DNA from: Siphonodentalium dalli
Lineage: Eukaryota; Mollusca; Scaphopoda; Gadilida; Siphonodentaliidae
Assembly (NCBI GenBank): GCA_032622095.1
Contig: CP136067.1
Span: forward strand, 201,434,181 to 201,498,180
DNA: 64,000 nucleotides
Direction: 5' to 3'
Shown: piece after piece, positions 1 to 64,000 of the stretch
Position numbering within the stretch: the first letter of the stretch is position 1
Layout of the letters: each line of letters starts with the position of its first letter
Notes under the pieces: model-generated
The model's input: only the letters and a program-made list of their open reading frames with translations
The model's database searches: none
Told to the model about the DNA's origin: nothing
Program-made: the position numbers and the translations under genes

Positions 1-207
1 GTTGTATTGCGTGTGTCTTTGGTAGGTATCTGTTATGTCTGAATTATATAGTTGTATTGCGTGTATCTGTTATGTCTGAATTATATATTTGTATTGTGTG
101 TGTCTTTGGTAGGTATCTGTTATGTCTGAATTATATAGTTGTATTGCGTGTGTCTTTGGTAGATAATGTTATGTCTGAATTATATAGTTGTATTGCGTGT
201 GTCTTTG
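1..207. repeat. 50-bp minisatellite, about 4.4 copies
   Basis: Units start at 1, 51, 88, 138 and 187 with the motif GTTGTATTGCGTGTGTCT and end in GAATTATATA. The second unit lacks 13 bp and the last is cut off at GTCTTTG. The array enters from beyond the window edge, so its true length is unknown. Confidence 0.9.
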
Positions 208-777
208 CGATCAGGCTGGCGTTTGATTTGAGTTGAAAAAGTATCAAAATACGAGTAACGCACAGTGGAAGCGCGGGAAATTGTCAGAAATTTTCAATCT
301 GTTAAAACAAGAGAACCAATGTCAGAAATGGTAACGCGCTCAAGATCATATATTATAAACCCAAGAATGTAATTGTAGAATATAAAATATATTGGTTTTG
401 CGAATGACCAACTCAGAATTTCGTTAAATAACAATAACAACCAGCACCTAATTAACGAACCGGTGGCCGACTCGACCGTCTCCGACCACAACCCCGAGTG
501 GGCTGCAGAAATTTCTTTTATTTGTAATTGACATATAGTTTATCACAAACCAAAAATCAACATTAATCAACGTTGATTAACACAATAAACGAAAGTGAAT
601 TTCCCCAACTACATGCACCTTTTACGGGACTCGGCCTCCAGCTTGCAGTTTGACTTTTAATCATCCCAAAAATTACCATTCTATAAATAAAACTAGTAAA
701 ATACCCATTGATCATGTCAGCCCTCACGCGAAACGAGAAACTCCCCCACCAGTTATACATGCGGCGCGCGTGACAAG
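208..777. other. No gene recognised
   Basis: AT-rich sequence with only short chance ORFs. The one structure seen is an 18-bp perfect palindrome at 563-580 (TTAATCAACGTTGATTAA). No coding or RNA signal could be supported. Confidence 0.6.
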
Positions 778-1532
778 CTATGCTCCTATCCCGCTTATCA
801 CGTTTTCGTCGCGCTCTTTGTACGACCCATTGCGTTCCTGCTTTGTCACGTCAATTCTCACGCTCTCACGCGCTCTCACTCCGTTTCCTCCACGCCGTAA
901 ACGCTCTTAATGCGTTCAAGTCGTTGTCATTGCGTTGTTAGTACGCTTTGCGTTGTCATGGCGACGGTACTACGCCTGGTCAGTACGCCGAACCTCTGCG
1001 CTTGTTTTGTGCATGCACAAAACAAGCGCGGCGCTCTGGCGCTCTGGGGCGATCACGGAGACCCTCTCCCGTCCTAGCCAGTGTACACTGCGTCACCAAT
1101 ACGTTCTTGGATACCTTACTGCGCTTTGCTTGGCGCTTTGATTATTTTTCAGCGCAATGCAAGCGCCGGCCTGATCGCAGCGGAGTGTGACAGTAGTTTA
1201 ATCGGACAGCAAATCTATTGCGGAATGTTGGGTATTTTCCCCACAACATAAAAACTGACTATGACTGGAGAACGCTGGAGGCGCTATCTATACTCTCCGC
1301 GCCCGCGCAGAGAACGTTTTGCGAACTTATTGTGAACGTACTAGCATCACAATGACAGCGACTTGAACGCACTAAGAGCGTGAGACTTGACAAAGTAGGA
1401 ACGCAATAGGAGCATACTTTGTTTTAAAAGTTTGACAATTTTCGACAGTTTTCGGCGCTCCTCCTGCGTGTTACTCATATGTTGGTACTTTTGCAGCGCA
1501 GTGAGGGCGCCGGCCTGAGTGTGGCAGGGGTT
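778..1532. repeat. GC-rich inverted-repeat (foldback) element
   Basis: Sequence at roughly 822-956 (containing GCGTTCAAGTCGTTGTCATT) recurs in reverse complement at roughly 1318-1427 (containing AATGACAGCGACTTGAACGC), giving imperfect arms of about 110-130 bp. Between them lies a 32-bp perfect palindrome at 998-1029 centred on GCATGC. A GCGCCGGCCTGA motif recurs in direct orientation near 1160 and 1510. The GC content and CpG density exceed the flanks. It looks like a non-autonomous foldback element. No target-site duplication could be fixed, so the outer limits are approximate. Confidence 0.55.
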
Positions 1533-2279
1533 TTACATTATGTCAATAATGTTGATTTTTGGTAAGTCTTATATTTCAACTTGTACCGACATTGTTCTTA
1601 ATGTTGCGAAGTTATATGGCTTTTACACTGATCGTTAAAAAACACTGACGATCTCTGGGATATTAGAATGTTACTTGTCCTATATGGACACCTAGAATTA
1701 CAATGTTCCTGATGTGTGGTAATTTAAAAAAATACGTGGGAAATACACATTGCGGCGTCATATCACGGAAATAACATTCGCCTCAGCATTAAGGATAATG
1801 CTCTAAGTTGTGTCGATCGCGCTATCCTTCCGCTCGTATCGATTGAGTAAATCCATTAACACACTCGTGTCGTTATTTCTTGGCACTCTTGAAAACTGTA
1901 ATGATGTTGTATTCATTGTTCCAAACATCCAATATCAACATGGGAGGGCACATAACATAATATTTATACGAGTATAGTATTGGTTGACATTACTATTTTG
2001 ATTTGCTTGGGAATAACACGTGTTTACACTAAATGGAGAAAAACGTTTCGGCGGGAACGTTCCGGTTTCCAGGAATGTGTCCAATTGGAAGTGTACTTCA
2101 TACCTAACAGGAAATGAAACAACATCTGCAACAAAACCAGATGGAGTCCTCCCGAAAAGCTTCTATCTGTATAATGTCCATAGGAATATCTCAAGTGGAG
2201 TCTGGTGTCCTGGAGAAAATGATGTCAGCAAGAAAATTTAGTTTCTTAAAATGCATCATTCGTTCCAGAGACATGATGC
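1533..2279. other. No gene recognised
   Basis: No convincing ORF, repeat or RNA. This stretch lies 3' of the LINE fragment (which reads on the minus strand) and may hold its decayed 3' end, but I could not align it to anything. Confidence 0.5.
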
Positions 2280-3720
2280 ATAGAAGACTAAGCGACTGAT
2301 GAGTCGATGTACGAACCGGCAGCGACTGCATATGTTTTACACGGGTTCTGAGTGAACGTGTCATAGTACGGATCAATGGCGCGCTCGAAACTTGCAGAAG
2401 TTCACACCCATATAGGAAGCACCACAGATCGCATTACCTTGGTCATAGTCACATGACTACACGATTTCAGGACAGTCTTTCCAGCAAGAGCAAAGTATGC
2501 CTCCTTCGTGTGTCAGAAATAGCATTGTATCTGGATTTACTGTTGTCGAATGTGGCTGACAAATACCAAGATGTGTTGACTGGGTCACCTCAGCGAGCTT
2601 TTTGTCATCGAAAGTATGCTTTTTGTCTCATTGAACACTACAATAACACTCTTGGTTTCTGAAAAGTCGAAGCGCCAGCGACGAATCTATTCATCACATA
2701 TGTCCAAAAGTGTATCCATGCCACTTTTCGTCAAGGAAATAAGTGCAACGTCATCAGCTGTTGTGGGAGATGTGCATGAAATGGCACCATGGCTAAGCCA
2801 GCACTAGACTTTCGAAGTTCACGAACAAGGTTGTCAATAAATAAAAGATAGAAAAAAAGGGCTTGTCACTGTTCCTTATTCCTTGGCGAATATCGAATGG
2901 TTCGGAAAACATTCCATTTACCAGCACATGATTAAGACAGTCTGCATGGATCTCGGCTACGACGCGAAGCATACGCCAACGGATACCGCTCGTATAGTTT
3001 AATAACGAGACCGCTGTGCCAAACGCGGTCAAATGCTTTCTTCGAGTCCAAGAAACTCTCATAAACAGGCGAATTCTTATCATAGCCATAGCTAATAGAT
3101 TCTTGTAACACAAATGCGGTTATCACACAACTCAGACCTTTCTGAAATCCCACCCGAAGGGTGTCCGGGAATTCTGTAAATTATCTACTAGTGAGGAAAC
3201 GATCAAGAAGAACACTAGTTTGTACAGAACTGGCGTCAGTGTGATGGCTCTATAGCTGTCCGGGGAAGCTCTGGGTTTTGGCTCTCCCTTGTATAGATGC
3301 ACAATGGTCCCTGTCTTCATGGTTGGGGGAATCCACTCGAAGCGTATCATGGCATTAAATAAGCGACATATAGTGTCCATCAGAGACATGAATCCATTAA
3401 GTATGTGTTCATTGACTATGTTGTCAATAGCACCCGATGTATTTCAGCTTCCTAACTGCATTCAGACGTTCAATCTCTGAGAAGGGCTCATAGAACGATT
3501 CACAGGTGTAGTGAGCATGCGATTCCAAGAATAGTGAAGTCAAACGATCATTCACATCTTGCTCAAATGGCGATAGCCGTTGCTTGGTCCGCCACATTAC
3601 GTGGCCGGGATCCAGATATGGGGGTGTTTCAAAACTATGCCCTATGTTCCCACATATTGACAAATGCCCAAGTTCAAGGATATCCCACACAGCAATAAGG
3701 CCAGTGCCATTTTGCAAATA
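2280..3720 (-). pseudogene. Non-LTR retrotransposon reverse transcriptase, frameshifted remnant
   Basis: Read 5' to 3' on the minus strand, the RT blocks appear in the right order but in changing frames. First comes a KLKYIG...IVNEHIL segment near 3440. Next is IPPTMKTGTIVHLYKGEPKP with SYRAITLTPVLYKL (3389-3180). Then GFQKGLSCVITA followed by FLDSKKAFDRVWH (motif A, about 3054-3016), and an F-DIRQGIRNS segment near 2890. Last is TADDVALISLTKSGMD, the ADD of motif C at 2750-2758, with the RT tail and its ETKS and THLG motifs further down. At least four frame changes separate these blocks, so it is dead. No endonuclease domain was recognised upstream. The motif set fits animal LINE-type elements; the clade is not resolved. 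Confidence 0.85.
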
Positions 3721-4454
3721 CTGATCACCCAGTTAACACATCAACACGCGACTAAATTGTGATTTTTGATAATGTTAATTTGGTCAATCAATCGACATTC
3801 AAAAGAAGGTTAGAAAACCACAATTAACTGCCGCAATGTGTTGCATTAAATCTGTTCTCAATTCGTTCAAAATGACAATACGACCGGATGAATAACATAT
3901 GAGACACATGATATTATATGAGCGGGGAACTTAATTTGTTCATGTGTTTATATTCAGATCGGCGGTTTTTTTTTATTTTGCTTTAGTGAATCTCAATATG
4001 CTGTCCCACCCATACATTATTCAGTTCCCGACCGATCCTATGTCAACAAAGAAAGAACTGGTAGTCTACAAAATGATTAAATCACAAAACTAATTTAGAG
4101 TGACGAATCAGGAACATCTTAGTTACAAAAAAACATCAACCGTAGCCTGTCATTATGTTTCGGTCTTCCATGCCTAAGCTTATCTGAACACTGCTACCAC
4201 GGACACCGAGTGTAAGGAATCGTACAGTTTTATGCCGTTTGAAATTAATTATGCATTATTCTGATAAACTGAACTGTCAATATTTGTTTGGAAATTGGGA
4301 GGATCAACTCACAATGAAATTTAACCGGCAAAAGTATTGAATAAAAGTGTAAGACTTACTTACACGCTATATACATGATGGCAGTGATCAGACATGCGTA
4401 GAGAGGCGACTGAACTCTGCCTTGCAGTCTACAGCCCTGCAAATACATGGTGTA
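3721..4454. other. No gene recognised
   Basis: This stretch lies upstream of the LINE remnant on its coding strand. Translation of the minus strand gives no endonuclease motif and only short ORFs. It includes a T-rich run near 3966. Nothing further is supported. Confidence 0.5.
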
Positions 4455-4530
4455 TGTCACGTATTTCCTCATTGTCATGCTCAGCCATACTGCCTCCTGG
4501 AAACGTGAAGCGCGTTGTTGATATTCTTTG
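4455..4530 (-). pseudogene. Truncated copy of the PAN exon 3' end, splice donor lost
   Basis: On the minus strand this reads TRFTFPGGSMAEHDNEE, matching VGITFPGGSVAYLAAHD at the end of the complete exon at 6831-7131. The DNA also aligns: both have CTCCNGGAAACGTGA on the plus strand, with a short indel within AGCTAGATATGCC. Where the complete exon has the donor G|GTGAGT, this copy has A|ATGAGG (GT to AT at 4472-4471), so it could not be spliced there in the same way. Its 5' part is missing and the 30-bp minisatellite takes its place. I infer a duplicated exon, most of which was replaced or overgrown by the array. Confidence 0.7.
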
Positions 4531-6516
4531 TACGGCGCTGCTTTGTTCTGTTATTCGTTGTACAGCGACGCTTTGTACTGTTATTCGTTGTACAGCGATG
4601 CTTTGTACTGTTATTCGGTGTACATCGATGCTTTGTACTGTTACTCGTTGTACAGCAACGCTTTGTAAAGTTTGTACTGTTATTCGTTGTACAGCGATTA
4701 TTTGTACTGTTATTTGTTGAACAGCGATGCTTTGTACTGTTATTCGTTGTACAGCGATGCTTTGTACTGTTATTCGTTGTACATCGACGCTATGTACTGT
4801 TACTCGTTGTACATCGATGCTTTGTACTGTTTTTCTTTGCACAGCGATACTTTGTACTGTTACTCGTTGTACAGCGACGCTTTGTACTGTTATTCGTTGT
4901 ACAGCGATGCTTTGTACTGTTATTCGTTGCACAGCGATACTTTGTACTGTTATTCGTTGTACATCGATGCTTTGTACTGTTTTTCTTTGCACAGCGATAC
5001 TTTGTACTGTTACTCGTTGTACAGCGACGCTTTGTACTGTTATTCGTTGTACAGCGATGCTTTGTACTGTTATTCGTTGTACAGCTATGCTTTGTACTGT
5101 TATTCGTTGTACAGCGATGTTTGTACTGTTATTCGTTGCACAGCGATACTTTGTACTGTTATTCGTTGTACAGCGATTATTTGTACTGTTATTCGTTGTA
5201 CAGCGATACTTTGTACTGTTATTCGTTGTACAGCAATGCTTTATTCTGTTACTCGTTGTACAGCGACGCTTTGTAAAGTTTGTACTGTTATTCGTTGTAC
5301 AGCGATGCTTTGTACTGTTATTCGTTGTACAGCGATGCATTGTACTGTTATTCGTTGTACATCGACGCTATGTACTGTTGTTCGTTGTACATCGATGCTT
5401 TGTACTGTTATTCGTTGTACAGCGATGCTTTGTACCGGTGTTCGTTGTACAGCGATGCTTTGTTTTGTTATTCGTTGTACATCGATGTTTTGTATTGTTA
5501 TTCGTTGTACATCGATGCTTTTTACCGGTATTCGTTGTACAGCGATACTTTGTACTGTTATTCGTTGTACAACGATGCATTGTACCGATATTCGTTGTAC
5601 AGCGATGCTTTGTACTGTTATTCGTTGTACAGCGATTATTTGTACTGTTATTTGTTGAACAGCGATGTTTTGTACTGTTATTTGTTGAACATCGATGTTT
5701 TGTACTGTTATCCGTTGTACAGCGATGCTTTGTACTGTTATTCGTTGTACAGCGATTATTTGTACTGTTATTTGTTGAACAGCGATTTTTTGTACTGTTA
5801 TTTGTTGAACATCGATGTTTTGTACTGTTATTCGTTGTACAGCGATTATTTGTACTGTTATTTGTTGAACAGCGATGTTTTGTACTGTTATTTGTTGAAC
5901 AGCGATGCTTTGTACTGTTATTCGTTGTACAGCGATGCTTTGTAAAGTTTGTACTGTTATTCGTTGTACAGCGATGCTTTGTATTGTTATTCGTTGTACA
6001 GTGCTGCTTTGTACTGTTATTCGTTGTACAGCGTTGCTTTGTACTGTTATTCGTTGTACAGCTATGCTTTGTATCGGTATTCGTTGTACCTCGATGTTTT
6101 GTACTGTTATTCGTTGTACAGCTATGCTTTGTACCAGTGTTCGTTGTACAGCGATGCTTTGTACTGTTATTCGTTGTACAGCTATGCTTTGTATCGGTAT
6201 TCGTTGTACATCGATGCTTTGTATTGTTATTCGTTGTACAGTGATGCTTTGTACTGTTATTCGTTGTACAGCGATGCTTTGTTCTGTTATTCGTTGTACA
6301 GCGATGCTCTGTATTGTTATTCGTTGTATAGCGATGCTTTGTACTGTTATTCGTTGTACAGCGATGCTTTGTTCTGTTATTCGTTGTACATCGATGCTCT
6401 GTATTGTTATTCGTTGTATAGCGATGCTTTGTACTGTTATTCGTTGTACAGCGATGCTTTGTTCTGTTATTCGTTGTACAGCGATGCTCTGTATTGTTAT
6501 TCGTTGTATAGCGATG
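4528..6516. repeat. 30-bp minisatellite, about 66 copies
   Basis: The period is 30 bp with a core such as TTCGTTGTACAGCGATGCTT. Because 30 is a multiple of three, long ORFs exist in several frames on both strands; that is expected from the period and is not evidence of coding. Some units carry an extra TTTGTAAAG segment (near 4671, 5272 and 5941). Local higher-order structure exists: a five-unit (150-bp) block is repeated at about 4809 and 4959, and a three-unit (90-bp) block is present three times between 6247 and 6516. On the minus strand one frame encodes a decapeptide like TTNNSTKHRC, with an N-glycosylation sequon in each unit. That strand is also the strand of the PAN exon. Confidence 0.95.
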
Positions 6517-6824
6517 AAATACCATGATTTGATGCACGATTGATTCTTACCAAATATATTAAGGATAAATTCAGAAAATGACAGATGTTCAAATGGAATT
6601 ACACGAATTCCTTTGGCATGTACATGTAGTACACAATGGGGCGTGCGTATGTTAGAAGAAGTTTGTTTATCATATCATAACAAATTAGATCCCTGAGGCG
6701 AAATGCCAGAAAAATTCCCATCGTGTGAACATACCCAAAATACAATGAACCATACACACGAGTCAGCCTTGAGTCAGTGCATGTTTTCATTCCAATCCCG
6801 CACGGGACATCAATATGTATGGGT
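6517..6824 (-). other. Probable start of intron 1 of the PAN-domain gene
   Basis: Lies directly after the GTGAGT donor on the minus strand. It is AT-rich with no ORF of interest. The intron presumably continues through or beyond the minisatellite; no acceptor was identified. Confidence 0.5.
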
Positions 6825-6830
6825 ACTCAC

Positions 6831-7131
6831 CGTCATGCGCAGCTAGATATGCCACGCTTCCTCCAGGAAACGTGATGCCTACTGTGGATGACGTCAGCGG
6901 CCAGTCGTACAGATAGCATGTCTCATTTCCGACGTGGTATACGAACGTCACACACCCATTGATTATGCACCGTCCGGCGCATCTAAAATCGCTGTAGATT
7001 CCGGATCGAGCATTGAACGCGCCTGGTCCATGTACTCCGTCCAGTGCAAGGATCCGCTTGAATCTTTGTCCCATCGATTCCACCGTTCCGAGAAGATGGA
7101 TCATGGTGAAGACCAGTGTAAGTATGTCCAT
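6831..7131 (-). CDS. First exon of a secreted PAN/apple-domain protein
   Basis: The ATG at 7131-7129 opens MDILTLVFTMIHLLGTVES, a typical signal peptide with a hydrophobic core at residues 3-15. The same frame is open a further 29 codons upstream, but that extension lacks any signal, so the internal Met is preferred. Residues 43-76 show the PAN/apple pattern: SGIYSDFRCAGRC, then NGCVTFVYHVGNETCYLY, with cysteines at 51, 55, 60 and 72 and an N-E-T sequon at 69. A TFPGGSVAY segment follows. The exon ends after 100 codons plus one base at G|GTGAGT (donor on plus-strand 6825-6830), a phase-1 boundary common in shuffled extracellular domains. PAN domains bind protein or carbohydrate ligands outside the cell; the ligand here is unknown. 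Downstream exons should lie at lower coordinates but were not found. A truncated copy of its 3' end sits at 4455-4530, across the minisatellite. Confidence 0.75.
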
Positions 7132-8112
7132 GTTTCGTGGTTGACTCGATCCCTTATATTTGCACTGTAACATTTGGAAATCAATTGTCAAATATGTAGA
7201 CCAAACCTCCGGTAACAAGCGTTATGTACACACATGTATATGTATGTTTACACATCGTTAGAAGCTACACTGTTAGAAAAAATACCGTCGTTTCAACGGT
7301 CTGAGACCGCGCAACATCGCTGCCAACATTTGACCGTTAAACATACGGTCAGACCATAGCATGTTCCACGGTATAAATCCGTTTAAGTAACGGGCAGACC
7401 GTAACCAATAACTGTCAGACCGTTGTATTTTTTACGGTTCAGCACCGTTTAATTGATATCAAGACCGTAACTAATAAAGGTAAGACCAATGGTATTTGAC
7501 AAATTTTTTGCTCTTAATTTGCTAATTTACCATAGAATTAGCCAGGTTCCCATGGTGACAATATGATTTCCCGGTAGACATTACGATTCATATGTTTTTG
7601 ACTGGTCGAAACTAGTATTATTCGTAACTGAAAATGCATCGTAGTTCTTATGTTACGATCATAGTTTTGATGAAATGTAAATCCTCAATGCATAAAGTGA
7701 TAGACAATACTTATGAAACTTTGCAGTTTGCAGAGGATCAAGCTTGTTATCTGCCTCGTAGAATTTAATCCGGAAAAGGCTGCACACGCGTAATGTGTTC
7801 GCGTTCACTAACTACTGTATAAATATGGCTGTAAATAAAAAAAAACGATACTAGTAATAGCTGATAAGCCAACGCATCACTATTCATTTATGAGTAATAC
7901 TAAGTTCGACCATTCTAAAACATGAATCGTGCCCTTTTAAGCCATAAAAAGAACAAAGCTACATGTTTCACAGTTAAAACTCAAATGTATGTACATGTAA
8001 AAGTAAAATATCTTAATGGCATACTTTTTGTAATATGGAAGGCGCGAAATTGTCCAGTCACTTGCAAACACAGTTTGTGTTTTAACAGGTGAATCCGTAC
8101 ATCATGACAATA

Positions 8113-8618
8113 CAGTACCAGTCAGAGGAAGTGGTAGTTTTAGGCGCACCTTTATTGCGATATTGAGCGTGCTTAATTTAGAAAAAGGCGTGATTATAAC
8201 ACAATACCAAAAATCTGTCGCGTTTATTATTGCAATATTGAATGCAAAATATTGCGATACTAAGCGCACTAAATTTCATACAGACCCGATAGTGTTATAT
8301 TTATATTAGATAAATACTGTGCATATAGTGTCCATATAGTGTACATATAGCATTTACAACTATAATTATATACAAATCTAAAACATTGTCTCTATTTATA
8401 CAATAAACAATATAGAAGAAGCAATATTTTGATTTAAATGTCACAATTTTGAGCGCAAGATGTCGCAATATTAAGCGCAAAATATTGAGATATTAAGCGC
8501 AAAATATTGCAATAATATCACAAGCGACATGTTTATAAGCGTTTCCACTTGCAATATTATTGCGATATTGGGCGCGAAAATAGCGCGCTTAATATACCAC
8601 TTCTTTTGACTGGTACTG
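8113..8618. mobile_element. Tc1/mariner-like MITE, 506 bp
   Basis: Termini CAGTACCAGTCA and TGACTGGTACTG are inverted, with similarity continuing for about 36 bp through GAAGTGGTA and a GCGC motif. TA flanks both ends (8111-8112 and 8619-8620), the Tc1/mariner target duplication. The inside is AT-rich and built from repeats of AATATTGCGATATTAAGCGC-like words, densest at 8450-8580. It has no coding capacity and is nested in the larger TIR element. Confidence 0.8.
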
Positions 8619-9225
8619 TATATATCAATAACAGCTAGTTGGGATTGGAATCTTAAGACAACAGCAGATCCCATAATAACTGTGCGCGATGACTTGGCGA
8701 CAATGTTCTCCTGTAGAAATTTTAAAGCATGATGCATCAAATTGTATACTGGTATCACGAAACTGACTTTGTATCAATATCAGTGAGTCAGCCAAAGATA
8801 GTTTGATAAGAACAACCAACCAATAGTGTACTCCCGGTAAATTGTCGTGATAACTTGGCGATAACATGGTGAATGATGACAATGTCTCATATCCACACGT
8901 TTCCTTGAAAATTGATGAACACGGGATGAATTTGTCTGTGAAATTGTAAAGTTGCAATTGTAGATAGTGATCATCCGTCACTGCGCGGCGTCAGTTCACT
9001 GTTTACAGTTGTTGTTGTTGTTGTTATTGACATTGAAGCTCTTGTGAATTACACTGATGCGCACAGTACATGTATATCCTCTCTTGTAAATGTACATGCA
9101 TGTGATTTGAAACAATCATATTCTGAACACTGTCAACTGGATTGTCAACATTATAATAGTAATAGCTGCTCGTTGAGTCGTTGTTGTTATTATTGTCACT
9201 GTTGGTTGACATCGAAGCTCGTGTT

Positions 9226-9770
9226 AATTGTACCTGTATCATCTTGTGTCAGTAAATGTGCCAGTGTTTTGATACTAAGTCACAACACAGCACTGAGTCG
9301 AATGAAGTCAGACCATGGATCATGCCATGAAATTGGTAAATCGGTTGGCATGAATCTCTGCTCTCGCATTTAGTGGACATTGTCAATGATTAAGTCGCTT
9401 TTCGCACAATTGAACCTGTAGCATCTTGTGTCAGTAAATGTGCCAGTGTTTTGATACTAAGTCACGACACAGCACTGATTTGAATGAAGTCAGACCATGG
9501 ATCATGCCATGAAATTGATGACTCGATTGGCATGAATCTCTGCTCTCGAATTTAGTGGACATTCTCAATGATTAAGCCGCTTTTTGCACAATTGAACCTG
9601 TATCATGTGTCAGTAAATGTGCCAGTGTTTTGATACTAAGTCACGACACAGCACTGATTTGAATGAAGTCAGACCATGGATCATGCCATGAAATTGATGA
9701 CTCGATTGGCATGAATCTCTGCTCTCAAATTTAGTGGAAATTGTCAATGATTAAGCCGATTTTCGCACAA
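9226..9770. repeat. About 182-bp tandem repeat, three copies
   Basis: Copies begin near 9226, 9410 and 9592 with ATTGNACCTGTA, followed by GTGTCAGTAAATGTGCCAGT and GACCATGGATCATGCCATG. They are over 90 percent alike by eye, and a fourth begins and fades at about 9771. The array is internal to the CACTG-ended element. A related TTGTTGTTATT...GACATNGAAGCTC segment occurs twice just before it (near 9010 and 9180). Confidence 0.9.
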
Positions 9771-10271
9771 TTGAAACTTGTCCCGTTATCAAAGGAACCG
9801 AAATCAGACAACCTTAACAACTGTCCACAATCGTAAAAGGTAACAGTTTCCCAAAAACAATAGTTTACGATCAAATATGCATTGCCAAAGTAAAATGGCG
9901 AAGAAATTAGCTGTGCTAAAACGGGAACTTAACCCCGGAATGAGAATAACGTACCGTACTCATGATAATTCGTACGGATCCGCATAACACATAATGAATG
10001 TCGGATAAATAATATATATTAAATATATTAAATATCAGCAGAGTAAGATTCGGTCATACTGTATGAGTAATTGCCGTATATAATATGGTCGCCGATAAAT
10101 ATACTATTGAATTTTGACGGCATGACTTTGAATCACGAAAATATTTAATTTAGACAATTTTCATGGGCACATCAAATAACGGTATGGGACAGTCAAACTG
10201 ATGAAACGGTATGGGACCGTCGATTATGACGGCCCGAACCCGCCGAACCGACAGTAATTTCTAACAGTGTA

Positions 10272-12328
10272 TGTTTTTAGGTTTCACAAACAACGCTAAA
10301 CCAACTATTCGACTGCTGTATAATTAAATTTGAGTCTTTGTGCCCCTGTGTGGAACCAGGGAGCATGTTAGCTCTTGTTTATGGTCCATCACTTTTGAAG
10401 TATGTCTTCTAAAAGTTGAAGGAGTTCTTTTATCGATTTATCAAACAACCCACATTATATTACAACATGCATGTAACACAGATACGATGTGAATACATTG
10501 TGCGATTCAACCACCAAAATGTAGAAGTTGCAAGTATAACGAGCGTACAACATTTGAGACTATTTCCGACGAAAAAGATACGATAAGTTGAAAGAGACAC
10601 CTGTCACTCAAAACTGGTGCTCACCGAGTGATGAAATCGCGTCGGCCTTTCATCGTTTTTGATTGGCTATTCGCAACTTATCACGTGCCTGGCGGCTGTA
10701 TAGTTGCACGTGTGTTTGATATATTCGACCGCGATGACACAAACCCGTGTTGGTTTTAATTTCAGTGTTCACTTCTTTGCAATGTACAATCTTGTTGATT
10801 TGTCTGTTACTTTTGCACTGAATATTAGCATCTAGTATGGTTATTGTCAATATAGTCATACCCGAAGGAATTATGATGCAACAACGAAATTTCTTGTTAA
10901 ATCGTAGGAAGTATCGAACAGTTTCCAGGTACATTTTTAGGAACGCGGTATAGGCATTGTCAATCGACGCTGCGGAAAATTTCTGTAGCGGGGGAAAGTA
11001 ATCCAGACATTTAGGTTATCGAGAAATGACTTTAATAGCTAAAGGAATCACTAAACTAAATGGTTTCCATAGGGGACAGTGTTAACGTTTCGGCCAAATT
11101 CACTGAATTGAAGCCTGCATGCCATACGAGTGATGTTTACCCAGCTAGATTGACACCAGTTGATGACGAAAATACAAGAAAAATCATAGCTCATGTGTTT
11201 ACTTTTTAAAATAAATCCCCAAGTGTACGACAGGGCTATCACACAGTCAAATTTTATCTGGAAAAACCAAGAACTACAGCAGCTAGTTAAATACATTTCC
11301 CGCTCACAAATATCAGGTGAAGGTCTTTCTTCAGTTACCTTCACCTTTAGCATTCCACGGTGACTCGCTCCCCGACTCTGGAACACATTTAGCTCACTGA
11401 TTCCTATATATATACACAGCGTTTCTTATAGTATTTTATCAAAATATAGACCTTACTGAAACCAAAAATGGATTATTTCGGGCAGTAGTGGTTTATTTTT
11501 ACAATATGAGGCATCCTAAAAATTAGTTTGTGTGTGTGTCAATCGTCAAAATAAAGTAAAAACATTTAGATTTGTTTTTTCAATTTTACTAGCTGATGCA
11601 TCTCGTACAACTTAAATATGCCCTTATACACCATAATATTACTAAATTGAAGAGGAAATGTTATTATACATTTTGAGAGGGATATCTTGTCCAATTTTAA
11701 CCCTTTTCATGCAGAATTTGTTTTTTTAACTTGAATTTTGACTGGACACTGGGAAGTGACCTGGAGGAAATTTCAAACTAATATTATGACCAAAAGAAGG
11801 AATGAATGTAAATGTTGGTCCAAAACAACAACTTTCACATACATTAATGGTTGGAAATTCAGACTACCAGAACAATTTCAACCCATTGTTGGTGTAATAT
11901 TGTGTCAGATATGAAATTTCCAACTATAGGTTGTTTATCGGACGCAATTCACTTGAACCAGCACAACTAATACTGTTCTGATTGAACTCAATCAACGCCA
12001 TATGAACGGCTGCGTTCTCACGGGCTTGATCTTTCCAGCAAGAACATATCAGGGTATAATTGTACCTGATATTTTCTTGCAGATATTTTCTTGTAGGTTC
12101 ATGTGGACGCTCCATTAAGGACCTGACATCTTTCAACATAAGATATGAAATAACTTCTGTGGAAGCAATTAGTTGTGTAGCCTAAGGTGTGTTGAAACTA
12201 AATCAATGTATTTTGTCTCTTTAATCTTGACGAAATGTATTTGGTTCTCTATTTGAGTTCTTTCCCTTTTTTTGTTTCTGTGAATGCTATATTGCCTAGA
12301 AAATTATTTATTAATGTTAAGGGTAATT
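10272..12328. other. No gene recognised
   Basis: AT-rich sequence. Minus-strand ORFs at 11051-11386 (111 aa) and 11924-12139 (71 aa) have no domain I recognise and no convincing splice context. No tandem repeats or inverted repeats of note were seen by eye. Confidence 0.5.
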
Positions 12329-12903
12329 AAGGTTCTTTATTCCGACTGTTCTTTGTTCCGAAGGTTCTTTATTCCGAAAAAAACCTAGGGACACCTTGTC
12401 ACCAGTAATAACAAACGTCGGAACAAGTTTTTAAATATAAAATATAGGTCTGATATGTTTTTGCGTGTAATTTGCTAGTTTAAAAATGCCCCATCCGAAA
12501 ATATAAAGTCATCTAACCAAATAATAAATAAAACGAAACAATACTAACCAGAATCAAAACTAATCGTAAGACATGCAACAGGAGCATCCAAAATACTGCA
12601 ATCAGAGTATTACTTCCTATGGGATTTTCAGAGTATTACTTCCTATTGGGTTTTCAGAGTATTACTTCCTATTGGGTTTTCAACAAACAATGTACGTAAC
12701 CTACGTAACTGATTTCGGAACAAAGAAATGTCATCGGAAATAGAAACCTGGTGGGTGGTAGACCTGCTTTTGGAATAACAACCTGTTGGAATAATGACCC
12801 CCCCCCCCCCTTTAAACATGTACTTTCAGAACAAAGAACCTTCGAAATAAAGAACCTTCGGAATAAAGAATCTGCGGATACAGAACTTTCGGAATAAAGA
12901 ACG
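12329..12903. mobile_element. Foldback element with repetitive TTCTTTATTCCGA arms
   Basis: The left arm at about 12329-12380 is made of AAGGTTCTTTATTCCGA repeats. The right arm at about 12826-12903 is the reverse complement, with CGGAATAAAGAACCTT in several copies. The arms could pair over about 50-75 bp. The interior has a long C run near 12798-12811 and a small tandem repeat. No ORF is present. It is a non-autonomous inverted-repeat element of about 575 bp; no clear target duplication was found. Confidence 0.7.
12603..12680. repeat. 26-bp tandem repeat, three copies
   Basis: Units at 12603, 12629 and 12655 each read CAGAGTATTACTTCCTAT followed by GGGNTTTT. It lies inside the foldback element. 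Confidence 0.95.
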
Positions 12904-13825
12904 CTGCACGGGAATGAGGACTGAGTTGATGGTTGGACAATCCCGCACAAGGGCATTCACATCCATAAAGTCCTATCAAAAAAATATACAACAGGCTTCT
13001 CTCCGAAAGAGCAATACAAAATATGTCGTCACTTACCAGTCTGTTCAGCGACTACGTCAGGAAACGAACCTATTTGAACGCTTGACAAACTACACAAATC
13101 TGAATAATGTGATCAAGGAGTATATCAAATCATATTAATGTCCAATGTTGGAACAGTTAAGTAAACACGACCTGGTTGTTAAACATGTGACCATATTCTG
13201 CAATTGTCATTTGTTCTCCTTCCAAGCTACGTATGTGGACAATTTGAATCAATTACGCCTCCGTGTAGGGATTGATATATGTTTCGATTACTGTTTCTCA
13301 TGAATTGTCTATAAGTATTTTCTCAAGTTATAACTTACACGTCAAGGTATCACTAAGATGATGTTGCGTCTTTGTCTCGTTCTAAACTCTGACAGTGGTG
13401 TCTAGAAATACCTGCTGTTGGTGCATAATTCATTATAGACCCGGGTGAAGGATCTGCAGTCTCGGATGGATTGTATGTCGACGAGTGAGAGGCTTACAAC
13501 GCACATACTACACTGCGTTTTTCAATGACGTGTTCGGTTGATATAGTATAATGTATTATCTTCCTGAAGTGCCCATATTGCAGCCAGCCCAAGGTTATTC
13601 CGTATTGAAAGGTTTGAGGCATTTAATGTCATATTGCCAACATCCATTCCATAGCAGCAGCCAATTGTATTACGCACCGAAGCACATCAAGAGACCATAA
13701 ACGCTAGTATAGTAATGACTATGCTTATACAGCTGGTATTCCTTATTTGAACCAATGGTCGAAGATTGTCACAAGTTTAGCCAAACTCCATTCTTGCTAA
13801 AGTTGTGATCTATCCTGTGCTCATG
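12904..13825. other. No gene recognised
   Basis: A 74-aa plus-strand ORF begins at 12914 but matches no family I know. No repeat or RNA was seen. Confidence 0.5.
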
Positions 13826-13880
13826 CATTCTCTTATATATGCGAGTCGACCATAGGTCGCCTCGCATATATAAGAGAATG
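13826..13880. repeat. Near-perfect 55-nt hairpin
   Basis: CATTCTCTTATATATGCGAG at 13826-13845 is followed by CGACC-ATA-GGTCG and then the exact reverse complement at 13861-13880. The result is 25 base pairs with a single T/C mismatch and a 3-nt loop. It is shorter than usual animal pre-miRNAs and may simply be a miniature inverted repeat. Confidence 0.9.
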
Positions 13881-15452
13881 TATTGGCCTAACAATTTTTT
13901 ATCATTTTTTTTAAATAAATGTTTCTTACAATTTTTAGGACATAAAATAAAAAACATCCATTACCCTGCAGGGAGCCCCACACATATATAGAAGCATATA
14001 GAAGAGTGTCGTCTGCTCATGTTTGTCTGGGGCTCTGTATGGGTGAATACGAACCTAACTCGACTTACCAGATGTACGCTCTTTTGTAATATGTTTCACT
14101 GAGACAACCACCGTCAAACGGAGTAACGGCGACAAGTGCTCGATGGCCTTTATTTATAACGACCCGATCGGCGCGTTAGCGCCGAGCTCTGCTCGTGTAT
14201 AGGTAACAGGCGGGCGTACTCACTTGTGACGTCACACAAAATTTACAGTATACCGTGTAAGTGAAATTTTTTAGCGACAAAACTTTTTCGTGAAAACATC
14301 ACGTGACTTCCGGCAGTAGTTTCACAAAATCGCGGATTCAGCAATAAAACGAATTTGCTACTTCACAACTTCCGATATGTGGCAATGGACAACTGAAGTA
14401 TTTAATTTATTTATAAAAAGTAAGTTGCTATGAATATGTTAAGCATAGGTTCATATTAGATCAGTTCCATCTGTTAGCTAAATGAAGGCATTTACGGCGT
14501 CATGACGTCAAAATGTCATTTGTCTCTGCGGGCCAGAATTCAGACATGACTGAACGTGTCATATCGTCTTCGCGGACAACTGATTTCATCTCACTATTGA
14601 CTAGACATCAATTGATTTATTTATTTGATAGATAATTGAACGTCGTTTTAGCAGCTATGCCATAGGTCACGACCATACTGGACATAGAAACGCAGACAAG
14701 CGCATCGCATTGTCCGTCTTCTTACTATTATGCCGGGGTCGTTCTATGCGTTGCATATTATCATAGCAACCACCCCAGTGGGTGTTTATACCTAAATGCA
14801 TGTGAATTATGACGTCATATAATTTTTCTATATTTCTATATAGCCAAGAGCGAAAATAGCGTGTATGCTTTTTTGTAAATTTCACACGTGACTTCCGGGA
14901 GGTTATTGCGCAGAATCCAGCAGAAACTGATCGAAGAATTACGTTTTCTTCACTTCAACTTCAACACAATCGACTGTTTGTAACGGTACTGAGTTAGGAG
15001 AGCAGCGTGCTCCGAAGACAACCGCGACGGAGGAATTTACATACAAGTACAACAACAACAACGATTGCCGATGATCACTTTTTAATTGTCCTCACTGAGT
15101 CATTCAGAGACTCAATCAAATAATAGATTAATCGAGGATTAATCACAGCCTTTCTAGTCTGATAACATGGCATTCGGTAAAATATTACCGTGGCACAGTT
15201 TGTGATTAGCCATATCGATTGTAAACAAATCTTCTACTCGAAATTTGTAAATTAAAAAAACAAATCAAATGTGCATGTGCGATAATCAATATCATCCATG
15301 ACCAACCCGGACACACATACCAAATCGCATTCACATCCACTGAGAAACAACGAAGCAGCGCGACATTACACTTTTATTTAGAGCCGGCATCGGCGTCGAC
15401 AAACACTTTATATACACCGATTTCTCCACTACAAGGTCAAGGCCCAAATGGC
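13881..15452. other. No gene recognised; CRE-like palindromes
   Basis: TGACGTCA or near-identical motifs occur near 14228, 14501 and 14811. A small GC stem CGGCGC-GTTA-GCGCCG lies at 14169-14184. ORFs are short. The stretch ends at the outer breakpoint of the large inverted repeat. Confidence 0.45.
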
Positions 15453-15800
15453 ACGAAATTGAAAAATCAACGAGTGATTGATCTGTGTTTCATGTAATTT
15501 GCAACAATGAATGTTGTTTTGAGGATTTTATGGATTATTGTGTACCGTACCACAGATACACGAAGACTAGGCAATTCAATGTTAAGTGTACCGTATTCTA
15601 TTTCATGACATCATGTGTAAACTGTGTTTGTGACATGATTATTGCACTTTCACTTTCGACAGGAGCTTGGAGGCATTGTTGAATTTGTTCTCTAATTATC
15701 AAAGGTTGCACAGGTATTTGCTTATCATTAATTTAATCATTTGATTTAGGACTGAAAAAGAATTGTTTCTGTTTTCAAATTGAAAAGATCAATCGTACTG

Positions 15801-16186
15801 CCCTGCTGGACAAAACAAGTGTCCATTGGCACCGCAGTGTGTTTGCCGGTCGGCGGCGGTGTCAGAGTTTGTAACTGCCGTTGAGCACCGCTGCCGAGCA
15901 GCAAGTACACCATGGTCGACCGTCAAGTACACATGTACACCATGGCCGAAAAGCAACTACAATGGGGCCGAATGGCATGTACACCGTGGTTAGATTTCTG
16001 GTTTATATTGTCTTTTTTCAGTTTAATGAATGCACACAGCAGCAACTACACCATGGTCGAATGGCAATTACACCGCGGCCCAACTGTAGTTTATAGCTGG
16101 TGGAGACGCTGTGTAGTTGCATTTCGGCCGCAGTGGCAATGCTAAGCGCACCGTGGTTAAGTGGACACTTGTTTTGCCCAGCAGGG
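15801..16186. mobile_element. CCCTGCTGG-ended MITE, copy 1 (left arm)
   Basis: The ends CCCTGCTGGACAAAACAAG and CTTGTTTTGCCCAGCAGGG form TIRs of about 27 bp. TA follows the right end (16187-16188) and TG precedes the left, probably a mutated TA. The interior repeats short words around CACCATGGTCGA and GGCCGAANNGCAACTAC, alternating in orientation. A second copy lies at 18593-18991. No transposase is encoded. Confidence 0.85.
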
Positions 16187-16796
16187 TAGTACATGTGTAT
16201 TCAGTTCAAATTCATACAGATATCTTTCAGACGCAGTTTCTATCAAGATAAAATAAACAGCGGAAATACATTCATAAATGCTGCGTAAATTGAATTAGTT
16301 TACTCACGATGGATGTCCATTGAAACTCTTTGATGGTTTAACACTGCTTAATCCACTATCCATAAGCACAAGTGAATGTTACACACTGTGTTTTCATATT
16401 GTACATGTACATGCTCCTATATTAATTGTAATTCATAATTATTAATAAGGAATTAATTTAATACTCCGATTCAATGCTGACGAAATAAATACGGTAACAT
16501 CTCCCGGCCATGTGGTCTCGCTTTGATTTTCCAGGAATTTATGTGACGTCATAAGCCATACATAGAAATCGTTCAAATGTATTTTTAGCTTCGAATCATT
16601 CAGTCTCAGACAGATAGTGCATTTGACACTTCACATCGTGTGACCTCAAAAAACTTAAACTGCCAATCATCGTGGCACGAGGGATCACCTTTTGATGAAT
16701 GCCGACAATGAATGTTGGTTTTGGAGAATTCATTTGATATTTTGCTACAACATTCAAGCTGTTTCTTTATACTTGTACGCTCTCCGTATTTGGCCT

Positions 16797-16868
16797 AGGC
16801 GCGCAATTGATCGCTCACTGGTTTTCAATTTTAGCCGCGTGATGGTGCGCAAGAGCGATCGCGCGCCT
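16797..16868. repeat. GC-rich 72-nt hairpin
   Basis: AGGCGCGC...GATCGCTC on the left pairs with GAGCGATC-GCGCGCCT on the right; an AATT bulge interrupts the left side and about 34 nt form the loop. The mirrored copy is at 40906-40977. No function is assigned. Confidence 0.6.
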
Positions 16869-17240
16869 CAAAAATTAAAGTCTGATCTTTCTGTTGATTC
16901 CAACGTTAACACTATTACTTAATATTTTTACCACTTTAGAGGGCGTTCTTTATTAGATGAACATTATTTTACCCACACGTCATGATTCCATGATTTTAAG
17001 GTGAAGTTGAACAGAAGCAAGCGCTAAGCTTTGTTTTCATTAACGCATGCTCACACCAGGACGGTGTGGTAATAATAGCATGATTTTGTCGGGCGCCTTG
17101 GTTTCTTTACAGCCCTTCATTTGATTAACTCCGTCTCGGGTCTATAAATAGGCCCTCGGGCTGTTAATCATTCCTGTCGGGTCCAGGTGCTAAGTACTGC
17201 AGTAGCGTTCTTTAATGTGCACACACCAAGGCGGAATACA

Positions 17241-17881
17241 GGAGAAGTCGGCCCCGCTACGAAGTCGGTCCAGCTATTAACATCAGTTAGTGACATGTTT
17301 ACTCAATTGAGTAACATACATGTATATCAGGTGTCACGGAAACCTTGTTCAACACTACATTGTATATGACTTAGTGTTGATCTTTATCGGCGTTTCGCTG
17401 ACTGCTTCCATGTGGAAATCCCTCTGGCGTGACGCCCATTATAATTATGACAGGACATTGTTTAGGTCTATAGATTAATTGGCTGACTAAGTGTGAAGGT
17501 TCGTATCTGGTCTAATACCATGTCTTGTATATATGGCTATTTTTCCGGTACAGATTTAAATTTCCGTTTAACGAACCCTATCAACATATCTGCGTAAAGC
17601 CATGACAGTGAGCGATAAGCAAATGGATTGCCAGCAGGTGATATAATCCTCCTTGACACCATGTGACCAAAACATGGTCACATAAAATGGAATGCTACAA
17701 GGTACCGTAATGTACATGTGATCCCTTATGACACCGTGTGGCGAAATGTCGGTCTCATCTTATTGTGCCACAGGCATTAACAAGCAGTAAAATAATAATG
17801 GGGCCGACTTTTCTTGACCAATCTTTAATTTACCCGGGCCGACTTCTCTTGTGGCCGACCTTGTTTTGGGCTGACTTCTCC
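17241..17881. repeat. Inverted cluster of GAAGTCGGCC motifs
   Basis: GGAGAAGTCGGCC at 17241 faces GGCCGACTTCTC and related words at 17836-17881, with several more copies of GAAGTCGG in between and just beyond (for example near 17985). It could be a TIR element of about 640 bp with repetitive ends; no target duplication is visible. The mirrored copy is at 39893-40533. Confidence 0.4.
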
Positions 17882-18091
17882 AGATACCCCGAGGCATGTA
17901 CACAGGTCAGCCATTAATGTCTGCACCCCCAATCAGACAACATACTGCACAACAACAAAATACCTGGATAGATGTTGTAATGGGGGAAGTCGGTATTTTT
18001 GCATTCGGATCTTTATTCAGTGATCTCAAATGAGACTTTTCAGCTTTACAAACTTGGTATCTGACCGAGTTCTGATTTTTGTCAGAATACC

Positions 18092-18165
18092 CTGACCAGG
18101 TTGCGATCCCCGGCCCGCTAGCACGAGAGACCAGTACACTACAGTACCTCTCGGCTATCGACTTC
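18092..18165 (-). repeat. tRNA-like SINE head with A and B boxes
   Basis: On the minus strand, TAGCCGAGAGGT (18158-18147) resembles a pol III A box and GGGATCGCAACC (18110-18099) resembles a B box, at tRNA-like spacing. It starts GTCGATAGCCGAGAGGTACT and ends CTGGTCAGGG. A functional tRNA is unlikely because the stem ends do not pair well. The mirrored copy at 39609-39682 is on the plus strand. Confidence 0.45.
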
Positions 18166-18592
18166 CCTAGATTTAAGTAATTGACCCCCTCTATAGTGGT
18201 GTCACCCCATGTAATACATGTACTGCTGTATTATATAAGAAATGAACGGCGGGTTCAATGTGGTCATCGGATTTTGACCGCAAGAAAAATTCAGCAAACT
18301 GCATGAACCCCGAAGTAGTAAAGCCAAAAAAATATATACCTGTGTTTCCGGTGACCCGCCCACCCCTATTTCGGAGCTCCCGACGGTTTTCATTTTATTC
18401 ATTTTGCAAAATTCCAACGCATCCCGTTTTATTAGCTCAACTTACTTTGTAAGTTTGAGCTATTGCCATGGGTTGGCGTCCGTCATCCGTGTGTCTGTGT
18501 GTCCGTCAACAATTTACTTTGTCGCGGGCTACAGGTTGTGCCTTTAGTCTGATCTCTTTGAAATTTGTCATGAATGTTGACATTGACATGTA

Positions 18593-18991
18593 CCCTGCTG
18601 GACAAAACAAGTGTCCATTGGCACCGCGGTGTATTTGCCATTCGGCCGCAGTGTCAGAGTTTGTAACTGCAGTTGAGCGCCGCAGCCGAGCAGCAAGTAC
18701 ATGTACACCGCGGCCGAACGACAAGTACACATGTACACCATGGCCAAAAAGCAACTACAACGGGGCCGAATGGTATGTACAGTTGTACACCGTGGTTAGA
18801 TTTCTGGTTTGTATTGTTTTTTTTCAGTTTGATGAATGTACACAGCGCCGCAACTACACCATGGCCGAATGGCAAATAAACCAATGCCCAACTGTAGTTG
18901 GCCAGTGGAGCCGCGGTGTAGTTGCATTTCAGCCGCGGTAGCAATGCTAACCGCACCGTGGTTAAGTGGACACTTGTTTTTCCCAGCAGGG
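18593..18991. mobile_element. CCCTGCTGG-ended MITE, copy 2 (left arm)
   Basis: TIRs CCCTGCTGGACAAAACAAG and CTTGTTTTTCCCAGCAGGG. It is inserted into a 164-bp unit whose uninterrupted form reads GACATGTAGATGGGA. Here the TA in that word is duplicated on both sides (18591-18592 and 18992-18993). This proves the element's exact ends and its TA target duplication. Confidence 0.92.
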
Positions 18992-21018
18992 TAGATGGGA
19001 ACGAATCATTTTGGGGTCTTTCGATCGAAAAACATCTTCGCGGCCATCTTGGATTTCAAGGTTGTGCCTTTAGTCTGATCTTCATGAAATTTGTCATGGA
19101 TGTTAATATTGACATGTAGATGGGAACGAGTAATTTTTGGGTTGTTCGGCCAAAAAAACATGGCCGCCAGCAGCCATCTTGGATGTTACTCTTTGCATGA
19201 CTAAATCCTTTGGCGCGAGCTACAGATCGTAGCTTTGGTCGGATCTTCATGAAATTTGTCAAGGATGTTAATATTGACATGTAGATGGGAACGAGTAATT
19301 TTTGGGTTGTTCGGCCAAAAAAACATGGCCGCCAGCAGCCATCTTGGATGTTACTCTTTGCATGACTAAATCCTTTGGCGCGGGCTACAGGTCGTAGCTT
19401 TGGTCGGATCTTCATGAAATTTGTCATGGCTGTTGACCTTGACATGTAAATGGGAACGAGTCCTTTTCGGGTCATTCGGTCAAAAGACATGGCCGCCAAC
19501 AGCCATCTTGGATTTTACTCTTTGCATGACTAAATCCTTTGGCACAGGCCACAGATCCTAACTTTGGTCAGATTATTATGAAATTTGTCATGAATGTTGA
19601 CATTGACATGTAGATGGGAATGAGTCATTTTGGGGTAATTTGGCCAAAAAACATGGCCGCTGGCAGCCATCTTTGATTTCAAAATAAAATAGATTGGCGC
19701 GGTCTACAGGTCGTACTGTTCGTCTGATTATCATGAAATTTGTCATAGATGTTAATATTGACATGTAGATGGGAACGAGTTATTTTGGGGTCGTTAGGCC
19801 AAAAAACATGGCCACCAGTAGCCATCTTGGATTTTACTCTTTGCATGATTAAATACTTGGGCGCGGGCTACAGGTCGTAGCTTTGGTCGGATCTTCATGA
19901 AATTTGTCATGGCTATTGACCTTGACATGTAAATGGGAACGAGTCCTTTTGGGGTCATTCGGTCAAAAGACATGGCCGCCAGCAGCCATCTTGGATTTTA
20001 CTCTTTGCATGACTAAATCCTTTGGCACAGGCTACAGGTCCTAACTTTGGTCAGATTATTATGAAATTTGTCATGAATGTTGACATTGACATGTAGATGG
20101 GAATGAGTCATTTTGGGTAATTTGGCAAAAAAACATGGCCGCTGGCAGCCATCTTTGATTTCAAAATTAAATAGATTGGCGCGGTCTTCATGTCGTACTG
20201 TTCGTCTGATTATCATGAAATTTGTCATGGATGTTAATATTGACATGTAGATGGCAACGAGTTATTTTGGGGTCGTTAGGCCAAAAAACATGGCCACCAG
20301 TAGCCATCTTGGATTTTACTCTTTGCATGACTAAATCCTTCGGCGCGAGCTACAGGTCGTAGCTTTGGTCGGATCTTCATGAAATTTGTCATGGCTGTTG
20401 ACCTTGACATGTAAATGGGAACGAGTCCTTTTGGGGTCATTCGGTCAAAAGACATGGCCGCCAGCAGCCATCTTGGATTTTACTCTTTGCATGACTAAAT
20501 CCTTTGGCACAGGCTACAGGTCCTAACTTTGGTCAGATTATTATGAAATTTGTCATGAATGTTGATATTGACATGTAGATGGGAATGAGTCATTTTGGGG
20601 TAATTTGGCCAAAAAACATGGCCACTGGCAGCCATCTTTGATTTCAAAATTAAATAGATTGGCGCAGTCTTCCATGTCGTACTGTTCGTCTGATTATCAT
20701 GAAATTTGTCATGGATGTTAATAATGACAGGCTGATGGGAATGAGTCATTTTGGGGTAGTTCGACCAAAAAACATAGCCGTCATGAGCATCTTGGATTTT
20801 ACTCTTTTCATGACTAAATCCTTCGGCACAGGCTCTAGGTCGTACATTTGGTCAGATCATTATGATATTTGTCATGGCTATTGACATGTACAATGTAGAT
20901 GGGAACGAGTCATTTTGGGGTCGTTTGACCAAAAAACATGGCCGTCAGCGGTCATCTTGGATTTCAATATGCAATCCATAAGCACGGGCTACAGGTCGTA
21001 TCTTTTGTCGGATCATTA

Positions 21019-22364
21019 TTAGCTCAACTTACTTTGTAAGTTTGAGCTATTGCCATGGTTTGGCGTCCGTCATCCGTGTGTGCGTGTGTCCCTCAACAAT
21101 TTCCTTTGGCGCGGGCTACAGGTCGTACCTTTGGTCTGATCTTTATGAAATTTGTCATGAATGTTGACCTTGACATGTAGATGGGAACGAATGGCCGCTG
21201 CTGGCCATCTTTGATTTCAAAATTCAATCCATTGGCGCAGGCTACAGGTCGTGCTGTTCGTCTGATCATCATGAAATTTGTCATGGATGTTAATATTGAC
21301 ATGTAGATGGGAACGAGTGATTTTGGGGTCGTTCAGCCAAAAATCATGGCCGCCAGCAGCCATCTTGGATTTTACTCTTTGCATGACTAAATTCTTTGTC
21401 GCGGGCTACAGGTTGTAGCTTTGGTCAGAACTTCATGAAATTTGTCATGGATGTTAACAATGACATGTAGATGGGAACGAGTGATTTTGGGGTCGTTCGG
21501 CCAAAAAACATGGCCACCAGCAGCCATCTTGGATTTTACTCTTTGCATGACTAAATCCTTTGGCGCGGGCTACAGGTCGTACCTTTGGTCTGATCTTTAT
21601 TAAATTTGTCATGAATGTTGATATTGACATGTAGATGGGAACGAGTCATTTTGGGGTCATACGACCAAAAAACATGGCCACTGGCGGCCATCTTGGATTT
21701 CAAAATTCAATCCATTGGCACGGGCTACAGGTCGTACTGTTCGTCTGATCATCATGATATTTATCATGGATGTTAATATTAACATGTAGATGGGAACGAG
21801 TGTTTTTGGGGTCGTTTGGCTAAAAAACATGTCCGCCAGCAGCCATATTGGATTTTACTCTTTGCATGACTAAATCCTTTGGTGCGGGCTACAGGTCGTA
21901 GCTTTTGGTCGTAACTTCATGAAATTTGTCATGGATGTTAACAATGACATGTAGATGGGAAACGAGTTATTTTGGGGTCGTTCAGCCGAAAAACATGGCC
22001 GCCAGCAGCCATCTTGGATTTTACTCTTTGCATGACTAAATCCATTGGCACAGGCTACAGGTCGTACCTTTGATCAGATCATTATGAGATATGTAAAGGC
22101 TGTAGATGGGAACAGGTCATTTTGGGGTAATTCGGAAAAAAACATGGCTGCCATTGGCCATTTTAGAATTTACTCTTTGCACCATAATCACCACATCCCT
22201 GATCCGATCATTATGAAACCTGTCATGCATGTTGATATTGACATGTACATCTAGTCTTACTTAGACATTTCAATTAGCACCTTTCCTATTCCTCCATTTA
22301 CTGTCAACCATTAAATCATTCCCCTACTAAGTTGAGCTACACTACAGTGTCATTGACACTTTCA
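21019..22364 (-). mobile_element. Second HINE-like element nested in the first (left arm)
   Basis: It has the same 3' hairpin and CTAA end (21022-21019) and the same 5' start TGAAAGTGTCAATGAC (22364). A TAGCTCAACTTAG word just inside the 5' end is an inverted match to the 3' hairpin. It holds about seven 164-bp units. The flanks GGATCATTA (left) and TTACATTTGTCATGG (right) join into a normal 164-bp unit of the outer element (GGATCATTATGAAATTTGTC), so the insertion made no target duplication, as expected for Helitron-group elements. Confidence 0.7.
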
Positions 22365-23029
22365 TTACATTTGTCATGGATGTTAAAATTGACATGTAGA
22401 TGGGAAACGGGTAATTTTGGGGTTGTTCGGCCAAAAACATGGCCGCCAGCAGCCATCTTGGATTATACTCTTTGCATGACTAAATTCTTTGTCAAGGGCT
22501 ATAAGTCGAATTTTTGGTCCAATCATCATGAGATTTGTCATGGATGTTAACAATTACATGTAGATGGGAAAAGATTCATTTTAAATTCAACCAAAAAACC
22601 TGGTCGCCAGCAGCCATCTTGTATTTTACTCTTTACACAACTAAATCCTTTGACACGGGCTACATGTCGTATCTTTTGTCGGATCATCATGAAATTTGTG
22701 AGGGATGTTAACAATGACATGTAAATTCATTGTAGGAAGGAGTCTTTTTTGGGTCATTTGCCAAAAACATGGCTGTCGCGGCCATCTTTGATTTTAATCT
22801 TTGCATAACTAGGCCTTTCAACTTTCCACATTCCTAATCGCTCCATTAACTGTAACACATGAAATTATTCCCTTTCCATGTTAGCTACAGTCAGTACAGT
22901 GCCATTGACACTTTCATAATTACATTTCAGTCAATTCACATTTTCAGCTGCATATACATGTACCGGTATATGTAAACCAATTTCATCATTAAAGAAATTG
23001 CAAATTCATCGTTGATTCCATCATCTCAA

Positions 23030-23450
23030 TATTTCATTAAAGTGAGACTTTATGTTCACGCATTGATTCATTCAGGCAACAATTTCTCCATTTCTACACT
23101 GTTCATTGCATTGATCGTCATCAATGGGGATAATCTATAATTCTATATGTATATCATCGTTAACTATTAAAGTGACATTTCTCTTCCACCCAATCGATAT
23201 TGCATTAAAATGACGCTTCATATTCATTACACTTCATTCAATAATTTCTGTTTCTACATCACTTATTGCATTGATTGCCTTCAGGTAAGGTAAGCTATGT
23301 CCGACTCAAATATTAAAGTGACGCATCATATTCACTACACTTCATTCAATAATTTCTTTTTCTACATAGTTTACATATATTGCATTGATTGCCTGCAGCT
23401 AAGGTAATCTATGTCCGACTCAAATAATACAAATATTAAAGGCATTCCAT
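23030..23450. repeat. Degenerate tandem repeat, about 110-130 bp units (left arm)
   Basis: ATTAAAGTGAC words start units near 23037, 23167, 23205 and 23313. They are followed by ACACTTCATTCAATAATTTC and ATTGCATTGATTGCCT. The last two units are clearly alike, the earlier ones diverged. Mirrored at 34324-34744. Confidence 0.75.
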
Positions 23451-23510
23451 TTCCATCCATTAATTCTAAGGAAACTTCTGCTGTGATATATATATATGTA
23501 TATATGCATA

Positions 23511-24050
23511 CAGGGTACTACATGTGCTACACCACTCGGATAAATGTCTGTGTCATCACACTAAAATACCATGTTATAACTTGAATTGATATATTCGTAA
23601 TCGTATATAGTCACCAATAGCTGTGTTACTACCGTAGTACCTGACATTGCCCATCTAGTGAACTATTCAAACCCAACAGGCCTGGTTGATTTCGCTGTGG
23701 GATGATGGTTCACTTCCATCCTCAAGCTAATTATGCCAGTTCATGGCATAATTTTGTTCTGACGTGCAGGGGTAGATATGCTTGAGGCCCCACCACAGTT
23801 CAATTCACACCAGGTTCTCAGCTATTATTATCTTATGTTCGAACTTTACTCATATGTTTGGACTGATCATAACTATGATTTTAATGCTGGGTTTGAATAG
23901 TTCACTATATGGGCAATGTCCGTTACTACGGTGGTAACCCGGCTATTGGTGACTATATACGATTACGAATATATCAATCCAAGTTCTAGCATGGTATTTG
24001 TGTGACGACACAGACATTTCTCCGAGTGGTGTAGCACATGAAGTACCCTG
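23511..24050. mobile_element. 540-bp MITE with about 170-bp TIRs (left arm)
   Basis: Starts CAGGGTACTACATGTGCTAC and ends GTAGCACATGAAGTACCCTG, flanked by TA on each side (23509-23510 and 24051-24052). The TIRs run about 170 bp with scattered differences (for example GCTGTGTTACTACCG versus CGGTGGTAACCCGGC). The central 210 bp holds a small TATGCCAGTTCATGGCATA hairpin and no ORF. The mirrored copy is at 33724-34263. Confidence 0.9.
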
Positions 24051-24052
24051 TA

Positions 24053-25121
24053 CGGAACATCCTATAATTATTGTAACATTGAACTTAATGATCAACTTGG
24101 TGGTTGCTCCATTACGTGTCACGTACGATCATATTATTACTAATGCAATAATGACATGAAGTATCCTCAGGCATGTAGCCAAGACCAGTATTGCTAATCT
24201 ACCTAAAGCAATTGCATCGGTGAACTCTCTTTTATTTTATGTCCTTACATTACTCATAGACTGTCGACAGTTATTTTCATAGTAATACGTATAAGAAGTG
24301 AATCAAATAAAACATGGATTAAAAAAATTCTGGCCAGCTTGCCTGTGTGATGAGAATTGGAATCGATTTGATTCGTTTCAGTAAACACAAAGCCACAGCC
24401 AAAATCGAAAGGGTGATGCAAATGCTTATTATATTAGACCTCATATCATGACTAGACCAATCCGGTCGCAATCATGCCGCAATTCTTTATTCACATTAAA
24501 GTATATATAGTATCTGTTCACCTGCTCATAATAATAGTCTCTTCGTGTAATTCGCGTACTATGCATTCAGTATTGGAATGCATGCATGTGTTCTATGTTC
24601 ATATCTTTCGGATAAATCTGGATGAGTGTAATCCACTTCATTATCTATTGAAAATTCAAGTATTCAAGTCTAAAGTATGGCCAAGCATAAAGCACTGGGC
24701 GTTATTACGCACAATACTTTAGGTCAGTATGCAGTTATCAGTTACACATTTCAAACGTTTAAAATCTACGCAGAATTGTTCAGCAAGTTATTCAGAGTTA
24801 CATCAGAGGACAAATCATAAGGACATAAGCTGAGGTCCTGTACTCTCTGGACAGATGACTTGGCCTCCCTTACACCGGTGAAGAGTCCAGCTAAGGGTAT
24901 CCACAACCAGCAATCTGTCTAAGGCGTCTAGATAAGCAGAGGGGATTAACTTCTGTCAGGTCCAAAATCACCCAGTCTGAAGGACGACAATACAATTCAC
25001 AAGCGACCCAGAACCAGTCACCGGGAACAGGAACAAGAGATAATGCAAGCATTGCGAATTGCCAGCTGAACCACCGGCTGGCGAATGAGATATGAATGGT
25101 GTGCCAGACGTAAAAGGGGCG
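24053..25121. other. No gene recognised (left arm)
   Basis: The plus-strand ORF at 24474-24722 (82 aa) and the minus-strand ORF at 24968-25273 (101 aa) match no family I recognise. No repeat was seen by eye. Confidence 0.45.
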
Positions 25122-25575
25122 GTCCGAGCTGGACCGGGCTGTTCTGTTCTAGTTAGCTTCGTTACGGTAAATATATTTAGCGTCGGCGGTATTTTGAGGG
25201 TTAATTGCCAGGCTTTGGTGGGAGATTCGCCCTTGTTTCTTCGTGAATGTAGTAGATGGTACTTCCGCAACATATATGTAAGGAGTTATTTGCTGTAGTG
25301 GGAGATACACGTGGCTGCGAGTTTTGTTATTGTGGACACAATATTGCAATTATGGCTGAATCTTGTAAGTTTATGGGTTAATATCGACACTTCCATTCGA
25401 CCGTGGCCACCGCCCGTTGTATGTGGGTTTCCATGACAACCAGTCACTGCTATGGTCACTAAAATCACCATAGACACCACAGGGGCGGTCCGGGCTGGTC
25501 CGGGCTGTTAGCTTGGTTAATGTAAACACATTCGGCGACGGTGGCATTTTGGGGGTTAATTGCCAGGCTTTGGTA

Positions 25576-26620
25576 TGAACGTGGTATGAAATTTCACCAA
25601 AAATCACTATTGGGGTTCTTGTCATATTTCAACAATATATATTTACATACTAAGTGTGATCATCACTAAATCCAGCATTCCGATTGGTCGGCGCCCACGT
25701 GGCTAGTTGCAATTATTTCTCGGTGAACGCGCAACAGCTCATAACTTCAGCCTCATAATTACATCGACACGTCATCAGTTTCGGAAAGAAGAACGCTTAA
25801 TGTTTTGGGCGCATTTGGACTCGCGCAGAATTGATTTAATACATCATCGGGGTTCAATATAAAGAGAAATTGTTCCTGTTAACTTTTGCAAAGGGTGCTA
25901 TGGGATATTTTGGGCTTGTTTTGTCACGATACACTTTTCGATTTAAATACATTTACAAAAGTGGCTTTTTCGCTAAATGTATATAAATATAAGGATTAAC
26001 TGTCATGTGGACTGTTTTTATGGAGATATAACCGTGAGGTAAGTGGTCATAACTTGTATGTAAAACCCTTCGGGTTTTACACAAGTTATGACCACTTACC
26101 TCACGGTTACATCTCCATAAAAACAGTCCACATGACAGTTAATCCTTATATGAGCAGTATAATTGAGGAATATTATTAATAATGAATATTTTAACTTAAT
26201 GGAACCAAAATTATCACTTTGGCTAAAAATGGCTGCCAAAAATGGTGACCAAAATGTGTAAAATGGTAAATATTCACCCAGCTTGCCATGAAATCACTTA
26301 AAAGTTGTGGATGATGAATAAAATTTGCTTTTCTGTGATATATACATTGAATACTAACATTTATGATGCATCTTGGATAAGTATTACTATTACATTACAA
26401 AAACTATTGGAACGTTCTCTCAAAATCAGCAAACGAAAATCACTTTTCAGGTTTGGACCATTTTTTCAAGTAAAATGGAACTATCTTTTGTATTTATTGT
26501 TTTGATCCGTCTTAAATGCGTCACACATGTGTATTTAGAAAAAGGAATACTCACAAAACCTGGTAGAAAAGTTAGTATTTTCAAATATATCCCGGACATT
26601 ACGTGACACGACAATATCAT
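25576..26620 (-). repeat. Dispersed repeat, minus-strand copy, at the spacer's left edge
   Basis: Reverse-complement words from here recur in order at 44820-45300 on the plus strand: TTCTAAA...CACGCATTTAAGAC, AACAATAAANACAAAAGATA, ACTTGAAAAAATNGT, CATCATCC...ACTTTTAAG, GCCAAAGTGA, and GGTGAAATTTCATACC. The two copies are perhaps 75-80 percent alike. A 165-bp hairpin (25987-26151) and about 350 bp of other sequence interrupt this copy. No ORF or ends were identified. Confidence 0.65.
25987..26151. repeat. 165-bp hairpin with about 80-bp arms
   Basis: ATATAAGGATTAACTGTCAT at the left is matched by its reverse complement ending at 26151, and pairing continues to AAAACCC-TTC-GGGTTTT at 26062-26078. 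Only a 2-nt bulge near 26059 and one or two mismatches are seen. A transcript would fold into a long double-stranded RNA. Confidence 0.95.
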
Positions 26621-27049
26621 TTTTAATCAGACAGTATGTAAATTTTGTCGAAAACTTCTTATGGGAGGGGTTCTGGTCAAGATTTTAACGGAAATGAGCA
26701 GACCTCTGAAACTGAACTGAGAGGGGCATAACTATGTACCTACTCTGGCCCGATAACATGTGTAACCGTTATAGGTAAGTGAGTGTCAGACCAGGTAACA
26801 CGTCTATCGGGATAAGCATCCCCACACCTGGTACAATAGAATGACGGAGAAATAGCCAGCGTAATGCACTGGCATGTGGAATAGAAGGACAGTTAGACAG
26901 TCAAACTTGGATTTGAGTGAAAAACTGCTTAATAACATCAAATTGTGGGCCATTGACATAATTATTGTTTGACTGATGTCAGGAAAACCGTTTCCTCCAT
27001 TGTATATATAAAAGGCCACCAAGATGAAGAACTCTCGGACATTACCTCG
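26621..27049. other. No gene recognised
   Basis: Only short ORFs and no clear repeats. It lies between the dispersed repeat and the 43-bp array in the palindrome spacer. Confidence 0.45.
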
Positions 27050-28980
27050 CAATCGATCAACATATACTTGAGTTATTATGGAATGTGCTAGCCGTCAAAG
27101 GTCCAACTGTATAACTCACACATGACCATACATTAATGTTATATATACATAAACACCACACCGACGACCATGTAGCCGCTCGCTTTATGCACATACACAT
27201 CGCCCATGGCCATACAACCACACTTGGGTCCTTTAAACCATACATATGAATATACAGCCATCAACCATTATCCATCCACCATGTACACTCCTACACTTTA
27301 TGGGGAAACTCGGTATTAATATACCGGAGGACATGGATGGGGCTTTCTTGCTTATTTTATTTCAACTTTCTGACTGATTCTGAAACTGCCTATACAGCAG
27401 GGTGCTTTGCCTATCATTAACTTATGTCAACTTTCGGTGGGCAAGACATGGTACCTCTTATCGTGGACTCACGTGTCATTGGGCAACCCCCTTTACTCAC
27501 ATAATGTGGGTCATACAAAGAATACACCATGTATACTCCTACACTTCACACATGGCCATGTAGTCACTACCTGTATACATTCACCACATTCGTGATCATA
27601 GAGGCAATTCGTGTAACATTTTCGCCTCACGATTGGCAATGCAATCACTCACTGTATATCTATGTTCCACATTTATGACCATATATCCACTCAAGATATA
27701 AATAAACACTGCAAAAAAACCATAGAGTAACTCATAATATACATGTACGTCTCACCAATGGTCATACATCCCTTTTATGTAGTATATACCAATGTCCCGC
27801 ACACGTGGCCATTCACACACTCCAGGCTTGAACATAATCCTCATCCAAGACAATTCAGCCACTCGCTGTATACCCATACACAACATTCGTGGGCACAGTC
27901 ACTCCTTGTGTTACCAATTCACATCAACATTGACCAAACGATCACTCCATGCATACATATTGGCCACACCATGGCCATATAGCCAATAATAGTATAAAAT
28001 GTGCATACACACCCCACCAATGTCTGTTATAGAATCACTCCAGGTATACATCGACATCTCATCATTGACCATGTAGACATTCTAAATAAAGCAATACAGC
28101 GCACAGAAGCTCACCATTGGCCATACAGTCACTCACTGTATACCTTTTCTCCGCGTACATGACCATATACCCACCCAATATACACTTATACACCCTTATC
28201 ATGACCACAGAGTCAGTCCATGTGTACATATACGCCTCACCAATGGATACCAATACCCCGTACGGCCATTCGTACACTCCACATGTGCAAATACACCTCA
28301 CCCGTGACAATTCAGCCGCACGATGTATACTCACACAGCATCCGTGATCAGACAGCTACTCTCTGTATACCTATACATCCAGCAATGACAATACAGCCAC
28401 ATCAGAGATGCATATACATCCCATATACAACCATGACCACAAGGACACTTCATATATACCAACACGCCGCTGATCATCCAGCTATACGGCAGGTATTCAT
28501 ATACACTTCAACAATCATGACCTTGCAGTCACCCCTTATACAGCTATATGCATTATACATAAGCATAAAACCACTCCATATTTACCCATACAATCACAGT
28601 CCCACACATGACCATACAGCCATCATATGTATACATAACCACCCATCCATGACAATATTCACCCCAGGTACCCACGTAAATCACCACACATGACCATAGG
28701 ACCACTCTATATACGCATAAACAACACACAACTGAACATGCAGCTACTACCATTATACCCGCACCCCATTTCAATAACCATACAAACAGTACTTGCATAT
28801 TTATTTATTCACATCACACATGACCATACAGTCACCCCTTGCATACCTATGCATCGCACCATGGTCACACCACCCTATCACATTAGAGCCACTCCTTCAT
28901 ACCAATCGTGAACATACAGTAGTTCCCTGTAGAATTATTCACCTCATCTATGACCACACATTCGCTCCCTAGCTGCCTTT
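27050..28980. repeat. Degenerate tandem array, about 43-bp unit
   Basis: Words such as TGACCATACAGCCACTC and TGTATACCTATACATCC recur about every 40-45 bp, for example at 28302, 28344, 28388, 28433, 28472 and 28517. Divergence between units is high, so it is an old array. The C- and A-rich strand bias holds throughout. ORFs here are by-products of the array. Confidence 0.75.
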
Positions 28981-30369
28981 TTGACATACATCATATATTA
29001 AGTTGATGTGTATGTAAATGAGCAGCCACATGAGAGCAGCCACATAATATGGTTTCCGTTTAGACCGTTCTGCCCATTTCCGTTCACAAATATGTCCAGA
29101 GTCACAAAAGACATTTTTGGAAACATTCCACACTACATTACATCATTTAAAATCAATTTGTCATGCCTCAGAAAGTACAGGGACAACAAGAATGAAATAT
29201 GTATTTGTAAGTGGATTAAGTAACATGGTTAGTAACCCAGTGAGTTATAATTGCTATGTAAACAAACCCACTTGTTTTTACCAAATTTGGTTGCCATTTT
29301 GGAAGCCATCTTGAATATTTTTTTCTGAGAAAACTTAAATTCAAGAGCATAATTATCAATGTGTGGTTTAGGTTTAACAGAAATCTCCATCGAAGAAACA
29401 TATATCAGCAATTACTACAAGAAGATTTGATGGGGAATACTTGAATGATTTGAGTAACAAATCATATGAATCTTGGGAACAATCCGGTCGATCCATCGCA
29501 TAATCCACACTAAGGTCTGAAATCAAATAGTGAAGTTTCCGGTGGAGGCATGAAATAAAGCATGGTCGAAATTAATTATTTATTTTTTATTTTGATAACA
29601 AAAATGGAAGTTTTAACACTTATTGAATTTTCAAAAAGTCGTTTCTGATAAAGAGCGTCTAGGCCGTCGCCCAAAATCGGTTTATAATGAAGAGCGTGCT
29701 CGTGTAATAACACGTATGATCGTTGACTCGTTCTCAACGTAAACACGATGGACACTTGTGAATTTTCAGCCCCATGTTTCGTTGATCAACATGCTTGACG
29801 TGATAATGATTGAATAACGACATTTTAATGGATCGCTAGTTTTTTTCTAAATGAAAGTAATTATGCAATTTCGCGTGACAAGAATTATTTTCATCTAATG
29901 ATCTACATATATGATAACATCGATATTTAAAATGCACTTGTGAGAAAGTTCTTTTCGGTCGAAGTTCTTGTTAGCTTTTTCAAAGATTGCCCATCTCATC
30001 AAGCCAAAGACATTGTGTTTATAATGTCCAACTGGTCGGTGGTTCTTCCATGCTGTGCCATTTTGATAACATTTATCAAATAAAAAAACGAAACTTCAGA
30101 CACATTTTGAGAAAATCCATTTCTAAACATCAAACACATTTGGTAACACATGACCGTCTGCCTTAACATGTTTTTGAGCGACAGGATATGTTATTCGATG
30201 AGCTTGACCAACAATAAATTAATATATATTAGTATAAAATATATTTATCAGTCAACCCTACAAGTCACCCCGCAATACATAGTAATTATATACAAATGTG
30301 AATCTTGAAGGGACAGGAGCCACCCATTGTTGGAAAAACAATTTCGTTGAGTAGAGAGCTTTTGTGAAA
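28981..30369. other. No gene recognised
   Basis: AT-rich. Around 29270-29315 a CCAAATTTGGTTGCCATTTT segment resembles words in the dispersed repeats of this window, but no full copy could be aligned. No coding signal. Confidence 0.45.
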
Positions 30370-30580
30370 ATTTGCGAGATTGTCGATCTATCCGCACGCG
30401 AGCTACAGTTATAACACGCGTCCAAAACGCATAGGTATCACACTCTATGTCGCCACGTATCTTCACTTGAGCTACAATTCTAACACGCGTCCAAACCTAC
30501 GAGATCTCACTGTCTATGTCGCTACGAATCTCCACACGTGCCACGACTCTAAGGCGCGTCACATTGATTTGTTCAGTCAT
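30370..30580. repeat. 69-bp tandem repeat with ACGCGT motifs, about 3 copies
   Basis: GAGCTACAGTTATAACACGC at 30399 recurs as GAGCTACAATTCTAACACGC at 30468 and as a diverged GTGCCACGACTCTAAGGCGC at 30537. Each is followed by a CTCTATGTCGC-type word. Confidence 0.8.
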
Positions 30581-30893
30581 GCCGTTAATTGGTGACGTGA
30601 GTGCGTCATTCAGAAATATTCTATTCAAGTGGTCGGAAATATTTTCTTCACCCAAGTATAGAATAAAATGTCAGCAAGACCCTTACTGGCATTTGTGGAC
30701 AAGCCGCAATATTTAGTGTATCCTCTGTCCTCAAAACACCAGCTTGTCATCGACACTGATATCCTTCAATGGCCCGGTATTTGTTCTTAGTTTGTTAGAA
30801 TGCATACTGATTGCACGAACCGAACGAAATTTGCACAGCGCGATAACATGTGGACAAAGCATATGAGCATGTATGCACCCTGCGTCTGGAAAT

Positions 30894-31543
30894 GTCTATA
30901 GCGATTGACTGTAGCGATGGATATGGCTATAGCGCTGGGAAAGCGACTGCTCCAGATTGTTTACCAATTAGTCTGAAGGAAACAGCGAAGTTGTGGTCGT
31001 GTTAACGCCATCTCACGAAACAATCTGGTACTATGTATACAGGGTTCGCGCTGTCACTTGCCAAATTTGCCAATGGCAAAGTAATTCACATTTGGCAAAA
31101 AGTTGTTTTAATTGGCAAAAAAATTTGCAAGTCACTTTTGATTCCTCAGGAAAGTATAATACTATTTGTCAACCAATACCACTCATTTTCATTTGGCAAA
31201 AGTAAATTTTAGGCCAGCGCGGATCCTGAATAAATATCCATTATCTTTTAACTTGAGCGCAGATAAAGTCAAGTGTTTGTATGTCAGGATTTTTGTGGAC
31301 ACTGTCATGACACTTAGCTGGATGGGCGTGTGTCCTATTTGAAAGATTGACATTCTACTATAGATATATAGCTGCTATAAACATAAATTATCATAAACTG
31401 GACGTTCGTCACTTCAGAAGGCGTTGTTAGCGTGACCACCACTGCCCAGTTTCCTTCAGAATAATTGGTAACCAACCAGGAGCAGTCGCTTTTCCGGCGC
31501 TATTGACATCTCCACCGCCATAGACATGTACATCGCTATAGAC
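30894..31543. mobile_element. 650-bp element with about 115-bp TIRs
   Basis: TCTATAGCGAT...AAGCGACTGCTCC...CTGAAGGAAAC at 30895-31010 faces its imperfect reverse complement at 31420-31543 (GTTTCCTTCAG...GGAGCAGTCGCTT...ATCGCTATAGA). No ORF. A smaller hAT-like element is nested at 31040-31228. Confidence 0.7.
31040..31228. mobile_element. Small hAT-like MITE, 189 bp
   Basis: The ends CAGGGTTCGCGCTG and CAGCGCGGATCCTG are inverted with two differences; CAGGG ends are usual for hAT elements. The inside repeats TTTGGCAAAA. The flanking 8 bp (TATGTATA and AATAAATA) agree at only five positions, so the target duplication is decayed or the family call is wrong. Confidence 0.55.
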
Positions 31544-31559
31544 CGGTGTGACTAAACAC

Positions 31560-32660
31560 CGCCGGGATCAGCCCGAACCGCCCCTGCGGAGTATAGGGGT
31601 GATTTTAGTGGCAATATGTGTGTGGGGTGTTATGGAAACACACCACGCACGGACCGGGCTCGCGGCCACACAGAAGTGCCGATATTAAACCTTAACCTTA
31701 CCGGATTCAGCCAGAATTATAATATTGTGCCCGCAATAACAAGACACGCAGCCCGGACGCCCGTATCGCCCTCGTACCGACATATATGAAGCGGAACTAC
31801 CGTCGACTACACACACGAAGAAACAAGGGCGAATCGCCAAGCAAAGCCTGGCAATTAACTCCCAAAATGCCGCCATCGCCGAATATGTTACAGTTAACGA
31901 AGCTAACAGTCCGGACTACCCCGGAACGCCCCTGTGGCGTCTAAGTGTGATTTTAGTGGCCATAGCAATGACTGTGTGTCATGGAGACCAATATAAGCAC
32001 GGACGGTGGTCACAGCCAAACAGAAGTGCCGATATTTTAACCCCTAAACTTACCAGATTCAGCCAGAATTACAATAACAAGACTCACAATAACAATAATA
32101 ATACTCGCAGCCCGGACCCCCGTATCGCCCTCGTACGGCTAATATATGTAGCGGAAATACCGTCGACTACATTCACGAAGAAACAAGGGCGAATCGTCTA
32201 CCAAAGCCTGGCAATTAACCCCCAAAATGCCACCGTCGCCGAATGTGTTTACATTAACCAAGCTAACAGCCCGGACCAGCCCGGACCGCCCCTGTGGTGT
32301 CTATGGTGATTTTAGTGACCATAGCAGTGACTGGTTGTCATGGAAACCCACATACAACGGGCGGTGGCCACGGTCGAATGGAAGTGTCGATATTAACCCA
32401 TAAACTTACAAGATTCAGCCATAATTGCAATATTGTGTCCACAATAACAAAACTCGCAGCCACGTGTATCTCCCACTACAGCAAATAACTCCTTACATAT
32501 ATGTTGCGGAAGTACCATCTACTACATTCACGAAGAAACAAGGGCGAATCTCCCACCAAAGCCTGGCAATTAACCCTCAAAATACCGCCGACGCTAAATA
32601 TATTTACCGTAACGAAGCTAACTAGAACAGAACAGCCCGGTCCAGCTCGGACCGCCCCTT
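31560..32660. repeat. 355-bp tandem array, three units
   Basis: The word CGCCCCTGTGG (or close) with GATTTTAGTGGCCATAGCA recurs near 31577, 31925 and 32286, ending near 32652. Other shared words are GAAGTGCCGATATT and ACGAAGAAACAAGGGCGAAT. The right arm of the large palindrome begins inside the second unit at 32199, so the left arm contains only the end of unit 2 and unit 3, at 25122-25575. The plus-strand ORFs in it vary between units and are not evidently coding. Confidence 0.9.
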
Positions 32661-33723
32661 TTACGTCTGGCACACCATTCATATCTCATTCGCCAGCCGG
32701 TGGTTCAGCTGGCAATTCGCAATGCTTGCATTATCTCTTGTTCCTGTTCCCGGTGACTGGTTCTGGGTCGCTTGTGAATTGTATTGTCGTCCTTCAGACT
32801 GGGTGATTTTGGACCTGACAGAAGTTAATCCCCTCTGCTTATCTAGACGCCTTAGACAGATTGCTGGTTGTGGATACCCTTAGCTGGACTCTTCACCGGT
32901 GTAAGGGAGGCCAAGTCATCTGTCCAGAGAGTACAGGACCTCAGCTTATGTCCTTATGATTTGTCCTCTGATGTAACTCTGAATAACTTGCTGAACAATT
33001 CTGCGTAGATTTTAAACGTTTGAAATGTGTAACTGATAACTGCATACTGACCTAAAGTATTGTGCGTAATAACGCCCAGTGCTTTATGCTTGGCCATACT
33101 TTAGACTTGAATACTTGAATTTTCAATAGATAATGAAGTGGATTACACTCATCCAGATTTATCCGAAAGATATGAACATAGAACACATGCATGCATTCCA
33201 ATACTGAATGCATAGTACGCGAATTACACGAAGAGACTATTATTATGAGCAGGTGAACAGATACTATATATACTTTAATGTGAATAAAGAATTGCGGCAT
33301 GATTGCGACCGGATTGGTCTAGTCATGATATGAGGTCTAATATAATAAGCATTTGCATCACCCTTTCGATTTTGGCTGTGGCTTTGTGTTTACTGAAACG
33401 AATCAAATCGATTCCAATTCTCATCACACAGGCAAGCTGGCCAGAATTTTTTTAATCCATGTTTTATTTGATTCACTTCTTATACGTATTACTATGAAAA
33501 TAACTGTCGACAGTCTATGAGTAATGTAAGGACATAAAATAAAAGAGAGTTCACCGATGCAATTGCTTTAGGTAGATTAGCAATACTGGTCTTGGCTACA
33601 TGCCTGAGGATACTTCATGTCATTATTGCATTAGTAATAATATGATCGTACGTGACACGTAATGGAGCAACCACCAAGTTGATCATTAAGTTCAATGTTA
33701 CAATAATTATAGGATGTTCCGTA

Positions 33724-34263
33724 CAGGGTACTTCATGTGCTACACCACTCGGAGAAATGTCTGTGTCGTCACACAAATACCATGCTAGAACTTGGATTGA
33801 TATATTCGTAATCGTATATAGTCACCAATAGCCGGGTTACCACCGTAGTAACGGACATTGCCCATATAGTGAACTATTCAAACCCAGCATTAAAATCATA
33901 GTTATGATCAGTCCAAACATATGAGTAAAGTTCGAACATAAGATAATAATAGCTGAGAACCTGGTGTGAATTGAACTGTGGTGGGGCCTCAAGCATATCT
34001 ACCCCTGCACGTCAGAACAAAATTATGCCATGAACTGGCATAATTAGCTTGAGGATGGAAGTGAACCATCATCCCACAGCGAAATCAACCAGGCCTGTTG
34101 GGTTTGAATAGTTCACTAGATGGGCAATGTCAGGTACTACGGTAGTAACACAGCTATTGGTGACTATATACGATTACGAATATATCAATTCAAGTTATAA
34201 CATGGTATTTTAGTGTGATGACACAGACATTTATCCGAGTGGTGTAGCACATGTAGTACCCTG
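33724..34263. mobile_element. 540-bp MITE (right-arm copy)
   Basis: Mirror of 23511-24050, with the same CAGGGTAC ends and TA flanks. Confidence 0.9.
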
Positions 34264-35409
34264 TATGCATATATACATATATATATATCACAGCAGAAGT
34301 TTCCTTAGAATTAATGGATGGAAATGGAATGCCTTTAATATTTGTATTATTTGAGTCGGACATAGATTACCTTAGCTGCAGGCAATCAATGCAATATATG
34401 TAAACTATGTAGAAAAAGAAATTATTGAATGAAGTGTAGTGAATATGATGCGTCACTTTAATATTTGAGTCGGACATAGCTTACCTTACCTGAAGGCAAT
34501 CAATGCAATAAGTGATGTAGAAACAGAAATTATTGAATGAAGTGTAATGAATATGAAGCGTCATTTTAATGCAATATCGATTGGGTGGAAGAGAAATGTC
34601 ACTTTAATAGTTAACGATGATATACATATAGAATTATAGATTATCCCCATTGATGACGATCAATGCAATGAACAGTGTAGAAATGGAGAAATTGTTGCCT
34701 GAATGAATCAATGCGTGAACATAAAGTCTCACTTTAATGAAATATTGAGATGATGGAATCAACGATGAATTTGCAATTTCTTTAATGATGAAATTGGTTT
34801 ACATATACCGGTACATGTATATGCAGCTGAAAATGTGAATTGACTGAAATGTAATTATGAAAGTGTCAATGGCACTGTACTGACTGTAGCTAACATGGAA
34901 AGGGAATAATTTCATGTGTTACAGTTAATGGAGCGATTAGGAATGTGGAAAGTTGAAAGGCCTAGTTATGCAAAGATTAAAATCAAAGATGGCCGCGACA
35001 GCCATGTTTTTGGCAAATGACCCAAAAAAGACTCCTTCCTACAATGAATTTACATGTCATTGTTAACATCCCTCACAAATTTCATGATGATCCGACAAAA
35101 GATACGACATGTAGCCCGTGTCAAAGGATTTAGTTGTGTAAAGAGTAAAATACAAGATGGCTGCTGGCGACCAGGTTTTTTGGTTGAATTTAAAATGAAT
35201 CTTTTCCCATCTACATGTAATTGTTAACATCCATGACAAATCTCATGATGATTGGACCAAAAATTCGACTTATAGCCCTTGACAAAGAATTTAGTCATGC
35301 AAAGAGTATAATCCAAGATGGCTGCTGGCGGCCATGTTTTTGGCCGAACAACCCCAAAATTACCCGTTTCCCATCTACATGTCAATTTTAACATCCATGA
35401 CAAATGTAA

Positions 35410-36755
35410 TGAAAGTGTCAATGACACTGTAGTGTAGCTCAACTTAGTAGGGGAATGATTTAATGGTTGACAGTAAATGGAGGAATAGGAAAGGTGCTAA
35501 TTGAAATGTCTAAGTAAGACTAGATGTACATGTCAATATCAACATGCATGACAGGTTTCATAATGATCGGATCAGGGATGTGGTGATTATGGTGCAAAGA
35601 GTAAATTCTAAAATGGCCAATGGCAGCCATGTTTTTTTCCGAATTACCCCAAAATGACCTGTTCCCATCTACAGCCTTTACATATCTCATAATGATCTGA
35701 TCAAAGGTACGACCTGTAGCCTGTGCCAATGGATTTAGTCATGCAAAGAGTAAAATCCAAGATGGCTGCTGGCGGCCATGTTTTTCGGCTGAACGACCCC
35801 AAAATAACTCGTTTCCCATCTACATGTCATTGTTAACATCCATGACAAATTTCATGAAGTTACGACCAAAAGCTACGACCTGTAGCCCGCACCAAAGGAT
35901 TTAGTCATGCAAAGAGTAAAATCCAATATGGCTGCTGGCGGACATGTTTTTTAGCCAAACGACCCCAAAAACACTCGTTCCCATCTACATGTTAATATTA
36001 ACATCCATGATAAATATCATGATGATCAGACGAACAGTACGACCTGTAGCCCGTGCCAATGGATTGAATTTTGAAATCCAAGATGGCCGCCAGTGGCCAT
36101 GTTTTTTGGTCGTATGACCCCAAAATGACTCGTTCCCATCTACATGTCAATATCAACATTCATGACAAATTTAATAAAGATCAGACCAAAGGTACGACCT
36201 GTAGCCCGCGCCAAAGGATTTAGTCATGCAAAGAGTAAAATCCAAGATGGCTGCTGGTGGCCATGTTTTTTGGCCGAACGACCCCAAAATCACTCGTTCC
36301 CATCTACATGTCATTGTTAACATCCATGACAAATTTCATGAAGTTCTGACCAAAGCTACAACCTGTAGCCCGCGACAAAGAATTTAGTCATGCAAAGAGT
36401 AAAATCCAAGATGGCTGCTGGCGGCCATGATTTTTGGCTGAACGACCCCAAAATCACTCGTTCCCATCTACATGTCAATATTAACATCCATGACAAATTT
36501 CATGATGATCAGACGAACAGCACGACCTGTAGCCTGCGCCAATGGATTGAATTTTGAAATCAAAGATGGCCAGCAGCGGCCATTCGTTCCCATCTACATG
36601 TCAAGGTCAACATTCATGACAAATTTCATAAAGATCAGACCAAAGGTACGACCTGTAGCCCGCGCCAAAGGAAATTGTTGAGGGACACACGCACACACGG
36701 ATGACGGACGCCAAACCATGGCAATAGCTCAAACTTACAAAGTAAGTTGAGCTAA
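35410..36755 (+). mobile_element. Nested HINE-like element (right arm)
   Basis: Mirror of 21019-22364, ending at the hairpin and CTAA at 36752-36755, with the same clean insertion into a 164-bp unit. Confidence 0.7.
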
Positions 36756-38782
36756 TAATGATCCGACAAAAGATACGACCTGTAGCCCGTGCTTATGGAT
36801 TGCATATTGAAATCCAAGATGACCGCTGACGGCCATGTTTTTTGGTCAAACGACCCCAAAATGACTCGTTCCCATCTACATTGTACATGTCAATAGCCAT
36901 GACAAATATCATAATGATCTGACCAAATGTACGACCTAGAGCCTGTGCCGAAGGATTTAGTCATGAAAAGAGTAAAATCCAAGATGCTCATGACGGCTAT
37001 GTTTTTTGGTCGAACTACCCCAAAATGACTCATTCCCATCAGCCTGTCATTATTAACATCCATGACAAATTTCATGATAATCAGACGAACAGTACGACAT
37101 GGAAGACTGCGCCAATCTATTTAATTTTGAAATCAAAGATGGCTGCCAGTGGCCATGTTTTTTGGCCAAATTACCCCAAAATGACTCATTCCCATCTACA
37201 TGTCAATATCAACATTCATGACAAATTTCATAATAATCTGACCAAAGTTAGGACCTGTAGCCTGTGCCAAAGGATTTAGTCATGCAAAGAGTAAAATCCA
37301 AGATGGCTGCTGGCGGCCATGTCTTTTGACCGAATGACCCCAAAAGGACTCGTTCCCATTTACATGTCAAGGTCAACAGCCATGACAAATTTCATGAAGA
37401 TCCGACCAAAGCTACGACCTGTAGCTCGCGCCGAAGGATTTAGTCATGCAAAGAGTAAAATCCAAGATGGCTACTGGTGGCCATGTTTTTTGGCCTAACG
37501 ACCCCAAAATAACTCGTTGCCATCTACATGTCAATATTAACATCCATGACAAATTTCATGATAATCAGACGAACAGTACGACATGAAGACCGCGCCAATC
37601 TATTTAATTTTGAAATCAAAGATGGCTGCCAGCGGCCATGTTTTTTTGCCAAATTACCCAAAATGACTCATTCCCATCTACATGTCAATGTCAACATTCA
37701 TGACAAATTTCATAATAATCTGACCAAAGTTAGGACCTGTAGCCTGTGCCAAAGGATTTAGTCATGCAAAGAGTAAAATCCAAGATGGCTGCTGGCGGCC
37801 ATGTCTTTTGACCGAATGACCCCAAAAGGACTCGTTCCCATTTACATGTCAAGGTCAATAGCCATGACAAATTTCATGAAGATCCGACCAAAGCTACGAC
37901 CTGTAGCCCGCGCCCAAGTATTTAATCATGCAAAGAGTAAAATCCAAGATGGCTACTGGTGGCCATGTTTTTTGGCCTAACGACCCCAAAATAACTCGTT
38001 CCCATCTACATGTCAATATTAACATCTATGACAAATTTCATGATAATCAGACGAACAGTACGACCTGTAGACCGCGCCAATCTATTTTATTTTGAAATCA
38101 AAGATGGCTGCCAGCGGCCATGTTTTTTGGCCAAATTACCCCAAAATGACTCATTCCCATCTACATGTCAATGTCAACATTCATGACAAATTTCATAATA
38201 ATCTGACCAAAGTTAGGATCTGTGGCCTGTGCCAAAGGATTTAGTCATGCAAAGAGTAAAATCCAAGATGGCTGTTGGCGGCCATGTCTTTTGACCGAAT
38301 GACCCGAAAAGGACTCGTTCCCATTTACATGTCAAGGTCAACAGCCATGACAAATTTCATGAAGATCCGACCAAAGCTACGACCTGTAGCCCGCGCCAAA
38401 GGATTTAGTCATGCAAAGAGTAACATCCAAGATGGCTGCTGGCGGCCATGTTTTTTTGGCCGAACAACCCAAAAATTACTCGTTCCCATCTACATGTCAA
38501 TATTAACATCCTTGACAAATTTCATGAAGATCCGACCAAAGCTACGATCTGTAGCTCGCGCCAAAGGATTTAGTCATGCAAAGAGTAACATCCAAGATGG
38601 CTGCTGGCGGCCATGTTTTTTTGGCCGAACAACCCAAAAATTACTCGTTCCCATCTACATGTCAATATTAACATCCATGACAAATTTCATGAAGATCAGA
38701 CTAAAGGCACAACCTTGAAATCCAAGATGGCCGCGAAGATGTTTTTCGATCGAAAGACCCCAAAATGATTCGTTCCCATCTA

Positions 38783-39181
38783 CCCTGCTGGGAAAAACAA
38801 GTGTCCACTTAACCACGGTGCGGTTAGCATTGCTACCGCGGCTGAAATGCAACTACACCGCGGCTCCACTGGCCAACTACAGTTGGGCATTGGTTTATTT
38901 GCCATTCGGCCATGGTGTAGTTGCGGCGCTGTGTACATTCATCAAACTGAAAAAAAACAATACAAACCAGAAATCTAACCACGGTGTACAACTGTACATA
39001 CCATTCGGCCCCGTTGTAGTTGCTTTTTGGCCATGGTGTACATGTGTACTTGTCGTTCGGCCGCGGTGTACATGTACTTGCTGCTCGGCTGCGGCGCTCA
39101 ACTGCAGTTACAAACTCTGACACTGCGGCCGAATGGCAAATACACCGCGGTGCCAATGGACACTTGTTTTGTCCAGCAGGG
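38783..39181. mobile_element. CCCTGCTGG-ended MITE, copy 2 (right arm)
   Basis: Mirror of 18593-18991 with TA on both sides. Confidence 0.92.
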
Positions 39182-39608
39182 TACATGTCAATGTCAACAT
39201 TCATGACAAATTTCAAAGAGATCAGACTAAAGGCACAACCTGTAGCCCGCGACAAAGTAAATTGTTGACGGACACACAGACACACGGATGACGGACGCCA
39301 ACCCATGGCAATAGCTCAAACTTACAAAGTAAGTTGAGCTAATAAAACGGGATGCGTTGGAATTTTGCAAAATGAATAAAATGAAAACCGTCGGGAGCTC
39401 CGAAATAGGGGTGGGCGGGTCACCGGAAACACAGGTATATATTTTTTTGGCTTTACTACTTCGGGGTTCATGCAGTTTGCTGAATTTTTCTTGCGGTCAA
39501 AATCCGATGACCACATTGAACCCGCCGTTCATTTCTTATATAATACAGCAGTACATGTATTACATGGGGTGACACCACTATAGAGGGGGTCAATTACTTA
39601 AATCTAGG

Positions 39609-39682
39609 GAAGTCGATAGCCGAGAGGTACTGTAGTGTACTGGTCTCTCGTGCTAGCGGGCCGGGGATCGCAACCTGGTCAG
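39609..39682 (+). repeat. tRNA-like SINE head (right arm)
   Basis: Plus-strand mirror of 18092-18165, with A-box-like TAGCCGAGAGGT and B-box-like GGGATCGCAACC. Confidence 0.45.
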
Positions 39683-41587
39683 GGTATTCTGACAAAAATC
39701 AGAACTCGGTCAGATACCAAGTTTGTAAAGCTGAAAAGTCTCATTTGAGATCACTGAATAAAGATCCGAATGCAAAAATACCGACTTCCCCCATTACAAC
39801 ATCTATCCAGGTATTTTGTTGTTGTGCAGTATGTTGTCTGATTGGGGGTGCAGACATTAATGGCTGACCTGTGTACATGCCTCGGGGTATCTGGAGAAGT
39901 CAGCCCAAAACAAGGTCGGCCACAAGAGAAGTCGGCCCGGGTAAATTAAAGATTGGTCAAGAAAAGTCGGCCCCATTATTATTTTACTGCTTGTTAATGC
40001 CTGTGGCACAATAAGATGAGACCGACATTTCGCCACACGGTGTCATAAGGGATCACATGTACATTACGGTACCTTGTAGCATTCCATTTTATGTGACCAT
40101 GTTTTGGTCACATGGTGTCAAGGAGGATTATATCACCTGCTGGCAATCCATTTGCTTATCGCTCACTGTCATGGCTTTACGCAGATATGTTGATAGGGTT
40201 CGTTAAACGGAAATTTAAATCTGTACCGGAAAAATAGCCATATATACAAGACATGGTATTAGACCAGATACGAACCTTCACACTTAGTCAGCCAATTAAT
40301 CTATAGACCTAAACAATGTCCTGTCATAATTATAATGGGCGTCACGCCAGAGGGATTTCCACATGGAAGCAGTCAGCGAAACGCCGATAAAGATCAACAC
40401 TAAGTCATATACAATGTAGTGTTGAACAAGGTTTCCGTGACACCTGATATACATGTATGTTACTCAATTGAGTAAACATGTCACTAACTGATGTTAATAG
40501 CTGGACCGACTTCGTAGCGGGGCCGACTTCTCCTGTATTCCGCCTTGGTGTGTGCACATTAAAGAACGCTACTGCAGTACTTAGCACCTGGACCCGACAG
40601 GAATGATTAACAGCCCGAGGGCCTATTTATAGACCCGAGACGGAGTTAATCAAATGAAGGGCTGTAAAGAAACCAAGGCGCCCGACAAAATCATGCTATT
40701 ATTACCACACCGTCCTGGTGTGAGCATGCGTTAATGAAAACAAAGCTTAGCGCTTGCTTCTGTTCAACTTCACCTTAAAATCATGGAATCATGACGTGTG
40801 GGTAAAATAATGTTCATCTAATAAAGAACGCCCTCTAAAGTGGTAAAAATATTAAGTAATAGTGTTAACGTTGGAATCAACAGAAAGATCAGACTTTAAT
40901 TTTTGAGGCGCGCGATCGCTCTTGCGCACCATCACGCGGCTAAAATTGAAAACCAGTGAGCGATCAATTGCGCGCCTAGGCCAAATACGGAGAGCGTACA
41001 AGTATAAAGAAACAGCTTGAATGTTGTAGCAAAATATCAAATGAATTCTCCAAAACCAACATTCATTGTCGGCATTCATCAAAAGGTGATCCCTCGTGCC
41101 ACGATGATTGGCAGTTTAAGTTTTTTGAGGTCACACGATGTGAAGTGTCAAATGCACTATCTGTCTGAGACTGAATGATTCGAAGCTAAAAATACATTTG
41201 AACGATTTCTATGTATGGCTTATGACGTCACATAAATTCCTGGAAAATCAAAGCGAGACCACATGGCCGGGAGATGTTACCGTATTTATTTCGTCAGCAT
41301 TGAATCGGAGTATTAAATTAATTCCTTATTAATAATTATGAATTACAATTAATATAGGAGCATGTACATGTACAATATGAAAACACAGTGTGTAACATTC
41401 ACTTGTGCTTATGGATAGTGGATTAAGCAGTGTTAAACCATCAAAGAGTTTCAATGGACATCCATCGTGAGTAAACTAATTCAATTTACGCAGCATTTAT
41501 GAATGTATTTCCGCTGTTTATTTTATCTTGATAGAAACTGCGTCTGAAAGATATCTGTATGAATTTGAACTGAATACACATGTACTA

Positions 41588-41973
41588 CCCTGCTGGGCAA
41601 AACAAGTGTCCACTTAACCACGGTGCGCTTAGCATTGCCACTGCGGCCGAAATGCAACTACACAGCGTCTCCACCAGCTATAAACTACAGTTGGGCCGCG
41701 GTGTAATTGCCATTCGACCATGGTGTAGTTGCTGCTGTGTGCATTCATTAAACTGAAAAAAGACAATATAAACCAGAAATCTAACCACGGTGTACATGCC
41801 ATTCGGCCCCATTGTAGTTGCTTTTCGGCCATGGTGTACATGTGTACTTGACGGTCGACCATGGTGTACTTGCTGCTCGGCAGCGGTGCTCAACGGCAGT
41901 TACAAACTCTGACACCGCCGCCGACCGGCAAACACACTGCGGTGCCAATGGACACTTGTTTTGTCCAGCAGGG
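41588..41973. mobile_element. CCCTGCTGG-ended MITE, copy 1 (right arm)
   Basis: Mirror of 15801-16186. Confidence 0.85.
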
Positions 41974-42387
41974 CAGTACGATTGATCTTTTCAATTTGAA
42001 AACAGAAACAATTCTTTTTCAGTCCTAAATCAAATGATTAAATTAATGATAAGCAAATACCTGTGCAACCTTTGATAATTAGAGAACAAATTCAACAATG
42101 CCTCCAAGCTCCTGTCGAAAGTGAAAGTGCAATAATCATGTCACAAACACAGTTTACACATGATGTCATGAAATAGAATACGGTACACTTAACATTGAAT
42201 TGCCTAGTCTTCGTGTATCTGTGGTACGGTACACAATAATCCATAAAATCCTCAAAACAACATTCATTGTTGCAAATTACATGAAACACAGATCAATCAC
42301 TCGTTGATTTTTCAATTTCGTTTACTGTCGGGAGCGGGTTGCCGTCAGCCGAAATAGGTCTCGGTCACGAATTAGATATTTGTTTCC

Positions 42388-42730
42388 ATTTCATAAACTC
42401 TATGATTAAACTATAAGCGTTTCATAAACTCTATGATTAAACTATAAGCGTTTCATAAACTCTATGATTATACTATAAGCGTTTCATAAACTCTATGATT
42501 ATAGTATAAGGGTTTCATATGCTCTATAATTAAACTATAAGCGTTTCATAAACTTTATGATTAAATTATAAGCGTTTCATAAACTCTATGATTATAATAT
42601 AAGCGTTTCATAAACTCTATGATTATACTATAAGCGTTTCATAAAATCTATGATTAAACTATAAACCTTTCATAAACTCTATGATTATAATATAAGCGTT
42701 TCATAAACTCTATGATTATACTATAAGCGT
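42388..42730. repeat. 31-bp minisatellite, about 11 copies
   Basis: Unit GCGTTTCATAAACTCTATGA followed by TTAAACTATAA. Variants have TTATACTATAA or TTATAATATAA. It starts about 65 bp outside the right palindrome arm. Confidence 0.95.
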
Positions 42731-42885
42731 ATTCAAAGAAATTCAGCAATTATACCCATACCATCCTGTTCTAGTGAAAATAAGCACATAATTGGCTTAT
42801 TTTAATGAGCGAAATTAGCTCAAAATGGTATAGATGAGTAGCCTATATGGTGATGGGGTGGTGTGTGATGATACCCACCCATATT

Positions 42886-43980
42886 GACGGATAATTAAAA
42901 TAATTGACGTCACGAAAAAGTACATTACCTATTTGTTCTGAATGGGGGATAATTAGCATAATCTGAGGTCACGTACTTGACCTATTTGTTCTCCATAGCC
43001 CCAGTTGGGGCCACCGACGCATATTCTGACGTCACGAAAAGTATTCGTGTATTACGTGATGACCCAGGTTGAACGATGTCACTTCCTATGAACGGTGTAT
43101 TATCTACATGTATATCACGTGATGACCTCGCCGAGCGAGGGATAGCTTCAGCCTTGAATATTAAAGGGAGAAAATGTGCTCGCGATGTTAAAGAGACGAA
43201 ACTCTCGGTTTGTGAATTTTAAAGGGACACGAGACATTCAGGGTGAATGTTAAGGGGATGTGATGCAATTTCGGCGCGTAATTGTTAAAGTGACCCGAGA
43301 CAATCTCGGTGTGTGAATATTAAAGGGAGACAATGCGCTCGCAATGCATGTTAAAGGGACGTGATGCAGTATCGGTGTGTGAATATTAAAGTGGATAATT
43401 AGCATAATCTGATGTCACAAAAACGTACATGACCTATTTGTTCTGCAGTGGCCCAGTTGGGGTGATAATTAGCATAATCTGACGTCACGAAAAAGTACAT
43501 GACCTATTTGTTCTGCAGTACCCCAGTTGGCGATAATTAGCATAATCTGACGTCACGAAAAAGTACATGACCTATTTGTTCTGCAGTATCCCAGTCTAGG
43601 AACGGTGTCATTCGTGATATGTGTATTATCGACATGTATAACACGTGATGACCTAGCTGAACGATAGGTAGCTTCAGCCCTGAATATTAAAGGGAGACAA
43701 TGCGCTCGCGATGTTAAAAAGACGGCACTATCGATATGTCAATTATAAAGGGACACACGGCACTCGCAGTGGGTGAATGTTAAAATGACACGAGGCATTC
43801 TAGGTATGTGAAAATCAAAGGGAGACAATGTGCTCGCAATGCATGTGACGTGATGCAATCACGGTGTGTGAATATTGAATGGACACAATGCACTCCAAAG
43901 GGACACACGACACTCACTGTGGATAAATTTTAAATGGATACATGGCACTCGCAGTGGGTGTAAGTTAAAAGGACACAGAA
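42886..43980. repeat. About 510-bp duplication built of 69-bp and AAAGGGA-type repeats
   Basis: GATAATTAGCATAATCTGA with a TGACGTCA-like word and GACCTATTTGTTCT forms 69-bp units: two diverged ones at 42886-43012, three close ones at 43392-43596. AACGGTGT, the ATCACGTGATGACC-like word and GCTTCAGCC...GAATATTAAAGGGAGA follow both groups (near 43091-43160 and 43601-43690), so the whole block is duplicated at an offset of about 510-526 bp. Short units around ATTAAAGGGACAC continue to 43980. Confidence 0.8.
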
Positions 43981-44319
43981 TAAAAATCGAACCAATATTT
44001 AAAAAAAGAATATCAAACTTTAAAAACTTAAAACAAATTCTGGAATAATAAAAAAAGTCATCTTCAAATTTTTGATGCATTATAAAAAACAATATTTTTA
44101 AATCTTCAAATGTTTGACGAATTAAGTTAAGATTTACCAAGTTTCAAACTTCAAATTTTCGGGCTCTTATCTCATCTATCTTGTCTCCGACCCCAATATG
44201 AATATATAACGAAGACGATAATAACATTTTGAAGAAGTTTATTTAAACCTAATCATTGTCTGAATCTTCAGTCGTTAGATTTTATTTCAATAAACTTCAT
44301 CAAAATTTTATACTGCGTG
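43981..44319. other. AT-rich, no gene recognised
   Basis: A- and T-runs with repeated words around TCAAACTTTAAAAACTT. The 93-aa minus-strand ORF here is a by-product of base composition. Confidence 0.5.
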
Positions 44320-44795
44320 ATTTAAAATGAAATAGTCGTGTGACATAACGTATTGGGTCAACCACAATAGAACATGCAGTTGTCAGTTGATTAAGTAGCA
44401 TGTTTAAAGTGATGTGAAACACACCGTTAAGGTGGTTCAATAGAAATGGAGAATATTCTTGCTCAAAGTTTTTTTTTTTTCGAAAAGTAATCCAAATTGC
44501 CAACACAAGCTGTCATTCTGGCATATTAATTAAATGCACTGACTCTGGATGGCGTAATCATTTGTGTTTTTGTCGCCGATTGCTGCGTCCCGAATCCAGA
44601 TGTAAATATTTACAATTGAGCGTAGTTTGGCGATGTTTTCTATCGAATGGTATGGTCGATTTCTTTGAACTTTTCGGCGATGATATTAGAATGTTACATT
44701 CTTCAGGTTGGCATAACGCCCGAATGCTAACTTATCGGTTTCACGAACTCGAACAAGATCATAATATGTCTTTAATAACCAAGTGAGTTAGCAGA
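44320..44795. repeat. Dispersed repeat, copy 1 of 2
   Basis: Words in order, AAAGTGATGTGAAACAC, CAATAGAAATGGAGAATA, TTAAATGCA, and CATAATATGTCTTTAAT, are shared with 46786-47120. The copies are about 70 percent alike by eye. The ORF at 44562-44786 lies in it and is not conserved as an ORF in the other copy. Confidence 0.7.
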
Positions 44796-44814
44796 GAATA
44801 ATGTTGTAGACATT

Positions 44815-45480
44815 TTGCAAGCCAGCTTGAGTTTATTTTTCTAAAAGCACACCAGTGTCACGCATTTAAGACCAACCAAAACAATAAACACAAAAGATAC
44901 TTCCGTTTTACTTGAAAAAATTGTGCAAACCTGAAAAGTTATTTTTTTTTGTGCCGATTTTTAGAGAAATTTTAATAATTTTGGTAATGTCCAAGATGAA
45001 TCATACAAGTTAGTATTCAATGTATATATGACATAACAGTCTTCATCATCCGCAACTTTTAAGCGATTGCATGGCACGGCGGGACAATATTTACCATTTT
45101 CCATATTTTGGGTGCCATTGTGACAGCCATTTTTTGCCAAAGTGACAATTTTTGTTCCATTCAGTTAAATTATTCATAAGTAATGGTATGACTCTCTTAC
45201 TTTGTACAGTTCTGCTTATTTATTGATTAGAATGCCAATGGTGATTTTTTTTTTGGTGAAATTTCATACCGCGTTTTGTAAAATCAAATTATTGAGGGAT
45301 TGGAAGGGGCTGGGATCCCAAGAATAGCATAGTTCATTGCTCCAGGGACCAGTTAACATGAGCAATAACAAATATAGTCATTTCAGAACCAGTTACATAC
45401 AGAAGAACCTGGTCTAGAAGATATTAGTGAAAAAACGCATATGTTTCCACTTACGGCTGCCATTTTGACGGTCATCTTGA
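44815..45480 (+). repeat. Dispersed repeat, plus-strand copy
   Basis: Related in inverted orientation to 25576-26620 (see shared words there). It also contains paired CCATTTTG-type segments near 45115 and 45460. Confidence 0.65.
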
Positions 45481-46785
45481 ACGGAGAGTTCCAATTTTCC
45501 CCTAAAATGGGCCATTATATCGCGTTGAGTCGTACTTGTTGTATATGCCTAATTTTAAAGTGCAGATTCTTTGGGTAAGATTAATTGTGACATTTATTAA
45601 ATTATATAATCACGAAACGCTCTTTAAATTCGTAAAACCACTTAAAAGATGGGTTAACGTGAAATTTCAATGTGGCTCCATTTCCAATATGTGAATATAT
45701 GTGAATATATACATATGTGCAACATTTCATACTTTAGTCGCGAAGTGAACAATTACTTTACTAATCTACGCCACTAATGTGTCTATTTCATTATATTATG
45801 TATGGTTTAATCGGTTAATTAAGAAAATGGCATATGCCACATTAAACTATACTTTATTGCTATTATCATAGTATTGATTATTTTCTAAATACCCATCTTG
45901 CTGCCACAAATGTAGTTATATTTATTGTGGAGTCTGGCATTTATTTTATACTCTTGTAGCACATGTAAAGGCTAATCCGCAATTAACTACCTATTTGTGT
46001 TTGCTATACATGTATGTATTTGTTGATTTTGTCTTTGTGAGCGTTGACATATTTTAACCTTTGTTGTTCAATTTGGTACAGGGTCTAAATACTAGCGTCT
46101 AGCTATTAGTATTGTGAAGAGGGTGTGTCAACATCAAATGTTATCAACCTACCTGCTATATATGGTGTTAAATAAAATATATTTTTAGACAGTCATAACC
46201 AATGAGGCCAGTGATTCTCACCCCAAAGGACCCACTCCATGACCAGGACAATATTATGTTGTTTCAATTCTAATCTGTACTATTGTGGTGTCTAAGTATA
46301 TCGGTATGGCAATATAGTACTGTTAAGTCGATCATATATTTTTTGCTAACTTGAGACGAATAGCGAAGCACTAATATGACTAATCACAGGCTATTAAAGA
46401 TATAGAAGTAATTCGTTTTTTGTTATACTATGTTGTTTATAATGGATCGCCTCATGTTGGACGACTAAATTAATAGCGACCTTAAAGTGACATAGTCAGC
46501 TCACGTTCTTGACATCAATGTATTAATTTGGTACACCCAAACCGGGGGAATTTCGATATATTTATAGATGCTAGTGTTACTTCTTAAATATTGACGGGGT
46601 TTTGGTGTATAATATAAGTTATGGTCTTTGTTGATGCATACGGTATCACGTGGGCGAGATGAAAACAATATCAGTCGAGGCGGACCCGAGCCGCACTAGA
46701 ACAAGTCAGTCGCTTATAATACACGAGTATATTTAGTCACATGGTCCGGCGTTTCTCCATGTACCACACGATGTTACCGCGTATA
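45481..46785. other. No gene recognised
   Basis: AT-rich. AATAAAATATATTT near 46172 could be a chance poly(A) signal. There are no ORFs above noise and no repeats seen. Confidence 0.45.
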
Positions 46786-47120
46786 ACGATTTTGTTCCAC
46801 AACAATAACATGCCGCCTCAGATAAGTTTGGTAAAGTGATGTGAAACACTCTGGTAGGTTGATACAATAGAAATGGAGAATAATCGTGCTCAACGTAGTG
46901 ATTTCTACGAATATTAATCATAATTGACAACACCAATCGTCATTCTTATTTATTCATTAAATGCATTGACTCCGTGTCTCGGTCGCGAAATCATTTTCGT
47001 TAGTTTATCACCGATAGTTTCGTCCCGAGATGTTGGCATAGTATCTGAATCCCTAACTTATAAGTTTCACCCACCCAAACAACTCCATAATATGTCTTTA
47101 ATCCACACCAATAAGAATAA
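46786..47120. repeat. Dispersed repeat, copy 2 of 2
   Basis: Direct-orientation relative of 44320-44795, offset by about 2.4 kb, sharing AAAGTGATGTGAAACAC, CAATAGAAATGGAGAATA and CATAATATGTCTTTAAT. Confidence 0.7.
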
Positions 47121-47220
47121 ATCAGTTGCCTAACTTTTGATCCCACTTCACGGGTCGTTAACCTCGGTGTGCTAGAGAAACGTCAAGATTGGTGGAAACT
47201 GCAAGTTCAAGAGTAATTCA

Positions 47221-47479
47221 TATGTTTTACGCGCTCATATCCTACCAATGTTTCACGTGCTCCTGTATTTCCCATGTTTCACGCGCTTATATACTACCAA
47301 TGTTTCACGTGCTCCTGTATTTCCCATGTTTCACGTGGTCATATACTCCCAGTGTTTCACGTGCTCATATACTCCCAGTGTTTCACGTTCTCATATACTC
47401 CCAATGCTTCACGTGTTCAAAAACTACCAATGTTTCACGTGCGTATATACTCCCAATGTTTCACGTGTTCATATACTCC
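47221..47479. repeat. 26-bp minisatellite with CACGTG in most units, about 10 copies
   Basis: The unit is TGTTTCACGTGCTCATATAC plus TCCCAA. The spacing is 26 bp (for example 47351 to 47377). About seven units keep CACGTG; others read CACGCG or CACGTT. Because 26 is not a multiple of three, overlapping ORFs in different frames arise without meaning. Confidence 0.92.
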
Positions 47480-48226
47480 AACCACTGTCAACGGTGACGG
47501 GACACATGGCGGGTTGAACGTGCATGGCGTTGTAGCCAATCAGAGTGCTTGTTACAACAGGACATTGACACAGTATATTTATCAAAAGGCGACGTATATG
47601 GAAGTCTACTGGTTTCGATACAATCTACAATATTGATGTATATAGGACAATAGCTATGGTTAACCACATTTACGTGTAACTTGTAGCGTGTGTTGCCATT
47701 CCCAACTGAGGTCACCTGACTCACTTGATTATTTTGCCGCTAATGGTCGAACCTTTTAGACGTGTTGTGTCCATTGTGTAGAATCGAAACTTGTGGCGAA
47801 GAGGAATAATCAAATCGTCTGATAACGGAATGATCTATCAACGGTGTTGAGGCATTGGGTCGCGTAGTATTTACAAATTTCGATAAACGTTAGGCGATAT
47901 TTATAAACGTGTAAATTTGGCGCCATAAAATCATCTGACTGTTCCCGTCCTGTGCATTTCCATAGCAATACCATAATTATAAACGTTTCAAGTTACGCGT
48001 ACTTATATGACTGAACTTTGCTATTGTGTGCAATTGCGATATTACCATGCATAACGTATATAGGTTATTTACTATTTACACCAAGATTATTTTCATCAAG
48101 ATCATATTGGGGTCATTCTATAATAAAGTGCTGCATATTATCACATTACAAGAACTCGACAGGCAGACTTCGACAGACAGATACACTGGGATAAAGTCTA
48201 ATAGACTGGGTCTTCACTTTGATGCA
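47480..48226. other. No gene recognised; 3' flank of the lectin exon
   Basis: No ORF or repeat of note. On the minus strand this is downstream of the lectin exon and should hold its 3' UTR end and the intergenic DNA beyond. Confidence 0.5.
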
Positions 48227-48232
48227 TTTATT
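48227..48232 (-). promoter_or_regulatory. AATAAA polyadenylation signal
   Basis: TTTATT on the plus strand reads AATAAA on the minus strand, beginning 4 nt after the lectin stop codon (TGA at 48239-48237). The signal supports a terminal exon, but its position would make the 3' UTR very short. Confidence 0.5.
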
Positions 48233-48236
48233 GCTA

Positions 48237-48451
48237 TCAGAACATTGATCCTGTTTGGCAGACCACCGTGGCGGTACTATAACATGTATAGTCCCTGAAC
48301 TGGTTCTGCTGACCACTACTCAACCTCACGCAGTGATCATTTGCCTTATTACTCATGCCCGCATATGGACTCACATACGTGAGTGGTTTCTCATCCCAGT
48401 GTGTCCATGTGTCAGTCTCACGATCGTGTTCGCCATCCACCCAAAGATCAG
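48237..48451 (-). CDS. Terminal exon of a C-type lectin-like domain protein
   Basis: The minus strand has a strong acceptor, TTTGTCTTATTCCACAG, ending at 48452. The exon then reads CTG-ATC-TTT-GGG, giving ADLWVDGEHDRETDTWTHW, EKPLTYVS, NDHCVRLSSG, FRDYTCYS and TATVVCQTG before TGA at 48239-48237. This is the C-terminal half of a CTLD: the W-x-DG region, the HWDEKPL segment in the long loop region, and three conserved cysteines (HCV, YTC, VVC) that close the domain. The canonical calcium motifs EPN/QPD and WND are not evident: FRDYTC stands where WND-x-x-C is usual, so calcium and sugar binding are doubtful. Upstream exons must lie at higher coordinates, within or beyond at least 15 kb of satellite. 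The exon is followed by AATAAA. It could belong to a pseudogene, but the frame is intact. Confidence 0.8.
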
Positions 48452-48530
48452 CTGTGGAATAAGACAAATTGTAATTTAAATTGTATATCTGTCACTAAAT
48501 GACATGGAAAGCATGAGCTCCATGAATTCC

Positions 48531-48557
48531 GTTCCCAGTTCCCAGTTCCCAGTTCCC
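48531..48557. repeat. 7-bp microsatellite (GTTCCCA)n
   Basis: Nearly four copies of GTTCCCA immediately before the satellite array. Confidence 0.95.
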
Positions 48558-48573
48558 TATTCTCCTAAAATTA

Positions 48574-51500
48574 CACTTTTCGTTACTAAATCGGCTGCCG
48601 TATCCTGAGTCATGGTGGCCACCCGGGAATTCTTGTATTTTCGTGCGGTGCCACCCCGGGGGCAACTATATCAAAGTCACGCGACCTTGCACCCCCTTCC
48701 AAATTTTCTAAAATTGGGCTGAAGTCGTGCATGGGGTGTCAAAATAGCACTTTTCGTTACTAAATCGGCTGCCGTATCCTGAGTAATGGTGGCCACCCGG
48801 GAATTCTTGTATTTTCGTGCGGTGCCACCCCGGGGGCAACTATATCAAAGTCACGCGACCTTGCACCCCCTTCCAAATTTTCTAAAATTGGGCTGAAGTC
48901 GTGCATGGGGTGTCAAAATAGCACTTTTCGTTACTAAATCGGCTGCCGTATCCTGAGTCATGGTGGCCACCCGGAAATTCTTGTATTTTCGTGCGGTGCC
49001 ACACCGGGGGCAACTATATCAAAGTCACGCGACCATGCACCCCCTTCCAAATTTTCTAAAATTGGGCTGAAGTCGTGCATGGGGTGTCAAAATAGCACTT
49101 TTCGTTACTAAATCGGCTGCCGTATCCTGAGTCATGGTGGCCACCCGGGAATTCTTGTATTTTCGTGCGGTGCCACACCGGGTGCAACTATATCAAAGTC
49201 ACGCGACCTTGCACCCCCTTCCAAATTTTCTAAAATTGGGCTGAAGTCGTGCATGGGGTGTCAAAATAGCACTTTTCGTTACTAAATCGGCTGCCGTATC
49301 CTGAGTCATGGTGGCCACCCGGAAATTCTTGTATTTTCGTGCGGTGCCACACCGGGGGCAACTATATCAAAGTCACGCGACCATGCACCCCCTTCCAAAT
49401 TTTCTAAAATTGGGCTGAAGTCGTGCATGGGGTGTCAAAATAGCACTTTTCGTTACTAAATCGGCTGCCGTATCCTGAGTCATGGTGGCCACCCGGGAAT
49501 TCTTGTATTTTCGTGCGGTGCCACCCCGGGGGCAACTATATCAAAGTCACGCGACCTTGCACCCCCTTCCAAATTTTCTAAAATTGGGCTGAAGTCGTGC
49601 ATGGGGTGTCAAAATAACACTTTTCGTTACTAAATCGGCTGCCGTATCCTGAGTCATGGTGGCCACCCGGAAATTCTTGTATTTTCGTGCGGTGCCACAC
49701 CGGGGGCAACTATATCAAAGTCACGCGACCATGCACCCACTTCCAAATTTTCTAAAATTGGGCTGAAGTCGTGCATGGGGTGTCAAAATAGCACTTTTCG
49801 TTACTAAATCGGCTGCCGTATCCTGAGTCATGGTGGCCACCCGGGAATTCTTGTATTTTCGTGCGGTGCCACCCCGGGGGCAACTATATCAAAGTCACGC
49901 GACCTTGCACCCCCTTCCAAATTTTCTAAAATTGGGCTGAAGTCGTGCATGGGGTGTCAAAATAACACTTTTCGTTACTAAATCGGCTGCCGTATCCTGA
50001 GTCATGGTGGCCACCCGGAAATTCTTGTATTTTCGTGCGGTGCCACACCGGGGGCAACTATATCAAAGTCACGCGATCATGCACCCCCTTCCAAATTTTC
50101 TAAAATTGGGCTGAAGTCGTGCATGGGGTGTCAAAATAGCACTTTTCGTTACTAAATCGGCTGCCGTATCCTGAGTCATGGTGGCCACCCGGGAATTCTT
50201 GTATTTTCGTGCGGTGCCACCCCGGGGGCAACTATATCAATATTACGCGACCTTGCACCCCCTTCCAAATTTTCTAAAATTGGGCTGAAATCGTGCATGG
50301 GGTGTCAAAATAGCACTTTTCGTTACTAAATCGGCTGCCGTATCCTGAGTCATGGTGGCCACCCGGAAATTCTTGTATTTTCGCGCGGTGCCACCCCGCG
50401 GGCAACTATAGGAAAGTCACGCGATCATGCACCCCCTTCCAAATTTTCTAGAATTGGGCTTAAGTCGTGCATGGGGTGTCAAAATAGCACTTTTCGTTAC
50501 TAAATCGGCTGCCGTATCCTGAGTCATGGTGGCAACCCGGGAATTCTTGTATTTTCGCGCGGTGCCACCCCGGTGGCAACTATATCAAAGTCACGCGACC
50601 TTGCAACCCCTTCCAAATTTTCTAAAATTGGGCTGAAGTCGTGCATGGGGTGTCAAAATAGCACTTTTCGTTACTAAATCGGCTGCCGTATCCTGAGTCA
50701 TGGTGGCAACCCGGGAATCCTTGTATTTTCGTGCGGTGCCACCCCGGGGGCAACTATATCAAAGTCACGCGACCTTGCACCCCCTTCCAAATTTTCTAAA
50801 ATTGGGCTGAAGTCGTGCATGGGGTGTCAAAATAGCACTTTTCGTTACTAAATCGGCTGCCGTATCCTGAGTCATGGTGGCCACCCGGGAATTCTTGTAT
50901 TTTCGCGCGGTGCCACCCCGGTGGCAACTATATCAAAGTCACGCGACCTTGCAACCCCTTCCAAATTTTCTAAAATTGGGCTGAAGTCGTGCATGGGGTG
51001 TCAAAATAGCACTTTTCGTTACTAAATCGGCTGCCGTATCCTGAGTCATGGTGGCAACCCGGGAATCCTTGTATTTTCGTGCGGTGCCACCCCGGGGGCA
51101 ACTATATCAAAGTCACGCGACCTTGCACCCCCTTCCAAATTTTCTAAAATTGGGCTGAAGTCGTGCATGGGGTGTCAAAATAGCACTTTTCGTTACTAAA
51201 TCGGCTGCCGTATCCTGAGTCATGGTGGCCACCCGGGAATTCTTGTATTTTCGTGCGGTGCCACCCGGTGGCAACTATATCAAAGTCACGCGACCTTGCA
51301 ACCCCTTCCAAATTTTCTAAAATTGGGCTGAAGTCGTGCATGGGGTGTCAAAATAGCACTTTTCGTTACTAAATCGGCTGCCGTATCCTGAGTCATGGTG
51401 GCCACCCGGAAATTCTTGTATTTTCGTGCGGTGCCACACCGGCGGCAACTATATCAAAGTCACGCGATCATGCACCCCCTTCCAAATTTTCTAAAATTGG

Positions 51501-54500
51501 GCTGAAGTCGTGCATGGGGTGTCAAAATAGCACTTTTCGTTACTAAATCGGCTGCCGTATCCTGAGTCATGGTGGCCACCCGGGAATTCTTGTATTTTCG
51601 TGCGGTGCCACCCCGGGGGCAACTATATCAAAGTCACGCGACCATGCACCCCTTTCCATATTTTCTAAAATTGGGCTGAAGTCGTGCATGGGGTGTCAAA
51701 ATAGCACTTTTCGTTACTAAATTGGCTGCCGTATCCTGAGTCATGGTGGCCACCCGGAAATTCTTGTATTTTCGTGCGGTGCCACACCGGGGGCAACTAT
51801 ATCAAAGTCACGCGACCATGCACCCCCTTCCAAATTTTCTAAAATTGGGCTGAAGTCGTGCATGGGGTGTCAAAATAGCACTTTTCGTTACTAAATCGGC
51901 TGCCGTATCCTGAGTCATGGTGGCCACCCGGGAATTCTTGTATTTTCGTGCGGTGCCACCCCGGGGGCAACTATATCAAAGTCACGCGACCTTGCTACCC
52001 CTTCCAAATTTTCTAAAATTGGGCTGAAGTCGTGCATGGGGTGTCAAAATAGCACTTTTCGTTACTAAATCGGCTGCCGTATCCTGAGTCATGGTGGCCA
52101 CCCGGAAATTCTTGTATTTTCGTGCGGTGCCACGCCGGGGGCAACTATATCAAAGTCACGCGATCATGCACCCCCTTCCAAATTTTCTAAAATTGGGCTG
52201 AAGTCGTGCATGGGGTGTCAAAATAGCACTTTTCGTTACTAAATCGGCTGCCGTATCCTGAGTCATAGTGGCCACCCGGGAATTCTTGTATTTTCGTGCG
52301 GTGCCACCCCGGGGGCAACTATATCAAAGTCACGCGACCTTGCACCCCCTTCCAAATTTTCTAAAATTGGGCTGAAGTCGTGCATGGGGTGTCAAAATAG
52401 CACTTTTCGTTACTAAATCGGCTGCCGTATCCTGAGTCATGGTGGCCACCCGGGAATTCTTGTATTTTCGTGCGGTGCCACCCCGGGGGCAACTATATCA
52501 AAGTCACGCGACCTTGCACCCCCTTCTAAATTTTCTAAAATTGGGCTGAAGTCGTGCATGGGGTGTCAAAATAGCACTTTTCGTTACTAAATCGGCTGCC
52601 GTATCCTGAGTCATGGTGGCCACCCGGAAATTCTTGTATTTTCGTGCGGTGCCACACCGGGGGCAACTATATCAAAGTCACGCGATCATGCACCCCCTTC
52701 CAAATTTTCTAAAATTGGGCTGAAGTCGTGCATGGGGTGTCAAAATAGCACTTTTCGTTACTAAATCGGCTGCCGTATCCTGAGTCATGGTGGCCACCCG
52801 GGAATTCTTGTATTTTCGTGCGGTGCCACCCCGGGGGCAACTATATCAAAGTCACGCGACCTTGCACCCCCTTCCAAATTTTCTAAAATTGGGCTGAAGT
52901 CGTGCATGGGGTGTCAAAATAGCACTTTTCGTTACTAAATCGGCTGCCGTATCCTGAGTCATGGTGGCCACCCGGGAATTCTTGTATTTTCGTGCGGTGC
53001 CACCCCGGGGGCAACTATATCAAAGTCACGCGACCTTGCACCCTCTTCCAAATTTTCTAAAATTGGGCTGAAGTCGTGCATGGGGTGTCAAAATAGCACT
53101 TTTCGTTACTAAATCGGCTGCCGTATCCTGAGTCATGGTGGCCACCCGGAAATTCTTGTATTTTCGTGCGGTGCCACACCGGGGGCAACTATATCAAAGT
53201 CACGCGACCATGCACCCCCTTCCAAATTTTCTAAAATTGGGCTGAAGTCGTGCATGGGGTGTCAAAATAGCACTTTTCGTTACTAAATTGGCTGCCGTAT
53301 TCTGAGTCATGGTGGCCACCCGGAAATTCTTGTATTTTCGTGCGGTGCCACACCGGGGGCAACTATATCAAAGTCACGCGACCATGCACCCCCTTCCAAA
53401 TTTTCTAAAATTGGGCTGAAGTCGTGCATGGGGTGTCAAAATAGCACTTTTCGTTACTAAATCGGCTGCCGTATCCTGAGTCATGGTGGCCACCCGGGAA
53501 TTCTTGTATTTTCGTGCGGTGCCACTCCGGGGGCAACTATATCAAAGTCACGCGAACTTGCACCCCCTTCCAAATTTTCTAAAATTGGGCTGAAGTCGTG
53601 CATGGGGTGTCAAAATAGCACTTTTCGTTACTAAATCGGCTGCCGTATCCTGAGTCATGGTGGCCACCCGGGAATTCTTGTATTTTCGTGCGGTGCCACC
53701 CCGGGGGCAACTATATCAAAGTCACGCGACCTTGCACCCCCTTCCAAATTTTCTAAAATTGGGCTGAAGTCGTGCATGGGGTGTCAAAATAGCACTTTTC
53801 GTTACTAAATCGGCTGCCGTATCCTGAGTCATGGTGGCCACCCGGAAATTCTTGTATTTTCGTGCGGTGCCACACCGGGGGCAACTATATCAAAGTCACG
53901 CGATCATGCACCCCCTTCCAAATTTTCTAAAATTGGACTGAAGTCGTGCATGGGGTGTCAAAATAGCACTTTTCGTTACTAAATCGGCTGCCGTATCCTG
54001 AGTCATGGTGGCCACCCGGGAATTCTTGTATTTTCGTGCGGTGCCACCCCGGGGGCAACTATATCAAAGTCACGCGACCTTGCACCCCCTTCCAAATTTT
54101 CTAAAATTGGGCTGAAGTCGTGCATGGGGTGTCAAAATAGCACTTTTCGTTACTAAATCGGCTGCCGTATCCTGAGTCATGGTGGCCACCCGGAAATTCT
54201 TGTATTTTCGTGCGGTGCCACACCGGGGGCAACTATATCAAAGTCACGCGATCATGCACCCCCTTCCAAATTTTCTAAAATTGGGCTGAAGTCGTGCATG
54301 GGGTGTCAAAATAGCACTTTTCGTTACTAAATCGGCTGCCGTATCCTGAGTCATGGTGGCCACCCGGGAATTCTTGTATTTTCGTGCGGTGCCACCCCGG
54401 GGGCAACTATATCAAAGTCACGCGACCTTGCACACTCTTCCAAATTTTCTAAAATTGGGCTGAAGTCGTGCATGGGGTGTCAAAATAGCACTTTTCGTTA

Positions 54501-55489
54501 CTAAATCGGCTGCCGTATCCTGAGTCATGGTGGCCACCCGGGAATTCTTGTATTTTCGTGCGGTGCCACCCCGGGGGCAACTATATCAAAGTCACGCGAC
54601 CTTGCACCCCCTTCCAAATTTTCTAAAATTGGGCTGAAGTCGTGCATGGGGTGTCAAAATAGCACTTTTCGTTACTAAATCGGCTGCCGTATCCTGAGTC
54701 ATGGTGGCCACCCGGAAATTCTTGTAATTTCGTGCGGTGCCACACCGGGGGCAACTATATCAAAGTCACGCGATCATGCACCCCCTTCCAAATTTTCTAA
54801 AATTGGGCTGAAGTCGTGCATGGGGTGTCAAAATAGCACTTTTCGTTACTAAATCGGCTGCCGTATCCTGAGTCATGGTGGCCACCCGGGAATTCTTGTA
54901 TTTTCGTGCGGTGCCACCCCGGGGGCAACTATATCAAAGTCACGCGACCTTGCACCCCCTTCCAAATTTTCTAAAATTGGGCTGAAGTCGTGCATGGGGT
55001 GTCAAAATAGCACTTTTCGTTACTAAATCGGCTGCCGTATCCTGAGTCATGGTGGCCACCCGGGAATTCTTGTATTTTCGTGCGGTGCCACCCCGAAGGC
55101 AACTATATCAAAGTCACGCAACCTTGTACCCCCTTCCAAATTTTCTAAAATTGGGCTGAAGTCGTGCATGGGGTGTCAAAATAGCACTTTTCGTTACTAA
55201 ATCGGCTGCCGTATCCTGAGTCATGGTGGCCACCCGGGAATTCTTGTATTTTCGTGCGGTGCCACCCCGGGGGCAACTATATCAAAGTCACGCGACCTTG
55301 CACCCCCTTCCAAATTTTCTAAAATTGGGCTGAAGTCGTGCATGGGGTGTCAAAATAGCACTTTTCGTTACTAAATCGGCTGCCGTATCCTGAGTCATGG
55401 TGGCCACCCGGAAATTCTTGTATTTTCGTGCGGTGCCACACCGGGGGCAACTATATCAAAGTCACGCAACCATGCACCCCCTTCCAAAT
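48574..55489 (+). repeat. 174-bp satellite array, forward orientation, about 40 copies
   Basis: Monomers start at CACTTTTCGTTACTAAATCG, spaced 174 bp (48574, 48748, 48922 and so on). Two main types alternate. Type A has CACCCGGGAATTC, CCACCCCGGGGG and CGACCTTGCA. Type B has CACCCGGAAATTC, CCACACCGGGGG and CGACCATGCA or CGATCATGCA. The higher-order unit is therefore a 348-bp dimer, with occasional A-A runs. Each monomer contains the dyad GGTGGCCACC. Identity between units of one type is very high, implying recent homogenisation. No ORF of meaning. A monomer close to nucleosome length is typical of satellite DNA, but a centromeric role cannot be read from sequence. Confidence 0.98.
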
Positions 55490-58400
55490 GGTCGCGTGAC
55501 TTTGATATAGTTGCCCCCGGGGTGGCACCGCACGAAAATACAAGAATTCCTGGGTGGCCACCATGACTCAGGATACGGCAGCCGATTTAGTAACGAAAAG
55601 TGCTATTTTGACACCCCATGCACGACTTCAGCCCAATTTTAGAAAATTTGGAAGGGGGTGCATGGTCGCGTGACTTTGATATAGTTGCCCCCGGTGTGGC
55701 ACCGCACGAAAATACAAGAATTTCCGGGTGGCCACCATGACTCAGGATACGGCAGCCGATTTAGTAACGAAAAGTGCTATTTTGACACCCCATGCACGAC
55801 TTCAGCCCAATTCTAGAAAATTTGGAAGGGGCTGCATGGTCGCGTGACTTTCCAATAGTTGCCCGCGGGGTAGCACCGCACGAAAATACAAGGTATCCCG
55901 GATTGCCACCATGACTCAGGATACGGCAGCCGATTTTGTAACGAAAAGTGCTATTTTGACACCCCATGCACGACTTCAGCCCAATTTTAGAAAATTTGGA
56001 AGGGGCTGCATGGTCGCGTGACTTTCCTATAGTTGCCCGCAGGGTGGCACCGTACGAAAATACAAGGATTCCCGGGTTGCCATCATGACTCAGGATACGG
56101 CAGCCTATTTAGTAACGAAAAGTGCTATTTTGACACCCCATGCACGACTTCAGCCCAATTCTAGAAAATTTGGAAGGGGCTGCATGGTCGCGTAACTTTC
56201 CAATAGTTGCCCTCGGGGTGGCACCGCACGAAAATACAAGGTTTCCCGGGTTGCCACCATGACTCAGGGTACGGCAGCCGATTTAGTAACGAAAAGTGCT
56301 ATTTTGACACCCCATGCACGACTTCAGCCCAATTTTAGAAAATTTGGAAGGGGCTGCATGGTCGCGTGACTTTCCTATAGTTGCCCGCGGGGTGGCACCG
56401 CACGAAAATACAAGAATTCCCGGGTGGCCACCATGACTCAGGATACGGCAGCCGATTTAGTAACGAAAAGTGCTATTTTGACACCCCATGCACGACTTCA
56501 GCCCAATTTTAGAAAATTTGGAAGGGGGTGCATGATCGCGTGACTTTGATATAGTTGCCCCCGGTGTGGCACCGCACGAAAATACAAGAATTTCCGGGTG
56601 GCCACCATGACTCAGGATACGGCAGCCGATTTAGTAACGAAAAGTGCTATTTTGACACCCCATGCACGACTTCAGCCCAATTTTAGAAAATTTGGAAGGG
56701 GGTGCAAGGTCGCGTGACATTGATATAGTTGCCCCCGGGGTGGCACCGCACGAAAATACAAGAATTCCCGGGTGGCCACCATGACTCAGGATACGGCAGC
56801 CGATTTAGTAACGAAAAGTGCTATTTTGACACCCCATGCACGACTTCAGCCCAATTTTAGAAAATTTGGAAGGGGGTGCATGATCGCGTGACTTTGATAT
56901 AGTTGCCCCCGGTGTGGCACCGCACGAAAATACAAGAATTTCCCGGTGGCCACCATGACTCAGGATACGGCAGCCGATTTAGTAACGAAAAGTGCTATTT
57001 TGACACCCCATGCACGACTTCAGCCCAATTTTAGAAAATTTGGAAGGGGGTGCAAGGTCGCGTGACTTTGATATAGTTGCCCCCGGGGTGGCACCGCACG
57101 AAAATACAAGAATTCCCGGGTGGCCACCATGACTCAGGATACGGCAGCCGATTTAGTAACGAAAAGTGCTATTTTGACACCCCATGCACGACTTCAGCCC
57201 AATTTTAGAAAATTTGGAAGGGGGTGCATGATTGCGTGACTTTGTTATAGTTGCCCCCGGTGTGGCACCGCACGAAAATACAAGAATTTCCGGGTGGCCA
57301 CCATGACTCAGGATACGGCAGCCGATTTAGTAACGAAAAGTGCTATTTTGACACCCCATGCACGACTTCAGACCAATTTTAGAAAATTTGGAAGGGGGTG
57401 CATGGTCGCGTGACTTTGATATAGTTGCCCCCGGTGTGGCACCGCACGAAAGTACAAGAATTTCCGGGTGGCCACCATGACTCAGGATACGGCAGCCGAT
57501 TTAGTAACGAAAAGTGCTATTTTGACACCCCATGCACGACTTCAGCCCAATTTTAGAAAATTTGGAAGGGGGTGCAAGGTCGCGTGACTTTGATATAGTT
57601 GCCCCCGGGGTGGCACCGCACGAAAATACAAGAATTCCCGGGTGGCCACCATGACTCAGGATACGGCAGCCGATTTAGTAACGAAAAGTGCTATTTTGAC
57701 ACCCCATGCACGACTTCAGCCCAATTTTTGAAAATTTGGAAGGGGGTGCATGGTCGCGTGACTTTGATATAGTTGCCCCCGGTGTGGCACCGCACGAAAA
57801 TACAAGAATTTCCGGGTGGCCACCATGACTCAGGATACGGCAGCCGATTTAGTAACGAAAAGTGCTATTTTGACACCCCATTCACGACTTCAGCCCAATT
57901 TTAGAAAATTTGGAAGGGGGTGCAAGGTCGCGTGACTTTGATATAGTTGCCCCCGGGGTGGCACCGCACGAAAATACAAGAATTCCCGGGTGGCCACCAT
58001 GACTCAGGATACGGCAGCCGATTTAGTAACGAAAAGTGCTATTTTGACACCCCATGCACGACTTCAGCCCAATTTTAGAAAATTTGGAAGGGGGTGCAAG
58101 GTCGCGTGACTTTGATATAGTTGCCGCCGGGGTGGCACCGCACGAAAATACAAGAATTTCCGGGTGGCCACCATGACTCAGGATACGGCAGCCGATTTAG
58201 TAACGAAAAGTGCTATTTTGACACCCCATGCACGACTTCAGCCCAATTTTAGAAAATTTGGAAGAGGGTGCAAGGTCGCGTGACTTTGATATAGTTGCCC
58301 CCGGGGTGGCACCGCTCGAAAATACAAGAATTCCCGGGTTGCCACCATGACTCAGGATACGGCAGCCGATTTAGTAACGAAAAGTGCTATTTTGACACCC

Positions 58401-61400
58401 CATGCACGACTTCAGCCCAATTTTAGAAAATTTGGAAGGGGGTGCATGATCGCGTGACTTTGATATAGTTGCCCCCGGTGTGGCACCGCACGGAAATACA
58501 AGAATTTCCGGGTGGCCACCATGACTCAGGATACGGCAGCCGATTTAGTAACGAAAAGTGCTATTTTGACACCCCATGCACGACTTCAGCCCAATTTTAG
58601 AAAATTTGGAAGGGGGTGCAAGGTCGCGTGACTTTGATATAGTTGCCCCCGGGGTGGCACCGCACGAAAATACAAGAATTCCCGGGTGGCCACCATGACT
58701 CAGGATACGGCAGCCGATTTAGTAACGAAAAGTGCTATTTTGACACCCCATGCACGACTTCAGCCCAATTTTAGAAAATTTGGAAGGGGGTGCATGATCG
58801 CGTGACTCTGATATAGTTGCCCCCGGTGTGGCACCGCACGAAAATACAAGAATTTCCGGGTGGCCACCATGACTCAGGATACGGCAGCCGATTTAGTAAC
58901 GAAAAGTGCTATTTTGACACCCCATGCACGACTTCAGCCCAATTTTAGAAAATTTGGAAGGGGGTGCAAGGTCGCGTGACTTTGATATAGTTGCCCCCGG
59001 GGTGGCACCGCACGAAAATACAAGAATTCCCGGGTGGCCACCATGACTCAGGATACGGCAGCCGATTTAGTAACGAAAAGTGCTATTTTGACACCCCATG
59101 CACGACTTCAGCCCAATTTTAGAAAATTTGGAAGAGGGTGCAAGGTCGCGTGACTTTGATATAGTTGCCCCCGGGGTGGCACCGCTCGAAAATACAAGAA
59201 TTCCCGGGTGGCCACCATGACTCAGGATACGGCAGCCGATTTAGTAACGAAAAGTGCTATTTTGACACCCCATGCACGACTTCAGCCCAATTTTAGAAAA
59301 TTTGGAAGGGGGTGCATGATCGCGTGACTTTGATATAGTTGCCCCCGGTGTGGCACCGCACGAAAATACAAGAATTTCCGGGTGGCCACCGTGACTCAGG
59401 ATACGGCAGCCGATTTAGTAACGAAAAGTGCTATTTTGACACCCCATGCACGACTTCAGCCCAATTTTAGAAAATTTGGAAGGGGGTGCAAGGTCGCGTG
59501 ACTTTGATATAGTTGCCCCCGGGGTGGCACCGCACGAAAATACAAGAATTCCCGGGTGGCCACCATGACTCAGGATACGGCAGCCGATTTAGTAACGAAA
59601 AGTGCTATTTTGACACCCCATGCACGACTTCAGCCCAATTTTAGAAAATGTGGAAGGGGGTGCATGATCGCGTGACTCTGATATAGTTGCCCCCGGTGTG
59701 GCACCGCACGAAAATACAAGAATTTCCGGGTGGCCACCATGACTCAGGATACGGCAGCCGATTTAGTAACGAAAAGTGCTATTTTGACACCCCATGCACG
59801 ACTTCAGCCCAATTTTAGAAAATTTGGAAGGGGGTGCAAGGTCGCGTGACTTTGATATAGTTGCCCCTGGGGTGGCACCGCACGAAAATACAAGAATTCC
59901 CGGGTGGCCACCATGACTCAGGATACGGCAGCCGATTTAGTAACGAAAAGTGCTATTTTGACACCCCATGCACGACTTCAGCCCAATTTTAGAAAATTTG
60001 GAAGGGGGTGCATGATCGCGTGACTTTGATATAGTTGCCCCCGGTGTGGCACCGCACGAAAATACAAGAATTTCCGGGTGGCCACCATGACTCAGGATAC
60101 GGCAGCCGATTTAGTAACGAAAAGTGCTATTTTGACACCCCATGCACGACTTCAGCCCAATTTTAGAAAATTTGGAAGGGGGTGCAAGGTCGCGTGACTT
60201 TGATATAGTTGCCCCCGGGGTGGCACCGCACGAAAATACAAGAATTCCCGGGTGGCCACCATGACTCAGGATACGGCAGCCGATTTAGTAACGAAAAGTG
60301 CTATTTTGACACCCCATGCACGACTTCAGCCCAATTTTAGAAAATTTGGAAGGGGGTGCATGGTCGCGTGACTTTGATATAGTTGCCCCCGGTGTGGCAC
60401 CGCACGAAAATACAAGAATTTCCGGGTGGCCACCATGACTCAGGATACGGCAGCCGATTTAGTAACAAAAAGTGCTATTTTGACACCCCATGCACGACTT
60501 CAGCCCAATTTTAGAAAATTTGGAAGGGGGTGCAAGGTCGCGTGACTTTGATATAGTTGCCCCCGGGGTGGCACCGCACGAAAATACAAGAATTCCCGGG
60601 TGGCCACCATGACTCAGGATACGGCAGCCGATTTAGTAACGAAAAGTGCTATTTTGACACCCCATGCACGACTTCAGCCCAATTTTAGAAAATTTGGAAG
60701 GGGGTGCAAGGTCGCGTGACTTTGATATAGTTGCCCCCGGGGTGGCACCGCACGAAAATACAAGAATTCCCGGGTGGCCACCATGACTCAGGATACGGCA
60801 GCCGATTTAGTAACGAAAAGTGCTATTTTGACACCCCATGCACGACTTCAGCCCAATTTTAGAAAATTTGGAAGGGGGTGCAAGGTCGCGTGACTTTGAT
60901 ATAGTTGCCCCCGGGGTGGCACCGCACGAAAATACAAGAATTCCCGGGTGGCTTCCATGACTCAGGATACGGCAGCCGATTTAGTAACGAAAAGTGCTAT
61001 TTTGACACCCCATGCACGACTTCAGCCCAATTTTAGAAAATTTGGAAGAGGGTGCATGATCGCGTGACTTTGATATAGTTGCCCCCGGTGTGGCACCGCA
61101 CGAAAATACAAGAATTTCCAGGTGGCCACCATGACTCAGGATACGGCAGCCGATTTAGTAACGAAAAGTGCTATTTTGACACCCCATGCACGACTTCAGC
61201 CCAATTTTAGAAAATTTGGAAGGGGGTGCAAGGTCGCGTGACTTTGATATAGTTGCCCCCGGGGTGGCACCGTACGAAAATACAAGAATTCCCGGGTGGC
61301 CACCATGACTCAGGATACGGCAGCCGATTTAGTAACGAAAAGTGCTATTTTGACACCCCATGCACGACTTCAGCCCAATTTTAGAAAATTTGGAAGAGGG

Positions 61401-64000
61401 TGCAAGGTCGCGTGACTTTGATATAGTTGCCCCCGGGGTGGCACCGCACGAAAATACAAGAATTCCCGGGTGGCCACCATGACTCAGGATACGGCAGCCG
61501 ATTTAGTAACGAAAAGTGCTATTTTGACACCCCATGCACGACTTCAGCCCAATTTTAGAAAATTTGGAAGGGGGTGCATGATCGCGTGACTTTGATATAG
61601 TTGCCCCCGGTGTGGCACCGCACGAAAATACAAGAATTTCCGGGTGGCCACCATGACTCAGGATACGGCAGCCGATTTAGTAACGAAAAGTGCTATTTTG
61701 ACACCCCATGCACGACTTCAGCCCAATTTTAGAAAATTTGGAAGGGGGTGCAAGGTCGCGTGACTTTGATATAGTTGCCCCCGGGGTGGCACCGCACGAA
61801 AATACAAGAATTCCCGGGTGGCCACCATGACTCAGGATACGGCAGCCGATTTAGTAACGAAAAGTGCTATTTTGACACCCCATGCACGACTTCAGCCCAA
61901 TTTTAGAAAATTTGGAAGGGGGTGCATGATCGCGTGACTTTGATATAGTTGCCCCCGGTGTGGCACCGCACGAAAATACAAGAATTTCCGGGTGGCCACC
62001 ATGACTCAGGATACGGCAGCCGATTTAGTAACGAAAAGTGCTATTTTGACACCCCATGCACGACTTCAGCCCAATTTTAGAAAATTTGGAAGGGGGTGCA
62101 AGGTCGCGTGACTTTGATATAGTTGCCCCCGGGGTGGCACCGCACGAATATACAAGAATTCCCGGGTGGCCACCATGACTCAGGATACGGCAGCCGATTT
62201 AGTAACGAAAAGTGCTATTTTGACACCCCATGCACGACTTCAGCCCAATTTTAGAAAATTTGGAAGGGGGTGCAAGGTCGCGTGACTTTGATATAGTTGC
62301 ACCCGGGGTGGCACCGCACGAAAATACAAGAATTCCCGGGTGGCCACCATGACTCGGGATACGGCAGCCGATTTAGTAACGAAAAGTGCTATTTTGACAC
62401 CCCATGCACGACTTCAGCCCAATTTTAGAAAATTTGGAAGGGGGTGCATGGTCGCGTGACTTTGATATAGTTGCCCCCGGTGTGGCACCGCACGAAAATA
62501 CAAGAATTTCCGGGTGGCCACCATGACTCAGGATACGGCAGCCGATTTAGTAACGAAAAGTGCTATTTTGACACCCCATGCACGACTTCAGCCCAATTTT
62601 AGAAACTTTGGAAGGGGGTGCAAGGTCGCGTGACTTTGATATAGTTGCCCCCGGGGTGGCACCGCACGAAAATACAAGAATTCCCGGGTGGCCACCATGA
62701 CTCAGGATACGGCAGCCGATTTAGTAACGAAAAGTGCTATTTTGACACCCCATGCACGACTTCAGCCCAATTTTAGAAAATTTGGAAGGGGGTGCATGGT
62801 CGCGTGACTTTGATATAGTTGCCCCCGGTGTGGCACCGCACGAAAATACAAGAATTTCCGGGTGGCCACCATGACTCAGGATACGGCAGCCGATTTAGTA
62901 ACGAAAAGTGCTATTTTGACACCCCATGCACGACTTCAGCCCAATTTTAGAAAATTTGGAAGGGGGTGCAAGGTCGCGTGACTTTGATATAGTTGCCACC
63001 GGGGTGGCACCGCACGAAAATACAAGAATTCCCGGGTGGCCACCATGACTCAGGATACGGCAGCCGATTTAGTAACGAAAAGTGCTATTTTGACACCCCA
63101 TGCACGACTTCAGCCCAATTTTAGAAAATTTGGAAGGGGGTGCAAGGTCGCGTGACTTTGATATAGTTGCCCCCGGGGTGGCACCGCACGAAAATACAAG
63201 AATTCCCGGGTGGCTTCCATGACTCAGGATACGGCAGCCGATTTAGTAACGAAAAGTGCTATTTTGACACCCCATGCACGACTTCAGCCCAATTTTAGAA
63301 AATTTGGAAGGGGGTGCATGGTCGCGTGACATTGATATAGTTGCCCCCGGTGTGGCACCGCACGAAAATACAAGAATTTCCGGGTGGCCACCATGACTCA
63401 GGATACGGCAGCCGATTTAATAACGAAAAGTGCTATTTTGACACCCCATGCACGACTTCAGCCCAATTTTAGAAAATTTGGAAGAGGGTGCAAGGTCGCG
63501 TGACTTTGATATAGTTGCCCCCGGGGTGGCACCGCACGAAAATACAAGAATTCCCGGGTGGCCACCATGACTCAGGATACGGCAGCCGATTTAGTAACGA
63601 AAAGTGCTATTTTGACACCCCATGCACGACTTCAGCCCAATTTTAGAAAATTTGGAAGGGGGTGCATGATCGCGTGACTTTGATATAGTTGCCCCCGGTG
63701 TGGCACCGCACGAAAATACAAGAATTTCCGGGTGGCCACCATGACTCAGGATACGGCAGCCGATTTAGTAACGAAAAGTGCTATTTTGACACCCCATGCA
63801 CGACTTCAGCCCAATTTTAGAAAATTTGGAAGGGGGTGCAAGGTCGCGTGACTTTGATATAGTTGCCCCCGGGGTGGCACCGTACGAAAATACAAGAATT
63901 CCCGGGTGGCCACCATGACTCAGGATACGGCAGCCGATTTAGTAACGAAAAGTGCTATTTTGACACCCCATGCACGACTTCAGCCCAATTTTAGAAAATT
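55490..64000 (-). repeat. 174-bp satellite array, reverse orientation, about 49 copies
   Basis: Same monomer in reverse complement, running off the window end. The forward array stops after CCCCCTTCCAAAT and the reverse one starts at GGTCGCGTGACTTTG, so 18 bp of forward unit separates the first complementary stretch. A/B alternation continues, with several A-A pairs (for example near 60700-60950). Confidence 0.98.
55838..56400 (-). repeat. Block of diverged satellite monomers near the inversion point
   Basis: Three to four units differ from both main types: GACTTTCCAATAGTTGCC or GACTTTCCTATAGTTGCC instead of GACTTTGATATAG, GCCCGCGGGGT, GGGGCTGCATGG, and GGGTTGCC. One forward monomer near 50395 shares the GCGGGCAACTATAGGAAAG form. 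Confidence 0.9.

Follow-up and report, generated by a model that had tools for sequence, protein, structure and literature searches.

HINE and Helentron-like elements insert at TT or in T-rich DNA without target-site duplication. Reconstructed Helraiser carried 3′-flanking DNA along in ~12% of transpositions, as determined with a 1.6-kb cassette (PMC4778049). The perfect 10.1-kb palindrome examined here is situated in the window, the whole stretch of 64,000 nucleotides that was analyzed (C7:201434181–201498180), and probably is a natural relative of such events: it is most readily interpreted, at a probability of roughly 0.55, as having arisen when a rolling-circle element transposed locally, in inverted orientation and with 3′ read-through. 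The agent is ordinary and the outcome is uncommon, and no function of the palindrome is needed or indicated. The palindrome was analyzed in the assembled sequence, and the genome that was searched comprises 2.23 Gb in 9 sequences.

Direct comparison of the arms revealed that the left arm is the exact reverse complement of the right arm at 10,123 of 10,123 bases, with no mismatches, and that identity drops to chance level directly outside both edges. The original prediction of arms that match base for base between these precise edges was borne out fully by this count. Other inverted repeats of comparable size in the window occur only inside a 174-bp array (48.5–64.4 kb) in which the longest exact match is 496 bp. 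A chance origin of the arm identity is excluded. The absence of a host gene from the arms was upheld as far as it was assessed: neither the two stop-to-stop open reading frames inside the arm nor a third that extends across its inner edge matched Pfam, and the arm produced no hit in Rfam. The coordinates of the features are collected in Table 1.

Table 1. Features of the palindrome and of its surroundings, in window numbering; B denotes the related locus described in the text.
Feature	Position	Strand	Remarks
Left flank (L)	890..14765	+	Common to B; 0.15–0.22% mismatches outside a 30-bp array
TA target, left insertion	14764..14765	.	Unoccupied in B (..ATTATCATATTCTAGG..)
Left, full-length element copy, putatively pearl/HINE-like (non-autonomous Helentron-like)	14766..24134	+	9,369 bp; 5′ end GCAACCACC..., 3′ end ...ACGATCATAT
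Left arm	15453..25575	+	Element without its first 687 bp, then captured flank; 0/10,123 mismatches with right arm
Central ~164-bp tandem repeats, three arrays	19068..22723	+	Mirrored at 35051–38706
Captured flank (a)	24135..25575	+	1,441 bp; copy of DNA adjoining the 3′ end of the source element; outside the element
Extra base T, novel left inner junction	25576..25576	.	219 bp of B missing here
Spacer	25577..32198	+	Native DNA; orientation relative to flanks as in B; 6/6,622 mismatches with B
Right arm	32199..42321	-	1,441 bp of native flank plus 5′-truncated element, reverse orientation
Native flank (a′), source of captured piece	32199..33639	+	Continuous with spacer in B; 5/1,440 mismatches
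TA target, source insertion	33638..33639	.	Unoccupied in B (..GGTGTTAATATTACTAATGC.. in the orientation of the element)
Source (right) element copy	33640..42321	-	5′-terminal 687 bp missing
Right flank (R)	42322..48515	+	Common to B; preceded there by 2.2 kb of other DNA (X)

Pieces of 600 bp that span the edges of the palindrome were searched against the genome. The spacer, the right inner edge and the right flank each possess one further copy, which is located at an inverted locus 1.7 Mb away (C7:203.13–203.16 Mb). This locus, designated B, was fetched and aligned to the window copy, designated A: 67 of 45,558 sites differ (0.147%), with values of 0.09–0.35% in individual segments. Read in the orientation of the window, B consists of L, 219 bp, the spacer, the 1.44 kb at the inner end of the right arm, the segment X, which is absent from the window, R (42320–48515 in this alignment) and a further segment R2 that corresponds to 64361–83820 in window numbering. 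A 15.8-kb block between R and R2 is present in the window and not in B. The right inner edge of the palindrome at 32199 is continuous both in B (C7:203142328–203142927) and in a 360-bp tandem family. B is collinear with the window in both flanks and throughout the spacer, and is without the left arm and without any of the element. B therefore serves as a reference that lacks the palindrome, and the palindrome is a recent structural variant that is absent from this related copy. A third copy of the palindrome was not found in the genome, in which the right flank occurs at two places only, A and B.

Two simple relationships between the copies were rejected. The window cannot be B plus an insertion only, as it lacks both X and the 219 bp and deletions are needed. 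A flip of the spacer by recombination between the arms, which was prompted by the presence of two native junctions on opposite arms, is not needed, as A and B do not differ in the orientation of the spacer relative to both flanks.

The divergence between A and B provides a scale for the age of the arms. At 0.147%, ~15 mismatches are expected in 10,123 bp and the Poisson probability of observing none is 3e-7; the upper bound (95%) on arm divergence is 0.03%. Judged from these values, the arm duplication is younger than the split between A and B, or else identity has been maintained by conversion. Because the minisatellite arrays also are equal in length between the arms, youth alone suffices to account for their identity, and gene conversion between the arms is possible without being required. 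The proposal that the duplication was very recent is supported by the absence of any difference in 10,123 bp, by an age below that of the 0.15% split and by arrays of unchanged length.

The arms had been described originally as composed of old, diverged repeats. Instead, each arm consists of a single 9.4-kb element, of which 8.7 kb is within the palindrome, together with 1.44 kb of flank, and the supposed diverged repeats are the central ~164-bp minisatellite of the element itself. A 601-bp query across the left outer edge elicited dozens of genome matches with 95–98% identity over the full length. The 5′ end of the element at 14766 is the start common to six of seven other copies examined, which are preceded by unrelated flanks; the copy at L008 is rearranged. 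The 3′ end, at 33640 on the right and 24134 on the left, was delimited likewise: 38 other copies all start at positions 286–296 of the query, and seven ends were aligned. Both ends occur in the correct order and orientation at ten other loci, nine of which span 8.0–15.3 kb. A giant transposon with the arms as its terminal inverted repeats was discounted: position 15453 falls within an element that runs on without a break in many copies, and at the right inner edge the DNA is native.

The termini and center of the element were compared with those of HINE and pearl elements. Subterminal inverted repeats, AGCAACCACC at the 5′ end and GGTGGTTGCT ~30 bp from the 3′ end, are identical in the aligned copies and have the arrangement of HINE subterminal repeats, with a 3′ distance slightly below the published HINE range of 38–60 bp. 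The palindrome TACGTG-T-CACGTA is positioned between GGTGGTTGCT and the 3′ end in the left copy and in seven of seven aligned copies, as are the 3′ palindromes of HINEs at 8–35 bp from the end. The DNA fold of this 3′ hairpin (z = -0.87) is no stronger than that of shuffled sequences. The ~164-bp arrays, with 80–91% matches, also are present in L008 and correspond to the central repeats of ~160 bp in pearl elements. Helitron-type Rep domains (PF14214) are abundant in the genome, many within open reading frames of >1,500 aa. Overall, the sequence features identify the arm element as a probable pearl/HINE-type, non-autonomous Helentron-like repeat of 9.37 kb, of which the genome contains many copies.

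The junctions of the two element copies were examined against B. The 5′ end of the left copy is precise at 14765/14766 and the 3′ end of the right copy is precise at 33639/33640, in each case on a TA at which B carries no insertion. Such exact termini at a pair of empty TA sites denote two element insertions. A 2-bp duplication of TA is compatible with the data, as at no locus were the two flanks of one copy found together with the corresponding empty site. The DNA behind the 3′ end of the left copy is a duplicate of the sequence that adjoins the right copy; this flank is single copy in B, where it adjoins the spacer, and it is carried by no other element copy among 38 other 3′ ends compared. 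As the left copy is followed by the flank of the source itself, the left copy therefore was made from the right one. The arrangement is that of Helitron 3′ transduction, namely a precise 5′ end at 14766, the original 3′ end internal at 24134 and then 1,441 bp of source flank. The insertion was not clean at its 3′ side, where 219 bp of target are gone and one base was added: at 25575/25577 the end of the captured flank is followed by the extra T and then by the spacer. The missing 219 bp are a SINE-like repeat, also found at 45250–45508, of which the last ~27 bp are retained. On the outer side, the first 687 bp of the left element (14766–15452) lie outside the palindrome, and at 42321/42322 the broken element is joined to R through a shared 2-bp GT, with X of B missing.

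Replication template switching (MMBIR/FoSTeS) or a staggered-break inverted duplication, in which the element was merely copied, would have the GT microhomology at 42321/42322 and the 1-bp insertion at 25576 in its favor, as both suit end joining or template switching, and a sequence followed by a spacer and its own inverted copy is the usual outcome of such events. Nevertheless, the left junction falls exactly at the 5′ terminus of the element on a TA. Under this scheme such a position would have to be a matter of chance, at odds of roughly 1 in 10,000, which renders the scheme very improbable.

The same junctions bear on an assembly artefact in which the second arm derived from mis-joined reads or haplotypes. 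Gaps are close by: A and B are both cut off by N at the equivalent position, with at least 10 kb of N directly before the window and exactly 10,000 N at 203163565–203173564 after B. No 10-kb gap was detected between A and B in the parts sampled, which covered all but ~0.5 Mb of the interval. The copies are 99.85% identical over 45 kb aligned and ~95% identical at 120–180 kb, and a search at 242 kb yielded no partner of A; two of the sampled queries were high-copy repeats and were uninformative. A and B may be unmerged haplotypes, that is, a two-copy locus, or a true inverted segmental duplication. Perfect 10-kb repeats, moreover, are difficult for reads that are shorter than the arms. However, a fold-back or mis-join would not be expected to end exactly at the 5′ end of an element on a TA target, and the edges of the arms match termini of the element and positions that stand empty in a second copy of the assembled locus. 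Collapse of the arms would leave only the orientation of the spacer ambiguous, and that orientation agrees with B, with which the spacer and both flanks are continuous. Thus, an artefact is improbable, if less so than template switching.

Read-through transposition accommodates the junctions in three steps. First, as the empty site in B shows, the 9.37-kb element inserted, pointing left, at the TA situated 1.44 kb past the right end of the spacer. Second, this right copy would have been replicated from its 5′ end, past the 3′ hairpin and through 1,441 bp of flank, and the new copy would have inserted in opposite orientation at a TA 8 kb leftward. Of this step, the sequence itself displays the left 5′ junction and the captured flank, from which we infer rolling-circle copying as the mechanism. 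The left copy is joined precisely at its 5′ end and aberrantly at the other, with loss of 219 bp of target and addition of one base. Third, a deletion with 2-bp microhomology would have removed the 5′-terminal 687 bp of the source together with the 2.2 kb next to it, an event deduced from the end state that is observed. The end states and all of the junctions are directly visible, and the order of the losses is the one that appears most plausible. The result would be two identical inverted stretches of 10,123 bp around a native spacer of 6.6 kb, with the inner edges set by the end of read-through and the outer edges by the later deletion.

Several features count against read-through. Clean rolling-circle insertion does not typically entail a loss of 219 bp or the gain of a base, a separate deletion on the right side is needed, the 3′ hairpin is weak and the target is TA rather than the TT of HINEs. 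Inverted repeats recombine readily, and the aberrant junction might instead reflect two separate local insertions in opposite orientation, after which the left copy broke close to its 3′ end and was repaired from the right copy. The element plus 1.44 kb of flank then would have been copied by ectopic gene conversion or break-induced replication, and 219 bp would have been lost when the end was joined to the spacer. Repair of this type explains directly why 219 bp are missing, why a base was added and why the arms are perfectly identical. However, it demands one more event, two insertions plus repair, and conversion would need to have been full length since the other family copies compared differ by 1.4–6.5% from the left copy. 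This sequence of events is doubtful, yet is the foremost competitor of read-through transposition.

If the read-through interpretation is correct, the locus is a natural worked example, with both unoccupied targets in the same assembly, of an ordinary-looking transposon that generates a long perfect palindrome and takes host DNA with it. The chances are about even that a rolling-circle element can write a long perfect palindrome in one step through read-through and nearby inverted insertion, which would yield arms longer than the element. A perfect 10-kb palindrome need not point to gene conversion between its arms, to a sex chromosome or to a faulty assembly. Should the process be genuine and common in HINE-rich genomes, it would be a general source of young palindromes and of inversion-prone loci.

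The palindrome shares with those of sex chromosomes and amplicons the long identical inverted arms around a spacer. The analogy with sex chromosomes or amplified genes that was drawn initially does not extend further: the arms comprise a transposable element and its flank in which no gene was found, and the related copy B is without the left arm and the palindrome. The element itself, likened by architecture and not by sequence, resembles pearl and Cg_HINE of bivalves in the short inverted repeats near its ends, the 3′ palindrome, the central array of ~160-bp repeats, the lack of detected coding capacity and the many copies, but differs in its length of 9–15 kb, in the dozens of central repeats and in the use of TA instead of T-rich or TT targets (PMC7492417). 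It similarly resembles DINE-1 and HINE-Mo, again by architecture and not by sequence, in subterminal inverted repeats at the 5′ end and 30–60 bp from the 3′ end, in the 3′ palindrome and in the central repeats, but not in target preference (PMC4067079). A limited literature search disclosed nothing pertinent on palindromes from Helitron read-through. A further parallel is 3′ transduction by Helraiser, with which the locus shares a precise 5′ end, a bypassed 3′ end and a captured flank of similar size, here 1.4 kb (PMC4778049). In contrast to the Helraiser events, the transposition proposed here would have been natural, local and inverted, with rolling-circle copying as its putative mechanism, and would have left a palindrome.

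The palindrome locus in the window (copy A) and its near-identical inverted second copy (copy B) form part of a larger two-copy inverted block. Over its first ~84 kb, the portions that could be aligned diverge by ~0.15%, and deeper in the divergence is ~5%. The block is either a pair of haplotypes that were not merged or a segmental duplication in inverted orientation whose identity is patchy. Differences in length and sequence between copies A and B are far greater in the 30-bp tandem array than in its surroundings. In the left flank, an ORF on the minus strand (6787-7221) produced a weak PAN domain match that was under the curated cut-off. Sequences ~75-80% similar to the 360-bp family occur at many genome sites. 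Outside the window, a 200-bp probe matched 10 times at 100% with 4.46-kb spacing and in a single orientation at C7:201689130-201729461, which is a young tandem array of ~45 kb.

Repeated and inverted features of the locus on C7 (CP136067.1); plain positions are those of the window
Feature	Position	Size or copies	Remark
Two-copy inverted block	C7:201434181-201617200 vs C7:203020258-203163564		
30-bp tandem array	4522-6516	65 copies	
360-bp tandem repeat family	31665-32622		crosses right inner edge of palindrome
Inverted structure, insertion	48516-64360	15,845 bp	final 360 bp past window end; absent from copy B

The insertion is a second inverted structure besides the palindrome, and the larger of the two. 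It is flanked on both sides by the 9-bp target duplication GAAAGCATG (48507-48515 and 64361-64369) and is bounded by a perfect 90-bp terminal inverted repeat that begins AGCTCCATGAATTCCGTTCCC. Internally, a 174-bp repeat forms two opposed arrays, with 40 and 51 matched monomers of ~98%, that meet near 55,480. The insertion is a foldback-type DNA transposon rather than plain satellite DNA. It can be compared with Tetris, which has duplications of 8-10 bp (PMC4079207).
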